Shown here: in pieces, positions 1 through 64,000 of the stretch
How the letters are laid out: every line of letters begins with the position of its first letter
How positions within the stretch are numbered: position 1 is the stretch's first letter
Origin: Pseudomonadota bacterium
GTDB lineage: Bacteria; Pseudomonadota; Gammaproteobacteria; Burkholderiales; Gallionellaceae
Direction of reading: 5' to 3'
Assembly (NCBI GenBank): GCA_021821945.1
Contig: JAJZTF010000007.1
Span: 62,001 to 126,000, forward strand
Length of the DNA: 64,000 nucleotides
Position numbers and translations under genes: made by a program
The notes under the pieces: generated by a model
Databases searched by the model: none
What the model saw: the letters and a program-made list of their open reading frames with translations, nothing else
What the model was told of the DNA's origin: nothing

Positions 1-549
1 ACGCCCGATCACGGGATCGAGCTTTCCGGCGCGCGCACGCTCGGTCAGGTCTATCGTGTATTTCTTGAGCGCCTCGCGGCTTCCTTCCGCCTCCTGGCTG
101 CTCACCGATTCGCCGCCGCGCACAGCCTCTATGGCCTGCTCCAACGGCGCGCGGGAAACGCCATGCTGCTTCAGAAGCCTGCCAGTCTCGCCCTTGTCTG
201 CGGTTGCGGCGAGCAGGAACATCTCGCTTGCGATGTACTGGTCTCCGCGCTTTTGCGCCTCCTTGTCGGTGAGATTAAGGAGACTGGAAAGGTCGCGCCC
301 CACCTGGACCTCTCCTCCATGCCCTTCCACCTTGGGAAGACGGGTGACGGCATCGCTGAGGGATGACTTGAGCGCATTGACATTGCCTCCCGCACGGGCA
401 AGCAGGGAGCCCGCGCCACTGTCGGCATCGTTCAATAGCGCGAGCAAGAGATGCTGGGGCTCGATGAACTGGTTGTCCGCGCCCACGGCCAGGCTCTGGG
501 CATCGGACAGCGCCTGCTGCAGCTTGGTTGTAAATTTGTCGAAACGCAT
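1..549 (-). CDS. clpB: ATP-dependent chaperone ClpB (N-terminal part; runs off the window edge)
   Basis: Disaggregase of the Hsp100 family, which works with DnaK to dissolve protein aggregates in the cytoplasm. The 183 codons present start MRFDKFTTKLQQALSDAQSL and read through the Clp N-domain repeats (FIEPQHLLLALL; ASEMFLLAA) to KKYTIDLTERARAGKLDPVIG, the linker just before the first AAA+ Walker A motif. The start has an AGGAG ribosome site. The rest lies outside the window, so integrity cannot be judged. A sigma-32-like promoter precedes it, as expected for a heat-shock gene. It is divergent from nadC. Confidence 0.96.
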   Translation of the reverse strand, partial: MRFDKFTTKLQQALSDAQSLAVGADNQFIEPQHLLLALLNDADSGAGSLLARAGGNVNALKSSLSDAVTRLPKVEGHGGEVQVGRDLSSLLNLTDKEAQKRGDQYIASEMFLLAATADKGETGRLLKQHGVSRAPLEQAIEAVRGGESVSSQEAEGSREALKKYTIDLTERARAGKLDPVIGR

Positions 550-584
550 ATCGCACTCCTGGTTTGAATTCTCGAATGCCCACA

Positions 585-613
585 ACTTGGGGAGGGGGCT
601 TGAGAATTTCAAG
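585..613 (-). promoter_or_regulatory. Sigma-32-type heat-shock promoter for clpB
   Basis: On the minus strand CTTGAAA (613-607) is followed after 14 bases by CCCCAAGT (592-585). This closely matches the known sigma-32 consensus (CTTGAAA, 11-16 bases, CCCCATNT). It lies about 36 bases upstream of the clpB start codon. It overlaps the presumed nadC promoter on the other strand. Confidence 0.7.
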
Positions 614-627
614 TCTTGCTATACTAT
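600..627 (+). promoter_or_regulatory. Candidate nadC promoter, nearly leaderless
   Basis: TTGAGA (600-605) and TACTAT (622-627) are separated by 16 bases. The predicted transcription start falls at or next to the nadC ATG at 633, and no ribosome-binding site is visible, so the mRNA may be leaderless or nearly so. The motif match is modest. Confidence 0.35.
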
Positions 628-632
628 TTCCC

Positions 633-1487
633 ATGACAAACGAACAGGATGCCGCCTTGCTTGCCCAAAAGATCAGACAGAACGTCAGGAACTCCCTCGA
701 TGAGGACATCGGCAGCGGGGACCTGACCGCGATGCTGCTTCCGGAGGATTTGACGGCGCGCGCAATCCTGATCACGAGGCAGTCCGGCGTCCTCTGCGGA
801 ACGCAATGGTTCGACGAATGCTTTTCGCTGCTGGATGCAGGCTGCAAAATAACCTGGCACGCGAAGGACGGCGACAGCATCAAGCCCTCACAGACGCTAT
901 GCGAGATAGAAGGCAAGGCCCGATCCATGCTGAGTGCGGAGAGAAATGCGCTCAATTTCCTGCAGACGCTTTCGGGGACTGCGACCGCAACCCGCCGCTA
1001 TGTGGATGCAGTCAAAGGCACCAGGGCCAGGATCATGGACACCAGGAAGACCCTGCCCGGACTTCGCGATGCGCAGAAGTATGCGGTGCGCATGGGCGGC
1101 GGGCACAACCAGCGGATGGGCCTGTACGACGGCATCCTGATCAAGGAGAACCACATCGCTGCGGCCGGCGGCATTGCGGCGGTACTGGAGAAGGCTTTCA
1201 GGATCGCCCAAGACAGGACATCGGTCCAGATCGAGGTGGAAACCATGGTCGAGCTCGACGAGGCGCTGGCTGCCGGTGCGAAGCTGATCCTTCTGGACAA
1301 CTTCGACATCGACATGCTCGCCGCCGCCGTGAAGCACACCGATGGGCGCGCGGAACTCGAAGCCTCGGGTGGGATCACATTGTCGAGCATCCGGGAAGTG
1401 GCCGAAACGGGTGTGGATCGCATCTCGATAGGCGCGCTGACCAAGGACGTCGAGGCGCTCGATCTTTCCATGCGCATCGTGAAATAA
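633..1487 (+). CDS. nadC: Nicotinate-nucleotide pyrophosphorylase (quinolinate phosphoribosyltransferase)
   Basis: Converts quinolinate and PRPP to nicotinate mononucleotide, CO2 and pyrophosphate in de novo NAD synthesis; cytoplasmic. The 284-aa product has the family signatures ERNALNFLQ, DTRKTLPGLR and GGGHNQRMGLYDGILIKEN, plus the C-terminal barrel motifs VEVETMVELDEAL and EASGGI. The ATG at 633 was preferred to an upstream in-frame ATG at 564 because it gives the usual family length and N-terminus. The gene is followed 12 bases later by trxC and is divergent from clpB. Confidence 0.95.
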   Translation: MTNEQDAALLAQKIRQNVRNSLDEDIGSGDLTAMLLPEDLTARAILITRQSGVLCGTQWFDECFSLLDAGCKITWHAKDGDSIKPSQTLCEIEGKARSMLSAERNALNFLQTLSGTATATRRYVDAVKGTRARIMDTRKTLPGLRDAQKYAVRMGGGHNQRMGLYDGILIKENHIAAAGGIAAVLEKAFRIAQDRTSVQIEVETMVELDEALAAGAKLILLDNFDIDMLAAAVKHTDGRAELEASGGITLSSIREVAETGVDRISIGALTKDVEALDLSMRIVK

Positions 1488-1499
1488 AAGGAGAATTAA

Positions 1500-1934
1500 A
1501 TGAGCGAAGCATTGCACATCGTCTGCCCGCACTGCGACGGGATCAACCGCGTGCCTTCCGACAGGCTTTCGGCAAATCCTTCCTGCGGCAAGTGCCACCA
1601 GGCGCTTTTCACATCCCACCCGGTCGAACTCAGCGCGAAGAACTTCAACCTGCACATCACGCGCTGCGACATTCCTGTCCTGGTCGACTTCTGGGCCCCC
1701 TGGTGCGGGCCTTGCAAGATGATGGCGCCCGCCTTCGTGCAGGCGGCTTCAAGACTGGAGCCCGCCATGCGGCTTGCCAAGCTCGACACCGAACAGGCGC
1801 AGGAGCTGGCCGCCAGATACAACATCCGCAGCATCCCCACGCTCGCGCTGTTCAAGGCAGGCCGCGAGGTTGCACGCCAGGCGGGTGCGATGGACGCGAA
1901 CGGCATCGTCTCCTGGGCGAGGAGCAAGGTTTAA
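1500..1934 (+). CDS. trxC: Thioredoxin 2 with N-terminal zinc finger
   Basis: Cytoplasmic thiol-disulfide reductase. The 144-aa protein has an N-terminal zinc ribbon with two CxxC pairs (CPHC near residue 9 and CGKC near residue 29), which distinguishes Trx2 from Trx1, and then the thioredoxin fold with WCGPC and the cis-proline motif IRSIPTLALF. A strong AAGGAG site precedes the ATG. It probably shares a transcript with nadC. Its 3' end lies 5 bases from the end of the convergent methyltransferase gene. Confidence 0.95.
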   Translation: MSEALHIVCPHCDGINRVPSDRLSANPSCGKCHQALFTSHPVELSAKNFNLHITRCDIPVLVDFWAPWCGPCKMMAPAFVQAASRLEPAMRLAKLDTEQAQELAARYNIRSIPTLALFKAGREVARQAGAMDANGIVSWARSKV

Positions 1935-1939
1935 ACAGG

Positions 1940-2539
1940 CTATACCTTTTTCGCGACCAGGTCGATCAGCGCGGACATGCCGGAGTGGCCCGAGCCCTCG
2001 CGGATCTCCTGGTCGTATTCATGAAGCGAGATGATCTCCATGTCGGAGAAGGCCTCTTTCAGCATGGATTCGGTGTAGAGGTTCTCGAGCTGTGAAGGGC
2101 CTCCCGTCCTGTATTCCAGCTGGCGCGGCGTGTAGCCATGCAGCAGCAACAGCCCGCCGAGCTTCAGGCAGTTCCTGATCTTTTCGAACATCTTCTCGCG
2201 CAGCGCAGGCGGCGCGAACTGGATGAAGACTGCGACCACGACGTCATACTTCTCTAGGCCGAAGTCCCAGTCCGAAAGGTCTGCGAGTTCGAGCTCCAGC
2301 CTCACGTTTTTTCTCGCTGCAAGCTTTCTCGCCTTGTCGATCGCAACGGATGAGCTGTCGACAGAATGCACATGCAATCCCTGCTCGGCAAGCCATACCC
2401 CATTCCTTCCCTCGCCGTCCGCAAGCGCAAGGCAATGCATGCCCGGCTTCAATAGGTCGCAGTTCGCGATCAGAAAACCGCTGGGTTCCGTGCCGAAATG
2501 GTATTCCTCACCCGAATAACGCTCGTCCCACATGTTCAT
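1940..2539 (-). CDS. Class I SAM-dependent methyltransferase
   Basis: A 199-aa Rossmann-fold methyltransferase beginning MNMWDERYSGEEYHFGTEPS, a start pattern common in small bacterial SAM methyltransferases. Motif I is degenerate in form (CLALADGEGRNGVWLAEQG), followed by VDSSSVAIDKA (motif II) and LKLGGLLLLHGY (motif III region). GGAGGA lies before the ATG at 2539. The substrate cannot be told from sequence; related proteins are annotated as tellurite-resistance or thiopurine-type methyltransferases, which I do not endorse here. It is divergent from glcD. Confidence 0.85.
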   Translation of the reverse strand: MNMWDERYSGEEYHFGTEPSGFLIANCDLLKPGMHCLALADGEGRNGVWLAEQGLHVHSVDSSSVAIDKARKLAARKNVRLELELADLSDWDFGLEKYDVVVAVFIQFAPPALREKMFEKIRNCLKLGGLLLLHGYTPRQLEYRTGGPSQLENLYTESMLKEAFSDMEIISLHEYDQEIREGSGHSGMSALIDLVAKKV

Positions 2540-2557
2540 ATCGTCCTCCTTATCGTT

Positions 2558-2573
2558 TAGCATAGACATGCTA
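2558..2573. promoter_or_regulatory. Inverted repeat in the methyltransferase/glcD divergent region
   Basis: TAGCAT-N4-ATGCTA is a perfect 6-bp inverted repeat. A TATACT -10-like box at 2598-2603 lies downstream of it toward glcD without a convincing -35 box, which would suit an activator site. Short palindromes occur by chance, so this is only a candidate operator. Confidence 0.3.
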
Positions 2574-2626
2574 GAAATTTATACCAGACTAATTTACTAT
2601 ACTTACCTTTTTCGCAGGAACCTCTC

Positions 2627-4075
2627 TTGAACCCTCTGATCAGCGAACTGAAAAGCCTGCTGCCCGCAGAATCCGTGCTACACGACCGGGAGGATTTGCG
2701 CCCGTTCGAATGCGACGGCCTTTCCGTATACCGCCAGCTGCCGATGGCCGTGGTTTTGCCAGGCACCGTAGAGGAAGTCCAGAAGGTTGTCCGACTCTGC
2801 CGCGCGCACAATGTTCCCGTCGTTGCGAGAGGCGCCGGGACTGGCCTTTCAGGAGGCGCATTGCCGCTCGAAAACGGCGTGCTTCTGAGCCTCGCGAAAT
2901 TCAAGCGCATCATAGACATAGACGTGGAAAACGCGATGGCGACGGTCGAGCCCGGCGTTCGCAACCTCGCAATTTCCGAGGCCGCCGCGCGCTTCGGCCT
3001 TTACTATGCACCCGACCCATCCTCCCAGATCGCCTGCACCATAGGCGGCAACGTCGCGGAAAATTCGGGCGGCGTGCACTGCCTGAAATACGGGCTCACG
3101 GTGCACAACATCCTGATGCTGAAAATCGTCACGATGGAAGGCGAGCTTCTGACGATAGGCTCCCAGACGCTGGACACGCCAGGTTACGACCTGCTCGCGC
3201 TGATGACGGGATCGGAAGGCCTGCTCGGCATCATCGTCGAGGTCACCGTGAAGCTCCTGCCCAAGCCCGAAAGGGCCCAGGTCGTGCTGGCGGCCTTCGA
3301 CGATGTCGCCCGCGCCGGAGAAGCGGTGGGCGCGATCATCAGTGCGGGCATCATCCCTGCAGGCCTGGAGATGATGGACAGGCTCGCGATCCAGGCGGCA
3401 GAGGACTTCGCGCATGCGGGTTATCCCAGGGACGCCGAGGCGATCCTGCTCTGCGAGCTCGACGGCACCCATGCCGAGGTCTCGGAATACATCATGGAAG
3501 TGCGCAAGATACTGACCGACAACGGCGCGACAGAGGTCCGCACCGCAAAGGACGAAGCCGAGCGGCAGCTCTTCTGGAAGGGCAGGAAATCCGCCTTCCC
3601 CGCTGTCGGCCGCATCTCCCCCGATTACTACTGCATGGACGGCACGATTCCGCGCAGCCAGCTGCCGCGCGTGTTGCGTCAGATAAGCGACTGGTCTGCA
3701 GAATACGGACTCCCGGTTGCGAACGTGTTCCACGCAGGCGACGGCAACCTGCATCCCCTGATCCTGTTCGATGGCAACAAGCCCGGAGAGCTCGAACGCA
3801 CCGAGGAATTCGGCAGCCGCATCCTCGATCTGTGCGTCGAAGTCGGCGGCACGATCACCGGCGAACACGGGGTCGGCGTGGAAAAGATAGACCAGATGTG
3901 CACGCAGTTCAAAGGCCCTGAGCTCAATCAGTTCCATGCGATCAAGGCCGCATTCGACCCGTCCGGCCTGCTCAATCCCGGAAAGGCAGTCCCGACCCTG
4001 CACCGCTGCGCCGAATTCGGCGCGATGCACGTCCATCATGGCAGGCTCCCTCATGCCGGACTGGAGAGATTCTGA
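2627..4075 (+). CDS. glcD: Glycolate oxidase, FAD-linked subunit GlcD
   Basis: Catalytic flavoprotein of glycolate dehydrogenase, oxidising glycolate to glyoxylate at the membrane. The 482-aa product has the FAD_binding_4 signature VVARGAGTGLSGGALP and the C-terminal motifs VFHAGDGNLHP and GTITGEHGVGVEK of the D-lactate/glycolate oxidase family. The start is a TTG preceded by AGGA, and no better ATG keeps the N-terminus. The stop overlaps the glcE ATG by one base, so the two are translationally coupled. Confidence 0.95.
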   Translation: MNPLISELKSLLPAESVLHDREDLRPFECDGLSVYRQLPMAVVLPGTVEEVQKVVRLCRAHNVPVVARGAGTGLSGGALPLENGVLLSLAKFKRIIDIDVENAMATVEPGVRNLAISEAAARFGLYYAPDPSSQIACTIGGNVAENSGGVHCLKYGLTVHNILMLKIVTMEGELLTIGSQTLDTPGYDLLALMTGSEGLLGIIVEVTVKLLPKPERAQVVLAAFDDVARAGEAVGAIISAGIIPAGLEMMDRLAIQAAEDFAHAGYPRDAEAILLCELDGTHAEVSEYIMEVRKILTDNGATEVRTAKDEAERQLFWKGRKSAFPAVGRISPDYYCMDGTIPRSQLPRVLRQISDWSAEYGLPVANVFHAGDGNLHPLILFDGNKPGELERTEEFGSRILDLCVEVGGTITGEHGVGVEKIDQMCTQFKGPELNQFHAIKAAFDPSGLLNPGKAVPTLHRCAEFGAMHVHHGRLPHAGLERF

Positions 4076-5115
4076 TGGACGACATCTCATTGCAGCAGCA
4101 GGTGCTGAATGCCCTCGAGAACAAGGCACCGCTTCGCATAGCGTCGGGAGGGAGCAAGGCTTTCCTGGGGCAGCATGTTACCGGCACGCCTGTCGATCTT
4201 CAGACCCACACCGGCATCATCGAATACGATCCGCGCGAACTTGTGCTGACTGCGCGTTCAGGAACGAAGCTTTCCGAAGTGGAAAAGGCGCTTGCGGACG
4301 CGGGCCAGATGCTGGCGTTCGAGCCCCCGCATTTCGGAGCCGGCGCCACGCTGGGCGGCACGATCTCGACCGGACTCTCCGGCCCCAGGCGTCCCTACAG
4401 CGGTTCAGCCCGCGACTTCGTGCTGGGTTGCAAGATGCTGAACGGAAGGGGCGAGATCGCAAGCTTCGGCGGCCAGGTCATGAAGAACGTCGCAGGCTAT
4501 GACGTCTCCCGTTTGCTTGCCGGTTCGCACGGGACGCTCGGCATCCTGCTGGAAATCAGCCTCAAGGTTCTGCCCATACCCGCTTCCAGCATCACCGTGA
4601 GCCGGGAATGCAGCCAGGAGGATGCGATCCCCATCATGAACGAATTTCTCTCGAAGCCCTATCCGGTCGATGGCGCATGCCACGACGGGGAACGCGTCCA
4701 TGTGCGCATCTCCGGCAGCGAGCAGGCGGTCAAGGAGGCGCGCAACAAGATACCCGGAGAAATCCTGCCCGATGCGGAACTGTTCTGGCATGGCCTGCGC
4801 GAACAGACGCTGCCCTTCTTCAACAGGCCAGGCACGCTGTACCGCATCGCCGTGAAGCCCGCAACCAGGCCTTTGCATCTGGACGGCCACTGGCTGCTCG
4901 ACTGGGGAGGTGCCCAGCGCTGGCTATACAGCGAAGAGGACGCGGCAACGATACGCCATCAGGCGGGGCTTGCCGGTGGCCATGTCACGGCATTCAGAAA
5001 CGGCAGCAATTCGACCCCTCTTCCTCCTTCCCTGCTCGCGCTGCATCGGCGCCTGAAGGCAAGCTTCGATCCGGAAGACATCTTCAACCGCGGCCACCTC
5101 TTCGCAACCCTATAG
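4075..5115 (+). CDS. glcE: Glycolate oxidase FAD-binding subunit GlcE
   Basis: Second flavin subunit of glycolate dehydrogenase. The 346-aa product contains IASGGSKAFLG, FEPPHFGAGATLGGTISTGL and FGGQVMKNVAGYDVSRLLAG, all typical of GlcE, and lacks the longer C-terminal half of GlcD. It sits between glcD (one-base overlap) and glcF (2-base gap), the same order as in E. coli glcDEF. Confidence 0.94.
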   Translation: MDDISLQQQVLNALENKAPLRIASGGSKAFLGQHVTGTPVDLQTHTGIIEYDPRELVLTARSGTKLSEVEKALADAGQMLAFEPPHFGAGATLGGTISTGLSGPRRPYSGSARDFVLGCKMLNGRGEIASFGGQVMKNVAGYDVSRLLAGSHGTLGILLEISLKVLPIPASSITVSRECSQEDAIPIMNEFLSKPYPVDGACHDGERVHVRISGSEQAVKEARNKIPGEILPDAELFWHGLREQTLPFFNRPGTLYRIAVKPATRPLHLDGHWLLDWGGAQRWLYSEEDAATIRHQAGLAGGHVTAFRNGSNSTPLPPSLLALHRRLKASFDPEDIFNRGHLFATL

Positions 5116-5117
5116 AC

Positions 5118-6344
5118 ATGCAGACCTTCATCGACCAGCCCAAAACGCCAGCCATAGAGGAAGCCGAATCCATCCTGCGTAGCTGCGTGCACTGCGGATT
5201 CTGCACCGCGACCTGCCCCACCTACCAGCTTCTGGGATCGGAACTGGACAGCCCGCGCGGGCGCATCTACCTGATCAAGGAAATGCTGGAAACGGGAAAG
5301 GCCAGCGAAAAGACCAGGCTGCATCTGGACCGCTGCCTTACCTGCCGTTCCTGCGAAACCACCTGCCCTTCGGGCGTGCACTACGGCAGGCTGATCGACA
5401 TCGGACGGGAGATGGTGGAAGAGAAGTCCCCGCGCACGCTGATCGAAAGGCTGATGCGCCGCGCGATGCTCTCGACCATACCCTACAAGGCGCGCATGTC
5501 GGCGGCACTCTCAGCAGGAAGGATCGCAAGACCGCTCCTGCCAAAATCCCTGGCCGCAAAAATCCCCGAGAGACAGGATCAGGCTGCCCTGCCCCAATCT
5601 TCCCATGCGAGGCGCATGCTGATCCTGGAGGGCTGCGTCCAGCCCCTCACCGCGCCCAACACCAATGTCGCGACGGCCCGCGTGCTCGACCGGCTCGGCA
5701 TCTCCCTCATCGAGGCTACCGGCTGCTGCGGCGCATTGAACCAGCACCTATCGGACTCCCATGGCGCGAAGGACATGATGCGCCGCAACATCGACGCATG
5801 GTGGCCCCGCATCGAAGAGGGCGCGGAGGCGATCGTGATGACCGCCAGCGGCTGCGGCCTGATGGTCAAGGAATACGGCGAACTCCTGAAGGACGATGCG
5901 GAATATGCCAAAAAGGCATCGCGCATCAGCTCGCTTGCCAGGGACATCTCGGAAATACTCGCAGGCGAAGACATCGAAAGTTTCAGCCATGCCGGACGGG
6001 GCATGCGCGTGGCCTACCACTCGTCCTGCACCTCGCAGCACGGGCAGAAGCTCTCAGGCAGGATCGAGGCGCTGCTTGCGCGATGCGGCTTCGAGCTCAC
6101 CCAGGTCGCCGACAGCCATCTCTGCTGCGGGGCCGCCGGAACCTACACGCTGACCCAGCCCGTGCTTTCCGGCAGGCTGCTGGACAACAAGATCGCCTCG
6201 CTCGAGGCAGGAAAGCCCGAGATCATCGCCACCGCGAACGTGGGGTGCCAGATGCACCTGGCATCCGCCACTTCACTGCGCGTCGTGCACTGGATAGAAT
6301 TGCTCGCGTCATCGATAACAACCAACCAAGAGGAAACAGCATGA
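5118..6344 (+). CDS. glcF: Glycolate oxidase iron-sulfur subunit GlcF
   Basis: Iron-sulfur subunit that passes electrons from the flavin subunits toward the quinone pool. The 408-aa product has two 4Fe-4S motifs near the N-terminus (CVHCGFCTATCP and CLTCRSCETTCP) and two CCG-type cysteine motifs (GCCGALNQH and CCGAAGTYTL). The ATG at 5118 follows the glcE stop directly; a longer in-frame extension upstream overlaps glcE and is not used. The stop overlaps the next start (ATGA). Confidence 0.95.
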   Translation: MQTFIDQPKTPAIEEAESILRSCVHCGFCTATCPTYQLLGSELDSPRGRIYLIKEMLETGKASEKTRLHLDRCLTCRSCETTCPSGVHYGRLIDIGREMVEEKSPRTLIERLMRRAMLSTIPYKARMSAALSAGRIARPLLPKSLAAKIPERQDQAALPQSSHARRMLILEGCVQPLTAPNTNVATARVLDRLGISLIEATGCCGALNQHLSDSHGAKDMMRRNIDAWWPRIEEGAEAIVMTASGCGLMVKEYGELLKDDAEYAKKASRISSLARDISEILAGEDIESFSHAGRGMRVAYHSSCTSQHGQKLSGRIEALLARCGFELTQVADSHLCCGAAGTYTLTQPVLSGRLLDNKIASLEAGKPEIIATANVGCQMHLASATSLRVVHWIELLASSITTNQEETA

Positions 6345-7516
6345 ACATCAAATCATTCCATCCCCCGCAGCGCGTCCTGATGGGTCCCGGGCCTTCCGAT
6401 GTCAGCCCGCGCGTGCTCGAAGCCATGTCCCGCCCGACGCTGGGTCATCTCGACCCCGTCTTCGTGAACATGATGGATGAGATGAAATCGCTGCTGAAAT
6501 ATGCCTTCCGCACAGAAAACGAACTGACCATGCCGGTTTCCGCGCCGGGTTCGGCGGGCATGGAGACCTGCTTCGTGAATCTCGTCGAACCTGGCGACAA
6601 GGTCGTCATCTGCCAGAACGGCGTGTTCGCGGGGCGCATGAAGGAAAACGTCGAGCGCTGCGGCGGCACAGCGGTGATGGTGCAGGACGAATGGGGCCGC
6701 GCGATCGACCCTCAGAAGCTCGAAGATGCGCTGAAAGCCAATCCGGATGCGAAGATCGTCGCCTTCGTTCACGCCGAGACCTCGACAGGCGCGCAGTCCG
6801 ATGCGAAGACCCTGGTCGAGATCGCTCACCGCCACGGCTGCCTCGCCATCGTAGATGCGGTCACATCCCTCGGCGGATCGAAGCTCCTGGTCGACGAATG
6901 GAAGATAGATGCGATCTATTCCGGAACACAGAAATGCATCTCCTGCACGCCCGGCCTCTCGCCCGTCAGCTTCGGCAACAATGCGCTCGAGAAGATCAAA
7001 AACCGCAAGACCCGGGTGCAGAGCTGGTTTCTCGATCTCAACCTGGTGATGGGCTACTGGGGAGGAGCGACCAAGCGCGCCTACCACCACACGGCGCCGA
7101 TCAATGCGCTCTACGGCCTGCACGAGTCGCTCGTGATCCTTCAGGAAGAAGGCCTCGAGAACTCCTGGGCGCGCCACCAGAAGAACCACCTGGCGCTGCG
7201 CGCCGGCCTCGAGGCGATGGGGCTTTCCTTCGTGGTGCCCGAAGGGGAGCGCCTGCCCCAGTTGAATTCGATCAGCGTGCCGGAAGGCGTCGACGAGGGG
7301 CTGGTCCGCTCCATGCTTCTTTCCGACTACGGCCTCGAGATAGGCGCGGGGCTGGGCGCGATGGCGGGCAAGGTATGGCGCATCGGCCTCATGGGACATT
7401 CGAGCAACCCGAAAAACGTGAGGCTCTGCCTTGCGGCGCTCGACGATGTGCTGGGAAGACTGAACGCGCCGATACAGCGCGGCGTGGCGGTCGCCGCCGC
7501 CAACGCCAGCCTCTGA
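6341..7516 (+). CDS. Alanine-glyoxylate (or serine-glyoxylate) aminotransferase, PLP class V
   Basis: Transfers an amino group to glyoxylate to give glycine. The 391-aa product begins with the family pattern PPQRVLMGPGPSDVSPRVLE and carries the PLP-lysine motif SGTQKCISCTPG. ATGA overlap with glcF shows coupling, so the operon encodes glycolate to glyoxylate to glycine. Whether alanine, serine or another donor is used cannot be read from the sequence. Confidence 0.92.
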   Translation: MNIKSFHPPQRVLMGPGPSDVSPRVLEAMSRPTLGHLDPVFVNMMDEMKSLLKYAFRTENELTMPVSAPGSAGMETCFVNLVEPGDKVVICQNGVFAGRMKENVERCGGTAVMVQDEWGRAIDPQKLEDALKANPDAKIVAFVHAETSTGAQSDAKTLVEIAHRHGCLAIVDAVTSLGGSKLLVDEWKIDAIYSGTQKCISCTPGLSPVSFGNNALEKIKNRKTRVQSWFLDLNLVMGYWGGATKRAYHHTAPINALYGLHESLVILQEEGLENSWARHQKNHLALRAGLEAMGLSFVVPEGERLPQLNSISVPEGVDEGLVRSMLLSDYGLEIGAGLGAMAGKVWRIGLMGHSSNPKNVRLCLAALDDVLGRLNAPIQRGVAVAAANASL

Positions 7517-7540
7517 ATTTCCGAAAGCCCGACCCTCGAG

Positions 7541-8134
7541 ATGAAGCCATTTGCTGAATCCTGCGAAATCAACAAGCACCCCATACTCGAGGTGCTTAAG
7601 AGGGTCTTAGCGGACCGGAGCCGCGTGCTGGAAATCGCCAGCGGGACTGGACAGCATGCGGTACATTTCGGCCGCAACCTTCCCCATCTCACCTGGCAGA
7701 CCAGCGAGCTTTCCAAGAATCACGATGGCATCAATGCCTGGCTCGAGGAGGCGGGACTTCCCAACGTCCTGCCTCCCGTCGCGCTGGATGCGGACGATGA
7801 GCGCTGGCCGGTTTCAACATATGACGCGATATTCAACGCGAATACCGTGCACATCATTTCCTGGCCACAGGTCGAATCCCTGTTCGCCCATATCGCGCGC
7901 GTCATCGAGCCCGGCGGTTGCGTGTGCTTCTATGGCCCGTACAACTATAGCGGGAAATTCACATCGGAGAGCAATGCGCGCTTCGACGAATGGCTGAAGT
8001 CGCGCGACCCGAAAAGCGGGGTCCGGGATTTCGAGGCGATGAACAGGCTGGCCTCCATGCATGGCCTCGTCCTTGCCGAAGACATCGAAATGCCCATCAA
8101 CAACCGGACCCTGGTCTGGCGCGCCGCAGGCTGA
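7541..8134 (+). CDS. DUF938 family SAM-dependent methyltransferase-like protein
   Basis: A 197-aa protein with the DUF938 opening FAESCEINKHPILEVL and a SAM-binding glycine motif VLEIASGTGQHAVHF. Members have a methyltransferase fold, but no reaction is established. It lies 24 bases after the aminotransferase gene and may share its transcript. It is convergent with the copper chaperone gene. Confidence 0.88.
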   Translation: MKPFAESCEINKHPILEVLKRVLADRSRVLEIASGTGQHAVHFGRNLPHLTWQTSELSKNHDGINAWLEEAGLPNVLPPVALDADDERWPVSTYDAIFNANTVHIISWPQVESLFAHIARVIEPGGCVCFYGPYNYSGKFTSESNARFDEWLKSRDPKSGVRDFEAMNRLASMHGLVLAEDIEMPINNRTLVWRAAG

Positions 8135-8139
8135 ATTCC

Positions 8140-8586
8140 CTACATGCCCTGCATCGGCTTCATCATGGCTCCGGTCAGCGGCCTGACTTCCGCCACCGCC
8201 TTCACCCTGACCTCGCGCCCGCCCTCCTGCACGTCGAGCGTCAATGGCACGCTCTCCCCGGCCTTCAGGGGTTCCTTCAATCCGACCAGCATCAGATGAT
8301 AGCCGCTCTTCTCGAGCGACATGCTGCCCCTGGGCAGGTCTATGGAATCGACCTCGCGCATCCTCATCATGCCGCCGTCCTGCTTCATGCTGTGCATCTC
8401 TCCGGTCTTGCAGACCGGGCTTGAAAAGCCGAGCAGCCTCGAGCGATGCGCGCTCGTGATAACGAGATCGACCATCGCGGTGTCCTGACCCGGGGCCGTT
8501 GCGCGCGCCCATGCTTGCGAAACGCTGATGTCGGCGGCATGCGCAGCACCCGTCAAGAACAGCATCGAAAAAAACAGTTTCCTCAT
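8140..8586 (-). CDS. Periplasmic copper chaperone PCu(A)C
   Basis: Periplasmic Cu(I) carrier that helps load copper centres of heme-copper oxidases. The 148-aa precursor has a signal peptide (MRKLFFSMLFLTGAAHA) and the family metal motif of spaced Met/His: GEMHSMKQDGGMMRMREV followed by GYHLMLVGL. The start at 8586 was chosen for the signal peptide and a run of G before it. It is divergent from the redox sensor kinase regB, and the window encodes several heme-copper proteins and an SCO homologue that would be its clients. Confidence 0.93.
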   Translation of the reverse strand: MRKLFFSMLFLTGAAHAADISVSQAWARATAPGQDTAMVDLVITSAHRSRLLGFSSPVCKTGEMHSMKQDGGMMRMREVDSIDLPRGSMSLEKSGYHLMLVGLKEPLKAGESVPLTLDVQEGGREVRVKAVAEVRPLTGAMMKPMQGM

Positions 8587-8650
8587 GGTTCCCCCCCTGA
8601 TTATGGGGAGGATTATACGCAACAAGAGACGCTTTGATTACAATCCCCCC

Positions 8651-9889
8651 ATGAACATCCTCTCATCCCTGCCAGGCCACATCCAGTTGCGCCGCCTGGT
8701 CACCCTGCGCAGCCTGGCGATCGCGGCCCAGCTTTTGGCGCTCTGGCTGGCCTGGAGGACCTTGCATCTCGAACTATCCTGGATTCCCATGCTGATGGGC
8801 ATAGGAGGACTCGCTGCGGTCAATCTGCTGACGCTGCTGCGCTTGAGATCGATGCGTCCGGTGACCAATTCGGAGATGTTCGCCCAGCTTGTCGCCGACG
8901 TCCTCGTGCTGAGCCTGCTGCTTTACTATTCAGGCGGGTCGACCAATCCCTTCGTCTCGCTCTATCTGCTCCCCCTCGTGGTCAGTGCGGCCACGCTTCC
9001 CGCCTCCTACACATGGGGCATGGCGGCGCTGACCACTGCCTGCTACAGCTGGCTGATGATCTACCACATGCCTCTTCCGCAGAGGGACATGGAAATGGAC
9101 AACCCGTTCAACGTGCATGTGCTCGGCATGTGGATGGGTTTCGTCTTCAGCGCGATGGTGGTCGCCTCCTTCGTGGTCTGGATGGCGAAAGCCGTGCGCA
9201 GCCGGGATCAGCTGCTTTCCGAGGTTCGCGAGGAAATTCTGCGCAACGAGCGCATCGTGGCGCTGGGCACTCAGGCAGCCGGTGCCGCACATGAGCTTGG
9301 CACGCCGCTATCCACGATGGCCGTTGTCATCAACGAACTCGAGAGCACCGCCCCCAAAGAGATGCAGGAGAGCCTTGCCCTGCTCGACGAGCAGGTCAGG
9401 CTCTGCCGTCGGATCCTGGACAAGATGATGGTCAACGCGCAGGACAGCGGGGCGAGCAGGATACAGGATGCTCATGAATTCATGGCCGAAGTGCTGGACG
9501 AATGGCAGCTCCTGAGGCCCACCGCCCATTACGATTACCATGAGGATCAGCATCTGCCCGCCATCAGCGTGGACATCACCCTGCGCGCCGCACTGATGAA
9601 CCTGCTCAACAATGCGGCAGATGCAAGCGGGCTTCCGGTGGACATAGATGCGCGATGCGACGACGACAGGTTCATCATCGAGATACGCGACCAGGGGCCT
9701 GGCCTCAGCGAGGAAGTCACGCTCAAGGCAGGTTCCGCATTCTTCACGACCAAGCCGGAAGGAAGGGGGCTTGGGCTTTTTCTCGCCAATGCGACTGTCG
9801 AGCGCATGGGCGGGGCCGTGCGCCTCTACAACCGCGAAGGGGGAGGCGCGACCACCGAGATCATCCTGCCGATTGCGGGGGCTCCGTGA
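8651..9889 (+). CDS. regB: Redox-sensing histidine kinase, RegB/PrrB/ActS family
   Basis: Membrane sensor kinase that, in studied proteobacteria, senses the quinone pool/redox state and controls respiration, carbon fixation and other energy systems. The 412-aa protein has about six N-terminal membrane helices, the family motif GGSTNPF (95-101) linked to quinone sensing, an H-box GAAHELGTPLST with His214, a conserved cysteine at 252 (VRLCRRIL) in the position of the RegB redox cysteine, and a C-terminal ATPase domain (NLLNNAADAS, DQGPGL, GRGLGLFLA). The stop overlaps the regA start. Confidence 0.92.
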   Translation: MNILSSLPGHIQLRRLVTLRSLAIAAQLLALWLAWRTLHLELSWIPMLMGIGGLAAVNLLTLLRLRSMRPVTNSEMFAQLVADVLVLSLLLYYSGGSTNPFVSLYLLPLVVSAATLPASYTWGMAALTTACYSWLMIYHMPLPQRDMEMDNPFNVHVLGMWMGFVFSAMVVASFVVWMAKAVRSRDQLLSEVREEILRNERIVALGTQAAGAAHELGTPLSTMAVVINELESTAPKEMQESLALLDEQVRLCRRILDKMMVNAQDSGASRIQDAHEFMAEVLDEWQLLRPTAHYDYHEDQHLPAISVDITLRAALMNLLNNAADASGLPVDIDARCDDDRFIIEIRDQGPGLSEEVTLKAGSAFFTTKPEGRGLGLFLANATVERMGGAVRLYNREGGGATTEIILPIAGAP

Positions 9890-10425
9890 ACCAGGAAGAA
9901 TCCGCGTCCCTGCTGCTGGTGGATGACAGCGCAACCTTCTGCAAGGTGCTCTCCGCTGCGCTCTCAAGGCGCGGCTTTTCGGTCAGCATCGCGCACAGCG
10001 TCGAGGAGGCGCTTCCCCTTGCGCGTGAAAATCCCCCCGAGTTCGCCGTGGTGGACATGAAGATGAGCGGCGCATCGGGGCTGGTTCTCGTCAAGGCATT
10101 GCACGAGCTCGACCCGAACACCCGCATCGTCGTGCTGACAGGCTATGCCAGCATCAGCACCGCTGTCGAAGCGATCAAGCTGGGTGCTACGCAATACCTT
10201 GCAAAGCCGGCCAACGCGGACGAGATCATCGCCGCTTTCAGGCATGAGGCGGACGGCAACGTGGAACTCAGGATGCCGGCGACCAACATAGAGAAGCTGG
10301 AATGGGAACACATACAGCGCGTGATGCAGGAGAACGACTACAACATCTCGGCGACAGCCCGGGCGCTCAACATGCACCGGCGCACGCTGCAGCGCAAGCT
10401 CAACAAGCCCCCGCCCAGCGCCTGA
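9886..10425 (+). CDS. regA: Response regulator RegA/PrrA/ActR
   Basis: Partner of the upstream kinase. The 179-aa protein has a receiver domain with Asp57 in FAVVDMKMSG and the lysine motif LAKPAN, then a Fis-type helix-turn-helix near the end (NISATARALNMHRRTLQRKL). The GTG start overlaps the regB stop by four bases, so the pair is co-translated. Likely targets in this window include the oxidase cluster, but I cannot identify RegA sites by eye. Confidence 0.93.
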   Translation: MNQEESASLLLVDDSATFCKVLSAALSRRGFSVSIAHSVEEALPLARENPPEFAVVDMKMSGASGLVLVKALHELDPNTRIVVLTGYASISTAVEAIKLGATQYLAKPANADEIIAAFRHEADGNVELRMPATNIEKLEWEHIQRVMQENDYNISATARALNMHRRTLQRKLNKPPPSA

Positions 10426-10496
10426 GGGCACTTTCCCGTATAATGCCAGGGTCCCAGATCCATTTCGAAGCAACACTGCACGCAAAGAGATACGAC

Positions 10497-11372
10497 ATGC
10501 CCAACGAACAGATCCGTCAGAAACTCACCAGCGCCCTGGCCGACCTAGACACGCTGCCGGCCATGCCTTCCATCGCGATGAAGCTGATGGCGCTTGATCT
10601 CAATACGGACCAGGGGGAGGCGGAGCTTCTGAAGCTGATCGGACAGGACCCGCAGATTTCCGCCAAGCTGATCGGCCTGTCCAATTCCCCGATGATGGGC
10701 CTGAACCGCAAGGTGGGCACGGTGCCGGAAGCCGCGATGCTGCTAGGTCTCACGCGCGTCAAGGCCGTCGCGCTCGGCATCGCCGCGATGTCCAATTTCT
10801 CCAAGGTTCCCTCGACGCAGAATTTTGCGCCGCAATACCTCTGGCTGCACAGCCTTTCGATCGCCATCGCGATGAACACGCTCTCGCTGTCGATGCCTAG
10901 GCAGATGAGGCCGCAGCAGGATCACATCCACCTGGCCGGGCTGCTGCACGACATGGGCTACATGGCGATACACCATGTCGACAGCGCGGCAAGCAACGAA
11001 CTGCACCGCATGCTCGCGCTCGAGCCCGCCCGCCATGTGCTGGAAATCGAACAGGAAGTGCTCGGCATCTCGCACTGCGAGATAGGCGCGCAGCTGGCCC
11101 GCCGCTGGAATTTGCCGGAAGAGATCATCGAGGTACTGCATTACCACCACACGCCGCACATAGACGAGGTTCCGCTGACCAATTTGCTCCCCTACATGAT
11201 CAATCTTTGCGAGAAGCTGCTGCCCAACTTCGGCATCAACGAATACTGCGGCGTCGAGATCAGCGAAATGGAATGGCAGACGCTGGGGATAGACCCCGAC
11301 AATGCAGACGAACTCAGAAGCACGATCAACGAGATCGCCCTTCAGGCGGCCCAGATGGCCGACATATTCTAA
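10497..11372 (+). CDS. HDOD domain protein
   Basis: A 291-aa protein with an HDOD (metal-lacking HD-related) domain: LPAMPSIAMKLMAL, VPEAAMLLGLTRVKAVALGIA and AGLLHDMGYMAIHHV followed by HYHHTPH. HDOD proteins are signalling adaptors whose output is usually unknown. The ATG at 10497 was chosen because the HDOD motif follows directly; upstream in-frame codons overlap regA. It is close behind regBA (71 bases) and just ahead of dacC. Confidence 0.85.
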   Translation: MPNEQIRQKLTSALADLDTLPAMPSIAMKLMALDLNTDQGEAELLKLIGQDPQISAKLIGLSNSPMMGLNRKVGTVPEAAMLLGLTRVKAVALGIAAMSNFSKVPSTQNFAPQYLWLHSLSIAIAMNTLSLSMPRQMRPQQDHIHLAGLLHDMGYMAIHHVDSAASNELHRMLALEPARHVLEIEQEVLGISHCEIGAQLARRWNLPEEIIEVLHYHHTPHIDEVPLTNLLPYMINLCEKLLPNFGINEYCGVEISEMEWQTLGIDPDNADELRSTINEIALQAAQMADIF

Positions 11373-11380
11373 GACCGAGC

Positions 11381-12526
11381 ATGAAGGCCCTTCTTCTGTT
11401 CATCTGTCTGCTGGCGAGCCTGTCGAGCCTTGCAGATCCGCTCGACCAGGCGCCTGTCCTGGATGCCAAGTCCTACCTGCTGTATGACCTTTCGAGCAAC
11501 CAGATCCTTTTGAGCCATAACGCGGACGAGCATGTCGAACCGGCCTCGCTTACCAAGCTGATGACGGCTTATCTCACCTTCGGCGCGCTAAAGCAAGGCA
11601 AGCTCCAGTTGAACCAGAGCGTGAGCGTGCCTCTGGATGGCCCGCACGTCTCGAGCGGCGAATCCCGCATGCTGTTGAAACCGGGACAGACCGTGACGAT
11701 AGACGAGCTTCTGCACGGTTTGATCGTGCAGTCCGGCAACGATGCCGCGCATCTTCTGGCCATCGAAGTCGGCGGCACCGAATCCCAGTTCGTCGCGATG
11801 ATGAACAGGGAAGCCCAGCGGCTCGGCATGAAGAACACGCACTTTGCAAACCCCGTGGGCATGCCCGATGCCGAGCATTACAGCACCGCCTACGATCTCA
11901 CACTGCTTGCCGCGGCGGTGGTGCGCGACTTCCCCGAGTACTATCCGATCTTCAAGCTCAAGGAATACACCTTCAACAACGTCTCGCAGGCAAACAGGAA
12001 CCGCCTCCTGTGGCTGGATCCCTATGCCGACGGCATGAAAACGGGGCATACCGAATCGGCAGGCTTCTGCCTCGTGGGTTCCGCGCTGCGCGACAAGAGG
12101 CGGCTGATCTCGGTGGTTCTCGGCGCGACATCGGACAGCGAGCGCGCATCGGACAGCCAGAAGCTTCTGAACTACGGATTCCAGTCCTTCGATGCGGTGA
12201 GGCTCTACCAGAACAGCCAGCCCGTCATGCATGCGCGCGTATGGAAGGGGACGGAAAACCAGGTTGGCCTCGGATTCAGGCGCGATCTCGTGCTGACCAT
12301 CCCCAAGGGGCAGTATGCCAGGCTCAAGGCGAGCGTGGAAACCCATCAGCCCATCATCGCCCCGATAGAATCCGGCCAGCAGCTCGGCATACTGAGATTC
12401 ACGCTGGACGGAAAACCGTATGCACAGTTTCCGCTGCTCGCCCTTGACGGCGTGGCCCAGGCCAACGTGTTCTCGCGCGGGCTGGACAGCATACGCCTGC
12501 TGATCAGAAAGTACAGCTCCCTGTAG
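11381..12526 (+). CDS. dacC: D-alanyl-D-alanine carboxypeptidase (PBP5/6 type)
   Basis: Periplasmic penicillin-binding protein that trims the terminal D-Ala of peptidoglycan side chains. The 381-aa precursor has a signal peptide (MKALLLFICLLASLSSLADP), SxxK at 56-59 (SLTK), an SGN motif (LIVQSGNDAAH) and KTG (GMKTGHTES), and ends with an amphipathic stretch (RGLDSIRLLIRKYSSL) of the kind that anchors PBP5 to the membrane. The next gene makes a D-amino acid aminotransferase, a common pairing in betaproteobacteria. Confidence 0.93.
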   Translation: MKALLLFICLLASLSSLADPLDQAPVLDAKSYLLYDLSSNQILLSHNADEHVEPASLTKLMTAYLTFGALKQGKLQLNQSVSVPLDGPHVSSGESRMLLKPGQTVTIDELLHGLIVQSGNDAAHLLAIEVGGTESQFVAMMNREAQRLGMKNTHFANPVGMPDAEHYSTAYDLTLLAAAVVRDFPEYYPIFKLKEYTFNNVSQANRNRLLWLDPYADGMKTGHTESAGFCLVGSALRDKRRLISVVLGATSDSERASDSQKLLNYGFQSFDAVRLYQNSQPVMHARVWKGTENQVGLGFRRDLVLTIPKGQYARLKASVETHQPIIAPIESGQQLGILRFTLDGKPYAQFPLLALDGVAQANVFSRGLDSIRLLIRKYSSL

Positions 12527-12535
12527 GAGGCGGAC

Positions 12536-13387
12536 ATGATCTACCTGAACGGACAATACATGCCGATAGAGGAAGCAAGGATCCCCGTGCTCGATCGCGG
12601 CTTCATCTTCGGCGATGGCGTATACGAGGTGATCCCCGTGTATTCGAGGCACGCATTCAGGCTGGATGAACACCTGAGGCGCCTGAAGCACAGCCTTGAT
12701 GGCATCAGGCTTGCCAGTCCCCACAGCGACGAGGAGTGGGCGGACATACTCGGCAGGGTCATAGCCGGGAACGAGGCCGAGGATCAGTACCTTTATCTGC
12801 ACATCACGCGGGGCGTGGCAAGGCGCGACCATGCATTCCCGAATCCGCCCGTTCCGCCCACGGTGTTCGTGATGAGCAATCCGCTCCCCAAGCCTCCCGA
12901 CCATCTTCTCGCCACCGGCATCTCCGCTGTCACGGCGGAAGACAACCGCTGGCTGAGATGCGACATTAAGGCGATCTCGCTATTGCCCAACGTGCTGCTC
13001 CGGCAGAAGGCGATCGACGAGGGATGCGCGGAAACCGTGCTGATGCGCAACAGCTTCCTGACGGAGGGGGCTGCAAGCAACATCTTCGCGGTCAAGGAAG
13101 GCATGCTGCTGGCCCCGCCCAAGGACAACCTCATGCTGCCCGGCATCACCTACGACGTGATACTCGAGATCGCAGACGCCAACGGCATCCCGTTCGAGGT
13201 GCGCAGGGTTTCGGCGTCCGAAGTCTTCCACGCGGACGAACTCCTGCTGACTTCGAGCACGAAGGAAGTCCTGGCGATCACGAGGCTGGACGGGAAACCC
13301 GTAGGCGCCGGCCTCCCTGGGCCGGTTTTCAGGCGCATGCATGCGCTTTACCAGGAATTCAAACACAAGGTGATGCGAGCGAAATGA
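12536..13387 (+). CDS. dat: D-amino acid aminotransferase (PLP class IV)
   Basis: Interconverts D-alanine/D-glutamate and their keto acids, linked to cell-wall precursors. The 283-aa protein has the class IV fold: [17 protein letters not shown] near the start, PLP lysine in [13 protein letters not shown], and [11 protein letters not shown] near the phosphate-binding loop. GGAGG precedes the start. It overlaps ybeD by four bases. Branched-chain aminotransferases share the fold, but the length and neighbourhood favour Dat. Confidence 0.9.
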
Positions 13388-13668
13388 CCGACTTCCCAGA
13401 GATTCCGGAATCCGAGAGCCTGATCGAATATCCGAGCGATTTCCCGCTCAAGATCTTCGGCGCGCAGCATCCCGAGCTCGCCCAGTCGGTGCTCGAGGTG
13501 GTCATGAGGCATGCCCCCGATTACGATGCGGCGAGCATGGAGATGCGCGCAAGCAGGACAGCGAAATACATCAGCCTCACCTGCACGATACGCGCAACCT
13601 CCCGGGCCCAGCTCGATGCGCTCTACCGGGAGCTTTGCGCACACCCGCTCGTCAAGATGGTATTGTGA
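13384..13668 (+). CDS. ybeD: YbeD/DUF493 family protein
   Basis: A 94-aa cytoplasmic protein of the UPF0250/DUF493 family ([11 protein letters not shown]...APDYDA...[10 protein letters not shown]). Family members have an ACT-like fold and regularly lie next to lipB; the biochemical role is not firmly established. It overlaps both dat (ATGA) and lipB (GTGA), so it is embedded in the translationally coupled set. Confidence 0.92.
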
Positions 13669-14288
13669 GCCCTGTGATCCACACGCCGGGGCTGGTCGAA
13701 TACCTGCCGACCTGGGAGGCGATGAAACGCTTCACGGATCAACGCACCGCGGATACCCGGGACGAGATCTGGCTTTTGCAGCATCCCCCGACTTTCACCC
13801 AGGGGCTTGCCGGATTGCCCGAGCATCTGCTGCGGAAAACCGACATCCCGGTGATCAAGATAGATCGCGGGGGGCAGATCACCTATCACGGCCCCGGACA
13901 GATCGTGGCCTATCTGCTGCTCGACCTGCGCCGCCTCAAGCTCACCGTGCGCGAGCTGGTGAGCGTGATGGAGCGATCCGTGATAGATTTGCTGGCCGAT
14001 TACGGCATCCCAGCCGCAAGCCGGATCGATGCGCCCGGCGTGTATGTGAACGATGCGAAGATCGCCTCATTGGGTCTCAAAATCAGGCATGGCTGCTGCT
14101 ATCATGGACTGGCGCTCAACGTGGACATGAACCTCTCGCCCTTCAGCCTGATCAATCCCTGCGGCTATCGCGGTTTGCGCGTCACCCAGTGCTCGGAGCT
14201 CGGCATCACGTCCAGCATCAACGAACTTCAGGCAGGACTTGCACAGAATCTGGTCCGCGGCCTCAAGCAGACAAGGAAAGCAGCATGA
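13665..14288 (+). CDS. lipB: Octanoyltransferase LipB
   Basis: Moves octanoyl groups from acyl carrier protein to lipoyl domains, first step of de novo lipoate synthesis. The 207-aa protein has the signatures [19 protein letters not shown] and [20 protein letters not shown] with the catalytic cysteine in RVTQCSELG. The GTG at 13665 overlaps the ybeD stop; a second in-frame GTG lies three codons later. The end overlaps lipA. Confidence 0.94.
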
Positions 14289-15220
14289 ACGAAAACAGAC
14301 AGACAGGCGCGGCAAAGACTGCACGCAACCCGATCAGGATCGTCCCCCTTGAGCAGAGGCTGCGCAAGCCCGAATGGATACGGGTCAAGACCGGGTCCGG
14401 CAGCGGCTACCACGACGTCAAGAGACTGCTGAGAGAACACAAGCTCGTGACCGTATGCGAGGAGGCCTCCTGCCCCAACATAGGCGAATGCTTCAGCAAG
14501 GGCACGGCGACCTTCATGATCCTGGGCGATGTATGCACAAGACGCTGCCCCTTCTGCGACGTCGCGCACGGCAAGCCCAATCCCCCGGATCCCGGGGAGC
14601 CCTCCAATCTTGCCCGTTCCATCGGCCTTCTGAAGCTAAGCTATGTGGTGATCACGAGCGTGGACCGGGACGATTTGAGGGATGGCGGCGCAAAGCATTT
14701 TGCCGACTGCCTGTCCGCGGTGCGTGCAGGCTCGCCATCCACCCGGCTGGAAATCCTGGTCCCCGATTTTCGCGGCAGGCTGGACGCCGCGCTCGATGCG
14801 CTTTCTGAAAGTCTGCCCGACGTCCTCAACCACAACCTCGAGACCGTGCCCAGGCTATACAGGCTCGCCCGTCCCGGCGCCGACTATGCGCATTCCCTGA
14901 AGCTGCTGAAGGATTTCAAGGCGAGATTTCCCGGCATACCCACGAAATCCGGCCTGATGCTGGGACTAGGGGAGCGTGATGAGGAGGTGCTGGAAGTGAT
15001 GCGCGACTTGCGCGCGCATGATGTGGACATGCTGACCCTGGGCCAGTATCTGCAGCCTTCCGAAGGACATCTACCCGTGCTGCGCTATGTCCCTCTGGAA
15101 ACCTTTGCGATGTTCGAGGCCGAGGCAAAAGCGATGGGATTCTCCCACGCCGCCTGCGGACCCATGGTGAGGAGCAGCTACTACGCGGACGAACAGGCGC
15201 ACAAGGCGGGTGCAATCTGA
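14285..15220 (+). CDS. lipA: Lipoyl synthase LipA
   Basis: Radical SAM enzyme inserting two sulfurs into octanoyl chains. The 311-aa protein has the auxiliary cluster motif [12 protein letters not shown] and the radical SAM motif [10 protein letters not shown], then the conserved [10 protein letters not shown] and SGLMLGLGE, and the C-terminal RSSYYA serine motif. Overlap with lipB supports a lipBA operon. It is convergent with the MgtC/DUF4010 gene 6 bases downstream. Confidence 0.96.
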
Positions 15221-15226
15221 GCCAGG

Positions 15227-16483
15227 CTACCAGAGCAGCGGCAGCAACCCAAGCACTGCAAGGCCTAGCAAAAGAACCAGGCTCTGCGCGCCCGTCTTCC
15301 GCGAGGAAAGCGCATAGGCATAGATTCCCTTGATCACGTTGTTGCTGGCAGCCGCGATCAGGATGCCGTCCGAGGCAACATGCAGCGGGGTCATCAGGGG
15401 AGTGGACTGCGTAAGCCCCATGATGAAGGGATCCACATCGGTCACGCCCATGATCGCTGCCAGCGTATAGACGCCCGTCCTTCCGAGGTAGGTCACGGCA
15501 AGATGGGTTGCGACCAGCATGCCGACGAAGAGCAGCGCAAAGAACAGCGCCGCCCTGATCTCGAGCGGATTCCTGGGCTCGGATGCCCGCTCCACCCTGA
15601 GTGCCTGGCCATCGGAGCGCCTCGACCAGATCCATCCTGCTGCCAGCGCAATCATCGCGAGCACGACAAACGGCATGGCCAGCCTTTCCATCAGCGCCTG
15701 GTTGAAAAGCGCCATCAGGACGGCGAGGCGCAGATACATCACGCCCGATGCGATCAGTATGCCGCCCGAAAAAAGGTGGGGCTGCTCCTCATCCTTGGCC
15801 CGCCTGGCCAAGGCCACCGTCGCAACCGTAGAGGAATAGGCGCCGCCAAGGATGGCCGCCAGGATCACGCTCCCCTTCTCCCTGGTCAGGCGTTGCAGCA
15901 CATAGCTGCCGTACGACACGCCGCTGACCGCCACCACGACCACCCAGGTCTTAAAGGGATTGATCCGGAACGGGGTGTAAGGCACATCGGGCAACAGCGG
16001 CAGGATCACCGCGGAGAGGAAAAGAAATTTCGCGAAGGTCAGGATGTCCGTGCTTTCTATGCGCTTGGCCAGACTCTCCAGCCCTTCCTTCAGCTCGAGC
16101 AGCAGAAGGCTTGAGACCGTCAGTGCCGTGGCGATCCAGAACATCCCGTGGTAGACGAAGGCACCGACGAGATAGGTGGCAAGCCCCGACATCTCGGATG
16201 TGACGCCCGAGCTAGACGATGTGGTGAGCTTGTGCCAGTAGGAAATCATCAAAAAGCCGCCCACCACGGCAAAGCCGATCGCCTGGGGCAGAAGTTCCCC
16301 GCCCGAGAGCTCGCTCATCGAATAGCCGATCAGGCCGATCAGCGGGAAAGTCCTCACGCCGCCGAACGAATAGTGTCCGTCCCTGTCCTTGCGCTCCTCG
16401 CGCTCAAGCCCGATCAGGAACGACAGGAAGAGAACGAAAAGCACATGCGCCCATTCTGGCGGCATCGATCCGAAAAGATTCAT
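15227..16483 (-). CDS. MgtC/DUF4010 integral membrane protein
   Basis: A 418-aa polytopic protein with an N-terminal MgtC-like domain (LSFLIGLEREERKDRDG, SFGGVRTFPLIGLIG) and a C-terminal DUF4010 half (SNNVIKGIYAYAL). About 12 membrane helices are visible. MgtC domains relate to Mg2+ stress in other bacteria, but the transport or regulatory role of these fusions is unknown. An in-frame TTG four codons upstream is an alternative start. Confidence 0.85.
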   Translation of the reverse strand: MNLFGSMPPEWAHVLFVLFLSFLIGLEREERKDRDGHYSFGGVRTFPLIGLIGYSMSELSGGELLPQAIGFAVVGGFLMISYWHKLTTSSSSGVTSEMSGLATYLVGAFVYHGMFWIATALTVSSLLLLELKEGLESLAKRIESTDILTFAKFLFLSAVILPLLPDVPYTPFRINPFKTWVVVVAVSGVSYGSYVLQRLTREKGSVILAAILGGAYSSTVATVALARRAKDEEQPHLFSGGILIASGVMYLRLAVLMALFNQALMERLAMPFVVLAMIALAAGWIWSRRSDGQALRVERASEPRNPLEIRAALFFALLFVGMLVATHLAVTYLGRTGVYTLAAIMGVTDVDPFIMGLTQSTPLMTPLHVASDGILIAAASNNVIKGIYAYALSSRKTGAQSLVLLLGLAVLGLLPLLW

Positions 16484-16528
16484 GGCATCCGTCAAAAATG
16501 CATAGAGGGATCCATTGTATTCCCGTCT

Positions 16529-17449
16529 TCACTTTACCGCACCCGCCTGGTTCCTGGTAAGGCTCACGATCATCACCCCGCACATCACAAGGAATGCGCC
16601 CGCGACCTGCAGGGGCGTGACTTGCTCGCCAAGGAAAAGATAGGCCAGATAGATCGTGCTGACGGGGCCTATCGAACCGATCAGGGACGCGCGGGAAGAG
16701 CCTATGTGGCGTATCGCATAGGAGAGCAGGAAGACCGGGAGCACGGTGGAAAAAAGCGCCATCGCGACCGAATATTCGTATACGCGAAAAGGCAGAACGA
16801 GCGAACCCAGGCTATGCGTCAGAGCAAACTGCAGCAGACAGGCGATGCCTGCCACGATCATCGCCATCGAAGTGAAACGCTCGACACCCAATCGCGCGAT
16901 CGCATGCCCCGCACCCACGAGATATATCGAATAAGAGAGCGTGCTCGCAAAAACCAGCATGGCTCCAAGCAGGGTGGACTCTCCCTGACGCCCTCCCGCA
17001 TCGTGCAAAAACACGAGCGCAATGCCCAGATAGCTCAATGCCATCGCCGCGAGCACCTTCTTCCCTATCGGCCGTTTGTACAGCAGCGCTGCGAGCACCA
17101 CGGTCATGGTCGGATAGAGGAAGAGTATCAGGCGCTCCAGCCCCGCCGTGATGTACTGCAAGCCCAAAAAATCGAAGAGACTGGAAAGATAGTAGCCTGT
17201 CAGGCCCACCCCCAGGACCAGCAGCTTGTCCTTCAGGGCAAGCGGATCGATGCTCTTGCGGCGCACCCAAAACAGCACGGCGACAAAAAATGGCATCGCG
17301 AAGGACATGCGCAGCGCAAGCAGCGTGATGGTGTCGACGCGATACTGGTAGGCCAGCTTGACCAGGATGGCCTTCGCCGAAAACCCGATCGCCGCAAGCA
17401 GCGCAAACACCACTCCGGCATAGCCTCCCTCACGCATCCCTTCTTCCAT
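16529..17449 (-). CDS. EamA/DMT-family transporter
   Basis: A 306-aa inner-membrane protein with ten predicted helices arranged as two EamA repeats ([20 protein letters not shown] ... [36 protein letters not shown] ... [18 protein letters not shown]). Substrate is unknown; the family exports amino acids and other small metabolites. Its start overlaps the 3' end of leuA by 20 bases, so it is probably co-expressed with leucine synthesis, which hints at an exported amino or keto acid. Confidence 0.88.
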
Positions 17450-19088
17450 CCAGCATCCGGTTCACCCCGCTGAACAATGCCCTGACCGCTGCGGTCACGA
17501 TATTTTCGTCCATCCCCACCCCATGGCAGCTGCCTTTGTCATGCGCGATCTCGATGAACGCCGCGGCCTTCGCATTACCGCCTTCGGCGCTTTCGCCCAT
17601 GGAGGATTCATCATAGCCCGTCACCTTGACGTTTATCCCCTTCTTCATGAGCGCATGGGCAGCGGCATCGATGGGCCCGTTGCCGATTCCCGTGAAGGTC
17701 TGCCTTGCGCCATCCATCTCGACGAGGATTTCGATGCCCTGCTTCTCGCCCGCCTCGAAAAGATGATGGGCAAGATAGCGCAGGGGAGAAGACGCATCAA
17801 GGTAAGCGGCTGAAAAGATCCGCCAGATATCCCGGGCGCTCAATTCGCCCCCATCCCGGTCTGCATGCTTCTGCACGACGGATGAGAATTCGATCTGCAG
17901 GCGGCGCGGCATGACAATACCGTATTCCTTCTCGAGCAGATAGGCTATCCCCCCCTTTCCCGACTGGCTGTTGACCCTGATCACGGAGTCGTAGTTTCGT
18001 CCCACATCCCTGGGATCGATCGGAAGATAAGGCACACCCCAGGGTTCATCCTCATTCTGCCTTGCGAATCCCTTCCGGATCGCATCCTGATGCGATCCGG
18101 AAAAGGCGGTGAAAACCAGATCGCCCGCATAGGGATGGCGCGGATGAACCGGCAGCTGGTTGCAGTGCTCGACGGTTCTCACGACCCTGCTGATGTCGGA
18201 AAAATCGAGCCCCGTAGCCACCCCCTGGGTATGGAGGTTCAACGCAAGCGTCACGATGTCGACATTTCCCGTCCTCTCGCCGTTCCCGAAGAGGCAGCCT
18301 TCGACCCTCTCGGCGCCCGCCATCAATCCCAGTTCGGTTGCCGCGACCGCAGTGCCCCTGTCGTTGTGCGCATGCAGGCTCAGGATGACGCTGTCCCGTC
18401 TTGCGAGATTGCGGTGCATCCATTCGACCTGGTCGGCATACACGTTGGGTGTCGAGACCTCGACCGTAGCCGGAAGGTTGATGATCACCCTGTTTTCTGG
18501 CGTCGCGCCCCAGGCGCTTGTCACCGCATCGCAAATCTCGAGAGAAAATTCAAGCTCGGTGGCGGAAAAGGTCTCGGGGCTGTATTCGAGCACCCATTCC
18601 GTCTCAGGCTGGCTTGCGGCAAGATCCCTGATCAGGAGCACCGCATCGACCGCCATCCTGACGACCTCATCGCGGCTCATGCCGAACACCATCTCCCGGA
18701 AGGGTCTGGAGGTCGCGTTGTAAACATGCACGATCGCACGCCTTGCCCCCTTCAGAGACTCCATCGTGCGGCGGATCAGATGTTCGCGCGCCGCGGTCAG
18801 CACCGCTATCGTGACGTCTTGAGGGATGCGCCCCTCCCCGATCAGGGTGCGCACGAAGTCATATTCTATCTGCGATGCCGAAGGAAACGCAACCTCGATC
18901 TCCCTGAATCCGATCTCGCAGAGCATGTCGAACATGCGCATCTTGCGATCAAGATTCATCGGCTCGAAAAGCGCCTGGTTGCCATCGCGCAGATCCGAAC
19001 TCATCCAGACCGGATGGCTCGTTATGGTTCTGTCTGGCCACTGCCTGTCTGTGAGCGCCACCGGCTGAAATGGCATGTACTTGTTCAT
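17430..19088 (-). CDS. leuA: 2-isopropylmalate synthase (LeuA2 type)
   Basis: First committed step of leucine synthesis: 2-oxoisovalerate plus acetyl-CoA. The 552-aa protein has [15 protein letters not shown], the metal-binding HAHNDRG motif ([15 protein letters not shown]), [12 protein letters not shown] and a C-terminal LeuA regulatory domain ([23 protein letters not shown] is in that region). The length and N-terminus ([16 protein letters not shown]) match the longer fungal/actinobacterial-like form rather than the 515-aa E. coli form. The ATG at 19088 has AGGGAG before it. An Lrp-family gene diverges from it across an AT-rich region. Confidence 0.95.
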
Positions 19089-19240
19089 GGTCTGCTCCCT
19101 GATCTCGATGAGCAGCATCATAGGGGAAATCAAGCAGCAGGTGCTTGCTTTTTATGGTACATTTCCCATAATAATTGCAATTAAGTTTTTCTATAAAAAA
19201 TAATATTGAAATTATATTCCAATAATAAAGGAAAATAAAA

Positions 19241-19696
19241 ATGGACAGCTACGACATCGGGATGCTGCGCATCCTCCAGCAGGAGGGGAGGATAAGCAAT
19301 CAGGACCTGGCAAACCGCATCGGCCTCTCCCCTTCTCCCTGCCTGCGGCGCCTGCATGCGCTCGAGGAATCCGGAATCATCACCGGTTACAGGGCGATGG
19401 TCGATGCAAAGGCGATGGGGCTCTCACTGATGGCGCTGATCCACATCTCGATGGATCAGCACACACCCGAGCGCTTTGCCAACTTCGAGGCGAAGATCGC
19501 GAAGCTGCCAGAGGTGCTGGAATGCCTGCTGATCACGGGACAGGACGCGGACTATCAGCTCAAGGTCGTGGTCAGCGACATGGACGGATACCAGGATCTG
19601 CTCCTGAACAAGATCACGAGGATTGCGGGCGTGACGGGCGTGCACTCGAGCTTCGTGCTGCGCCGCGTGGTCGACAAGACCGCCCTTCCGCTCTAG
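19241..19696 (+). CDS. Lrp/AsnC family transcriptional regulator
   Basis: A 151-aa regulator with an N-terminal HTH (EGRISNQDLANRIGLSPSPCLRRL) and a C-terminal RAM/ligand-sensing domain (LITGQDADYQLKVVV, GVTGVHSSFVLRRVV). AAGGAAAA precedes the ATG. It diverges from leuA, with an AT-rich 150-bp spacer, so leuA is a likely target and leucine or a related amino acid a likely ligand; neither is shown by the sequence. The 3' end overlaps the convergent SulP gene by a few bases. Confidence 0.92.
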   Translation: MDSYDIGMLRILQQEGRISNQDLANRIGLSPSPCLRRLHALEESGIITGYRAMVDAKAMGLSLMALIHISMDQHTPERFANFEAKIAKLPEVLECLLITGQDADYQLKVVVSDMDGYQDLLLNKITRIAGVTGVHSSFVLRRVVDKTALPL

Positions 19697-21336
19697 GCCG
19701 GCGTCTTGCAGGCCATGAGCGCCTGACCGAACTCGCGGAAACTGTTGTCGGATCCGATCAGGTCGATGATGCCCGCCTTCTCGAGCTTGCCCTGCACCCG
19801 CTCGTTCGCCCCCGAGAGGATCACGCGCACGCCGCGACGGTGCAGGTCCCGTATCACCTCCTCCAGAAACTGCAGGCCGGTGATGTCGATGAAAGGCACC
19901 CAGCGCAGGCGGATGATCAGCACCTTGGGATCGGTGTGCGTGTCCGCCAGCGCGCGCTCGAAGTTTTCCACCGCGCCGAAAAAGAAGGGCCCCTCGACCG
20001 CATAGACCAAGACGCCGGCCGGCAACCGCCCAAGCCCCAGCTGCTCGATCTCCTGGCTCAGCTCCTGTTCGCCTGCGCGGCGCACCTCGACGCTGCTCGC
20101 CATTCGTCTCAGAAAATGCAGGGTGGCCAGGATCACGCCGATATTCACCGCCACCACCAGGTCCGCGAACACGGTGAGAAAAAAAGTCACCAGCAGAATC
20201 ACCACATCCGCCCTGGGCGCGCGCTTTATCATCCTCATGAAGTGGTGCGCCTCGCTCATGTTCCAGCACACCACGAAAAGGATCGCCGCCAGCACCGCGA
20301 GCGGAATGTTGCTTGCCAACGGGGCAAGCAGCATGACGATGAACACCAGGGTAAAGGCATGAACGATCCCTGCAAGCGGGCTGTTGCCGCCGTTCCGGAT
20401 ATTGGTCGCGGTGCGCGCGATCGCCCCGGTCGCCGCGAAACCGCCGAAGAGCGGGGTTATGAGATTGGCGATGCCCTGCCCCATCAATTCCTGATTGGAA
20501 TCGTGGCGCGTGCCGGCCATGCCGTCGGCAACCACGGCTGACAAAAGCGACTCGATGGCGCCCAGCATCGCGATCGTGAAAGCGGGGCCGATCAGATCGA
20601 GGACCTCGCGCACGCTGATGTCAGGCAGGCGCAGCGTCGGCAACCCCTGCGGTATGCCGCCAAAGGTGCTCCCTATCGTGCGCACGCCTGAAAAATGGAA
20701 TGCCGCCTGAAGCATGGTCACCGCCACCAGCGCGACCAGCGGACCCGGGATCCGGCGCAGGAAAGGCAGGCGTGGCGAAACGATCACGAGCGCAAGAGAC
20801 AGCAGCGCAAGACCGGTGGTCGCAGGATGCCACTGAGGAAGAACCTGCAGGAGGTGCCACAGCTTCACATGGAAATGCGTTCCTGCCACTGCGGGCAGGC
20901 CCAGGAAATCGCGCCACTCCCCCACCCAGATGATCACCGCGATGCCCGCAGTGAAACCCAGAATCACCGGGTCCGGAATGAACTTGATGATCGTTCCCAT
21001 GCGCGCCACGCCCAGCAGGAAGAGCATCACCCCCGCCATCAGCGTGGCCACCTGCAGCCCCGCAAAACCGTACTTTGCCGTGATGCCGGAGAGGATCACG
21101 ATGAACGCACCGGTGGGCCCGGCTATCTGTATGCGGCTTCCGCCGAAGAGCGACACCGCAAGGCTGGCAACGATGGCGGTATAGATCCCCTGCTCGGGCT
21201 TTACGCCGGTTGCGATGGCGAAGGCCATCGCCAGCGGCAGCGCAACCACGCCCACGATCAGGCCTGCGATGATGTTGGGCATCCAGTTGCTGCGAACATA
21301 CAACCCCGCCCGCCTGGCTTCGACAAAAGCGATCAT
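19693..21336 (-). CDS. SulP family anion transporter with STAS domain
   Basis: A 547-aa inner-membrane transporter: sulfate-transporter core (AGLIVGVVALPLAMAFAIATG, IQIAGPTGAFIVIL, and LMGQGIANLITPLFGGFAATG) and a C-terminal STAS domain (LIIRLRWVPFIDITGLQFLEE). SulP members carry sulfate, bicarbonate or other anions; the sequence alone does not say which. In an autotroph, bicarbonate is a reasonable alternative to sulfate. No carbonic anhydrase or sulfate-assimilation gene is adjacent. Confidence 0.92.
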   Translation of the reverse strand: MIAFVEARRAGLYVRSNWMPNIIAGLIVGVVALPLAMAFAIATGVKPEQGIYTAIVASLAVSLFGGSRIQIAGPTGAFIVILSGITAKYGFAGLQVATLMAGVMLFLLGVARMGTIIKFIPDPVILGFTAGIAVIIWVGEWRDFLGLPAVAGTHFHVKLWHLLQVLPQWHPATTGLALLSLALVIVSPRLPFLRRIPGPLVALVAVTMLQAAFHFSGVRTIGSTFGGIPQGLPTLRLPDISVREVLDLIGPAFTIAMLGAIESLLSAVVADGMAGTRHDSNQELMGQGIANLITPLFGGFAATGAIARTATNIRNGGNSPLAGIVHAFTLVFIVMLLAPLASNIPLAVLAAILFVVCWNMSEAHHFMRMIKRAPRADVVILLVTFFLTVFADLVVAVNIGVILATLHFLRRMASSVEVRRAGEQELSQEIEQLGLGRLPAGVLVYAVEGPFFFGAVENFERALADTHTDPKVLIIRLRWVPFIDITGLQFLEEVIRDLHRRGVRVILSGANERVQGKLEKAGIIDLIGSDNSFREFGQALMACKTPA

Positions 21337-21502
21337 GCCTCCAACCCTTCCTCATGCCTGCACGACCCCATGATAACAAAGTCCCCCGGACCGCTCAAAC
21401 GGCAGCCTCTTCAAAAGGGCAAACCACCCCGGGGCCGGTTTAATGGCGGTTCATGGAGAGCGCGGCCACCGCGCATTGTTGCAGCCTTGCCGGGTTATGG
21501 AG

Positions 21503-22456
21503 TCAGAAGGGATCGGCGAATATCTCGCGCATGGAGGCGCCCGCGAAGAAGGTCTGCTTTTTGGCCGCGTTCACCATCAGCGGATTGCCGCACAGGAAGA
21601 CGCGCCATCCCGAAAGATCCGGATGCTCGGCTAGCGCCGCCTCGTGCACCATGCCCTTCGCATAGCCTTCTGGCGCATCGCCCTCGGAAACGCAAGGCCT
21701 GTAGCTGAAATTGGGATAGAGGCTTTCGAGCTTTCTCAGCTCTTCCACCATATAGAAACCGTATACATCGTAACTGCCGTGATAAAGACAGAGCCTGCCC
21801 CTGTGCCCGCTCTGCAGCGCATCGCGCACGATCCCGTAAAGCGGAGCCAGACCGGTTCCCGTCCCGATCAGCATGATGTCCTGGTCCGGATTGCCGGGCG
21901 CGTAAAAGCAGTCTCCCGCAGCCTCGGATATCTCGATCCGGTCACCCGCCTTTAGATTCTCGAAGAGCCAGCCGCTCACAAGCCCATTGGGCACCCTGCG
22001 CACGTGGATCGCAAGCGATTCGTCCATCACCGGCACGCTGGCAAGCGAATAGCTTCTTGAAGTGGACTCGTCCCTGTACAGGTTCAGGAACTGCCCCGCC
22101 CTGTATTCGAATTTCCTCGAAGGATTGAGCTTGATGCCGAGAATGTCGGGCTTCAGTCGCTCGACGCTCACGACCTCTGCAGCAAGCCTGTTGATCCCCG
22201 CTTCCGGCAAAGCCACCTCGATGTCGCCCTGGGGATGGCAGGAACACGCAAGAAAATAGTTCTGCATCGCAAGCGTAGGCTTCAACCCAGCCTGAGCCTG
22301 CGCCGGCACCTCCCCGCTTACCGCCCGCATCAGACAGGTCTGGCAGACCCCGGAGCGGCAGGAGGAGGGAATGGGAACACCCCGGGCAGTCAGACAGTCG
22401 AGAACCGAATCGCTCCCGCACTCGTACGACTGCCCGCCATAGATCACCTTGGCCAT
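21503..22456 (-). CDS. 2Fe-2S ferredoxin/FAD/NAD(P)H oxidoreductase, probable hemoglobin reductase
   Basis: A 317-aa electron-transfer protein: N-terminal plant-type 2Fe-2S domain (CRSGVCQTCLM, later CSCHP), then an FAD-binding domain (RSYSLAS) and NAD-binding domain (DIMLIGTGTGLAPLYGIV; VFLCGNPLMV). Such fusions feed electrons to oxygenases. Here it starts 12 bases after the truncated hemoglobin gene, so its likely partner is that hemoglobin, making an NO dioxygenase pair. This partnership is inferred from context and the shared NsrR-type control region. Confidence 0.88.
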   Translation of the reverse strand: MAKVIYGGQSYECGSDSVLDCLTARGVPIPSSCRSGVCQTCLMRAVSGEVPAQAQAGLKPTLAMQNYFLACSCHPQGDIEVALPEAGINRLAAEVVSVERLKPDILGIKLNPSRKFEYRAGQFLNLYRDESTSRSYSLASVPVMDESLAIHVRRVPNGLVSGWLFENLKAGDRIEISEAAGDCFYAPGNPDQDIMLIGTGTGLAPLYGIVRDALQSGHRGRLCLYHGSYDVYGFYMVEELRKLESLYPNFSYRPCVSEGDAPEGYAKGMVHEAALAEHPDLSGWRVFLCGNPLMVNAAKKQTFFAGASMREIFADPF

Positions 22457-22468
22457 GGGGGTACGCGC

Positions 22469-22831
22469 TTACTTGCCCAGCACGTCTTTTCTTGTGCTCT
22501 CGGCGATCGCCGCAGCCTGCGCGATCAGGTTCGCCGGCACATTGAGCTCGGTCAGCGTTGCACCGATATGCTCCATCACCGCGTCGAAATGGGAGTCATT
22601 GAGTCCCTGGGCGACCAGATGGGCATGACCCCTTCTCATGTCCTCGCCGGTATAGTTGTGAGGCCCGCCGAAAGCCATCGTCAGGAAGGCCTTCTGCTTG
22701 GCAGCCTGCTTGTCCATGTCGACGCCCTCGAAGAAACGGTTGATGCGGTCGTCCTTCAGAACCTTGCGATAAAAAATATCCACAGCAGCATTGACCGCAG
22801 CTTCACCACCGATATCAGTGTACAGACTCAA
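22469..22831 (-). CDS. Group I truncated hemoglobin
   Basis: A 120-aa 2-on-2 globin: SLYTDIGGEAAVNAAVDIFY at the start, FFEGVDMDKQAAKQKAFL, Tyr-containing GGPHNYTG and the heme-ligand histidine in RRGHAHLVAQGL. The start is a TTG with an AAGGAG site 6 bases upstream; it gives the exact family N-terminus, and longer ATG starts run into the operator region. Known trHb1 proteins bind O2 and oxidise NO to nitrate. Gene order with a reductase and divergent nsrR supports NO detoxification. Confidence 0.93.
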   Translation of the reverse strand: MSLYTDIGGEAAVNAAVDIFYRKVLKDDRINRFFEGVDMDKQAAKQKAFLTMAFGGPHNYTGEDMRRGHAHLVAQGLNDSHFDAVMEHIGATLTELNVPANLIAQAAAIAESTRKDVLGK

Positions 22832-22880
22832 TTTGATCTCCTTTGTCGTTTTGCCATCAAGGCACACAGTTGTCGAATCG

Positions 22881-22903
22881 GAATACATGCTTAACATGTA
22901 TTC
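22881..22903. promoter_or_regulatory. Perfect 23-bp palindrome, likely NsrR operator
   Basis: GAATACATG-CTTAA-CATGTATTC: 9-bp arms, perfect. Read as two 11-bp half-sites around one base it resembles the NsrR consensus (ATGYATTT repeats). It lies about 50 bases upstream of the hemoglobin start and 134 bases upstream of nsrR, so it could repress the hemoglobin operon. A further half-site-like TGCATCTT lies at 22908-22915. Confidence 0.65.
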
Positions 22904-23037
22904 TGAGTGCATCTTAAAGCCACCCAAGGATCGCGTCAAGCGGAAAATTCATCCCGACCCATCTCATGCATCTTCCAAAGACATGCGCTTCATTGGCATA
23001 ATGCGATGCACAGGACAAATACCGGCCCACCCCAAAG

Positions 23038-23487
23038 ATGCGTTTAACGTTATATACGGATTATTCACTGCGCGTGCTGCTCTACCTCGCGCAGAAGGAG
23101 GACGAGCTCGTCACCATCACGGAGCTTGCCGACTTTTACAGCATCTCCCGCAACCATCTCGTGAAAGTCGTGCATAACCTGGGCCTTAACGGCTATATCG
23201 AGACCAATCGCGGAAGGGGCGGCGGAATCAGGCTGGCGCGGCCTGCGAAGGACATGCAGATAGGGGAGATCGTGCGCTCGACCGAACCCGACTTCGATTT
23301 GCTGGAATGCTTCGACGAGGAAACCGACCGCTGCGTGGTCAGCAAGTCCTGCTCGCTGAAGGGCGTGATACACGAAGCTCAGCGGAACTTTCTTGGGGTG
23401 CTGGACAAGTACACGCTCGCCGACATGGCCCTGAAGAAAAAACCGGGCGGCTCATTCAAGTCCATCCCGATCCTGCAAAAAGCATAG
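23038..23487 (+). CDS. nsrR: Rrf2-family NO-sensing repressor NsrR
   Basis: A 149-aa Rrf2 regulator: MRLTLYTDYSLRVLLYLA, winged helix with SRNHLVKVVHNLGLNGYIET, and three cysteines in C-x7-C-x5-C arrangement (CFDEETDRCVVSKSC) that bind the Fe-S cluster in NsrR. Loss of the cluster on contact with NO relieves repression. The nearby hemoglobin and its palindrome are the obvious targets. The gene ends one base from the convergent respiratory operon. Confidence 0.92.
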   Translation: MRLTLYTDYSLRVLLYLAQKEDELVTITELADFYSISRNHLVKVVHNLGLNGYIETNRGRGGGIRLARPAKDMQIGEIVRSTEPDFDLLECFDEETDRCVVSKSCSLKGVIHEAQRNFLGVLDKYTLADMALKKKPGGSFKSIPILQKA

Positions 23488-23688
23488 CTACTTCTTACCG
23501 CTTCGCCTTTGCACGACATCCCAGGCCATGTAGGCCATCACGCAGAAGACAAGCGTGCAGACGGCGAAGATGATGCGCTGTTCGGATTCGCTGCTGACCA
23601 GCCCGCCGACAAACATGTGCACCGAATATCCCGCGATGAACAGGGCGCCGATGCCGGCCACCAGGAAGATCAGCATCTCGACCATCAT
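23488..23688 (-). CDS. Small two-helix membrane protein (unknown)
   Basis: A 66-aa protein with two hydrophobic helices (MLIFLVAGIGALFIAGYSVHMFVGG and IIFAVCTLVFCVMAYMAWDVV) and a basic tail. I do not recognise it. It overlaps the upstream 485-aa gene by four bases (ATGA) and is the last gene of the long minus-strand operon, so it is probably translated with it. A small electron-transfer-complex subunit is one possibility. Confidence 0.7.
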   Translation of the reverse strand: MMVEMLIFLVAGIGALFIAGYSVHMFVGGLVSSESEQRIIFAVCTLVFCVMAYMAWDVVQRRSGKK

Positions 23689-25142
23689 GCCCCCGGCTTC
23701 CCTGCCGCAGGTTGAACAGGCGGCTGAACCGCCTCGTGCCTGACCTCGACGATCACGCCGCCCTTTCTGAGATCCACGGTCTCGACCCTTCCTGCCTGCA
23801 TCGTCGCAAGATTTCTCGACAGCGCGCTGTTGGCCGGGTCATGCGGATCGAAAAGCAGATAATCAACCCCCTTCAGCATCGCATACAACGCATCGCCGTC
23901 GCGCGCCTCGGGCGGCAGGGGCAGCGCATCGCAGCGGCAACCCAGCATGGTCAATGCCGGCCATTGGCTTGCGACGCGCAACTTGTGTGCAGGGGCCTGC
24001 CCATGCGCATCCTTCAGCATGTCCTCGGCATTCTCGGAAAACGCGCGTATAAGGGCATCCCTAGCCGCAAGCTCGCCAAGCTGGGTGGACTGATAAGCAG
24101 CCTTGTCATTGAGCATGAAGGAAGTCGAGACAAGGAAAATCAGAACCAGCGCGATGCCCCGCTGCGCCCAGAATCCCCCCTCCGCATTGGATCTCAGGAT
24201 CACAGGCAGTCCCCAGTAGAGAACGACGGTCAGCGCGGCCAAGGCAAAGGTGCCATCGCCGATGAAAATTCCGATGACGAGCGATGCAAGCAGCATGCGC
24301 CCGAGCAGATCCTTCCACATTCTGCCGGACTGACTGATCGCGACCCAGAGCAGAAGGAGCAGCATGCCCGTACCTGAAATCCAGCCGCCCACACCCAGAT
24401 CGCCTTCGGAGGGGCCGAGAAGCATGCTGGAGGCCGCCCTCACTGGATTGCCAAACCAAGATATGTGATGCCAGCCCAGGGTCAGGACCAGCGCGATCAC
24501 CGTGGCGGAGATGATCCCGGCGAACACATAGTTGCGGCGTTCGCGATCCAGAGGATTCCTGTGCCAGCTCCAGAGCAGCATCAGGGGATAGGCAAGCCCC
24601 ATGGGATGAAGCGTTGCCGAGATCAGCGCCAGGAAGACCTGACCGAAATACACCCCGCCCAGGGCCTGCCTGGATTCGCGGTATGTCTTGTCAGTCCACG
24701 CCCCCATCGCAAAGACAAAAAGCAAAAAAGGGCCGACCGACATCGTGTCGATCTGGCTCAGCACCAGTGGCGAGATCAGGAGCAGTCCCGTTGCAATCAG
24801 GGATGACTCCTCCTGTTCGCTGATTCCTTTCCGCCAGCCGTGCAGCGCCCATGCGACGATTGCCATCACGATGATCGTCGTCACCTTCGCCGCGATCAGG
24901 TTCCCGGTCCAGAGTGCGCCTGCCGGAATGAAGAACAGCGTGCGAAAATCCGGCAGGCCCATGGTCACGATGGAACTGACCACGCCATCGGCGACGGACC
25001 AGACCAGCAGCAGCGCATGAGCGCCCCCTTCGTCGAGCCCGAAGTTTGTCTTGTTGAGCATCATGATCACGGCGGCACCCCAGAGCGCGAGCGCGAAGTA
25101 GGCCAGATATTCCTTGGGGATGCGCGATAGCAAGTTATTCAT
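23685..25142 (-). CDS. Large polytopic membrane protein, unknown function
   Basis: A 485-aa protein with roughly ten hydrophobic helices in the first 350 residues and a soluble C-terminal part (SQWPALTMLGCRCDALPL, LLFDPHDPANSALSRNL). The overall plan, with an early acidic loop (LDEGGAHALL) and a C-terminal periplasmic-type domain, is loosely like GT-C glycosyltransferases, but no sequence signature confirms this. It lies 72 bases after the SCO gene in the respiratory operon. Confidence 0.7.
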   Translation of the reverse strand: MNNLLSRIPKEYLAYFALALWGAAVIMMLNKTNFGLDEGGAHALLLVWSVADGVVSSIVTMGLPDFRTLFFIPAGALWTGNLIAAKVTTIIVMAIVAWALHGWRKGISEQEESSLIATGLLLISPLVLSQIDTMSVGPFLLFVFAMGAWTDKTYRESRQALGGVYFGQVFLALISATLHPMGLAYPLMLLWSWHRNPLDRERRNYVFAGIISATVIALVLTLGWHHISWFGNPVRAASSMLLGPSEGDLGVGGWISGTGMLLLLLWVAISQSGRMWKDLLGRMLLASLVIGIFIGDGTFALAALTVVLYWGLPVILRSNAEGGFWAQRGIALVLIFLVSTSFMLNDKAAYQSTQLGELAARDALIRAFSENAEDMLKDAHGQAPAHKLRVASQWPALTMLGCRCDALPLPPEARDGDALYAMLKGVDYLLFDPHDPANSALSRNLATMQAGRVETVDLRKGGVIVEVRHEAVQPPVQPAAGKPGA

Positions 25143-25214
25143 ACTCAGTCCGTCGTAGCCAGTTAACCTTGAGATTGTACCGCACTGTCGTCGCGCGCTG
25201 TCTGAAAATCGGCG

Positions 25215-25808
25215 CTACTGGTTGATCGACAAAAGCAGCCTGATGTCTTCTGCCATCTGTTCCGCCGGCGCTTCATAGCGGGAAAGCAGCAAGGGCTTCC
25301 CTCTGGTTCCCAGAAGAAAGATGCCATCGCTGTGATCCAGCGTGTAGCCGCCGTGCTTGTCATACTGCTTCTGGTAATTCACGCCGAAGGACTGGGCGGC
25401 CTGTTGCGTGGCCTTAGCATCGCCATAAAGCCCGAGAAAGGACGGATCGAAAGAAGTCACGAATTTTGCAAGCAGCGCGGGCTTGTCCCGCTCCGGGTCC
25501 AGCGTGACAAATATCACCTGCACCCTGGCCGCATCCGGCCCCAGGATGCGCATTACCTGGGCAAGGTCGGCGAGGGTGGTGGGGCAGACATCCGGACAAT
25601 GGGTATAGCCGAAGAAGAGTACGACGACCTTGCCCCTGAAATCAAGCAGCGTGCGCGGTTTCCCATTGAAGTCGAAAAGCGAGAAGTCCGCATGGGTATG
25701 CTGCCAGGTCACGTCTATCGCATGGTATGGCGAAGGCGGATCGTTCTGGCTGCACGCGGGCAGCAACAGAACAAAGAGCAGCGATGCGGCGAATCCCAAC
25801 CCCCTCAT
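25215..25808 (-). CDS. SCO1/SenC/PrrC family copper-thioredoxin
   Basis: A 197-aa exported lipoprotein (lipobox LLPAC, Cys19) with a thioredoxin fold and the copper ligands CPDVC (71-75) and a distal histidine in LDHSDGIFLL. SCO proteins deliver copper to oxidase CuA or CuB centres or act as thiol reductants. Here it sits in an operon with CcoG and downstream of a cbb3-like oxidase that has CuB but no CuA, so a CuB-loading role is likely, perhaps together with the PCu(A)C protein at 8.1 kb. Confidence 0.92.
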   Translation of the reverse strand: MRGLGFAASLLFVLLLPACSQNDPPSPYHAIDVTWQHTHADFSLFDFNGKPRTLLDFRGKVVVLFFGYTHCPDVCPTTLADLAQVMRILGPDAARVQVIFVTLDPERDKPALLAKFVTSFDPSFLGLYGDAKATQQAAQSFGVNYQKQYDKHGGYTLDHSDGIFLLGTRGKPLLLSRYEAPAEQMAEDIRLLLSINQ

Positions 25809-25815
25809 GCGATGC

Positions 25816-26232
25816 TCACTTGCCCTTCCTGTGAACCGCCTCTTGCTCCCTCTCGGCGTCCTTCTCGTTCTTTATCGAGACTTCATTCCTGTGCACCATG
25901 TACCAGATGAACGCACCGGCTGCGCTGATGTAAAGCAGCGAGCCCAGAAAGCCCGGGTCCTTCACCCAGTCCGTCCATTTCACGACCACACCGGGTCTCA
26001 ATCCCCAGAACGGGAAACTCAATCCCACGCCCACCAGGAACACGCTCGCCACGACCGCCCAGAACCAGTAAGGCACCTTGAGCTGGGATTCCGGAATCTT
26101 CTCGACCAGTTCCCAATCCTCCATGCCGCGCTTGTCCAGGCGCTCTTCGTTGGAGCCGTAGCCGAAGTGATCCTCGCGCAGCTTTCCCCATTGCGTCTTT
26201 TCACCCGACAGTTCCAGATTGTCCTGTTCCAT
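25816..26232 (-). CDS. Two-helix membrane protein, short paralogue of the 212-aa oxidase-operon protein
   Basis: A 138-aa protein. An acidic N-terminal region (residues 1-55) precedes a helix VVASVFLVGVGLSFPFWG and a second helix LLYISAAGAFIWYMVHR. The segment FPFWGLRPGVVV resembles FPLWGQRPTASL in the 212-aa protein at 33755-34393, which has the same two-helix plan. The start at 26232 has AGGAGA 7 bases upstream. It lies between ccoG and SCO. No known family is recognised. Confidence 0.75.
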   Translation of the reverse strand: MEQDNLELSGEKTQWGKLREDHFGYGSNEERLDKRGMEDWELVEKIPESQLKVPYWFWAVVASVFLVGVGLSFPFWGLRPGVVVKWTDWVKDPGFLGSLLYISAAGAFIWYMVHRNEVSIKNEKDAEREQEAVHRKGK

Positions 26233-26242
26233 CACCGTTCTC

Positions 26243-27580
26243 CTAATCGACAAAATGCTGCAATTCAAAGCGCCCGACCCAGCCATCGCGCGAGCGCACC
26301 ACGACCGTAAAGGGATGCAGTCCGTGCGACAGCGAGGGGGACATGGAAAGAAGCACCGATGCCCTCCCGACCGTCGGCAGGCTCACCCTGTTGCCGCTCA
26401 ATGTATAGCTGCCGGCAGGCAGACCTTCCACCGCGACATCCAGTTCCGCAGGGCGATACCGCTTGTTGGCGATCTCGATGCGATAGTCCCGCGCCGACTG
26501 GCTGTGCCCCATCTGCACATATCCCGCAGAGAGGTGGTAGGGCTGGTAAGACCACAAGCCCCAGGCGAACATCGCCACCCCCAGAACCGCAATGGGCATG
26601 GTCCAGCGCATCCGGGACAGGAGCGCGATGGAATTGTCCCTGAACTTGCCCAGCCTGGTTTTCGCGCGCTCCCCGAACTCGAAGCGCAGGAGACCGGTCC
26701 CCCCTTTCTTCGCATGGAGTGCGTTGCACGCATCAATGCAGTCGCCGCAGTTGATGCAGCTGTCGTAGATCATGGTCTTGCGCGGATCGAGCCCGATGAA
26801 GCAGGTGGTCACGCAGAAATTGCACTTCTCGCATTCGGACGACCTGCTCTCGTCGTAGAGCACATGCAGTGTCTCCTTGGTCTTGAAGGAATGCTGCCAG
26901 ACCCTGTAGACGCAGGCGAAGCGGCACCAGAAGTGCCTGAGCACGGAGACATCGAGCAGGATGATCAGCACCCAGACGAAATAGATCCAGTGCAGGGAGC
27001 CCGCAAGCCTGGGATCATTCCTGAACAGGATGAAGGAAAGCACTACGTCCGGCGGATAGAAATAGAGCAGCGGCAACAGCGCGAACAGCATGGAGGCGCC
27101 GATGAGAGACAGGGCAAGCAGGGTCCAGTTGAGCGCCTTGTTCTTGGAGGCGGCAACCTTGAGCGCCTCCCCGTTCAGGCTGATCTCGGCGCGCTTCCCG
27201 AGCAGCTTTCTTGTCATGTGGTTTGCCCATTCAGCCATCGAGTTCTGAGGGCATGCCCAGCCGCAGAACACGGTGCCCGCAGTCGAATAAAGCGCAACCA
27301 GCAGCGTCGCCAGGGTGATCCACAAACCGGTTATCAGGAAAAAGTCGGAAAACCAAACCTGCCATCCCAAAACCACCAGCGCCCCGTTTTCAGGATCGAT
27401 CCTGAATAGCCCGGAAACCGGAATCAACACCAGCGCCACCAGGAATGCAATCTGAACTGCCCGCCGCTTCCAGCGAAAATTGTTCATTCTTGATCCGCCG
27501 CTGACGACCTTCACCGGTATGCTGGATAGCGTCTTGTTCATCGCTGATGACATGTTCACCTTCATTCTAACCGCCTTCAT
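26243..27580 (-). CDS. ccoG: CcoG/RdxA/FixG-type membrane ferredoxin
   Basis: A 445-aa inner-membrane protein linked in cbb3 systems to copper reduction for CuB assembly. It has about five helices, an N-terminal CGWACPQN motif, two 4Fe-4S motifs (CEKCNFCVTTCF and CINCGDCIDACN) and a C-terminal Ig-like domain (YRIEIANKRYRPAELDV ...). The ATG overlaps the stop of the preceding gene (ATGA); an ATG five codons later is an alternative. The neighbours SCO and the cbb3-like oxidase fit. Confidence 0.92.
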   Translation of the reverse strand: MKAVRMKVNMSSAMNKTLSSIPVKVVSGGSRMNNFRWKRRAVQIAFLVALVLIPVSGLFRIDPENGALVVLGWQVWFSDFFLITGLWITLATLLVALYSTAGTVFCGWACPQNSMAEWANHMTRKLLGKRAEISLNGEALKVAASKNKALNWTLLALSLIGASMLFALLPLLYFYPPDVVLSFILFRNDPRLAGSLHWIYFVWVLIILLDVSVLRHFWCRFACVYRVWQHSFKTKETLHVLYDESRSSECEKCNFCVTTCFIGLDPRKTMIYDSCINCGDCIDACNALHAKKGGTGLLRFEFGERAKTRLGKFRDNSIALLSRMRWTMPIAVLGVAMFAWGLWSYQPYHLSAGYVQMGHSQSARDYRIEIANKRYRPAELDVAVEGLPAGSYTLSGNRVSLPTVGRASVLLSMSPSLSHGLHPFTVVVRSRDGWVGRFELQHFVD

Positions 27581-30156
27581 AAGGCGCTCTTCGCCTCGGA
27601 ATCCAGGGGAGCGACCGCGAGCAGCCTCAAGCGGTATCGCTCCGCCTCCTCCTTGTTTCCCGCCGCCTTCTCAAGATGCCAGAGGGCGCGCAGCGCACCC
27701 GCATGGTCCGGGGATATCTTGAGCACGCGCTGCAGCGCCTCGCGTTCGCTCAAGCCGTGTTCGCGCGCCTGTATCAGCGACTGCATCATACTATCAGCTA
27801 GCGCATTGGCAATCCAGCGATCGTGCGGATTCGCCTGATATGCCATCCAGATCATCTGCACCGATTTGGATTCATCCCCCCTGATGGCAGATATCCAGGC
27901 TTCATTGGTCAGCGTGGCAGCCATGTAGGCCCGGCCGAATGCCTCCCTGTCCTGCCTTTGCACCCCCAGGATATCCGCTGCAGCATCGACATCCGGATGG
28001 CGCATCATCAGCCATGACAGCAGATTCGCCAGATTCACGCTTCCATCGTAACGCGCCTTTGGCAGGCTGTATTCGATGTAGGGCACCCATTCATCCTGAA
28101 CCTTTCCCGCGCTTTGAGGCACAGGTCCCCAATAGCGCCCGAGCCAGGTCCACATTCCCTCGTTCCCTGTGGCCGGACCATCGTCCTTCATCCTCTGAAG
28201 GTTGCGCTTCATCGCATCTGCGATGAGGAGGGGCTTGTTGGGCCCGACGAGCGCCAGATGCATGCCGTCCATGAACATCTGTGCATCAGGGAAAACCTGC
28301 CTGAAGCTCCGCAGCACGACGGACAGCGATCCGATGTCGAACTGGTTCAAAGCAAGCCACTGCACGAATATCCCGTCCGGACTCAGATGGCGCCTCGCGC
28401 GCCCGAACTGCTGCACGGAAAGCAGGGATCCCATGCCGGCGAGATCAGGGTGGAAAAGGTCCCCTATGATCACGTCGTATTTCCTGTCTGTGGCATCGAG
28501 GTAATGCCGCGCATCATCGCGGTACACCCGGGCCTGGTCGACAGCGCCTCCGTTCACCTCGGAAAACCAGTTCCTTGCCGCATGGATCGCGCCCTGCGAC
28601 AGTTCGACAGCACTTCTGTCGAGATTCGGAAAAGGAAGAGATCCGCCCATCGAGATCCCCGTCCCCAGCCCCAGGAACAGCACAAGTTTGGGATCGGGAT
28701 GCAAAAGCAGGGCCAGCCTTGCCTGATCCATCTGTATCTCGACGGCGGCAGGGTCGCTGGATGCATCCATGCGCTGAAGATCCGTGAGCAGGATGCGCTG
28801 CCCATCCTTGCGGCCGATCACATGCGTCAGCGAGACGGCATCCTCGTACAGGTAGAGATCCCTGCTTCCTCCTTCAGCGATCGGCAGCAATTCATGCACA
28901 GGCGGCATGCTGCGCAGCGGCCATGCGCAAATCAGCAGAAATGCAAAGCCCGCCCAGCCCCATCTCGCATTCAATCCTGCGAGTCCGAAGCCTGAGATAG
29001 CAAGGGCAGCGATGGCGACCAGCGCCGCAGTGCCATGGTTAGGAATCACGACGAGGCAGGCAAGAAGCGCACCCAGCCCTCCGCCCAGGCTGTTCGCGCC
29101 ATAAAGCCACACCGCACTGGCATCCTTGTGGCGTTCGGCCAGCAAAGGCAGCCATGCACCCAGAACCAGCGTGACAGGCAGCGTGAATAGCGCCGCAATC
29201 GCGGCCTGTGCGCCGATTGCGCCAAAGAAAGAGCCGAACTGGCTTCCCTCGACCCAGGAGGATGCGACGGGCAAAAGCCAGAGGCCAAGCAGCGCACCGC
29301 CTCCCGAGACGATGGGCAGGATGGCTGCAATCCTGCGCGGCGCGAAAAGGCTGCCAAGCGCGATGCCGGTCAGGAAAACCGCCAGTATCACGCCCAGCAC
29401 ATATTCGGTGCGCAGCATGATCATGCCGTAAAGCCTCACCCAGCCCACTTCCAGCATCAGACTTCCCGCGCCTATGCCCGCATAAAGAAGCAGCGCCGAC
29501 ATGGGCGGGCGCGGCAAAGTAGCTTTGGATGCTCCTGATCCAGTGTATCTCGAGAAATGCAGCGCGGCGCCCCCCACCAGCAATCCCAGAATCGCGGCAA
29601 CCCTGACCGAACCCGTCCATCCAAGGACAGGGAGCCCCCACAGGGGAAAGAGCGCCCCCAATGCGCCGCCGATGGTATTGAGCCCATAGAGTTTCCCGAG
29701 CGTCAACGGCGTCTCATCGATGGCCTTCAGCACCAGCGTAAAACCGACACCCATCGCAAAGGCGGGGAGCAGGAGCAGGCTGACCGCCTCTAGCGCCTGC
29801 AGCAAATACCAATGCATGAGGCCCAGCCTTCCCGACGCATCTTCCAGCCAGAGGCTTGCATGACGCATGAGACCGGGCAGCGCCAGCGCATACAGCGCAA
29901 CGGCCACCTCTATGCCCGCGAATGCGGCAAGGGGATTCCCGGCTTTCCATTTCACGCCGGCGATGCTTCCGCTGCCCAGGCCCAACATGAACGCGGTGAC
30001 GGTCAGCACGACGCCGAAGATGCTGACGCCAAACTGCATGGACAGCATGCGCGACCACAGCACTTCATAAGCCAGGCTTGTGAATCCTGAAAGCGCATAG
30101 AGCAGCGCCACGCCCCACCACCATGGCCTCGCGCCGTTGCCGGAAATTGAATTCAC
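27577..30156 (-). CDS. Very large membrane protein with spermidine-synthase-like domain
   Basis: An 859-aa protein. Residues 1-420 form about 13 membrane helices resembling fused-MFS spermidine synthases (YALSGFTSLAYEVLWSRMLS is the typical opening). A Rossmann aminopropyltransferase-like domain follows (LFLGLGTGISMGGSLPF; DVIIGDLFHPD), then a helical, TPR-like C-terminus (MAYQANPHDRWIANALADS). Polyamine synthesis is not proven; many such fusions have no tested activity. The start is GTG. Its stop overlaps ccoG, so it is made with the oxidase assembly genes. Confidence 0.8.
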   Translation of the reverse strand: MNSISGNGARPWWWGVALLYALSGFTSLAYEVLWSRMLSMQFGVSIFGVVLTVTAFMLGLGSGSIAGVKWKAGNPLAAFAGIEVAVALYALALPGLMRHASLWLEDASGRLGLMHWYLLQALEAVSLLLLPAFAMGVGFTLVLKAIDETPLTLGKLYGLNTIGGALGALFPLWGLPVLGWTGSVRVAAILGLLVGGAALHFSRYTGSGASKATLPRPPMSALLLYAGIGAGSLMLEVGWVRLYGMIMLRTEYVLGVILAVFLTGIALGSLFAPRRIAAILPIVSGGGALLGLWLLPVASSWVEGSQFGSFFGAIGAQAAIAALFTLPVTLVLGAWLPLLAERHKDASAVWLYGANSLGGGLGALLACLVVIPNHGTAALVAIAALAISGFGLAGLNARWGWAGFAFLLICAWPLRSMPPVHELLPIAEGGSRDLYLYEDAVSLTHVIGRKDGQRILLTDLQRMDASSDPAAVEIQMDQARLALLLHPDPKLVLFLGLGTGISMGGSLPFPNLDRSAVELSQGAIHAARNWFSEVNGGAVDQARVYRDDARHYLDATDRKYDVIIGDLFHPDLAGMGSLLSVQQFGRARRHLSPDGIFVQWLALNQFDIGSLSVVLRSFRQVFPDAQMFMDGMHLALVGPNKPLLIADAMKRNLQRMKDDGPATGNEGMWTWLGRYWGPVPQSAGKVQDEWVPYIEYSLPKARYDGSVNLANLLSWLMMRHPDVDAAADILGVQRQDREAFGRAYMAATLTNEAWISAIRGDESKSVQMIWMAYQANPHDRWIANALADSMMQSLIQAREHGLSEREALQRVLKISPDHAGALRALWHLEKAAGNKEEAERYRLRLLAVAPLDSEAKSAL

Positions 30157-30220
30157 TCTAGTCAGACCATGTCAGGCGTCCTGAAACGACCCCGAACCGG
30201 CGGTCGATCTCATCCGCCAT

Positions 30221-30607
30221 CTAGAAGGGATAGAACCAGACCAGGCCGACTATCGCATGAGCGATCGCCATGGACACGCTAAGGCCGGCAAAAAGCATGT
30301 GGGGCACATATACCTGCTTGCCGTACAGGCCCATGGCCAGACCAAGCGCACCGGTGATCAGGACGAGAATGAACAGCACGACCCCCATCAGGAACATGAT
30401 CTGCTGCTTTTCCTTTTGCGGAATCGATTTCTCGCGCTCGTCCTGCTGATGCTGCTTGTTGAAAGCCTGCAATATTTGCGCGCTGTCTTCGCCGTTCGAG
30501 ACCGCCTCTGCGTGAGCCAGGTTGATGGAAGAGAACATCGCTACCAGCAGCACGCCCGCGAAACGCAGGGAAAACCGGCTGAAAAAGATATTGAGAATGC
30601 GTGACAT
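30221..30607 (-). CDS. Exported/membrane protein of the respiratory operon (unknown)
   Basis: A 128-aa protein with an N-terminal signal-like helix (FAGVLLVAMFSSINLAHAEA), a charged middle (KQHQQDEREKSIPQKEKQQ) and two further helices (MFLMGVVLFILVLITGALGLAMGL and MLFAGLSVSMAIAHAIVGLVWF). Histidines at the second pair of helices (VPHMLF, IAHAIVG) could bind heme, which is speculative. It starts 4 bases after the preceding small gene. I recognise no family. Confidence 0.72.
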   Translation of the reverse strand: MSRILNIFFSRFSLRFAGVLLVAMFSSINLAHAEAVSNGEDSAQILQAFNKQHQQDEREKSIPQKEKQQIMFLMGVVLFILVLITGALGLAMGLYGKQVYVPHMLFAGLSVSMAIAHAIVGLVWFYPF

Positions 30608-30611
30608 GATT

Positions 30612-30860
30612 TCAATCTGTGATGGGTTTATGGGCTACGTCGGATGACGGGCTGCTCGATTTCTTCATCGCAACCCGCCAGGCCAGCACGGCCATCAGCA
30701 CGAAGGGAACGAACACGCCCATCAGAAGAAAGATGAAGATATACCAGGGCGTGGCGATGGTCACATGGGTAAAACGGTAACTGTCGACCGCAGCATGCGC
30801 GTTTGCCGCCAGAAGCCAGGACATCATCAGCCCGGATTTGATTGACTGTTTGTACATCAT
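30612..30860 (-). CDS. Small signal-peptide/one-helix membrane protein (unknown)
   Basis: An 82-aa protein: signal-like N-terminus (SGLMMSWLLAANAHA), a short periplasmic stretch and one long helix (IFIFLLMGVFVPFVLMAVLAWRVAM) with a Ser/Pro-rich tail. GGAGG precedes two adjacent ATGs; the second has better spacing. It belongs to the run of closely spaced genes between the SUMF1-like and spermidine-synthase-like genes. Confidence 0.7.
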   Translation of the reverse strand: MMYKQSIKSGLMMSWLLAANAHAAVDSYRFTHVTIATPWYIFIFLLMGVFVPFVLMAVLAWRVAMKKSSSPSSDVAHKPITD

Positions 30861-30885
30861 GCACCTCCGATGATCCATTTACATT

Positions 30886-31938
30886 TCATTTTACATCTGC
30901 TGCGCAACGGAATCCGTAGAAATCCGAGGCGAGATTCGGCAATGCGAAATCCCGGTGGTAGGTCGCCGTCGAAAAAGGATCCCCCTTCCAGGATCCCCCC
31001 CTCAGCACCTTGTACATCATCTTCACGTGCACGAGATCGGCCACCTTCAAAGCCCGGTCCTCCGCACTCTCCACCTTTGCCACCTTGGCCTTGAATATCT
31101 CGGCATCCGCATCCGTTCCGCTGTACGGGACGAAGTCGCTCGCCGTCCATTCGTCGACATTGCCCGCCATGTCATACACGCCATACGGACTCACGCCCTT
31201 GTCGTAGGTGGTGACGATGCTTGCAGATCCGACGTTGTAATAGGTGTTGAGCAGCTTGGGATCCATCTCGTTTCCCCATGGCCAGCGCCTTCCGTCCGTA
31301 CCCCTTGCCGCCTTTTCCCATTCGGCCTCGGTGGGCAGTCTCTTTCCCGCCCACTTGGCATAGGCTTCCGCATCGTACCAGTTGACCATCGTGACCGGCA
31401 TCAGCAGCGTGCCCTTGAGCGGCTTGCCGTTCTTCCAGTCGAGCGGCGGGCGATGCCCTGTCGCCGCGACGAACCTTGCATACTGCGCGTTCGTGACCAG
31501 ATACTTGTCTATGCGATAGGCCTTGAGATCGACGGTATGCATGGGATGCGAGGGGGGATCCGCGTTCTTGAGATCCGTGCCCATCTCGAACTTGCCTGCG
31601 GGGATGAGCACCATGCTGTCGAGTTCCTTCCATTGCTCGTCCTTGAGCAGCGCATTTGCCTGGGCCACGGTATAGCCGGGAGACTCGTCCAGTCGCTTTT
31701 CATTTTCTTCATGAAGGGCGATGTCCTCGCCTGCCGCGCGTATGTGGGCGGCCTCGTCCTTCAGGTTGTAGCTGGCCATGCCGCGCATCTCGCTCATTCT
31801 AAGTGAGCCCAACTTGACCACGTGCAGGCTGCCTCCGATCATCGCAAGCGATATGCAGGTGATCAGCGTGGCAGACAGATAGCGCTTCCTTTTCTGCCGC
31901 TCTGCTTCGGTCAGAACGGGAATCTTTTTTTCCGACAT
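30886..31938 (-). CDS. Membrane-anchored FGE/SUMF1-fold protein lacking the catalytic cysteines
   Basis: A 350-aa protein: one N-terminal helix (LSATLITCISLAMIGGSL), a helical linker, then a formylglycine-generating-enzyme/sulfatase-modifying domain (VLIPAGKFEMGTDL, YLVTNAQYARFV, RLPTEAEWEKAARG, GVYDMAGNVDEWTA, VLRGGSW, FYGFRCAAD). Where true FGE has two copper-binding cysteines, this has GDPFSTATYHRD with none, so it is not expected to make formylglycine. SUMF1-fold proteins such as NirV occur beside denitrification genes with unknown roles. The start overlaps the upstream gene by one base. Confidence 0.88.
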   Translation of the reverse strand: MSEKKIPVLTEAERQKRKRYLSATLITCISLAMIGGSLHVVKLGSLRMSEMRGMASYNLKDEAAHIRAAGEDIALHEENEKRLDESPGYTVAQANALLKDEQWKELDSMVLIPAGKFEMGTDLKNADPPSHPMHTVDLKAYRIDKYLVTNAQYARFVAATGHRPPLDWKNGKPLKGTLLMPVTMVNWYDAEAYAKWAGKRLPTEAEWEKAARGTDGRRWPWGNEMDPKLLNTYYNVGSASIVTTYDKGVSPYGVYDMAGNVDEWTASDFVPYSGTDADAEIFKAKVAKVESAEDRALKVADLVHVKMMYKVLRGGSWKGDPFSTATYHRDFALPNLASDFYGFRCAADVK

Positions 31939-32387
31939 CAGGATTCCTTTTCAACCATCACTTCTTCAGTCACTGCATCGGCCAGCATGTAGGAGCGGCC
32001 GTATATGTTCTTGATCAGCACCTCGCCCAGGATGCCGCCTATGCCGGCCGACTCCATCGCCAGGATCACATAGAGTCCCCACCATCCCATCGGATTCAGC
32101 GTGGCGCCGTGGGGCACGCCCGTGAAATAGGCGATTTGCGCATAGCTCAGGCAGCGCACGATGAGTGGCGGGAAATAGCAAAGCCACTTCGCTCCCTTGC
32201 CGAAGATCCAGGCCATCAACAGACCGACGATCAGCGGCAGTGCGAACACGTCCAGCATCCATCTGAAGCTGAACGTGGCAAGTCCGATGAAAAGCTCCAT
32301 CTTGACGCCCAGCAGCCTGTCCCCGAAATAGTTGACAAGCACACCAACCAGCAGCGCAAACAATCCCGTGAGGTATCTCTGATTCAT
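31938..32387 (-). CDS. Four-helix membrane protein (unknown)
   Basis: A 149-aa protein with four hydrophobic segments (FALLVGVLVNYFGDRLLG; FALPLIVGLLMAWIFG; LSYAQIAYFTGVPHG; LYVILAMESAGIGGILGEVL) and an acidic tail. No family is recognised. It overlaps the start of the next gene and the end of the cytochrome gene upstream, so the three are translationally coupled. A subunit of the respiratory complex is the natural guess. Confidence 0.72.
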   Translation of the reverse strand: MNQRYLTGLFALLVGVLVNYFGDRLLGVKMELFIGLATFSFRWMLDVFALPLIVGLLMAWIFGKGAKWLCYFPPLIVRCLSYAQIAYFTGVPHGATLNPMGWWGLYVILAMESAGIGGILGEVLIKNIYGRSYMLADAVTEEVMVEKES

Positions 32388-32866
32388 TTCTTGTACTCCA
32401 GGCCCGTCAGTTTCTCGTATTCAGCCTTCCTTGTCTGCTCAAGATACCAATCCTTGACCTTGAGACTCGCAAGATACTGCGCAAGCACCCGCCTGTCCTG
32501 TTCCGGGAGGCTTGCATAGGAAGGCATCCTGTATTCCTTCTTGAGCCTGCTCTTCAGGATGGACTGCGGATCCGCCGAAGAAAGATAGTCGTAAAGCCAC
32601 GCCTCGGTGCGCAACGATCCTATGCCGTCCAGTATCGGTGCGGGCACGGATTCCATCATGTCCTTCATCGTCCAGAGGGAATGGCACTCCTTGCAGCCAT
32701 TGACCCTGTATATTTCGGTGGCCCTTGCGGCGACATCCTGGGGCGCCGTGCTGTAATAGGGTATGTCCCTCTCGTGCTCCTGCTTCACATGCATGGTCGA
32801 GCGGATCAATCCAAAAAGCAGCAATACGCCTATCGAGCCAAGTACGAACTTCTCGCCTGCCTTCAT
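32384..32866 (-). CDS. Membrane-anchored monoheme cytochrome c
   Basis: A 160-aa protein: N-terminal anchor (FVLGSIGVLLLFGLI) and one heme motif CKECH at 58-62, with a likely distal methionine in EYRMPSYASL. The N-terminus MKAGEKFVLGSIGVLLL is strongly similar to MKLGEKILFGIIGLLVV of the cytochrome at 40725-41300, so the two are paralogues from parallel operons. It could replace the missing CcoP as electron entry. It overlaps its neighbours on both sides by four bases. Confidence 0.88.
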   Translation of the reverse strand: MKAGEKFVLGSIGVLLLFGLIRSTMHVKQEHERDIPYYSTAPQDVAARATEIYRVNGCKECHSLWTMKDMMESVPAPILDGIGSLRTEAWLYDYLSSADPQSILKSRLKKEYRMPSYASLPEQDRRVLAQYLASLKVKDWYLEQTRKAEYEKLTGLEYKK

Positions 32867-33141
32867 GCCGAATGCTTGTGCCTTGCGTTCTGCTCAGCAA
32901 GATGGCGGTTCCTGCTTTCGATCTGCTCCTTGATCACTTCGCGGCTCTTGGCATATTCGGCAGGATCCATCTTGTCCTTGTCGTTCTCGTCGAACATCAC
33001 GTACTTGATGTCTTCGTTGAACTGCTCGTTCTTCATTCCCCAGCGTATCCAGTACACGACCGCCAGGATGATCATCGCGCCTATGATCAGCCAAAGGTAG
33101 ATGGTCCAGCCATCGGGTAGGTTTTCAATAAAATTTGCCAT
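32863..33141 (-). CDS. CcoS-like oxidase assembly/small subunit protein
   Basis: A 92-aa protein with one helix (IYLWLIIGAMIILAVVYWIRW) followed by GMKNEQFNEDIKYVMFDEND, which resembles the AVKSGQFDDLE...RILFDDD tail of CcoS, needed for cofactor insertion in cbb3 oxidase. A charged coiled extension (REVIKEQIESRNRHLAEQN) is added at the C-terminus. Match to CcoS is by motif only. It overlaps the cytochrome start. Confidence 0.65.
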   Translation of the reverse strand: MANFIENLPDGWTIYLWLIIGAMIILAVVYWIRWGMKNEQFNEDIKYVMFDENDKDKMDPAEYAKSREVIKEQIESRNRHLAEQNARHKHSA

Positions 33142-33162
33142 CTCTATTTACCAGTCTAGTTA

Positions 33163-33375
33163 TCAGAAAAGGTAGCCCGCAAGCATCTGCATCGCTCCGA
33201 TGATCACGGCTGCCACTATACCAAGAATGATTGCGCCGAACATCCATTTCTCCCCGGTTCTCATGTTTCCCTTGCGGCTCACATGAGTCATCATAGCAAA
33301 GACGATGCCGGAAAAAACGGCTATGCCGACCAGCAGGAACACGAACACCCATTCGCTGAATTGCTGGCTGCGCAT
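33163..33375 (-). CDS. Small two-helix membrane protein (unknown)
   Basis: A 70-aa protein with helices VFVFLLVGIAVFSGIVFAMM and WMFGAIILGIVAAVIIGAMQML separated by a basic loop (SRKGNMRTGEK). It begins the long operon that continues down to 23488, 21 bases ahead of the CcoS-like gene. No family is recognised. Confidence 0.7.
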   Translation of the reverse strand: MRSQQFSEWVFVFLLVGIAVFSGIVFAMMTHVSRKGNMRTGEKWMFGAIILGIVAAVIIGAMQMLAGYLF

Positions 33376-33523
33376 CCCCTCGATGCTGAGATCAAGTTTC
33401 GGAGAAATTTCAGCACTTGAATATGCAACCGAAACAGCGCCAAATATTGGGGCTAATAGTTGAATCGCGAACTCCTATTTCACAGGGCAACCGAAGACCG
33501 GTCAAAAACCATGCTCCTGAAAG

Positions 33524-33557
33524 AACAAATGCGCCCGTATCCGACAGCGCATTTGTT
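33524..33557. repeat. Inverted repeat (11-bp arms) downstream of the 35-aa peptide gene
   Basis: AACAAATGCGC and GCGCATTTGTT flank a 12-base loop. There is no T-run on either side, so it is not a standard terminator; it may stabilise or process the transcript between two operon blocks. Confidence 0.6.
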
Positions 33558-33568
33558 TATCCGCTCAA

Positions 33569-33585
33569 GCCGGGCCATGCCCGGC
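33569..33585. repeat. Strong GC hairpin after the 35-aa peptide stop codon
   Basis: GCCGGGC-CAT-GCCCGGC, a perfect 7-bp stem with a 3-base loop, 9 bases past the stop of the peptide gene on the minus strand. It lacks a T-run. Together with the neighbouring repeat it may reduce read-through into the 70-aa gene. Confidence 0.6.
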
Positions 33586-33594
33586 AATCCGAAA

Positions 33595-33702
33595 TCAATC
33601 CCTCTTGTTGCGATCGACGAACAGACTGTAAAAAAACGGAAAGGACAGGGCAACCAGACACAGGCAGCCGAGCACCACAGGACCATTATCGAACTCTATC
33701 AT
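33595..33702 (-). CDS. Single-helix miniprotein, 35 aa
   Basis: Reads MIEFDNGPVVLGCLCLVALS then FPFFYSLFVDRNKRD: one membrane helix with a short acidic N-terminus and basic C-terminus, the usual inside-positive pattern. AGGAGA lies 5 bases before the ATG. It sits between the 212-aa oxidase-operon protein and the 70-aa gene, isolated by hairpins on both sides. Small single-helix subunits (CcoQ, CcoM) are known in cbb3 oxidases; sequence identity with those is not evident. Confidence 0.6.
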   Translation of the reverse strand: MIEFDNGPVVLGCLCLVALSFPFFYSLFVDRNKRD

Positions 33703-33722
33703 ATGACTCTCCTATTCATTGA

Positions 33723-33745
33723 GGGTTCCGGCAAAACCGGAACCC
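33723..33745. repeat. Perfect 9-bp hairpin between oxidase genes
   Basis: GGGTTCCGG-CAAAA-CCGGAACCC, 9-bp arms and 5-base loop, 10 bases after the stop of the 212-aa gene. No T-run follows, so it is more like an RNA-stabilising or partial-termination element marking the end of the catalytic-subunit block. Confidence 0.6.
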
Positions 33746-33754
33746 CGGGTTTCA

Positions 33755-34393
33755 TTAATGAACGTTATGTCTGGGCTGCCATGTGGACGGGGGCAGACGC
33801 TTGATCATCACGATCACCATGGTGAAGAAGTAGGACAGATAGAAGATGTCTATCGTGTAGCCCTTGTCCCACCAGGGCTGCTTGCGCTCGATGGTTCCGT
33901 CCGGTTTCAGATTGCCCTGGAAGTTAGCCAGAACGATGTGATCACCCACGACTTCATATTCGCCAAGATCGACACCGCTGGCCATCAAGGCCTCCATCTG
34001 CGGCTTGATGATGCGAAGATCGTTCATGGTCAGCGGATGACGCTCCAGCATGTCCTCCATGGAACGGCCATCGAGCGTGCCTGTTCCCTTGTTCAACTGA
34101 ACGATCATCTTCATCGCCTCGTCGTCGTTGGTGATCGCCTTAACATGGGGATCATCCATCGACTTGATGTAGCCTGCATAAAGCGAAGCCGTCGGACGCT
34201 GACCCCACAGCGGGAAGGTAACTGCAAAAGCCGTCAGCACGGTCAGCACAACGAGCAGCACGACTGGCATAGGCATGCGGTTGTTGTCTTCGGTGATGCC
34301 GCCCAGGTTTTCCTTCTCCCAGAGAGCCTTGTCCTTCTCGTTGGTCGCCGCGTCCACCATCGTGACCAGCGGTTTTTCAAAATTCCAAGCCAT
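33755..34393 (-). CDS. Two-helix oxidase-operon protein of unknown function
   Basis: A 212-aa protein: cytoplasmic N-terminus, helix VVLLVVLTVLTAFAVTFPLWG, an approximately 120-residue periplasmic part with no CxxCH (KSMDDPHVKAITNDDEAM ... GEYEVVGDHIVLANFQG) and a C-terminal helix (DIFYLSYFFTMVIVMI). It directly follows the CcoO-like gene where ccoP would normally be, but carries no heme motif. GGGGGG 6 bases before the ATG at 34393 favours that start over the one two codons upstream. A short paralogue is at 25816-26232. Confidence 0.82.
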   Translation of the reverse strand: MAWNFEKPLVTMVDAATNEKDKALWEKENLGGITEDNNRMPMPVVLLVVLTVLTAFAVTFPLWGQRPTASLYAGYIKSMDDPHVKAITNDDEAMKMIVQLNKGTGTLDGRSMEDMLERHPLTMNDLRIIKPQMEALMASGVDLGEYEVVGDHIVLANFQGNLKPDGTIERKQPWWDKGYTIDIFYLSYFFTMVIVMIKRLPPSTWQPRHNVH

Positions 34394-34406
34394 ATTCATC
34401 CCCCCC

Positions 34407-35363
34407 TTATTTCAGGCTCAACATGAAGTCGATCAGACTGCGGATTTCGGAGTTGCTAGCATAGCTAGGCACTTCCGGCGGTGTGACGCGCTTGCCTTCG
34501 GTATATTCGCTGTACTCCTGCCTCCACTTGGCATAATCGATCTTGTTGCCGTTTGCATCCTTCTCGCCCCACAGGTAATCGAAACGGGGCATGATGGAAT
34601 GCGGCTGCACCAGACGCGGATTGAAGAAGTGCATCATCATCCACTCCCTTGAGGAATTGCGCGAACCCACGTGCAACAGGTCGGGCGCCTTTCTGTCGGA
34701 ACCGAAAGCGGTTGGTGATTCACCGTTGAAGTCACCCTGCATGGGTGGGGCACCGAAAACCTGCCAGTCCTGGGTCTCTTCAGGAAGCAGGGTGTGGCAC
34801 CACCAGCAGCCTTCGCGAACGAACATGGTCTTGCCCGCACCCGCATGAGAAACATCCTCATCCTTGGCGACCTTCATCACATCTTCAGGCTTCCAGCCCT
34901 TGGTCGTGCTGAGGTCCTCGATGAAGTTCACTTCCTTGCCCTGGTATACCGCCTTGTTCAGCGCGAAAACGGCACCCTCTTCCTTGCGCGCATCTTCGAT
35001 GTGACCCTGCTGAACGCTCAGCTCTTCGACCCCCGTTCCAAGTATCCTGGGATGCAGGATACCGGCCGGGAAGGGCGTACCCGCGGGATAGACAAATACC
35101 GTCTGCTGCTGAGCCAGAGGCTGACCCGTCTTGGGATCAGTCTTCAGGTTCACGATCAGCGGCTTGTTCTTGCCCTTGAGAAGCGGGTCATCCAGGTTGA
35201 AGCCCGTTTCATGTCCGACGGACAGCTGCTTTGCCAGCGCCACATCGGTCGACGCAGTCGATGCGATGTTGATACTGGGAAAGAACAGCGTGATCGCCAT
35301 CGATCCGCTCAGCGCGAGGCCGAATATCCTCGCGCCGATCTTATACTCTCTAAATCCAGCCAT
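34407..35363 (-). CDS. CcoO-like membrane cytochrome c subunit, enlarged
   Basis: A 318-aa protein. N-terminal anchor at about 11-31; one heme motif CWWCH at 186-190 in the CcoO-like context GKTMFVREGCWWCHTLLPEE, then DLLHVGSRNSSREWMMMHFF and a methionine ligand in PHSIMPRFDYLW. Ordinary CcoO is near 200 aa; here about 110 extra residues lie between anchor and heme (PLIVNLKTDPKTGQPLAQQQ ...). It is 23 bases after the catalytic subunit. It should pass electrons to heme b of that subunit. Confidence 0.88.
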   Translation of the reverse strand: MAGFREYKIGARIFGLALSGSMAITLFFPSINIASTASTDVALAKQLSVGHETGFNLDDPLLKGKNKPLIVNLKTDPKTGQPLAQQQTVFVYPAGTPFPAGILHPRILGTGVEELSVQQGHIEDARKEEGAVFALNKAVYQGKEVNFIEDLSTTKGWKPEDVMKVAKDEDVSHAGAGKTMFVREGCWWCHTLLPEETQDWQVFGAPPMQGDFNGESPTAFGSDRKAPDLLHVGSRNSSREWMMMHFFNPRLVQPHSIMPRFDYLWGEKDANGNKIDYAKWRQEYSEYTEGKRVTPPEVPSYASNSEIRSLIDFMLSLK

Positions 35364-35386
35364 GCTTGATCTCCCTAATTATTGTA

Positions 35387-36793
35387 TTAACGCTCGTATT
35401 GCAACTCATGAGGCATGCGGCCTGCAGGGATCACCGTACCTTTTCTGGCAGTCATCCACATGTTGTAGAGCCACATCGTATTGCCGGTGAACACCAGCGT
35501 ACCTCCGAGCCAACGCGCGATCATGTAGGGATGTTCGGCAATGACCACATCGATGTATGGAACTTCATAAATCTTGCCAGCACCCTGGATCAGACCTGCG
35601 ATCGTCATCGAGACCCAGTAGGTCGTGAAGCCGACGAGCAAGAGCCAGAAGTGCATGTTTGCGAGCTTCAGGGAATAAAGCTTGCGGTTCAGCAGGGTTT
35701 GCAGACCGAGATACACGGCAGCAGCCTCAAGGAAGGTGGAGAAGCCCAGGAGCGCCAGGTGCGCGTGAGCAACGATCCAGCCAGTTCCGTGGATGTACCA
35801 GTTGATCGCGCGAGTCTGCTGGAAGCCGCCCTGCATGTTCAGGGGGATCGCCATCAGACAGCCGGTGATCGTGAAGCGCACTTCCACGTTCTCGACGAAC
35901 ATGTGCCACTTGCCCTTCATCGTCAGCATGATGTTGGACACGAAAGCGATCGCGGGAACCAGGATCAGCACGCCCTCAACCGATGCAAAGGACTTCAGCC
36001 ACTCTGGCAGAGGTGCGGACATCAGGTGATGCGCTGCAGGTGTCGAGTAGAACACGACCACGGACCAGAAGTGCAGGTGGCCGATGCGGTGCGAATACAG
36101 AGGATTGCCCGTGATCTTGGGGATCGTGTAATAGGCGATCGCAGCTGCAACGGGCGTGATCCAGAGACCCAGCACGTTATGAGCAAACCACCATGTCAGA
36201 TAGGCTTCCGTCAGACCGGTCAGATGGAAGAACTCGGGAGAGTTGCCCACCAGGAACACGATGATGACCATGAAGGTCGCCGCCGCGAAGAACCAGTTCG
36301 TGGTGTAGATACCCTGGGTGCGGCGGTTCAGTATCGTCATCCACACGTTCACGCCCAGAGGAATGAACACGAAGCTTGCGAGATACAGATCCACAGGCCA
36401 AGGGAAGTCCGAATACTCGCGACCCGATGTGATGCCTGCCCACAGCACGGTCAGACCGACCAGCAGGCCGACGTTCCACAGCATGCAGTTCCAGATGCCC
36501 AGTTTTTCCGACCAGAGCTTGTTGTTGCCAAGCGCCGGCGTGATGTACATCATGGCCATCGCAAACGCCATCGATATCCATCCGAAGATAACTGCCAGCA
36601 CATGCACCTGGCGCATATGGCCGAATGCAAAGTACATGTCACCCGTGACAAAGTCGGGAAATGCGAGCTTGGCCGCATTGAAAGACCCCAGCCCGGTTCC
36701 GATGACGAACCAGATGATTGATGAGAAACCAAAGAATACCGCCGATGCTCCCGACGGAATATCCTCATTCTTGGCCATTAGATATTTAAACAT
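35387..36793 (-). CDS. Divergent cbb3-like heme-copper oxidase catalytic subunit (CcoN-like)
   Basis: A 468-aa protein with 12 predicted helices. CuB ligands: His205 (WWFAHNVLG) and His255-His256 (PAAHHL). Tyr249 sits six residues before the HH pair, as the cross-linked tyrosine of C-family oxygen reductases does, and unlike NorB. Heme ligands: His64 (RQVHV; His59 is near) and His343/His345 in WIVAHAHLALLGF. The glutamate of the cbb3 STFEGP motif is replaced (LNMQGGFQ), and the TM-X region (INWYIHGTGW) looks more NorB-like. So it is an atypical member, most likely an O2 reductase. GGGGGT precedes the ATG. Confidence 0.9.
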   Translation of the reverse strand: MFKYLMAKNEDIPSGASAVFFGFSSIIWFVIGTGLGSFNAAKLAFPDFVTGDMYFAFGHMRQVHVLAVIFGWISMAFAMAMMYITPALGNNKLWSEKLGIWNCMLWNVGLLVGLTVLWAGITSGREYSDFPWPVDLYLASFVFIPLGVNVWMTILNRRTQGIYTTNWFFAAATFMVIIVFLVGNSPEFFHLTGLTEAYLTWWFAHNVLGLWITPVAAAIAYYTIPKITGNPLYSHRIGHLHFWSVVVFYSTPAAHHLMSAPLPEWLKSFASVEGVLILVPAIAFVSNIMLTMKGKWHMFVENVEVRFTITGCLMAIPLNMQGGFQQTRAINWYIHGTGWIVAHAHLALLGFSTFLEAAAVYLGLQTLLNRKLYSLKLANMHFWLLLVGFTTYWVSMTIAGLIQGAGKIYEVPYIDVVIAEHPYMIARWLGGTLVFTGNTMWLYNMWMTARKGTVIPAGRMPHELQYER

Positions 36794-36821
36794 GCGCTAC
36801 CCCCTTAATTCAAAAGAACAC

Positions 36822-36932
36822 TCAGTGTTGATTGTTACTGTTTTTGTTTTCATGCGGTATCAATATATACCACGACAGCAACATGCTAGAAAACGCAAGC
36901 AGAACACCCAATGAACCGGCAATCAAAGCCAT
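36822..36932 (-). CDS. Single-helix miniprotein, 36 aa, just upstream of the oxidase
   Basis: Reads MALIAGSLGVLLAFSSMLLS followed by WYILIPHENKNSNNQH: one membrane helix and a polar tail. GGGGGAT precedes the ATG. It lies 28 bases before the CcoN-like start, in the operon beginning at 37260. Position and size suggest a CcoQ/CcoM-like small subunit of the oxidase. Confidence 0.7.
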   Translation of the reverse strand: MALIAGSLGVLLAFSSMLLSWYILIPHENKNSNNQH

Positions 36933-36978
36933 AGCCTATCCCCCATATTTAAGATAAAAAGCAAATCGACAAACCGAA

Positions 36979-37260
36979 TCAAGCGGCGGCCTGCTCCCAT
37001 TTTTCGTGACGACCGAGCGCTACGATCATGATCAGGCAGAAAGCCACACCGAATACGATCATCGCCCAATCGATGAAGCCTGTGAAAGTGCTCGGATCGT
37101 ACGCCGTGCCATTGATGCCGCCCCAGTTTTCAAAACCACCGCGCCCCATCAGACACATCAGCGTTGCACCAAACACGCTGCCATTCCCCATACCCGTCAG
37201 CATGCCGCCGATCAGAATCAACCAGAAAGACCGAAGTTTCAAAGGCTTTTTCGTACTCAT
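36979..37260 (-). CDS. Small two-helix membrane protein, first gene of the oxidase operon
   Basis: A 93-aa protein: basic N-terminus (STKKPLKLRS), helix FWLILIGGMLTGMGNGSVFG, a Gly/Asn-rich loop (GRGGFENWGGINGTAYDPST) and helix WAMIVFGVAFCLIMIVAL. A G-rich ribosome site (GGGGGG) precedes the ATG. I recognise no family. It is transcribed ahead of the 36-aa and CcoN-like genes. Confidence 0.78.
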   Translation of the reverse strand: MSTKKPLKLRSFWLILIGGMLTGMGNGSVFGATLMCLMGRGGFENWGGINGTAYDPSTFTGFIDWAMIVFGVAFCLIMIVALGRHEKWEQAAA

Positions 37261-37391
37261 GTACCCCCCACGCTATTAATTATTAATTCCCCAAGGCAAG
37301 ACCAGCTTCAATCCGTCAGCCCGCCTTAACCATCCATACCGTTTGCGCATCCAAGCCGCCCCACACCATGGTCCAGCTTAAACAGTGGCGG

Positions 37392-37421
37392 ATGTTACTG
37401 ATTGCGTCTTCAGCTTGTCAA
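37392..37421 (-). promoter_or_regulatory. Candidate sigma-70 promoter of the oxidase operon
   Basis: On the minus strand TTGACA (37421-37416) is followed after 18 bases by TAACAT (37397-37392). This would give an untranslated leader of about 125 bases ahead of the 93-aa gene. The -35 box is perfect, the -10 box weak, as for an activated promoter. Confidence 0.45.
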
Positions 37422-37533
37422 GGGAGGTTTCCCGCCAGGCCTCATGTTACCAGCCCCAAAACAGTGTGCATCGTTCTCCGAATCACCCAATTTGACTATG
37501 CATCTAAGGCATTACAACCCCACCCCAACCGGA

Positions 37534-37553
37534 AGATTAATTATATTTAATCT
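37534..37553. repeat. AT-rich inverted repeat with T-run
   Basis: AGATTAA-TTATAT-TTAATCT, 7-bp arms, then CCATCTTTTTT on the plus strand. It could be a regulator site or a weak terminator. Confidence 0.35.
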
Positions 37554-37650
37554 CCATCTTTTTTCCTCCACGTGAGGTACGGATCACTTTGCACATTTTG
37601 AAGCGGCCATCCGCCACGCTTTTTTACCAGCGCCCGATCCCTCGGAGCTC

Positions 37651-37682
37651 ATTTGACATCGTCAAATATTTGCGCTTATTAT
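37651..37682 (+). promoter_or_regulatory. Strong sigma-70 promoter with palindromic operator for the 72-aa peptide gene
   Basis: TTGACA (37654-37659), 17 bases, TATTAT (37677-37682). The perfect palindrome ATTTGAC-ATC-GTCAAAT (37651-37667) covers the -35 box, so a bound repressor would block polymerase. The core TTGA-N5-TCAA is one base shorter than an FNR/DNR box (TTGA-N6-TCAA), so a standard FNR assignment does not hold. Confidence 0.65.
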
Positions 37683-37751
37683 CACTTCGTGGTTTTCACG
37701 AGTGCCACTCACAGTTTACTTTTCATAACGCTTTTCACGGGGTAGATAAAA

Positions 37752-37970
37752 ATGGATTCAAAAGACATACACGCAGAAAAAGAAGCCAAACTGAAAGAAT
37801 TGCAAGCTCAGGAAGAAAAGTTGAAGGAACTGCAAACCGATCTGGCCAAGCTGAATGCCAAGATCAAAAATCACGAACAGCTCTCTCCTGAAGATACCAA
37901 GTTTGTCAGCGAACTCGGATGGATCAGCGCCCTTTCCGTGACCATCGCCGCCATCGCCGCAAGCATGTAA
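37752..37970 (+). CDS. 72-aa coiled-coil/single-helix membrane peptide (ELGW family)
   Basis: The first 45 residues are a charged heptad-like helix (EKEAKLKELQAQEEKLKELQ), followed by LSPEDTKFVSELGWISAL and a hydrophobic end SVTIAAIAASM. The C-terminal part matches the 55-aa peptide at 54780-54947 (MSKDDVKFIGELGWLSAAAV). It has its own consensus promoter and a GGGG ribosome site, which suggests high expression. No known family is recognised. A tail-anchored regulatory or complex-associated peptide is plausible. Confidence 0.8.
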   Translation: MDSKDIHAEKEAKLKELQAQEEKLKELQTDLAKLNAKIKNHEQLSPEDTKFVSELGWISALSVTIAAIAASM

Positions 37971-38024
37971 TTTTTTGCAGCCAAGAGATTAAATATTTTT
38001 AAGCATTTGACAGGACCGCTTTCA

Positions 38025-38053
38025 TTGCGCCTGCATGCTTGAACCGTTATACT
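38025..38053 (+). promoter_or_regulatory. Promoter of the 36-aa peptide gene
   Basis: TTGCGC (38025-38030), 17 bases, TATACT (38048-38053); predicted leader of about 55 bases to the ATG at 38114. The good -10 and exact spacing support it. Confidence 0.5.
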
Positions 38054-38113
38054 GAAAAATGCAGGGGCGACATTTTCCGCTCCTCGGAATAAACATTTTA
38101 CTGGGGGAATAAC

Positions 38114-38224
38114 ATGCCAATCGAACTTCTCGTACCAATCGGAATATTTCTTGCAGGCATCATCATTGCCGTCAAACTCGCCGGCACCGGTGTGGATCTG
38201 CTCGTCGAAAACAGCAAGAAATAA
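38114..38224 (+). CDS. Single-helix miniprotein, 36 aa, monocistronic
   Basis: Reads MPIELLVPIGIFLAGIIIAV then KLAGTGVDLLVENSKK: one strongly hydrophobic helix and a charged tail. A GGGGGA ribosome site lies 7 bases before the ATG. It has its own promoter and a rho-independent terminator, so this is an independent gene, not a fragment. No family is recognised. Its surroundings (heme-copper genes) suggest a small respiratory subunit. Confidence 0.75.
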   Translation: MPIELLVPIGIFLAGIIIAVKLAGTGVDLLVENSKK

Positions 38225-38258
38225 CAGGCAGTCCTTCCAGACTGCATGAGTAAAGTGT

Positions 38259-38282
38259 CCGGCAAATGCCGGGCATTTTTTT
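38259..38282 (+). terminator. Rho-independent terminator after the 36-aa peptide gene
   Basis: CCGGC-AAAT-GCCGG stem-loop (38259-38272) followed by GCA and seven T. It ends the transcript of the peptide at 38114. Confidence 0.75.
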
Positions 38283-38292
38283 CCGGCCTACA

Positions 38293-38320
38293 TTGCCTGA
38301 ACAACACTTGCTCTTATAAG
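38293..38320 (+). promoter_or_regulatory. Candidate promoter of the half-oxidase gene, near-leaderless
   Basis: TTGCCT (38293-38298), 16 bases, TATAAG (38315-38320). Transcription would begin only a few bases before the ATG at 38330, and no ribosome site is visible there. Confidence 0.4.
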
Positions 38321-38329
38321 ACATACTTC

Positions 38330-38851
38330 ATGAGCTCTGCCTCTACGCAACAACCCCTGCTGAAATTTCTGCTGTTTTCCGCGTTTTCATTTTTTGTCGG
38401 CACCGTGCACGGCATGCTGCAAGTGATGCCGCCGATACGCGCATGGCTGGACTCCATAGGCAGCCCATACGGCGGCCCAGGCCACATGATAGACCCCTTG
38501 GCTCATGCCCACATGAATCTGGTCGGCGGCGTCGTGCTGCTCGCAATGGGCGTGACCTATTATCTTGTCCCGGTCTTCACATCGAAAAAGCTTTATTCGA
38601 CAAGGCTGCTCAATCACACCTTCTGGTGGGTCAGCATAGGGGTCTACAGCTTTTACATCATACAGATGGTCTTCGGGATCTGGGAGGGGATGCTGCTGCA
38701 CTCCGATCCGCTGAAAATTCCCTCGGTGCACCGCTTCTACGGCCCGCTGATTGCAGTCTCAGGCACCGCGATGCTGGTCGGCTTCACGACCTATCTAGCC
38801 AACCTCCTGCTCACCGTGTTCAAGGGGCAGCCTAATCCACCGAGAGGGTGA
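38330..38851 (+). CDS. 'Half' heme-copper subunit I protein (C-terminal helices only)
   Basis: A 173-aa protein with about five helices. LAHAHMNLVGGVVLLAMGV (His59, His61) matches the TM-X heme-ligand motif of the CcoN-like protein (VAHAHLALLGF), and KKLYSTRLLNHTFWW matches its RKLYSLKLANMHFWL. The CuB ligands of helices VI and VII are absent because that half is missing. It could bind heme but not a CuB centre. The upstream in-frame ATG at 38246 runs into the terminator, so 38330 is preferred. Its 3' end overlaps the convergent lipoprotein gene by 20 bases. Confidence 0.85.
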   Translation: MSSASTQQPLLKFLLFSAFSFFVGTVHGMLQVMPPIRAWLDSIGSPYGGPGHMIDPLAHAHMNLVGGVVLLAMGVTYYLVPVFTSKKLYSTRLLNHTFWWVSIGVYSFYIIQMVFGIWEGMLLHSDPLKIPSVHRFYGPLIAVSGTAMLVGFTTYLANLLLTVFKGQPNPPRG

Positions 38852-39212
38852 CCGGGAATTCCAGTATCTTCTCCCGCTCCCCCTGCTGGATCTTCACCCT
38901 TATCACCGCTTTATTTCCGTTTCCGAGATCGACGGCCCGGCGATAGACTCCGATGAATCCATCCTGGATTGCCTGCACCCAGGGCAGCGTTTCATCCCCT
39001 CGCAGATAGATCGTCAGATCGGATACCGGCCTGCCTCTTGGACCTGTTGCGATGACCACCACGTCCGACATTCCGGGAAGAGGGGGATTGGGGTGCGTCT
39101 CTATCCTGACATCCACGTCATTCCAGTGCTGCACTGGGATCGATATCTGGCCCCCGCCGGAATCGCAAGCCGCAAGCATCCAGAGCAGACCGAAGAGCAG
39201 CAGTCTTTTCAT
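38832..39212 (-). CDS. Small lipoprotein (unknown)
   Basis: A 126-aa precursor with a signal and lipobox LLWMLAAC (MKRLLLFGLLWMLAACDSGG). The mature part is beta-rich (DVDVRIETHPNPPLPGMSDV, RGRPVSDLTIYLRGD), resembling an Ig-like FixH/YtkA-type domain, though the match is only by appearance. It is the last gene of the 41300-to-38832 operon, 46 bases after the 154-aa gene. Confidence 0.75.
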   Translation of the reverse strand: MKRLLLFGLLWMLAACDSGGGQISIPVQHWNDVDVRIETHPNPPLPGMSDVVVIATGPRGRPVSDLTIYLRGDETLPWVQAIQDGFIGVYRRAVDLGNGNKAVIRVKIQQGEREKILEFPVTLSVD

Positions 39213-39258
39213 CTGTATGCGCCGACAAGCGACAGCGAGCAATCTCTATTCCAGCCTA

Positions 39259-39723
39259 TCATTTCGGCTGGCATTGCTTCTTGAACGCATCCCGGGCGGA
39301 AGCGAACCTGTCCTCGTCCGGAAACTGCCCCTTGTGGAACACGAATTGCAGCAGTTTCCCGCTTCCATCCTGGCCCGACAGACCGAAGGATTTCCCCGCA
39401 TAGTCGGGGAAATACCTGAGATTCTTCACAAGATCTATCCTCACCCCGTTTTTCTGGATGAGGCCAACGCCCTGCTCCCCCACCATGAGGGCCACGGGTG
39501 CCGAGGGAAGCAACATCAGCCTGGTCTTGAATACCCTGTTGAAACCTGCAATGAAGAAGAAGCAGGTCAGAAAGAACAGCAGATAACTCGTGTTGTGCTC
39601 GTTTCCATACCAGAGGCTTGCAGAAATGGAACCCAGCGCCACCACGGTCGGAACATAAAGCAGGAGATCCCAGACCATCCCGCGGCGATCTGCGACCAGA
39701 TCGAATTTCACAGCCTCTTTCAT
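39259..39723 (-). CDS. Membrane protein with two helices and soluble C-terminus (unknown)
   Basis: A 154-aa protein: helices LLLYVPTVVALGSISASLWYG and YLLFFLTCFFFIAGFNRVF, then a soluble domain (VGLIQKNGVRIDLVKNLRYF ... KLLQFVFHKGQFPDEDRFA) that looks like a small PH-like beta domain. Function unknown. It is between the thioredoxin-like and lipoprotein genes in the same operon. Confidence 0.72.
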   Translation of the reverse strand: MKEAVKFDLVADRRGMVWDLLLYVPTVVALGSISASLWYGNEHNTSYLLFFLTCFFFIAGFNRVFKTRLMLLPSAPVALMVGEQGVGLIQKNGVRIDLVKNLRYFPDYAGKSFGLSGQDGSGKLLQFVFHKGQFPDEDRFASARDAFKKQCQPK

Positions 39724-39737
39724 TGATATGCCCGTTG

Positions 39738-40226
39738 CTAAAGGATAACCTTGATTGCGCCATCCAGCTCGCCGGAAAGCATGCGGCCCGCCTGCTCGAA
39801 ACGGACTATGCCGTTTTTGTCTATGATGAAGGTCCAGGGGTCGCCCATCACGTTGTACGCCCTGTAGGCCTGGGGATTCTCATACTGGTCTATGTGTATG
39901 AAAATGATTCTGTCCTGATATTTCTCGAGCATCCCCTGCAGCATCTGCAGCTGCTGGTCGCAATTCGTGCAATGCCCCGGTGTTGCGAATTCAAGCACGA
40001 CAGGCTTGCCGCTCTGAAGCGCCTTATCTATCGAATACTTGTACATCCTTGGATCGGGCTGCCGGTAGGTCGTGAGCTTGCTGAGATTGCCACCGACATC
40101 CGAAAGCGTCTTGGTAGGCAGGCTGGGCGCTTTCGATCCGACATTGAATCCCGAGGACAGACGCTGCTCCCCGCAGCCTGCAATCAGGCCCAGAATCAGG
40201 ATACCGGCAACCCACGCATGTTTCAT
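39738..40226 (-). CDS. Thioredoxin-fold lipoprotein
   Basis: A 162-aa precursor: lipobox GLIAGC (Cys18), then a thioredoxin fold with GKPVVLEFATPGHCTNCDQQ and a cis-Pro type segment MGDPWTFIIDKNG. The active site is CTNC rather than CGPC. Such proteins act in thiol exchange for cytochrome c or copper-site assembly. The ATG overlaps the stop of the half-oxidase gene (ATGA). Confidence 0.85.
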   Translation of the reverse strand: MKHAWVAGILILGLIAGCGEQRLSSGFNVGSKAPSLPTKTLSDVGGNLSKLTTYRQPDPRMYKYSIDKALQSGKPVVLEFATPGHCTNCDQQLQMLQGMLEKYQDRIIFIHIDQYENPQAYRAYNVMGDPWTFIIDKNGIVRFEQAGRMLSGELDGAIKVIL

Positions 40227-40741
40227 TTCGGCCTCTGCCATCCGCACTTGGTCGTCTTGTACAGATTGTAACCCCAGATGATGTTGGCCGTGAGCACCAG
40301 GATGCCGAATATGCCGACGAGCGCCATGAAGCTGTTGACCATTCTTTCCGCATCCGGCCCTTCGACCAGTCCACCCGCAAGGCCCGCCATCAGGAAGAAC
40401 ACAACCATGCCCAGAAGGCCGAAGTTGTGCATCCAGAAATGCACCTTGACCAGCTTGAGGCTCCAAATCTGCCTCATCGAAACGGTGGGCACCACGTAAT
40501 ACAGCGATGCGAATATCGCCATTTCCACCCAGCCCAGGAGATTGATGTGGCCGTGCGCCAGCGTGATCAGCCGCCCATGCGCGCTGTAGTCGACAAAATG
40601 GCGATATGCCGGGATGCCGCCCATGATCGCACCCCATGAAAATCCCACGATGCTGTATATGATGCAGGCGTAGACGAACCAGATTACGTATTTCCTGTAC
40701 TCCGCCGCTTCTGCCGGCGTATGTTCAATGCTTTGCATCAT
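40223..40741 (-). CDS. 'Half' heme-copper subunit I protein, second copy
   Basis: A 172-aa protein with about five helices. YSAHGRLITLAHGHINLLGW (His63, His65) matches the TM-X heme motif of NorB/CcoN proteins, and IWSLKLVKVHFWMHNFGLLG matches YSLKLANMHFWLLLVGFT of the CcoN-like protein. Helices carrying CuB ligands are missing. It is translated between a monoheme cytochrome c (17-base overlap) and a thioredoxin-like lipoprotein, so a heme b/heme c electron-transfer pair is plausible. Confidence 0.85.
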   Translation of the reverse strand: MMQSIEHTPAEAAEYRKYVIWFVYACIIYSIVGFSWGAIMGGIPAYRHFVDYSAHGRLITLAHGHINLLGWVEMAIFASLYYVVPTVSMRQIWSLKLVKVHFWMHNFGLLGMVVFFLMAGLAGGLVEGPDAERMVNSFMALVGIFGILVLTANIIWGYNLYKTTKCGWQRPK

Positions 40742-41300
40742 GCTGCTCCTCTTTGCCTTTCATCCAGTCACGTATGTCGGTGAAACTCGTCTTCCATCCC
40801 GCAGGCGTCCACATCTGGACCATCGCATCCACGAAGCTCGATTGCTCTTCGGGTGGCTCAAATGAAGACGAGGATCCCTGGTCGGCTTTCAATTCGGACA
40901 GGAAAACCGCCATGGAATGAAGTTCCGCATCGGGAAGATCGGAAACGTATGCCGCATCCTTTGGAGGATCACCGTGATCCAGCGTTCTTGCGCCATAGGT
41001 TTTTTCGGGATTCTTCAGAAAATTGTAGAAATAGGTCACGTCGTGCTTCGACCCGAGACCATCCAGACTCACCCCCATGCTGGTTCCGCTTCCCACCGCA
41101 TGATGGCATTCGTAGCATCCTCTTTGCTGATAGATGCCGTAACCCTTCTCCCCTTCCGCCGTAAACTCGTAATGCGTCAGTATGGGAAACAAAGGTTTGG
41201 CTGAATGATGCCTGATGGACTCAAGCGAAAAGAAGCTGATTATCGTAATGACAACCAGCAGGCCTATAATGCCAAAAAGAATTTTTTCGCCGAGCTTCAT
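40725..41300 (-). CDS. Membrane-anchored monoheme cytochrome c, paralogue
   Basis: A 191-aa protein with N-terminal anchor (ILFGIIGLLVVITIISFF) and heme motif CYECH at 62-66. The Met ligand is probably in the ELHSMAVFLSEL region. The opening MKLGEKILFGIIGLLVV resembles the cytochrome at 32384-32866. It begins the operon with the half-oxidase gene, and is separated from the cytochrome c4-like gene upstream by a strong terminator. Confidence 0.88.
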   Translation of the reverse strand: MKLGEKILFGIIGLLVVITIISFFSLESIRHHSAKPLFPILTHYEFTAEGEKGYGIYQQRGCYECHHAVGSGTSMGVSLDGLGSKHDVTYFYNFLKNPEKTYGARTLDHGDPPKDAAYVSDLPDAELHSMAVFLSELKADQGSSSSFEPPEEQSSFVDAMVQMWTPAGWKTSFTDIRDWMKGKEEQHDAKH

Positions 41301-41361
41301 CTATCACCAACCCTGCCCCTGAATTCATGGGGCGTCAAAACAACTGCAAAATCGTCTCACC

Positions 41362-41400
41362 AAAAAACAAATTCCAGCACCCATCCCTGGGTGCTGGAAT
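41362..41400 (-). terminator. Rho-independent terminator after the diheme cytochrome gene
   Basis: A perfect 13-bp stem (ATTCCAGCACCCA / TGGGTGCTGGAAT) with TCCC loop at 41371-41400, followed on the minus strand by TTGTTTTTT. It ends the cytochrome transcript and isolates the 41300 operon. Confidence 0.85.
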
Positions 41401-41411
41401 TCGAATGGATA

Positions 41412-42209
41412 TTACTTGGTGATCTTGACGTTCTTCATGACCATCTCGTTGTCGATCTCGTATCCATCGCCGGGCGTGCTGTCTTCAGCCTGGGAAAGAT
41501 AGGTTGCCGCATTGTTGATGTCGTCGTCGCTGAGATTCTTTGCGATCGCGCGCATCTGGCCAAGCGGATCATTGACACGTCCGTTGGCAGGATCGGCCTT
41601 GGGATCATTTGCTCCATTGCGCCAGTCATGCAACTGGTTGACGATGTAGACAAACTTCTGCTGCCCGATCTTTGGATAGACAGGATCCGCACCGCGGCCA
41701 TCGAAGCCATGGCAGGTCTGGCATGCCGAAACCTTGCTGCCGTAACGGACCAGTATCTTGCCCTTGTATGCCTCGCCAACCGGCTGGCCGGCAGCCTTAA
41801 GCGCCGCCAGATCGGACAGATCCGCCTTGCTTGGCTTGGGCAAGGAATTGACATAGGCAGCAACGTCGCGCTTTTCCTGCTCGGTAAGGGATTTCGCAAA
41901 GCCATTCATGGCCGCACCCAGACCCTGGGGCGTACGCTTGTCTTCCGCAAAATTGTTCAACTGCTTGACCACATATACGTATCCGATATTGGCCAGGCGG
42001 GGAGTGCCCATGTCGTCATTCCCCATTGCTTTTTCACCATGGCATGAACTGCAAGCCGGCACGCTGCCATCCGCCTTGCCGTTTGTAAAAATATTCTTGC
42101 CGTTCGTTATGTTTGCCGTGACTGGCGCGCCCTCTGCAAAACTAGCGCCTGAAAAAGCCAGCATGGTGGCGGTCCCCCAACACACCATTGCCAATTTGGA
42201 TAATCTAAG
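41412..42209 (-). CDS. Periplasmic diheme cytochrome c (c4-like)
   Basis: A 265-aa precursor with signal peptide (MLAFSGASFAEG) and two class I heme domains: CSSCH at 54-58 and CQTCH at 164-168. The doubled domain and length resemble cytochrome c4, known to feed cbb3 oxidases. The C-terminal tail (GYEIDNEMVMKNVKITK) is an addition. GGGGAGG precedes the ATG at 42209. A 34-aa peptide gene is 72 bases upstream on the same strand. Confidence 0.9.
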   Translation of the reverse strand, partial: LRLSKLAMVCWGTATMLAFSGASFAEGAPVTANITNGKNIFTNGKADGSVPACSSCHGEKAMGNDDMGTPRLANIGYVYVVKQLNNFAEDKRTPQGLGAAMNGFAKSLTEQEKRDVAAYVNSLPKPSKADLSDLAALKAAGQPVGEAYKGKILVRYGSKVSACQTCHGFDGRGADPVYPKIGQQKFVYIVNQLHDWRNGANDPKADPANGRVNDPLGQMRAIAKNLSDDDINNAATYLSQAEDSTPGDGYEIDNEMVMKNVKITK

Positions 42210-42281
42210 CATGCACCCCTCCCCCACTAAAAATTAACAATCCGCACGAAGTGCAGATAAATCATTCCTTGATATCGACTA

Positions 42282-42386
42282 TCAGGAGCCTTTTTTCATC
42301 AAAATAAATGCTACACCATACAAAAATGCAAAAATGCATGCATACATGATTATTACTTGAGTTGTTGTTACGTCTGGTTCAAGCAT
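42282..42386 (-). CDS. Single-helix miniprotein, 34 aa
   Basis: Reads MLEPDVTTTQVIIMYACIFA then FLYGVAFILMKKGS: one helix, acidic N-terminus, Lys-rich C-terminus. AGGGGAG lies 7 bases before this ATG, better than the longer in-frame starts. It precedes the diheme cytochrome gene and likely shares its message. Same size class as the peptides at 36822, 33595 and 38114, though the sequences differ. Confidence 0.62.
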   Translation of the reverse strand: MLEPDVTTTQVIIMYACIFAFLYGVAFILMKKGS

Positions 42387-42660
42387 TTGGCATCTCCCCT
42401 GGATACTCATGTTTATAAAATATACACCCCACCCCCGCATTGGAGGACTTTTACACTTTATCATCAAGAAATATGCGAAGCAAGAAGGATTGCCGCCCAA
42501 ATGCCCAGCATTAAATATTTTTAATTTTTGTGCGGATTTTTTTCATCTCCGCCACGACGGCATGCTGAAAAATCCGGTCTGCAAATTCCCAACAGGGTTC
42601 ATTTCATCCCTCCGCTTCGAAGGCTGTTATAATTGCCGCCAATCCTTTTTTTGCATCTTC

Positions 42661-44538
42661 ATGAACATCCTGTACGAAGAAGACGGCGGCTTCAAGGTCG
42701 GCAGCATCATGGCCGACAACACGAGTTCGCTGCAGGTCGAAAGCCTGTCCGGAAAACGCAGCAAGATCAAGGCAGCCAATGTCCTGCTGCACTTTGCAAA
42801 TCCCTCCGCAGCCGAATTTCTTCCCGAAGCAGAAATGCTTGCGAACGAGATCGATGTGGAATTCCTCTGGGAATGCTGTCCGCCCGAGGAATTCAGCTTC
42901 GAGGAAATCGCGGCCGAATATTTCGGACACAAGCCGAGTCCGCTCGAAGCCGCATCGGCGCTATTGAGACTGCACAGCGCGCCGATCTACTTTCACAGAA
43001 AAGGCAAGGGGCGCTATCGCTCGGCGCCGGCAGACGTGCTCAAGGCGGCACTTGCGGGCGCGGAAAGGAAAAGACAGGCACAGGCACTGCAGGCGCGCTA
43101 CACCGAGGAACTCATACGCTTCGAGCTGCCTTCCGAATTCGCCGGCCAACTCTCGCAGATACTCTACAAGCCCGATCGCAACACGCTCGAAGTCAAGGCC
43201 CTGGAAGCAGCCTGCGAAGCCACACGCCTGTCTGCAGCGCACTTGCTGCACCGCTGCGGCGCAATCCCTTCGGAGTACGAATACCATCTTCAGAAATTCC
43301 TCTGCGAGAATTTCCCCAAGGGCACGGACTTTCCCGCTGTCGACCTGCCCCAGATTGCCGAACTGCCATTGGGTGCAGAGGATGCCTTCAGCATAGACGA
43401 TGCAAGCACCACGGAAATCGACGATGCCTTTTCCGTCTCGAGAGCCGAAAGCGGCAACTGGCTCATCGGCGTGCACATCGCAGCCCCCGCACTTGGCATA
43501 CCGAGAGGCTCGGATGCCGACAGGATCGCGTCTTCGCGCCTTTCCACCGTATACATGCCAGGCTCCAAGATCACCATGCTGCCCGACAGCGTGGTGGAAG
43601 TCTTCACGCTTTCAGCGGACCGCATCACGCCCGCCTTGTCCATGTACATCGAGGTCGATCCGGAGACGCTTTCCATCCTCCGCAGTGAAAGCCGCATCGA
43701 ACGCGTGCACATCGCATCCAATCTGCGGCATGACACGCTGGAACCCTTGTTCAACGAAGAGACGCTGGCGGCAGGGAAGCTCGACTATCCCTATGCGGAG
43801 AAGCTGACCCTGCTCTGGCATGTCGCGCAGAAGCTGGAGGCCGCCCGGGGCAAGAGCGAAAACAATGTGCAGCTCGACTACAACTTCCACATCGACAACG
43901 ACCGCGTGAGCATCACGACGCGGCGCCGCGGCTCGCCCATAGACAAGGTCGTTTCCGAACTGATGATACTGGTCAATTGCGAGTGGGGAAAGAATCTTGC
44001 CGAACACGGCTTCCCCGGCATCTACCGCACCCAGCAGGGAGGAAAGGTCAAGATGAGCACGGTCGCAGCACCCCACCAGGGCCTGGGTGTCGCGCAATAC
44101 ATGTGGTCGAGTTCCCCCCTGCGCCGCTATGTGGACATGGTCAACCAGCGCCAGATCATCGCGATGCTGCAAGGGACGGATGCCCCCTATCCCAGGAACG
44201 ACACCGCGCTTTACGAGGTACTTCGCGACTTCGATACCATGTATGCGATATACGGGGAATTCCAGCGCAACATGGAGCGCTACTGGTGCTTGCGCTGGCT
44301 CATGCAGGAAAACAAGGAGAAGATTGCTGCGGTCGTCCTGCGGGAGAATCTACTCAGAATGCAGGAAATCCCGCTCACGTTCCGCGCCGCTTCGCTTCCC
44401 GAGCAGTTGCCGCCCGGTGCCCGGGTGGAACTCGCCGTCACCGGAATAGACCTGCTCGATCTTTCCTTGCAGACCCGCTACATCGCGACACTGCCGGATG
44501 TAACCCCCGCCGAAGACTACGAGGAACTCGCTTGCTAG
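42661..44538 (+). CDS. RNase II/RNase R family exoribonuclease
   Basis: A 625-aa 3'-5' exonuclease. The catalytic RNB domain has DAFSIDDASTTEIDDAFSVS (four Asp-containing motif) and the later RQIIAMLQG/SSPLRRYVDMVNQ motifs. The N-terminus MNILYEEDGGFKVGSIMADN is characteristic of a betaproteobacterial RNase II-like subfamily, so the ATG at 42661 is chosen over the long upstream frame. C-terminal S1-like part is short. The stop is 5 bases before the TonB-like gene. Confidence 0.9.
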   Translation: MNILYEEDGGFKVGSIMADNTSSLQVESLSGKRSKIKAANVLLHFANPSAAEFLPEAEMLANEIDVEFLWECCPPEEFSFEEIAAEYFGHKPSPLEAASALLRLHSAPIYFHRKGKGRYRSAPADVLKAALAGAERKRQAQALQARYTEELIRFELPSEFAGQLSQILYKPDRNTLEVKALEAACEATRLSAAHLLHRCGAIPSEYEYHLQKFLCENFPKGTDFPAVDLPQIAELPLGAEDAFSIDDASTTEIDDAFSVSRAESGNWLIGVHIAAPALGIPRGSDADRIASSRLSTVYMPGSKITMLPDSVVEVFTLSADRITPALSMYIEVDPETLSILRSESRIERVHIASNLRHDTLEPLFNEETLAAGKLDYPYAEKLTLLWHVAQKLEAARGKSENNVQLDYNFHIDNDRVSITTRRRGSPIDKVVSELMILVNCEWGKNLAEHGFPGIYRTQQGGKVKMSTVAAPHQGLGVAQYMWSSSPLRRYVDMVNQRQIIAMLQGTDAPYPRNDTALYEVLRDFDTMYAIYGEFQRNMERYWCLRWLMQENKEKIAAVVLRENLLRMQEIPLTFRAASLPEQLPPGARVELAVTGIDLLDLSLQTRYIATLPDVTPAEDYEELAC

Positions 44539-44543
44539 GCATA

Positions 44544-45365
44544 ATGAAAATTCGCCTTTCCGCAGCGATGCTCTTTTCCATCGCGCTGCACGCCTTCATC
44601 CTGTTCGGCATCGCGATTTCCCTTCCCAGGCCAAACGCGGCCGCCTTCATGCAGCCCCTGCATGTGGTTCTGGTCAACAGCCGCTCCAAGTCGAAACCCA
44701 TCAAGGCCGATGCGCTGGCGCAGGCCAATCTGGACGGAGGGGGGAACACCCCGGAAAACCGTCAGGCCAAGAGCATGCTGCCCAACATCAGCGATGACAG
44801 CAGGATTTCACCTGAACAGGCAGCAAAGCAGGTGGCCAAACTGGAAGAGGAGTCGCGCCGCATGATGACCAGCCTCAAGGGAAACTACAAGGTCGCCGTG
44901 CCGGAACCCAAGCAGCCTGAATCCGCCGAAGATCTGGTGCAGCGCAGCCTGGAAATCGCGCGGCTGGAAGCACAGATCAGCAGAAACAACGACTACTACC
45001 AGCACATGCCGCGGCGCAAATTCGTCGGGGCACGGACCCAGGAATACCGTTTTGCGCAATACATCGAAGACTGGCGCATCAAGGTCGAGCGCATAGGCAA
45101 CCTCAACTATCCGGAGCAGGCAAGGCGGGAACAGCTCTACGGCAAGCTTCTGCTCTCGGTCTCGATCAGGGCGGACGGCAGCGTGGAGAGCATAGAGATC
45201 AACCGCTCTTCCGGTCATCCTCTGCTTGACGCCGCCGCGATGCGCATCGTCAAGCTCGCCTCCCCTTTCTCGCCGCTGCCTCCCGACATCACCAGGGATA
45301 CCGACATCCTGACGATCACGCGCACCTGGTCTTTCTCGCCTTCAGACAGGCTGGAAAGCGAATAG
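44544..45365 (+). CDS. TonB-like energy transducer
   Basis: A 273-aa inner-membrane protein: one N-terminal helix (AAMLFSIALHAFILFGIAI), a charged linker (KQVAKLEEESRRMMTSLKG) and a TonB C-terminal domain (NLNYPEQARREQLYGKLLLS, GSVESIEINRSSGHPLLDAA). It lies between the exonuclease and the receptor module, separate from the exbBD-tonB set at 48-50 kb. It may serve the same receptor or another one. Confidence 0.85.
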   Translation: MKIRLSAAMLFSIALHAFILFGIAISLPRPNAAAFMQPLHVVLVNSRSKSKPIKADALAQANLDGGGNTPENRQAKSMLPNISDDSRISPEQAAKQVAKLEEESRRMMTSLKGNYKVAVPEPKQPESAEDLVQRSLEIARLEAQISRNNDYYQHMPRRKFVGARTQEYRFAQYIEDWRIKVERIGNLNYPEQARREQLYGKLLLSVSIRADGSVESIEINRSSGHPLLDAAAMRIVKLASPFSPLPPDITRDTDILTITRTWSFSPSDRLESE

Positions 45366-45405
45366 GTCCTTGTCGCGCCCGGGATTTGTCGTTAAAGTGC
45401 GCCGC

Positions 45406-45711
45406 ATGATACCAACCGCATACGCCAGACTGCTTTTGATGTTCGCACTGCTCTTCGTGCAGACGGGCGGCCTGATGCACGAGGTTTCCCATATCGTCGT
45501 CCACCATACCCAGGACCACTCGCTGCCTCACGACAAGCGCTGCGACCTTTGCGCGGCCTACGCCCAGATGGGCACAGCGCTTGGCAGCCATAGCCTGGAA
45601 TTCAGGCCTCCCGCTTTTCGTATGGAGCTGACCGACGCCATTCCGGCCGTATTCTTTGCATCCCCCCCCTTCTCCGCGTTTGCCGCGCGCGCACCTCCCG
45701 CATCCGTCTGA
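45406..45711 (+). CDS. Small His/Cys-rich protein upstream of a TonB-dependent receptor
   Basis: A 101-aa protein with a signal-like helix (LLLMFALLFVQTGGLMHEV) and a metal-binding-looking segment HIVVHHTQDHSLPHDKRC followed by DLC. This resembles DUF2946-type proteins found next to metal-linked TonB receptors. The metal is unknown (copper, zinc, cobalt or iron are possible). The start at 45406 was chosen for the signal sequence. Confidence 0.7.
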   Translation: MIPTAYARLLLMFALLFVQTGGLMHEVSHIVVHHTQDHSLPHDKRCDLCAAYAQMGTALGSHSLEFRPPAFRMELTDAIPAVFFASPPFSAFAARAPPASV

Positions 45712-45772
45712 GCCTGTCTTCATCCTCCTGCTGGTCGCATGAGGGAATTTCATTGCTTGCACGGATCAGGAA

Positions 45773-48115
45773 ATGTCTTCGTTCAAAAATTTAACGGGCA
45801 TCGCCATGCTTTTCTGCATGAGCGCCGCGATGGCCGACGGGATTCAGGGTGTCGTTCAGGACAGCCTCGGAAGACCCATCGCGGGGGCTGCCCTCAGCCT
45901 CAGGACGGTCACGAAAGAGGTGATCGGAACAACAGAAAGCGATGCAGAGGGGCGCTTTCTTTTCAGCAACATTGCCCAGGGCATCTATGCAGTGGAGGCA
46001 AACAAGACCGAATTCCAGACGGGAGTCGCCATCGTCAGCCTTGCCAAGGGCAAGGATGCCAGGACAAAACTTACGCTTGCCGCAAAGGCCGCCCAGGAGG
46101 TACGCATCGCCGCCAGGCGCCGTGACACTTCCAGAAGCATCGTATCTGCAGAGACCGGCGGCAGCGGCTATCGCTTCAGTGAAAAGAACATACAGGAAAT
46201 GCCCCAGGGAGAGGCCACGCCCCTGAACGAAGTGCTGCTGCAGGCGCCCGGCGTGGTGAACGACTCCAACGGACAGCTCCATGTCAGGGGCGACCACGGC
46301 GATCTCCAGTACCGCATCAACGGCGTCATCCTGCCGGACGGCATCAGCGGATTCGGCCAGGCGCTGGACGCGAGGTTCGCACAGAACATCAATCTTCTGA
46401 CGGGAGCGCTGCCCGCACAGTACGGATTCCGCACGGCCGGCGTCATCGAGATCAACACCAAGAACAGTTTCCAGGCCGGCGGCAACATCGACCTATACGG
46501 CGGCAGCTTCGGCACGTTCAATCCCAGCTTCGAGTATGGCAATACGGTCGGCAACTTCTCCTATTTCGTGGACGGCTCCTTCCTGCGCAACGATGTCGGC
46601 ATCGCGAGCCCGACGCCCGGCAACCCGCTGCACGACCAGACCGAACAGCGCAGGGGGTTTGCCTACCTTTCCTATCTGCTGGATCCGACCACCAAGGTCA
46701 GCCTGATGTCCGGCGTATTCGACGGCTCATTCCAGATCCCCAACAATCCGGGGCAGCCTGCAGACCCCAACAATCTCGGGATAGGCAATTACATGAACCT
46801 TGCAGGCCAGAACTCGGCGAATCTCAACGACATGCAGATCGAGACCAACCGCTTCGTCGTCGCCTCCCTGAGCGGCTCGATCAGCGACCGGAGCGACTAC
46901 CAGGTTTCGCTATTCACCCGCTACTCGAGCTTTCATTACATTCCCGACATCCAGGGGAATCTGGCGTTCAACGGGACCGCATCGGATCTCTTTCGCAGCA
47001 GTTCGAGCAGCGGCATTCAGGCCGACGGAAGCTACCGCCTGAGCGATGCGCACACCCTGCGCATGGGACTGTTCGGCAGCATTGAAAACATCGTGAGCGA
47101 CAACATCGCCACCGTATTTCCGGTCAGCCAGCTGACGGGGCAGGTTTCAGGCCCGGCCTACACCATCGCGGACAACAACAGCAAGAACGGCAATACGCTT
47201 TTTGGCGCGTACCTGCTCGACGAATGGAAGCTCACCAAAAAGCTGACCGTGAATTACGGCGGGCGGTTCGATTCCGTCAGCGCCTATGTCAACGAACAGC
47301 AGTTCAGCCCAAGACTGAACGTGATTTACAATGCGACGCAGAAGACGACCCTGCATGCGGGCTATGCGCGTTATTTCACGCCTCCGCCGACGGAGCTCGT
47401 CTCCACCAGCGACCTTGCCTTGTTTGCCGGCACGACCAATGCCGCGACGGGCTTGAATTCCCCGGTGAGATCGGAGCGCGACGATTACCTTGATGCGGGC
47501 CTCACCCACCAGCTCACGAACACCCTGAGCCTCGGGGCTGACGCCTTCTACAAGAGAAGTACGAACACGCTGGACGAAGGCCAGTTCGGGCCGGCACTCC
47601 TGATGACTCCATTCAACTATGCGGAAGGCAGGATCTACGGCATCGAGCTATCCGGCAACTACACCACTGAAAAGGTCTCGGCCTATGCCAATCTCGCAAG
47701 AACCGTAAGCCAGGCCAGAGACATCATCTCGAGCCAGTACCTTTTCGACCAGGCAACGCTGAATTATGCTGCGAACAACTGGGTGAACGTGGACCATCAG
47801 CAGGCCCTGACGATCTCCACCGGAGGCTCCTATCTCGTGAACGGCAAAACGCGCCTGAACGCAGACCTGATATTCGAGAGCGGCCTGCGCAACGGCTTTG
47901 CCAACACCACCAGCCTGCCTTCGTACACGGTGCTGAATCTCGGGATGAGCCGCAAGTTTGATCTTCAGGGTGTCGGTCCGCTCGAGGCGCGCCTCGTGAT
48001 GACGAACGTGCTCGACAAGATCTACGAGATACGCGACGGCTCCGGCATAGGCGTATTCGCCCCGCAATACGGCCTGAGGCGAGGGCTGTTTGCAGGCATC
48101 ACCCGGAATTTCTGA
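45773..48115 (+). CDS. TonB-dependent outer-membrane receptor with N-terminal carboxypeptidase-regulatory-like domain
   Basis: A 780-aa receptor. Signal peptide, then a beta-sandwich extension (GIQGVVQDSLGRPIAGAALS), plug domain (LNEVLLQAPGVVNDSNGQLH, VRGDHGDLQYRINGV) and a 22-strand-type barrel ending in the outer-membrane signature phenylalanine (GLFAGITRNF). The ligand cannot be read from sequence; the flanking His/Cys-rich protein suggests a metal or metal complex. It is followed by exbB, exbD and tonB. Confidence 0.9.
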   Translation: MSSFKNLTGIAMLFCMSAAMADGIQGVVQDSLGRPIAGAALSLRTVTKEVIGTTESDAEGRFLFSNIAQGIYAVEANKTEFQTGVAIVSLAKGKDARTKLTLAAKAAQEVRIAARRRDTSRSIVSAETGGSGYRFSEKNIQEMPQGEATPLNEVLLQAPGVVNDSNGQLHVRGDHGDLQYRINGVILPDGISGFGQALDARFAQNINLLTGALPAQYGFRTAGVIEINTKNSFQAGGNIDLYGGSFGTFNPSFEYGNTVGNFSYFVDGSFLRNDVGIASPTPGNPLHDQTEQRRGFAYLSYLLDPTTKVSLMSGVFDGSFQIPNNPGQPADPNNLGIGNYMNLAGQNSANLNDMQIETNRFVVASLSGSISDRSDYQVSLFTRYSSFHYIPDIQGNLAFNGTASDLFRSSSSSGIQADGSYRLSDAHTLRMGLFGSIENIVSDNIATVFPVSQLTGQVSGPAYTIADNNSKNGNTLFGAYLLDEWKLTKKLTVNYGGRFDSVSAYVNEQQFSPRLNVIYNATQKTTLHAGYARYFTPPPTELVSTSDLALFAGTTNAATGLNSPVRSERDDYLDAGLTHQLTNTLSLGADAFYKRSTNTLDEGQFGPALLMTPFNYAEGRIYGIELSGNYTTEKVSAYANLARTVSQARDIISSQYLFDQATLNYAANNWVNVDHQQALTISTGGSYLVNGKTRLNADLIFESGLRNGFANTTSLPSYTVLNLGMSRKFDLQGVGPLEARLVMTNVLDKIYEIRDGSGIGVFAPQYGLRRGLFAGITRNF

Positions 48116-48138
48116 AGCCCACAATCGAGAGGACAACC

Positions 48139-48780
48139 ATGCAGGACATACATGAAGCACTTCAGGCTCTCAAATTCGGCGGCGCGATGGTCTATCCGCT
48201 GCTCTTCCTGGCGATACTGGCGCTCGTGATCACGCTGGACAAGCTGTTCGTGTACTGGCGCTATGCGATGCTTCCCAAAAAGCTGCTGGATCTCGTCGAA
48301 ACCTATGGGTTTGCCTGGGACGACCTGGAAAAACACCTCAAAGAACTCCCGCCCAACAACTATTTCGCGCGGTTCTTCGGCGTGATCCTGGAAAACCGCC
48401 ACAAGCCTTCGTGGTGGGTGGAATCGCGCGCAGGGGACGAGGCCAAGCTGATCGAGAACTCGATGAACCGCGGACTCTGGGTGCTTGAGACCGTGGTGAC
48501 CGCAGCGCCCCTTCTGGGGCTGCTTGGCACGATCACCGGTATGATGCATTCGTTCCAGCTGATAGGCGGCAGCGGGCTGGTCGATCCGACAGGCGTCACG
48601 GGCGGCGTAGCCCAAGCGCTGATCGCAACGGCCCTGGGCCTATTCATCGCGGTTCTGGCACTGTTCGCTTTCAACTTCTTCTCCAAGCGGGAAACCCAGA
48701 CACTGGACGAGATGGAGCGCCTGGGCACCCGCCTGCTTGACAACATCCGGCTTGGGGAGCAGGAAAATGAAGCTGCGTAG
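48139..48780 (+). CDS. exbB: ExbB/MotA/TolQ proton channel protein
   Basis: A 213-aa inner-membrane protein with three helices: ALKFGGAMVYPLLFLAILAL, VTAAPLLGLLGTITGMMHSF and a third helix in GVAQALIATALGLFIAVLAL, which are the ExbB signatures. It forms the proton-driven motor with ExbD and TonB. It overlaps exbD by 14 bases. Confidence 0.93.
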   Translation: MQDIHEALQALKFGGAMVYPLLFLAILALVITLDKLFVYWRYAMLPKKLLDLVETYGFAWDDLEKHLKELPPNNYFARFFGVILENRHKPSWWVESRAGDEAKLIENSMNRGLWVLETVVTAAPLLGLLGTITGMMHSFQLIGGSGLVDPTGVTGGVAQALIATALGLFIAVLALFAFNFFSKRETQTLDEMERLGTRLLDNIRLGEQENEAA

Positions 48781-49171
48781 ATCCAGAAAACCGAAGAAGG
48801 GCCGCATCGAAATCATCCCGATGATAGACGTGATGTTTTTTCTGCTGGCGACCTTCATGCTCGCATCGCTTTCAATGCAGAACCTGCACTCCCTGACCGT
48901 CAATCTCCCGAAGGGACAGGCATCCCCGATGCAGGCAAAGACGCCGGTGACGCTCACCATCACGAATGACAGCCGCATCTTCCTCGACAAGACAGAAGTC
49001 ACGCTGGATACGCTGACAGGAATTCTGAAGCCCATGCTCCATGGCCCCGAAACCAGCGTGATCGTCGCTGCCGACAGCTCCGCTCCCAACGGCATCACCG
49101 TGCAGGCGATGCTTCGCGCAAGAAAAGCCGGTGCGCAGCATTTCCTGATCGCGGTCAAGCATGCCGACTGA
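48767..49171 (+). CDS. exbD: ExbD/TolR biopolymer transport protein
   Basis: A 134-aa protein with the conserved IEIIPMIDVMFFLLATFMLA helix carrying the essential aspartate, then a periplasmic domain (VTLTITNDSRIFLDKTEVTL). It starts inside exbB and its end overlaps tonB, so the three motor genes are translationally coupled. Confidence 0.93.
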   Translation: MKLRRSRKPKKGRIEIIPMIDVMFFLLATFMLASLSMQNLHSLTVNLPKGQASPMQAKTPVTLTITNDSRIFLDKTEVTLDTLTGILKPMLHGPETSVIVAADSSAPNGITVQAMLRARKAGAQHFLIAVKHAD

Positions 49172-49832
49172 GAACTCAAGGCGGGACAGCCCCTGGCGCA
49201 GGCTGCCCTGGACACTGCCTTCCGCGCTTCTGCTGTCCATTGCAGCGCTCTGGTCTGCCGCCTACTTCACCACCAAGGCGGACAAGAGGCTGCCCGAGCC
49301 TCCAGCCGTCGAGGCGCAGATCGTCGAACTCCCGCCGCCCGAAACCAGCCCCCCCCATATGGAACATGCAGCGCCACATGTGGAACATCCCCATGTCGAG
49401 CGCGCCCCTATAGCCCCGCATGAGGCGCAGACCCAGCCTCAGCCACAGGCCCAGCCTCAATCCCCTCCTCAGGCACAAACCCTGCCTCAATCCCCTCCTC
49501 AGGCCCCAACCCAGCCTGCGCCTCCCGCGCAACCTGCAGCGGATTCCAAGGGCGGCATGACCGGAAACAGCGGGCCTCAGGCCATCGTCAAGCCGATGCC
49601 TGAGATACCGGACGAACTGCGCCAGGACGCATTCAATGCGGTGGCGATCGTGCGATTCCACGTGGCCAAGGACGGCACGGCGACCGTGGAGCTCGTCCAG
49701 CCCACGCCCCACCCCAGGCTCAACCGGCTGTTGCTCGACACGCTCAAGGACTGGCGCTTCTTCCCCGCGATCAAGGACGGACAGCCCGTGGAATCCGTCT
49801 ATCCGCTCACCTTCAGATTTGAAGTGCCCTGA
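49161..49832 (+). CDS. tonB: TonB energy transducer with Pro/Gln-rich spacer
   Basis: A 223-aa protein: membrane helix (ALLLSIAALWSAAYFT), a His/Pro-rich then Pro/Gln-rich periplasmic spacer (HMEHAAPHVEHPHVERAPI; QSPPQAQTLPQSPPQAPTQP), and a TonB C-terminal domain (LRQDAFNAVAIVRFHVAKDG ... LKDWRFFPAIKDGQPV). The HxExxxxHxEHxHxE segment could bind metal. A 21-bp direct repeat lies in the spacer. It overlaps exbD. Confidence 0.9.
   Translation: MPTENSRRDSPWRRLPWTLPSALLLSIAALWSAAYFTTKADKRLPEPPAVEAQIVELPPPETSPPHMEHAAPHVEHPHVERAPIAPHEAQTQPQPQAQPQSPPQAQTLPQSPPQAPTQPAPPAQPAADSKGGMTGNSGPQAIVKPMPEIPDELRQDAFNAVAIVRFHVAKDGTATVELVQPTPHPRLNRLLLDTLKDWRFFPAIKDGQPVESVYPLTFRFEVP
49454..49504 (+). repeat. 30-bp-period direct repeat in the tonB spacer
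   Basis: A 21-bp unit (GCCTCAATCCCCTCCTCAGG plus C) occurs at 49454-49474 and again at 49484-49504. It encodes repeated QSPPQA in the Pro-rich spacer, and may expand or contract by slippage. Confidence 0.8.
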
Positions 49833-49835
49833 GAT

Positions 49836-49865
49836 TGACAACCCGAACTGCGCCGGGGTTAAAAT
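49836..49865 (+). promoter_or_regulatory. Candidate aroE promoter
   Basis: TTGACA (49836-49841), 18 bases, TAAAAT (49860-49865). It lies just after the tonB stop. Transcription would start about 20 bases before the aroE ATG, which has no clear ribosome site. Confidence 0.45.
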
Positions 49866-49892
49866 GCGCATACAGTATATTTACGCTTTGAC

Positions 49893-50684
49893 ATGACAGA
49901 CCGTTACGCCGTCATCGGCCATCCCATCTCCCACAGCAAGTCGCCAGAGATCCACAAGTTGTTTGCAGAACAGACAGGTGAAGACATCAGCTATGTCGCG
50001 ATTGAGGCGCCGCTCGACGGCTTTCGCGAAACCATAGAACGCTTGAGGCGCGAAGGCTACAAGGGCTGCAACGTGACCGTGCCTTTCAAGTTCCAGGCTT
50101 TTGAAATCTCCGGGCAGAGAAGCGAGCGGGCAAAGACCGCTCAGGCCGTGAATACGCTTAAGTTCGATGGCGGCATATTCGGCGACAACACCGATGGCGC
50201 GGGCCTGGTGCGCGACATCGAAAAAAATCTGGGGGTTAGACTTCAGGGAAAGCGCGTTCTGCTGATGGGCGCGGGAGGCGCATCCTATGGCGCGGCATTG
50301 CCGCTGCTGCAAACGCATTGCCTGCTGACCGTCGCAAACCGCACGGTCGAAAAGGCGATCAGGCTCGCCTCGGCATTTGATGGCGTAGTCCCATCAAACT
50401 ATGCAGACCTAAGAGGTCAGCAATTCGACGTGATCATCAACGCCACTTCAAGCGGGCTTGCCGATGAAATGCCGGACTTACCGGAGGCTCTCTTTGCAGA
50501 AGGCGCGCTCGCCTACGACATGATGTATGGAAGGGAGACGCCTTTCATGTCCTTCGCCCGCGCCAGCGGCGCCAGAGTTGCAGACGGCCTGGGGATGCTC
50601 GTCGAGCAGGCCGCAGAGGCGTTCTTCATCTGGCGCGGCACAAGACCCGACACCCTGCCTGTGATCGAAAAGCTGCGCAAATGA
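49893..50684 (+). CDS. aroE: Shikimate dehydrogenase
   Basis: Reduces 3-dehydroshikimate to shikimate with NADPH in aromatic amino acid synthesis. The 263-aa protein has the substrate motif VIGHPISHSKSPEIHKLFAE, CNVTVPFKF with catalytic Lys, GDNTDGAGL, and a Rossmann motif (LLMGAGGASYGAALPLL). The stop overlaps the mtgA ATG. Confidence 0.95.
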   Translation: MTDRYAVIGHPISHSKSPEIHKLFAEQTGEDISYVAIEAPLDGFRETIERLRREGYKGCNVTVPFKFQAFEISGQRSERAKTAQAVNTLKFDGGIFGDNTDGAGLVRDIEKNLGVRLQGKRVLLMGAGGASYGAALPLLQTHCLLTVANRTVEKAIRLASAFDGVVPSNYADLRGQQFDVIINATSSGLADEMPDLPEALFAEGALAYDMMYGRETPFMSFARASGARVADGLGMLVEQAAEAFFIWRGTRPDTLPVIEKLRK

Positions 50685-51376
50685 AGAAAATCTGGCGCTG
50701 GATCTGGAAGGGTGCGGTCATCGGCATCCTGCTGCTCCTGGTCTATCAGGTATGGATCTTTTCCCATCTGCTGTGGTGGATCAAGTTCAATCCTTCGACC
50801 ACCTCCTTCATGGAGAACCGCCTGGCCATCATGCGCGAAGCCAATCCGGACGCCAGGCTCCAGTACCAGTGGGTTCCCTATTCGAGAATCTCCAACAACC
50901 TGAAGCGCGCGCTGGTCGCAGCGGAGGATGCGAACTTCGTCGACCACGAAGGCTTCGACTGGGACGGGATACAGAAGGCCTACGAGAAGGATCTCAAGAA
51001 GGGCAGGATAGTCGCCGGCGGTTCGACCATCAGCCAGCAGCTTGCGAAGAACCTCTTTCTATCGGGCAACCGCTCCCCCTTCCGCAAGCTGGAGGAGGCT
51101 GTCATCACGGTGATGATGGAGGCCGTGATGGACAAGGAGCGCATCTTCGAGATCTATCTCAACGTGATCGAATGGGGAGACGGGGTGTTCGGCGCAGAAG
51201 CCGCATCAAGACATTATTACCACATCAGCGCATCCCAGCTGTCTGCAGCGCAGGCAGCGAAGCTCGCCGCGATGGTGCCCAACCCGCGCTATTACGACAG
51301 GCACCAGAACGCCAAGGGGCTGATGAAAAAGACCGGCATCATCCTCGGCCGCATGAATCAGGCAGACATACCCTGA
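50681..51376 (+). CDS. mtgA: Monofunctional biosynthetic peptidoglycan transglycosylase
   Basis: A 231-aa inner-membrane GT51 glycosyltransferase polymerising lipid II. N-terminal helix (AVIGILLLLVYQVWIFSHLL), motif 1 AAEDANFVDHEGFDWDGI with the catalytic Glu, and GGSTISQQLAKNLFLSGNR. ATGA overlap with aroE. It is convergent with the GGDEF/EAL gene. Confidence 0.95.
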   Translation: MKKIWRWIWKGAVIGILLLLVYQVWIFSHLLWWIKFNPSTTSFMENRLAIMREANPDARLQYQWVPYSRISNNLKRALVAAEDANFVDHEGFDWDGIQKAYEKDLKKGRIVAGGSTISQQLAKNLFLSGNRSPFRKLEEAVITVMMEAVMDKERIFEIYLNVIEWGDGVFGAEAASRHYYHISASQLSAAQAAKLAAMVPNPRYYDRHQNAKGLMKKTGIILGRMNQADIP

Positions 51377-51412
51377 TCGCGAACTTGCACCCCGAAGCGG
51401 TGCCCGGGAGAT

Positions 51413-53854
51413 TCACGCCTTTGCGACGAAGGCCTCGAGCCTGTCAGCCGTCAGCGGTTTGCTGAAATAGTAGCCCTGCGCCTCATGGCAACCCAGCAGC
51501 CGCAGTAAATTCAACTGGTCTGCGGTTTCCACCCCCTCGGCGATGGTCCGCAAGCCCAGGCTGCTCGCCATATTGATGATGGCGGTCACCAGCGCCCTGT
51601 CGTCGGGATCATCGGTGATGCCGCGCACAAAGGACTGGTCGATCTTGAGTTTGTACACCTTGAATTGCTTCAGGTAACTCAGGTTCGAATAGCCCGTTCC
51701 AAAATCGTCGATGGACAGGCGTATGCCTTCGGCATGCAGTTTATCCATCATCTTGATCGCGGCCTGCGTGTTCTCCATGGTCGCCGCCTCCGTCAGTTCA
51801 AGTTCCAGAAAGCGGTGCGGAAGTCCCACCTCGTCGAGAATCCGGTTGAGCATGTCCGGCAAGTCGTTCTTGCGGAACTGCACGGCAGACAGGTTCACCG
51901 AGATCGTCATCGGCGGCATGCCGCCATCCATCCAGTCCTTGAGCTGCCTTGCCGCGGTGCGCAGCACCCATTCGCCGATCGGGATGATCTGTCCCGTGCT
52001 TTCCGCAACCGGGATGAATTCGGCGGGAGATATGCCGCCCATTTCCGGATGCTCCCAGCGCAGCAACGCTTCCATGCCGACGATGCTGCCATCCTGCACG
52101 GAGAACTGAGGCTGATAATGCAGCTGCAATTCCCCTCGCGCCAATGCCTGCCTCAAACCGTTCGCCAGCATGAGGTTGCGTGCGGAATGCGCCTGCATCT
52201 CCGGAGTGTAGAAGCGGAAACCGTTTCTCCCCTCCTTCTTCGCCCGGTACATCGCCGCATCGGCGTTCTTGGAAAGCTGCTCAAGGCTCGTTCCATCATG
52301 AGGATAGATGGCAATGCCGATCGAAGAAGTGACAACCAGCTCCTGCCGATCGATCTGGCAGGGCCTGGACACGACATCGAGCATCTTCGATGCCACCAGC
52401 GCCGCCCCATCCGCATCCGTGTCCGGCAGGATCACCACATACTCGTCCCCTCCCTGGCGGGAGAGCGTATCCTCTTCGCGCACAGCCGATTTGAGCCGCC
52501 TTGCGATTTCCATCAGCACCTGATCGCCGATGTTGTGCCCCAGGGTGTCGTTCACGTCCTTGAAGTGATCGAGGTCGACGAACATCAGGGCCAATGTCTC
52601 CCCGCTTCTCTGCGCCAAACTGAGCGCATAGCGGAAACGGTCATTCAGCAAAATTCGGTTCGGCAAGCCGGTGAGTTGATCGAAGTGGGCGAGCTTTTCG
52701 ATATGCTCCTGCGCGAGCTTCTGCTCGGTGATATCGTGCATCGTCGCGACGACGCGGTAGGGACGCGTGCTCCCTTCCTTGAATATGGGCTGTGCGTTGA
52801 CCGAAATCCAGGTCAAGGTCCCGTCGGGCTTGTGGATGCCCATGATCACATCGGATTGGGGTTCCCCGGTTTTCAATGCCTGCACGACCGGATGCGCTTC
52901 AGCGGAAAAGGGAGAACCGTCCTCGTGTATCGCATACCAGTCCGGATCGAATGATGTCTTGCCTTTCAGCTGGTCCGCGCTGAGCCCCAATATGCGTTCG
53001 GAACTTTTGTTGAATGCGATGATTTCCGCATTCTCCCCCTGCAGCACCACCCCTTCTTCCATCGCGGCAATCAGGAGCCGATATTGCGCTTCGCTTTCGG
53101 CCAGCAAACGCTCAGCCTTCTTCTGATCGGTGATGTCCTTTGCAAACACGGCTATCCCGAAGACCTTCCCGTCCCGCCTCATTGCATGAAGGTTGAGCTC
53201 GAGTATGTTGTCGTTCGTATATCCCCGGTACTCGGTCGTAAACGATCCGTTCTTCAGCGCGGCTTGATAAAGCTCATGCCACAAACGCGCGCGATCTGCA
53301 TCGACAAAAAGATCTTCAGGACGCATGCCGACTGAAATGCGCAGGCCGCGCGCATGATAAACATAATCGCTAATGGCGCGGTTGAACCAGAGCAGGCCGA
53401 AGGATTCCGGATCGACAGACCAGACCAGGTCTGTCGTGCTGTTGACGACCGAATCGAGCAGCAGTTGCGATTCTAGGAGTGCCGCGGTTGTCCGCTTCTG
53501 CTCGGTGAGATCGCGGACGATCATCACCGTTCTTTCGAACCCCTGATCATCGATGAACTTTCTTGAACTGACTTCCCCCGGGAAACGCACCCCGTCTTTA
53601 CGCATGAAGACAAGCTCGCCCCGCATCTCTCCTGTTCGAATGCGCTCGGCCAGAAGATCGTTGAGATGGGGAGAGGACGAATCCACCAGCCCCGCCCTGC
53701 CGGCTTTGCAGATCTCCTCCTCGGTTCGGCCAAAGAGTGCGCATGCTGCCGGATTTGCCGCATGAATGGTCCCGTCGGGCGCCGTCAGCAGCACCGCATC
53801 CATGCTGTGTTCGAAGACCGAACGATAAAAACTGGGGGAGTGCTCCATGATCAT
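51413..53854 (-). CDS. PAS-PAS-PAS-GGDEF-EAL cyclic-di-GMP signalling protein
   Basis: An 813-aa cytoplasmic protein with three PAS regions (about residues 8-130, 135-255 and 260-385), a GGDEF domain (FDQLTGLPNRILLNDRF; signature RQGGDEYVV, so GGDEY) and an EAL domain (MEALLRWEHPEMGG, later DDFGTGYSNLSYLKQF). EAL residues look intact, so phosphodiesterase activity is likely; cyclase activity is possible. There are no membrane helices. It is convergent with mtgA. Confidence 0.92.
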   Translation of the reverse strand: MIMEHSPSFYRSVFEHSMDAVLLTAPDGTIHAANPAACALFGRTEEEICKAGRAGLVDSSSPHLNDLLAERIRTGEMRGELVFMRKDGVRFPGEVSSRKFIDDQGFERTVMIVRDLTEQKRTTAALLESQLLLDSVVNSTTDLVWSVDPESFGLLWFNRAISDYVYHARGLRISVGMRPEDLFVDADRARLWHELYQAALKNGSFTTEYRGYTNDNILELNLHAMRRDGKVFGIAVFAKDITDQKKAERLLAESEAQYRLLIAAMEEGVVLQGENAEIIAFNKSSERILGLSADQLKGKTSFDPDWYAIHEDGSPFSAEAHPVVQALKTGEPQSDVIMGIHKPDGTLTWISVNAQPIFKEGSTRPYRVVATMHDITEQKLAQEHIEKLAHFDQLTGLPNRILLNDRFRYALSLAQRSGETLALMFVDLDHFKDVNDTLGHNIGDQVLMEIARRLKSAVREEDTLSRQGGDEYVVILPDTDADGAALVASKMLDVVSRPCQIDRQELVVTSSIGIAIYPHDGTSLEQLSKNADAAMYRAKKEGRNGFRFYTPEMQAHSARNLMLANGLRQALARGELQLHYQPQFSVQDGSIVGMEALLRWEHPEMGGISPAEFIPVAESTGQIIPIGEWVLRTAARQLKDWMDGGMPPMTISVNLSAVQFRKNDLPDMLNRILDEVGLPHRFLELELTEAATMENTQAAIKMMDKLHAEGIRLSIDDFGTGYSNLSYLKQFKVYKLKIDQSFVRGITDDPDDRALVTAIINMASSLGLRTIAEGVETADQLNLLRLLGCHEAQGYYFSKPLTADRLEAFVAKA

Positions 53855-53951
53855 GACCAGATGCAGATCGTCCCATTATATACAAGTCGCATTTTCGTCC
53901 GATTCCGGAACTTTGGCAGGAACGTCGGCTGAGCAATCAGGGAGTCCGGGT

Positions 53952-54617
53952 TTACTGCTTTTCCAGCATGTAGCCCAGGCCGCGCAGGGTTTTGATGTTG
54001 ATGCTGCCGGGTTTCAGATGTTTGCGCAAACGCGACATGTATACCTCGACCGCGTTGTCGCTCACCAAATCCCCCAGGCCCGAAATCTGGTCGCTCAGCC
54101 TCTCCTTGCTGACCACGCGGCCTGCGCTCAGCATCAGGAGTTCCAGCACATTGAGCTCCCGCGAAGACAGTTCCAGGACTTCGCCGTTGAGCGTCGCAAG
54201 ACGACCCGCCGTATCGAGCTTTAGCGGACCCACCTGAAGCTCGGCGCCGCTGCCGGCATGCCCGCGCCTGATCAGCGATCTGACCCGCGCCTCGAGTTCC
54301 TGGATATCGAAGGGCTTTGTGAGGTAATCGTCTGCCCCCATGTCGAGCCCGCGCACGCGATCCTCCACCTCATCGCGCGCGGTCAGGATCAGCACGGGCA
54401 CATTGTTCTTGCGATGCCGAAGACGGCGCAGGACCTCTGCGCCATCCATGCCAGGCAGCCCCATGTCCAGTATCACCACATCGAATTGATGCGTGGAAAG
54501 CAGGTGGTCGGCCCTCTTGCCATCCCTCTCGTGGACCACCGTGTATCCGGGTTTGTCAAAGGCATGAAGCAGGATCGCGACCTGCATCGGATCATCTTCA
54601 ACCACAAGAATGCGCAT
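53952..54617 (-). CDS. OmpR/PhoB-type response regulator (orphan)
   Basis: A 221-aa regulator: receiver with Asp51 (VVILDMGLPGMDG), Lys motif LTKPFD and a winged-helix output (SSRELNVLELLMLSAGRVVS, DNAVEVYMSRLRKHL). No partner histidine kinase is adjacent; the next gene on that strand is the PAS-GGDEF-EAL protein. It diverges from the 55-aa ELGW peptide gene across about 160 bases, so that gene is a candidate target. Confidence 0.92.
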   Translation of the reverse strand: MRILVVEDDPMQVAILLHAFDKPGYTVVHERDGKRADHLLSTHQFDVVILDMGLPGMDGAEVLRRLRHRKNNVPVLILTARDEVEDRVRGLDMGADDYLTKPFDIQELEARVRSLIRRGHAGSGAELQVGPLKLDTAGRLATLNGEVLELSSRELNVLELLMLSAGRVVSKERLSDQISGLGDLVSDNAVEVYMSRLRKHLKPGSINIKTLRGLGYMLEKQ

Positions 54618-54779
54618 CTTTGTTATTCATTCAGGTTGGTGTAAGGAAGGGGGTCTAATATTCGCTCCATAGCAGCTTTGATGAGTTCAACCCGACACCC
54701 CCTGAAGGCCAGAACCCATAACTGCAACGCGATGACGAATCGCGATTTAGTTTGATTCTACACCAAGGAGATCACGACC

Positions 54780-54947
54780 ATGCAAGCAAACCAGCAAACG
54801 ACCAAGAGCACCCAACCGAAATCCGTTTCGGTTGTTACCGAAAAAAACAAGCAGCCCATGTCCAAGGATGACGTGAAGTTCATCGGCGAACTGGGCTGGC
54901 TCAGCGCGGCGGCTGTACTGATAGCCGGCGTTGCTGCAAGCGTCTAG
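54780..54947 (+). CDS. 55-aa single-helix membrane peptide (ELGW family)
   Basis: Polar N-terminus (MQANQQTTKSTQPKSVSVVT), then PMSKDDVKFIGELGWLSAAA and hydrophobic end VLIAGVAASV. The last 29 residues match the 72-aa peptide at 37752-37970 (LSPEDTKFVSELGWISALSV...). AAGGAG lies 9 bases before the ATG. An earlier in-frame option is absent. The gene is too short for ordinary calling but the paralogy shows selection. No family is recognised. Confidence 0.78.
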   Translation: MQANQQTTKSTQPKSVSVVTEKNKQPMSKDDVKFIGELGWLSAAAVLIAGVAASV

Positions 54948-54970
54948 GCCGCCCCCCGGCCCCCTGTGAC

Positions 54971-55010
54971 TCAGGCCGCGCTGCGATCCCCCCCGCAGTC
55001 CGCGGCCTGA
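54971..55010. terminator. Long GC-rich hairpin between the 55-aa peptide gene and lysA
   Basis: TCAGGCCGCG pairs with CGCGGCCTGA (10 bp), and inside it CTGCG pairs with CGCAG. It sits between two converging genes and could end either transcript, although there is no T-run, so it may be a stability element rather than an intrinsic terminator. Confidence 0.5.
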
Positions 55011-55030
55011 CGAAGAGGGTTCAATCCCCG

Positions 55031-56278
55031 TCAGGCGACGATCCTTTCACCTGCATAAAGCTGTTCCACTGTTTCGCGTTCGCGAACCAGATGCATACTT
55101 TCCCCATCCACCATCACCTCTGCTGCGCGAGGCCTCGTGTTGTAATTTGAGCTCATGCTCATGCCGTAGGCTCCTGCAGACATGATCGCAATCCTCGATT
55201 GCGCGGCGATCGGCAATGCCCTCTCGTGCCCCAGAAAATCCCCGGTCTCGCATATCGGGCCCACGATCTCATAGGTTCCAGTCTCGTGGCCTCCCCGCGT
55301 CACGGGCAGGATGTCGTGATAGGCATCATACAGCGCCGGGCGCATCAGATCGTTCATCGCAGCATCGACGATTGCAAAATTCCTTTCCTCGCCGCGTTTG
55401 ATGTATTCGACAGTGGTGAGCAAAAGGCCTGCGTTGCCCACCAGGACCCGGCCTGGCTCGAGGATCAGCTTCTGGGGGCGCCCCTTCAATGCGGACAGGA
55501 GCGCTGCGGCATACTCCGGGATCCCGGGCGGCGTCTCGTCCTTGTAGCGTATTCCAAGCCCTCCGCCCAGGTCCAGATGCTCGAGAGCGATGCCCTCCTT
55601 TTCCAGTTCGTCGACCAGCAGCAGCACCTTCTCGACTGCGGCGATGAAAGGGCTGATGTCGGTGAGCTGGGAGCCGATGTGGCAATCCATGCCGGTGACC
55701 CTGAGGTTCGGCATCGCACCGGCCTTGCGGTACAGTTCCATCGCCTCGGCATAGGCGACGCCGAATTTGTTCTGCTTAAGGCCCGTCGAGATATATGGAT
55801 GGGTCTTGGCATCGACGTCGGGATTCACGCGCAGGCTGATCGCCGCCCTCTTCCCCATGCTTTTCGCGACTTCGTTGAGCCTGTATAGCTCGGAAGAAGA
55901 TTCGACGTTGAAGCACAGGATGTCCGCCTCCAGTGCCATGCGCATCTCGGATTCGGTCTTGCCCACGCCGGAGAACACCACCTTCTTCGGATCGCCTCCC
56001 GCCGCCATCACCCTCTTCAGCTCGCCGCCCGAAACGATGTCGAATCCCGCGCCCAGTCTGGCGAAGAGGTTCAGTATGGCGAGATTGGAATTGGCCTTCA
56101 CCGCATAGCAGACCAGGTGGTCGCGGCCCTTGAGCGCATCTGAAAACTGGCGGAACCCTCCGGTCAGCGCAGCCCGGGAGTACACGTAACAGGGCGTGCC
56201 GAATCGTGAGGCGATGTCCTCAAGGCTCACGCCCTCCGCATAAAGCCGATTGTCCTGGTAATGAAAATGTACGCTCAT
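55031..56278 (-). CDS. lysA: Diaminopimelate decarboxylase
   Basis: Last step of lysine synthesis, PLP enzyme of the alanine-racemase fold. The 415-aa protein has the PLP-lysine motif HLVCYAVKANSNLAILNLFA, the glycine loop LDLGGGLGIRY, and GPICETGDFLG near the active site. The ATG at 56278 is chosen; an upstream in-frame codon overlaps lptM. It follows lptM with one base between. Confidence 0.95.
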   Translation of the reverse strand: MSVHFHYQDNRLYAEGVSLEDIASRFGTPCYVYSRAALTGGFRQFSDALKGRDHLVCYAVKANSNLAILNLFARLGAGFDIVSGGELKRVMAAGGDPKKVVFSGVGKTESEMRMALEADILCFNVESSSELYRLNEVAKSMGKRAAISLRVNPDVDAKTHPYISTGLKQNKFGVAYAEAMELYRKAGAMPNLRVTGMDCHIGSQLTDISPFIAAVEKVLLLVDELEKEGIALEHLDLGGGLGIRYKDETPPGIPEYAAALLSALKGRPQKLILEPGRVLVGNAGLLLTTVEYIKRGEERNFAIVDAAMNDLMRPALYDAYHDILPVTRGGHETGTYEIVGPICETGDFLGHERALPIAAQSRIAIMSAGAYGMSMSSNYNTRPRAAEVMVDGESMHLVRERETVEQLYAGERIVA

Positions 56279-56279
56279 C

Positions 56280-56420
56280 TTATTTTTCCGTTGTCGCATC
56301 GGGAACGGCCGAGGCCTTGTGCGGCACGGGGGCCGGCAGGGTCAGCGGCCCCTTGCGCCCGCAGCCTTGCAGCAACAGCGCAAATGCCACGATAATGCCG
56401 ACTGAAGTTTTAAGCCACAT
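56280..56420 (-). CDS. lptM: LptM/YifL-type small lipoprotein
   Basis: A 46-aa lipoprotein, MWLKTSVGIIVAFALLLQGC followed by GRKGPLTLPAP, with lipobox and the GCGRKGPL signature of LptM, which in E. coli binds the LptDE translocon. It lies one base upstream of lysA, its usual place in proteobacteria. AGGGAA precedes the ATG. Confidence 0.88.
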   Translation of the reverse strand: MWLKTSVGIIVAFALLLQGCGRKGPLTLPAPVPHKASAVPDATTEK

Positions 56421-56465
56421 AATGCATTCCCTGAAGATTCAAAAACGCGATTATAAAGGTTTCCC

Positions 56466-56768
56466 ATGGACGAGCGTGAATTCAACCTGCTGGCCGACGA
56501 AGTGCTGGCAAAAATAGAAACGGCCGCCGACGCGTCCGGCATAGACTGCAACCGCAGCGGCAACGTGCTGGAAATCGAATGCGAGAATGGCGCGAAGATC
56601 ATCGTCAACCGCCACGACATCAACCGCGAGATCTGGATCGCAGCCAGATCCGGCGGATTTCATTTCTCCTATCAGGACGGCGCCTGGATCAGCCAGCGCG
56701 ATCAAGCCGAGCTATATGCAAAGATGAAGGCGCTGCTCTCGGAGCAGGGCGAGGCAATCTCCTTCTGA
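56466..56768 (+). CDS. cyaY: Frataxin-like iron-sulfur protein CyaY
   Basis: A 100-aa frataxin homologue: acidic first helix (DEREFNLLADEVLAKIETAA), DCNRSGNVLEIECENGAKII and the core IIVNRHDINREIWIAARSGG. It helps supply or regulate iron for Fe-S assembly. It diverges from lptM-lysA over 45 bases. Confidence 0.95.
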   Translation: MDEREFNLLADEVLAKIETAADASGIDCNRSGNVLEIECENGAKIIVNRHDINREIWIAARSGGFHFSYQDGAWISQRDQAELYAKMKALLSEQGEAISF

Positions 56769-56788
56769 ATGAAGACGGATTCGCGTAA

Positions 56789-58177
<1,389 letters not shown>

Positions 58178-58205
58178 CCTGCGCATTTTCTTGTAAGATG
58201 GCGCC

Positions 58206-59387
58206 ATGAAACACATCGTGCTTGGCATCAGCGGCGGCATCGCCGCATACAAATCGGCAGAGCTGCTTCGCCTCCTGATGAAGCAGGGCCATTCCGTCCA
58301 GGTCGTGATGACAGAGGCCGCCTGCCATTTCATATCACCCACCACGCTTCAGGCGCTCTCCGGCCGCCCGGTATATCTTGACCAGTGGGATGAGCGCACG
58401 CCCAACAACATGGCGCACATCAACCTGGGCCGCGAGGCGGATGCGATCGTGGTCGCACCGGCGAGCGCCGATTTCATCGCCAAGCTTGCCCACGGTCTGG
58501 CAGACGACCTGCTCTCCACGCTCTGCCTTGCGCGCAACTGTCCCCTGATGATCGCACCCGCAATGAACCGCGAGATGTGGCAGAACAAGGCGACAGCACG
58601 CAACATCGCTCAGCTCGAATCCGACGGGGTCGCGATACTCGGACCCGATTCCGGATCGCAGGCCTGTGGTGAGACCGGCATGGGCCGCATGCTGGAACCT
58701 TTGCAGCTTGCAGAACACATCGCATCCGCTTTCCAGCCCAAGCTGTTTACTGGCAAGAAATTCCTGGTCACCGCAGGCCCGACCTACGAGGCGATCGACC
58801 CTGTGCGCGGCATCACCAACCAGAGCTCCGGCAAGATGGGCTATGCGATCGCAAAGGCCGCGCAGGAATCCGGCGCCGAAGTCGTTCTGGTCTCAGGCCC
58901 CGTCTCGCTTGCAACGCCGGTCAACGTGAGAAGGATCGACGTAATGAGCGCTGAGGAGATGCGCGATGCCGTGATGCGCGAGGTTGCAGGCTGCGACGTA
59001 TTCATTTCCGTTGCCGCGGTCGCGGATTACCGCGTCGCGAACAGAAGCGCCCAGAAGATCAAGAAAGGCAGTCCGGTCCTGACGCTCGAACTCGTCGCCA
59101 ATCCTGACATATTGGCCGAAGTCGCGGCACTCGAACACCCTCCCTATTGCGTGGGGTTTGCAGCGGAAAGCGAGAATCTTGCGGAATACGCCGAGCAGAA
59201 ACGGCGCGCAAAAAAACTGCCTCTGCTCGTGGGGAACATCGCCCAGGACGCGATAGGCCAGGATGAGAACGAACTGGTCTTGTTTGACGACCAGGGATCC
59301 TATCCCCTGCGGCGTGCCGACAAGCTCACGCTGGCAAGACAGCTTTTGCAACACATCGCACTTCGTCACATAGGAGCCCGCAAATGA
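58206..59387 (+). CDS. coaBC: Bifunctional phosphopantothenoylcysteine decarboxylase/synthetase
   Basis: Two steps of coenzyme A synthesis. The 393-aa protein has the CoaC flavoprotein half ([29 protein letters not shown] with the PAMN motif, the CGETGMGRM region) and the CoaB half ([29 protein letters not shown]). Stop overlaps dut by four bases, the standard arrangement. Confidence 0.96.
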
Positions 59388-59839
59388 AACACCCCACCGT
59401 GGACATCAAGATCCTCGATCATCGCCTGCACGACAACTTCCCCTCCTATGCGACGACCGGTTCTGCCGGCATAGACCTGCGCGCATGCATAGACCAGAAC
59501 ATGATCATCCAGCCCAAGCAGTGCGAACTCGTGCCAACGGGATTTGCGATTCATCTCGCCGATCCGGGCTATGCGGCGATGATCCTTCCGCGTTCCGGGC
59601 TCGGACACAAGCATGGCATCGTTCTGGGAAATCTCGTCGGACTGATCGATTCCGACTACCAGGGGCAGATATTCGTGTCGCTCTGGAACCGCAGCCAGAT
59701 CCCTTTCACTCTGATGCCGATGGAGCGCATGGCACAGCTCGTGATCGTGCCCGTAGTTCAGGCGAAATTCAACATCGTTCAGGATTTTCCGCTGAGCGAG
59801 CGCGGTGCGGGCGGCTTCGGCAGCACGGGCAAGCATTAA
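59384..59839 (+). CDS. dut: dUTP pyrophosphatase
   Basis: Hydrolyses dUTP to dUMP. The 151-aa trimer-type protein has the five motifs: [50 protein letters not shown] and the C-terminal [10 protein letters not shown] arm. ATGA overlap with coaBC. A bidirectional terminator follows. Confidence 0.96.
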
Positions 59840-59863
59840 AAAACCCGCTTTCGCGGGTTTTTT
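59838..59863. terminator. Bidirectional rho-independent terminator
   Basis: AAAAAACCCGC-TTTC-GCGGGTTTTTT: an 11-bp symmetrical hairpin with A and T tracts on both sides. It ends coaBC-dut on the plus strand and the PEGA lipoprotein gene on the minus strand. Confidence 0.9.
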
Positions 59864-59877
59864 GTGAATCCTCTATT

Positions 59878-60906
59878 TCATCTTTCCAGATTCAGGTCCA
59901 GCTCGGTGCTGTCTCCGCGGCGGACGGAAACCTTTTCGGTGACCATCTTGTAGCCCGCGAGCTTGACGCTGATCGTGTGTACGCCGGGATCCGCCTCCAC
60001 CCTGAGCGGCGTCATGCCGTAATACACGTCATCGAGGTAGACCCTGGCGCGCGAAGGCGTGGTGTTCACGATCAGCAGTCCCGCTGTATCGCTTGCATGG
60101 GGATGATAGCCCGAGGCCGGCGCCTCAGTGACCGGCGCCTCGACGGGAACAGCCGGTGCCGAAGGCTGCACGGTCTTCGACACCTGGGGCGCAACCAGCA
60201 CCGTCACTCCCGGTATCGGCTTGGTACCCGGCGTCAGGTTGAAGAGCTCGGGGCGCGTGGCCATCAGCGATTCGCTGATCGCTTCGACCGTCTTCGTGCT
60301 GACGACCTTGAGTTCGCGGTTGAGATAGTTCATCACGTCCTTCTTGTCGTCGCCGGAAACGCCTGCAAACCGTTCGTTCGTTTCCGTCACGAGGCCGGAC
60401 CACACCACCTTGCCAGTGGAAACCTCCTTCAGCGTGGTCTCTATCGCGATGGACACGTTGTCGCGGTTCATCACGTTGAGCGTCAGATCCTTGATCACCC
60501 CGGAAACCTCGAACAGCGCATTGTTCGCGCTGGTCCCTTCCAGCACCTGAAAGCCTGCCGTGTCAAATTGCCGCTTGATCGCATTGGTCGCGATGACGGA
60601 GACATCCTGATCGGTTCTCAGCGCATTTCCGCTAAGGCTCGCCGACTGTGCCGTGATCTTGCCGAGATAGCGCGGGTCATGCACACCGCGCTGGTCCACA
60701 TAGTTCAGCACGCGGAGGGTTGCGGCATATTTGACCGCAGGCCCCGCATCTCCCGACTTCTTGAAGCTCTTGCTGTCCAGCGTATTGTTCGATGAACCCA
60801 GTCCGACCCAATTGCCCACCTTGTTTGTTGCATCCTTGACCGTCGAACATCCAGAAACAGCCGCCAGCAAAACCAGCGGCGCGATACGTCGCAATAATGA
60901 ATTCAT
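59878..60906 (-). CDS. PEGA-domain lipoprotein
   Basis: A 342-aa precursor: signal and lipobox (LVLLAAVSGC), a curli-assembly CsgG-like or LpoB-like domain (LRVLNYVDQRGVHDPRYLGK, VKDLTLN-type strands, AIETTLKEVSTGKVVWSGLV), a Pro-rich linker and a C-terminal PEGA domain (GLLIVNTTPSRARVYLDDVY). Probably periplasmic face of the outer membrane; role unknown. ATG at 60906 follows AAGGCAG. Confidence 0.82.
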   Translation of the reverse strand: MNSLLRRIAPLVLLAAVSGCSTVKDATNKVGNWVGLGSSNNTLDSKSFKKSGDAGPAVKYAATLRVLNYVDQRGVHDPRYLGKITAQSASLSGNALRTDQDVSVIATNAIKRQFDTAGFQVLEGTSANNALFEVSGVIKDLTLNVMNRDNVSIAIETTLKEVSTGKVVWSGLVTETNERFAGVSGDDKKDVMNYLNRELKVVSTKTVEAISESLMATRPELFNLTPGTKPIPGVTVLVAPQVSKTVQPSAPAVPVEAPVTEAPASGYHPHASDTAGLLIVNTTPSRARVYLDDVYYGMTPLRVEADPGVHTISVKLAGYKMVTEKVSVRRGDSTELDLNLER

Positions 60907-60924
60907 CAATCTGCCTTGTCTTAT

Positions 60925-61521
60925 TTAAGCACGTGAAACAGCGTTTTCGATTTCCGCGAAAGTGCTCGCCAGTTCGAGATTCTGCACCTCTATGCCGAGC
61001 TGCCGCGCTATCTGCGTGATCGAGAAAAGTCCGCTTACAACCTGCTTCCCGTCAGGAAGCTCGCTGACCACCAGTGCGTGCTGCCTGTGCACCTTCTTGA
61101 GGCTGGCGACGATATCGCCCACCCTCGCCTTCTCGACATCCGACATCCTCATCGCCGTCAGTTCGCGAAGCGTGCTCATGATGTCGCGCACCATGATGTC
61201 GTCATGGGTTCCCCCCATGTTCTGCAAAAAATGCACCGGCTTTTCACCCAGAATGTCCGTCGCGGTCAGGAGTCCGGCCAGCTCTTCGTTGTCGTCCAGC
61301 ACCAGAAGCATGCGCACGCCATAGCGGATCATCTTGGCATTGGCCTTGTCCATCGAAGTCTTTGCGCGCGTGGTCACCAGGGAAACCTTGGAAAGATCCG
61401 TCATCACGCTCAAAGCCGGATCGCCGAGCTTCACCCTTTCAGGCAGAACCTGTGCGGGACGCGCATAACCCGATCCCGCTTTCAGGCTGACGGAAGGCAA
61501 TTCGCTGTATTCCTTGACCAT
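60925..61521 (-). CDS. CBS-domain protein
   Basis: A 198-aa cytoplasmic protein with two CBS repeats: SLVTTRAKTSMDKANAKMIR...LAGLLTATDIL and LREL...VGDIVASLKKVHRQHALVVS...VSGLFSITQIARQL. CBS pairs bind adenyl nucleotides; the output is unknown. It lies 18 bases upstream of the PEGA lipoprotein gene and 18 bases after rppH, so the three may be one operon. Confidence 0.88.
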   Translation of the reverse strand: MVKEYSELPSVSLKAGSGYARPAQVLPERVKLGDPALSVMTDLSKVSLVTTRAKTSMDKANAKMIRYGVRMLLVLDDNEELAGLLTATDILGEKPVHFLQNMGGTHDDIMVRDIMSTLRELTAMRMSDVEKARVGDIVASLKKVHRQHALVVSELPDGKQVVSGLFSITQIARQLGIEVQNLELASTFAEIENAVSRA

Positions 61522-61539
61522 GTTATCGCTCCAAAAAAA

Positions 61540-62049
61540 TCACATCCGGTATTCGGCCGGCGCCGGCATGCTCTTGAGATCCGGGAGATAGCGAACCAGT
61601 TCGTTGAGCGCCCTGGTATAAACCTCGCGCTTGAATTCGATCACCGCCTGGAGATCCAGCCAGTAGTCGTTCCACCGCCATGCGTCAAACTCGGGATGCT
61701 CGCAAGCGCGCAGGCAGACATCACAATCGCGGCCCACCAGGCGCAACAAGAACCATATCTGCTTCTGTCCGCGATAACCGCTGCGCGACTCCCGCCTGTT
61801 CCAGTTTTGCGGCACCTCGTAGCGCATCCATTCGCGGGTGCGCCCCAGTATCTGCACATGCTGCGGGCTCAAGCCGACTTCCTCATAAAGCTCGCGGTAC
61901 ATGGCCTGCTCGGGATTCTCTCCCTGCTGTATGCCGCCCTGGGGAAACTGCCATGCATGCTGCCGCACGCGTTTACCCCAAAAAACCTGATTCTTGTCAT
62001 TCGTGATAATGATGCCGACATTCGGACGATACCCGTCTCTGTCTATCAT
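61540..62049 (-). CDS. rppH: RNA pyrophosphohydrolase
   Basis: Nudix hydrolase that removes pyrophosphate from mRNA 5' ends and starts decay. The 169-aa protein opens [20 protein letters not shown] and has the Nudix box [20 protein letters not shown] and the RppH signature MRYEVPQNW. The start at 62049 is the family start; a TTG five codons upstream is an alternative. It diverges from proS. Confidence 0.95.
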
Positions 62050-62213
62050 TTTCAGCTCTATCAATAGTTAATTGCAATGTGCGGATTCTTTCACATTTCA
62101 CCCTCATTGAAAAGCAAATATGCGCCCGACTTCATGCCTTGATTCATAACGCTGGTGCATGCAGGCGCTGCGCAGTAGAATCGCCACCCCATTTGTCAAT
62201 TTTTCTGTTCATC

Positions 62214-63935
62214 ATGCGCGTTTCACAATTCTTCATCTCCACCCTCAAGGAAGCTCCTTCGGAAGCCGAACTTCCCAGCCACAAGCTGATGGTCCGCGCG
62301 GGCTACATCAAGAAGCTCGCAAGCGGGCTCTACACCTGGATGCCGCTAGGGCTTAAAGCGCTGCGCAAGGTCGAGGCTGTCGTGCGGGAGGAAATGAATG
62401 CGAGCGGTGCGATCGAGCTCCTGATGCCGGCTGTGCAGCCGGCCGAACTCTGGGAGGAGACGGGAAGATGGTCGCTGTTCGGCCCGCAGATGCTCAAGAT
62501 CCGCGACCGGCACGACCATTCCTTCTGCTTCGGCCCCACCCACGAGGAGGTGATCACGGACATCGCGCGGCGCGAGATCCAGAGCTATCGCCAGCTTCCG
62601 GTCAACTTCTACCAGATACAGACCAAGTTCAGGGACGAGGTGCGCCCGCGCTTTGGCGTGATGCGCGCGCGCGAATTCCTGATGAAGGACGCATACTCCT
62701 TCCATGCGGATTTCGAAAGCCTCGAAAAAACCTATGCGCTGATGCACGAAACCTACAGCCGCATCTTCACGCGCCTCGGATTGAAATTCCGCGCAGTCGC
62801 CGCCGACACCGGCGCGATAGGCGGAAGCGGCTCACACGAATTCCACGTGCTGGCAGACTCGGGCGAGGACGCGCTTGCCTACTGCCCGACCTCGAACTAT
62901 GCGGCGAACGTGGAACTTGCCGAAGCCCTGCCCCCCGGGAATCACCGCGAAAAAGCCAGCGAAGCCATGCGCAATGTCGAAACCCCCAGGCAGACCACCT
63001 GCGAACAGGTCGCGGAACTTCTTGGCATCCCGCTGCAGCGCACGGTCAAGCTGCTCGCAGTGATATCGGAAGGAAGCCTGCATGTACTGCTTTTGCGCGG
63101 GGACCACAGCCTGAACGAGATCAAGGCGGCCAAGCTGCCTGGGCTTTCCGGATTCCGCTTCGCAAGGGAAGACGAGATACGCAGCTTCTTCAACTGCCCG
63201 CCGGGATTTCTGGGCCCCGTCGGCATAGACAGAACCCAGGTGCGCGTGATCGCAGACCATGCTGTTGCCTCGATGAGCGATTTCGTGGCCGGCGCCAACA
63301 TCCCCAAATTCCACACGGCAGGCATCAACTGGGGACGCGACCTGCCCGAACCTGACTTCGTGGCCGACATACGCAACGTGGTTGCGGGCGACCCCTCCCC
63401 CGATGGCAAGGGCAGGCTCGAGATCTGCCGCGGCATAGAGGTGGGCCACATCTTTCAGCTGCGCAGCAAATATGCCCAGAGCATGAATGCGACCTATCTG
63501 GACGCGCAGGGGAAATCCCAGACGCTGGAAATGGGCTGCTACGGCATAGGCGTGTCGCGCATCGTGGCAGCCGCGATCGAGCAGAACCACGACGAGCGCG
63601 GCATCTCCCTGCCTCAGGCGATGGCGCCCTTCCAGATCGCCGTCGTGCCCATCGGCATGCAAAAGAGCGAGGAAGTCAGGAATGCCGCCCTGTCGCTCTA
63701 TGAAGCGCTGAAGGCTTCCGGCATCGACGTGTTGCTGGACGACAGGGACGAACGCCCCGGCGTGATGTTCGCGGACATGGAGCTCATAGGCATCCCGCAC
63801 CGCGTCGTCATAGGCGACCGGGGACTGAAGGCCGGCAACATCGAATATCAGGGCAGGCGCGACCCCTCCGCCCAGACCATCCCCTTGCATGGCGCGCCGG
63901 ATTTCATCAGAATCAGGATTCAGGAACGGGGATGA
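62214..63935 (+). CDS. proS: Prolyl-tRNA synthetase (bacterial type, with editing domain)
   Basis: Class II aminoacyl-tRNA synthetase charging tRNA-Pro. The 573-aa protein begins [20 protein letters not shown], has motif 2 ([20 protein letters not shown]), an inserted editing domain ([20 protein letters not shown]), motif 3 region ([20 protein letters not shown]) and an anticodon-binding domain ([19 protein letters not shown]). The ATG at 62214 fits the family; the frame is open further upstream but has no conserved residues. Two starts (63932, and 63994 near the window edge) follow but are too short to call. Confidence 0.96.
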
Positions 63936-64000
63936 AGACCGCAAGGGGCTTCCCACGGAGCTCACGCTCCTGTTGCCGAACGAAGGACTGAGATGACGGG

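Follow-up and report, generated by a model that had tools for sequence, protein, structure and literature searches.

A conserved respiratory gene island around a third lineage of C-family heme-copper oxidase in some iron- and nitrite-oxidizing bacteria

The window, i.e. the whole stretch of DNA analysed here, comprises 64,000 nucleotides of a Gallionellaceae genome (contig JAJZTF010000007.1, positions 62,001 to 126,000). Its open reading frames confirm a respiratory gene island at 23488-42386, with the genes in the places proposed by an initial annotation of this DNA. The island encodes a CcoN-like protein of 468 residues, a CcoO-like protein of 318 residues, a CcoG-like protein, an SCO protein, a CcoS-like small protein and three further c-type cytochromes of 160, 191 and 266 residues (the last is diheme), together with about ten membrane proteins lacking a usable match in a Pfam profile search. 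Frames and profiles agree with the annotated inventory. The proposed minus-strand arrangement holds for most genes and fails for one conserved gene on the plus strand (38330-38851), which encodes a short CcoN-like protein. This gene, a similar one at 40223-40741 and a conserved 70-residue membrane protein had been left unnamed. A scan of viral contigs gave no matches. Gene linkage was read from 80 named loci and from a long-flank set, in which as much as 18 kb of sequence flanking CcoN in either direction came from 16 genomes of the window's order and 12 putative zetaproteobacterial genomes (counts for this set are given in that order).

The catalytic subunit is encoded at 35387-36793 on the minus strand (COX1, 258 bits). 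The block to its left lies wholly on the same strand and begins with the CcoO-like monoheme cytochrome c (34407-35363; FixO, 64 bits), which has an enlarged N-terminal part and stands beside CcoN in 79/79 testable loci. After a heme-less protein at 33755-34399, described below, come the 70-residue membrane protein (33163-33375; tblastn match at E<=0.1 in 95/130 loci) and a CcoS/FixS-like small membrane protein of 92 residues (32863-33141; FixS sub-threshold, E 0.022), found in place in 69/72 loci and on the opposite side of CcoN in the other three. The 160-residue cytochrome (32384-32866; Cytochrom_C, 28 bits) is membrane-anchored and monoheme, with one CXXCH and one TM segment; it keeps its place in 67 of 70 loci, and in the remaining three it is likewise on the opposite side of CcoN. 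The next genes encode a membrane protein of 149 residues with no known family or Pfam match (31938-32387; 67/70 loci, and 10/10 carriers searched whole), a membrane-anchored FGE/SUMF1-fold protein of 350 residues (30886-31938; FGE-sulfatase, 197 bits; 67/70), a single-TM protein of 88 residues (30612-30878; 63/66), a membrane protein of 128 residues (30221-30607; 61/64) and an 859-residue fusion of a membrane protein with a spermidine-synthase-like domain (27577-30156; Spermine_synth, 32 bits; 61/64). The CcoG-like 4Fe-4S membrane protein of 445 residues (26243-27580) is found in 57/62 loci and scores 122 bits with TIGR02745, under the cut-off of 317. Beyond a second heme-less protein (25816-26232) lie the SCO/SenC copper protein, an occasional neighbour (25215-25808; SCO1-SenC, 150 bits), a 10-TM protein of 485 residues without a Pfam match, which is a looser member (23685-25142; 14/16 and 1/12 long-flank genomes), and a membrane protein of 66 residues and variable position (23488-23688; 15/16 and 9/12).

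On the other side of CcoN, a membrane protein of 93 residues adjoins the catalytic subunit (36979-37260, minus strand) in 75/76 loci. Past the plus-strand gene, the remaining genes are again on the minus strand: a small lipoprotein with a lipobox and no known family (38832-39212; 12/16 and 9/12 long-flank genomes), a membrane protein of 154 residues (39259-39723; 14/16 and 8/12), a thioredoxin-like lipoprotein (39738-40226; AhpC-TSA/Thioredoxin; 14/16 and 8/12), the short CcoN-like protein at 40223-40741 and the membrane-anchored monoheme cytochrome c of 191 residues (40725-41300; Cytochrom_C, 23.6 bits; one CXXCH, one TM; 14/16 and 7/12). They are followed by the 266-residue diheme cytochrome c, a candidate electron donor with two Cytochrom_C stretches and two CXXCH motifs (41412-42212; 14/16 and 7/12), and a single-TM peptide of 34 residues (42282-42386; tblastn match at E<=0.1 in 32/130 loci).

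The initial annotation had reported no CcoP. A combined profile and CXXCH scan indeed turns up no FixP_N protein with two heme sites among the island's genes; what the annotation had missed is a CcoP-type anchor without heme. The protein at 33755-34399 (214 residues, two TM segments; 75/75 testable loci) lacks CXXCH, against the two heme sites of CcoP/FixP, but 34/37 members of its family match the FixP_N anchor with E<=1 (9.7e-5 for the best match; the window's own member is sub-threshold at E 0.18). Its structure model is modest (pLDDT 73) and gave no useful PDB match. The protein at 25816-26232 (minus strand, start chosen by eye; 54/60 loci) has a similar anchor and matches the 214-residue family in a profile comparison (probability 92%, E 6e-7). 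In 21 canonical loci of earlier searches the ccoP motif was not found; longer stretches were then taken around canonical ccoN, and a diheme frame was read by eye as CcoP in 10/10 of these controls. A pair of monoheme cytochromes seems to have taken over the two c-hemes of CcoP, and a CcoP-like anchor is retained by two proteins that lack heme, an arrangement that is new here.

Also new here are two short proteins that copy the heme-ligand part of CcoN. The one at 40223-40741 (172 residues, four TM segments, an HxH motif; 14/16 and 8/12 long-flank genomes) resembles the C-terminal part of CcoN (COX1 55 bits, model positions 311-411). Its H63 and H65 are invariant in 35/35 sequences, and a search with its model finds cbb3 subunit I (E 3.5e-5 at best). 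The plus-strand protein, whose start was taken from orthologs, covers nearly the same model positions (COX1 45.5 bits, 301-411; 12/16 and 6/12) and has the HxH invariant in 18 alignment rows.

Judged by its sequence, the catalytic subunit is a C-family heme-copper oxidase that retains all ligands of the hemes and of CuB, together with the tyrosine of the active site. The ligands H64, H205, H255, H256, H343 and H345, as well as Tyr249, are present in 20/20 aligned family members, as had been read from the window's protein. QGGF replaces the acid of STFEGP in all 20 family rows, whereas canonical CcoN has E or D there in 12/12. The loss of this glutamate and the TM-X motif (AHAHLxLxGF) had been taken to set the subunit apart from ordinary cbb3; the glutamate is absent, but neither trait is distinguishing, for both also occur in a second, long-frame class of CcoN from the window's order, which shares GHNVLGL-like motifs and the active-site tyrosine as well. 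That class differs in its own clade, in frames of 553-800 residues against 468, and in an identity to the island protein of 32-35%. A fused CcoN as the nature of the long-frame class was considered and dropped: CXXCH occurs in 0/10 of its frames, and in none at locus L218 either.

With the ccoN equivalog model the 468-residue subunit scores 226 bits, below the cut-off of 583. In the tree its family is a third clade (100/100), with a stem of 2.14 changes per column, beside canonical CcoN (99/99) and the long-frame class (100/98); a possible sister relation to the latter has a support of 74/24. The CcoN-like groups are joined, apart from the NO reductases, by a branch of 100/100. The phylogeny that the initial annotation had called for places the subunit outside both canonical CcoN and the NO reductases, and the description as an atypical cbb3-like oxidase stands.

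An NO reductase is nevertheless a rival to be weighed, since such enzymes are relatives of the island oxidase and an NsrR-like gene adjoins it in the window. The alignment of the family retains Tyr249 and lacks both the NorB motif HLWVEGVWE and the NorB glutamates, and the NO reductases fall in a clade of their own (100/100). Because the majority of loci reach no further than about 10 kb from CcoN, NsrR and SCO were recounted on the long-flank stretches: NsrR is present in only 2/16 and 0/12 genomes, and SCO in 7/16 (two at 81-88%, five at 38-42%) and 0/12. These counts rule out both genes as conserved parts. The island type is, moreover, the sole full-length heme-copper oxidase found in 7/26 carriers. 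An NO reductase is rejected by the tree and the ligand alignment, and we regard it as extremely improbable. O2 reduction, favoured from the start, is most likely the reaction of the island oxidase, given the ligands, Tyr249 and a clade outside the NO reductases.

The search for the gene set in other genomes bore out its co-occurrence with the oxidase. Twelve neighbours are retained next to CcoN more often than by chance, in 54/60 to 79/79 of the testable loci, and about 20 travel with the island CcoN, their order kept across beta-, gamma- and putative zetaproteobacterial genomes. That the accessory genes are independent neighbours might be argued from the second block, which is mobile and at times inverted, from the 485-residue gene, present in just 1/12 putative zetaproteobacterial genomes, and from the left block, much of which is not beside CcoN in one genus (g115, genomes G252 and G310) and at loci L109 and L110. 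At least two left-block genes lie elsewhere in G252 and G310, and one has a stop in its frame in G252. The 859-residue gene, on the other hand, is present in 16/16 carriers searched whole, even where it has moved away from CcoN, and has an ortholog in 0/55 non-carrier relatives (Fisher 1.8e-8 in one subset of genomes, uncorrected for kinship). Together with the conserved order, the linkage, controls and whole-genome searches reject independence for the main block, and we consider it very unlikely. Conservation beside CcoN does not make a gene product a subunit, and several of these neighbours may act in assembly instead. Genome G019 is one possible case in which the accessory genes and the oxidase are not found together.

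An ordinary cbb3 oxidase, merely diverged and set in a busy neighbourhood, would share the fold and ligands of the island CcoN, and oxidases of this kind were labelled cbb3 in accounts of Ferrovum and Nitrotoga (PMC4725956, PMC6050957, in part). The canonical proximal enzyme (CcoNOQP) has in common with the island the CcoN fold, the heme and CuB ligands, the active-site tyrosine, a CcoO-like subunit and CcoG. It differs in a CcoN identity of about 28-33%, in the STFEGP acid where the island has Gln, in its diheme CcoP and in the absence of the module of about 20 genes: 16 accessory queries have no match beside 10/10 canonical ccoN loci. Five genomes (G010, G360, G379, G399 and G436) hold both types as separate clusters. 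The clade, with its long stem, and the control clusters reject this alternative, which we hold to be improbable. The island encodes an unusual, probably O2-using respiratory enzyme, related to cbb3 yet clearly separate, and is a conserved package of about 20 genes in some iron and nitrite oxidizers.

The family occurs at 68-98% identity in Gallionella, Sideroxydans, Ferrovum (including F. myxofaciens P3G, locus L141), Ca. Nitrotoga and gammaproteobacterial MAGs, and in 41/78 genomes of the putative zetaproteobacterial class. Carriers with the island type as sole full-length heme-copper oxidase include Gallionella sp. ALJrbin.4 (G006) and Ca. Nitrotoga sp. MKT (G314). In this inventory of heme-copper oxidases an A-type oxidase is also present in 10/26 carriers and canonical CcoN in 7/26, so that in some carriers the island enzyme is only one of the paths to O2. 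The window's genome has one other full-length heme-copper oxidase, which follows a CyoA-like subunit II gene and was read by eye as bo3-like. Among members of the genus, 2/6 carriers have canonical CcoN, versus 27/31 non-carriers (Fisher p 0.013).

The initial annotation had suggested that the set may form a new oxidase supercomplex; physical assembly of this kind is a hypothesis. The separate lineage stands, but the novelty of the oxidase itself was overstated, as the names 'cbb3' or 'distal cbb3' are already in use for such oxidases in the available parts of papers on iron oxidizers and Nitrotoga (PMC4725956, PMC6050957, PMC7029218, PMC8788666, PMC10734462). According to the available text of PMC7029218, Zetaproteobacteria have a proximal and a distal form of cbb3. 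In nine putative zetaproteobacterial genomes the heme-copper inventory consists of canonical CcoN, the island family and frames of NOR-like score and nothing else, and by elimination the distal form there, in the sense of Ducluzeau 2008, is probably the island family. That the island is this distal cbb3 and no more is a serious contender, to which we give somewhat less than an even chance; in the available parts of the earlier iron-oxidizer papers no description was noticed of the module, of the pair of heme-less proteins resembling CcoP or of the short CcoN-like ones.

For Ferrovum JA12, the excerpted account describes a cbb3-type oxidase (FERRO_02570/02560) with subunits I and II, without III, and with c-type cytochromes alongside, one of which was proposed to substitute for subunit III (PMC4725956). 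Since F. myxofaciens P3G carries the island family, this is very probably the same enzyme; a description of the other conserved genes was not noticed in those excerpts. Complex IV-2 of the electrode-oxidizing Ca. Tenderia electrophaga, reported in the available text as very highly expressed, with an expression that clusters with Cyc1 and ACIII (PMC5371394), may be comparable to the island oxidase. A conserved cassette of Zetaproteobacteria with cyc1, PC2 and PC3, cited in the accessible part of PMC7029218, resembles the island in bearing three c-type cytochromes, and the two may correspond. High expression of oxidases that may be of the island type is found in excerpts of PMC7029218 and PMC5371394. 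In Sideroxydans ES-1, according to the available text, the distal cbb3 was up on thiosulfate and the proximal one on Fe(II)-citrate (PMC8788666); if that distal enzyme is of the island family, the tie to Fe(II) is weaker.

In our view the likely product of the island is a third-lineage O2 reductase of the C (cbb3) family, fed by cytochrome c and equipped with a dedicated module. This reading is built on the sequence, the clade, the ligands, co-inheritance and the sole-oxidase carriers; the scheme that follows is a proposal. Lithotrophs that use donors of high potential (Fe(II), nitrite) would deliver their electrons to the diheme cytochrome c. From there the path would lead through both membrane-anchored monoheme cytochromes and the CcoO-like one to heme b and the heme b3-CuB centre, which would reduce O2. 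The two c-hemes of canonical CcoP would have been relocated to separate proteins, and the heme-less proteins with the CcoP-type anchor may serve assembly, perhaps proton entry. The short CcoN-like proteins may be extra heme b-binding subunits or heme-insertion scaffolds, and copper would be handled by the CcoG-like and thioredoxin-like proteins, with SCO in some genomes. More tentatively, the island may specify a separate oxidase complex of lithotrophs, third among the C-family types, with CcoP split into heme-less anchors and monoheme cytochromes, membrane heme sites added by the short CcoN-like proteins, its own maturation set, and a branch point sending electrons from Fe(II), nitrite or an electrode to O2 or to reverse electron transport.

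Accounts of iron and nitrite oxidation usually call the last step 'cbb3' and ascribe to it a high O2 affinity, proton pumping and three c-hemes. If Nitrotoga, Ferrovum and others use the separate island enzyme, these properties are only assumptions there. The conserved set names specific candidate subunits that could be isolated, and it may serve as a marker of such lithotrophy. A CcoP-like protein without heme, and CcoN-like fragments that stand on their own, would also bear on the assembly of heme-copper oxidases.

The source genome (2.47 Mb in 28 contigs) belongs to a genus that includes MAGs named Gallionella. The core of its respiratory island is formed by a 468-aa CcoN-like subunit (35387-36793, minus) and a 318-aa CcoO-like cytochrome, accompanied by CcoG-like, SCO and CcoS-like proteins, three more c-type cytochromes and a large number of small membrane proteins. 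A 70-aa membrane protein (33163-33375, minus), matched in 95 of 130 loci, is added to the earlier gene list. Two short CcoN-like proteins, one of 172 aa (40223-40741, minus) and one on the plus strand (38330-38851), match the COX1 model in their C-terminal part only. The FGE-like protein (30886-31938, minus) may be structural in role, because by eye it seems to lack the cysteines on which formylglycine-generating enzymes rely for catalysis. Next to CcoN, in the intergenic gap, a 72-aa ORF (37752-37970, plus) has 73-94% matches in 8 locus records, from close relatives only. The island is flanked by an NsrR-like Rrf2 regulator (23038-23487, plus) and a 2Fe-2S/FAD oxidoreductase-like protein assigned by eye (21503-22456, minus); among 16 long-flank genomes, these flanks are seen only in the window, G004 and G010.

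The catalytic subunit scores 226 bits against the ccoN model (cut-off 583). It was placed in a 52-row tree (LG+C20 PMSF), in which every reference row was drawn from the order of the window, and wider sampling could shift the outer relations. The separation from ordinary CcoN proposed in the initial annotation is recovered: the family forms its own clade (20 rows, 100/100, stem of 2.14 changes per column), outside canonical CcoN (12 rows, 99/99) and the NORs, which fall outside all CcoN-type rows (100/100). A second, long-frame CcoN class comprises 9 rows (100/98), and the sister pairing among these three CcoN groups reaches a support of only 74/24. H64, H205, H255, H256, H343, H345 and Tyr249 are conserved in 20/20 family rows, and the NorB glutamates occur in none of these rows. 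The acid of STFEGP is replaced by glutamine (QGGF). This loss and the TM-X motif had been regarded as distinguishing marks, which holds against canonical cbb3 and fails against the long-frame class; the latter likewise has glutamine, and AHAHLxLxGF is common to both families, therefore the marks set the window's family apart from canonical cbb3 only. Identification of the long-frame class with the fused type was ruled out, as no CXXCH was found in its frames. Two long rows, L215 and L218, are placed near this class. L215 (G061:C11:44800-49200), a relative of the window's family, is of the fused type, with a CcoN frame of 965 aa within the locus followed by three CXXCH. At the canonical WWxGHN position it reads LHGLYIHY, the odd residues reported for Nitrospina gracilis and Sinorhizobium oxidases in PMC3578206. 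Two canonical CcoN of the same genus (L011 and L020) have Asp for Glu (STFDGP).

The family is present in 6 of 61 relatives (own genome counted) at 88-100% identity, the next matches being at 33%. Among 300 genomes of the order (E<=1e-73), the own genome and 11 others (85-88%) carry it, and 10 further matches (32-35%) have longer frames. Scanning 84,980 species yielded 151 relatives, and the best 80 of the 151 were analysed, all 82-98% identical. Among these best 80 are 9 Nitrotoga, 6 Ferrovum/Ferrovaceae, 3 Sideroxydans and 10 Gallionella/Gallionellaceae/Gallionellales; the rest bear the names Proteobacteria, Betaproteobacteria, Nitrosomonadales, Gammaproteobacteria, Chromatiaceae and similar. 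In 398 genomes of the phylum, the 45 matches at E<=1e-70 comprise the own genome, 3 at 33-34% and 41 from three families of the same phylum outside the order. The class of the latter, which we infer to be Zetaproteobacteria, is positive in 41 of 78 genomes (genus g205, 0/16), and two single-contig genomes within it are without a match. Among the matches listed, no homolog had 35-68% identity at the thresholds used. For Mariprofundus CP-8 and CP-5, the available text of PMC5513912 gives aa3 in place of cbb3.

Linkage was counted in 80 named loci, using only those long enough to show each gene. CcoO-like lies beside CcoN in 79/79 testable loci, the 214-aa protein (33755-34399, minus) in 75/75, the 93-aa protein in 75/76, CcoS-like in 69/72, the 160-aa cytochrome, 149-aa and FGE-like proteins in 67/70 each, the 88-aa protein in 63/66, the 128-aa and 859-aa proteins in 61/64 each, CcoG-like in 57/62 and the second anchor protein (25816-26232, minus) in 54/60. 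The three misses for most genes are L101, L109 and L110, in which the genes for the CcoS-like protein and the 160-aa cytochrome are found across CcoN and the remaining left-block genes are missing from the locus. L101 belongs to G310; there and in G252, of the same genus, the 859-aa gene is paired with the 149-aa gene at another genomic site (51% and 53% identity), and one stop interrupts the G252 859-aa frame. In rearranged L056/L059 (G310, G252), L109 and L110, the second block directly follows the 214-aa gene, and the CcoS-like gene and that of the 160-aa cytochrome have again changed sides relative to CcoN. Gene order is unchanged in the putative zetaproteobacterial loci. The accessory genes do co-occur with the catalytic subunit, as expected of one system: the 859-aa gene is present in 6/6 carriers among the 61 relatives and 10/10 further carriers (16/16), with an ortholog in 0/55 non-carriers (a 33% relative in G035 was not counted). 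In 10 canonical ccoN control loci, cluster queries match ccoN, ccoO and ccoG relatives and, weakly, one cytochrome; the 16 accessory queries have matches in 0/10, and a diheme frame was taken by eye as CcoP in 10/10.

The second block is mobile among genomes. It was followed in 16 long-flank genomes of the order and 12 putative zetaproteobacterial ones; some stretches are cut off by contig ends, so every count is a minimum. Genes for the 172-aa, thioredoxin-like, 154-aa and 191-aa proteins and for the diheme cytochrome occur in at least 14/16 and at least 7-8/12, the 66-aa gene in at least 15/16 and 9/12, the lipoprotein gene in at least 12/16 and 9/12, the plus-strand short CcoN-like protein in at least 12/16 and 6/12, and the 485-aa gene in at least 14/16 and 1/12. 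SCO and NsrR were seen in at least 7/16 and 2/16, respectively, and in 0/12. Among the 61 relatives, all 6 carriers and G019 have a 172-aa ortholog; that of G019 (G019:C25:8309-8818, 78%) lies in a genome of 160 contigs with no CcoN match, perhaps an incomplete bin.

In canonical cbb3, one c-heme resides in CcoO and two in CcoP. The CcoO-like protein has one c-heme, and the cluster encodes two membrane-anchored monoheme cytochromes, which would supply the two further c-hemes, CcoO-like keeping its one. Such heme supply by one co-located cytochrome was suggested for Ferrovum JA12 (PMC4725956, seen in part). A FixP_N-type anchor is detected in 34 of 37 members of the 214-aa family at E<=1 (best 9.7e-5; window member 0.18), and the second anchor protein has the same anchor (profile comparison, E 6e-7, probability 92%). 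CXXCH is absent from both, and this anchor on a heme-less pair is a new observation. In Vibrio cholerae the CcoP helices by themselves are enough for assembly, and CcoP has a glutamate at the entry point for protons. In the window, the motif GITEDNN resembles GIRELTN of four canonical CcoP (aspartate there in the other six), and E37 is invariant in the 214-aa family (37/37). In the 172-aa protein H63 and H65 are kept in 35/35, and subunit I of cbb3 is matched by its predicted model (pLDDT 83) with a best E of 3.5e-5. Of the 26 carriers, 25 have two short COX1-like proteins each and G323 has a single one; in G123 one has an internal stop. The short CcoN-like proteins may be subunits or scaffolds, and the products of the module may assemble into a supercomplex.

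A COX1 inventory of heme-copper oxidases in the 26 carriers found no other full-length enzyme in seven (G006, G073, G310, G314, G364, G411, G444), which are 91-100% complete; G314 is Ca. Nitrotoga sp. MKT. The sole additional frame in G026 and G387 has a NOR-like score. An A-type of bo3-like score occurs in 10/26 and canonical CcoN in 7/26; G235 is Ferrovum myxofaciens P3G. In the window's genome the other oxidase was read by eye as following a gene for a CyoA-like subunit II. Canonical CcoN is present in 2/6 carriers of the genus versus 27/31 of its non-carriers (p 0.013, uncorrected for relatedness or genome completeness).

In the accessible passages, the oxidases of Ferrovum (PMC4725956, PMC4886054) and Nitrotoga (PMC6050957) and complex IV-2 of Tenderia (PMC5371394) are labelled cbb3, and proximal and distal cbb3 forms are described for Gallionellaceae and Zetaproteobacteria (PMC10734462, PMC7029218, PMC8788666). 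PMC7029218 refers to a conserved gene cassette containing cyc1, PC2 and PC3, and Cyc1 is reported to act with cbb3 in strain PV-1 (Barco et al., as cited by PMC5513912). The titles, abstract openings and passages searched, which cover few subscription papers, contain no description of the module, of the two CcoP-like proteins lacking heme, or of the short proteins resembling CcoN. According to PMC8788666, the distal cbb3 of ES-1 is up on thiosulfate, a finding that may speak against a role specific to iron. In general, the oxidase module is real and conserved, and represents a variant of a known oxidase type.
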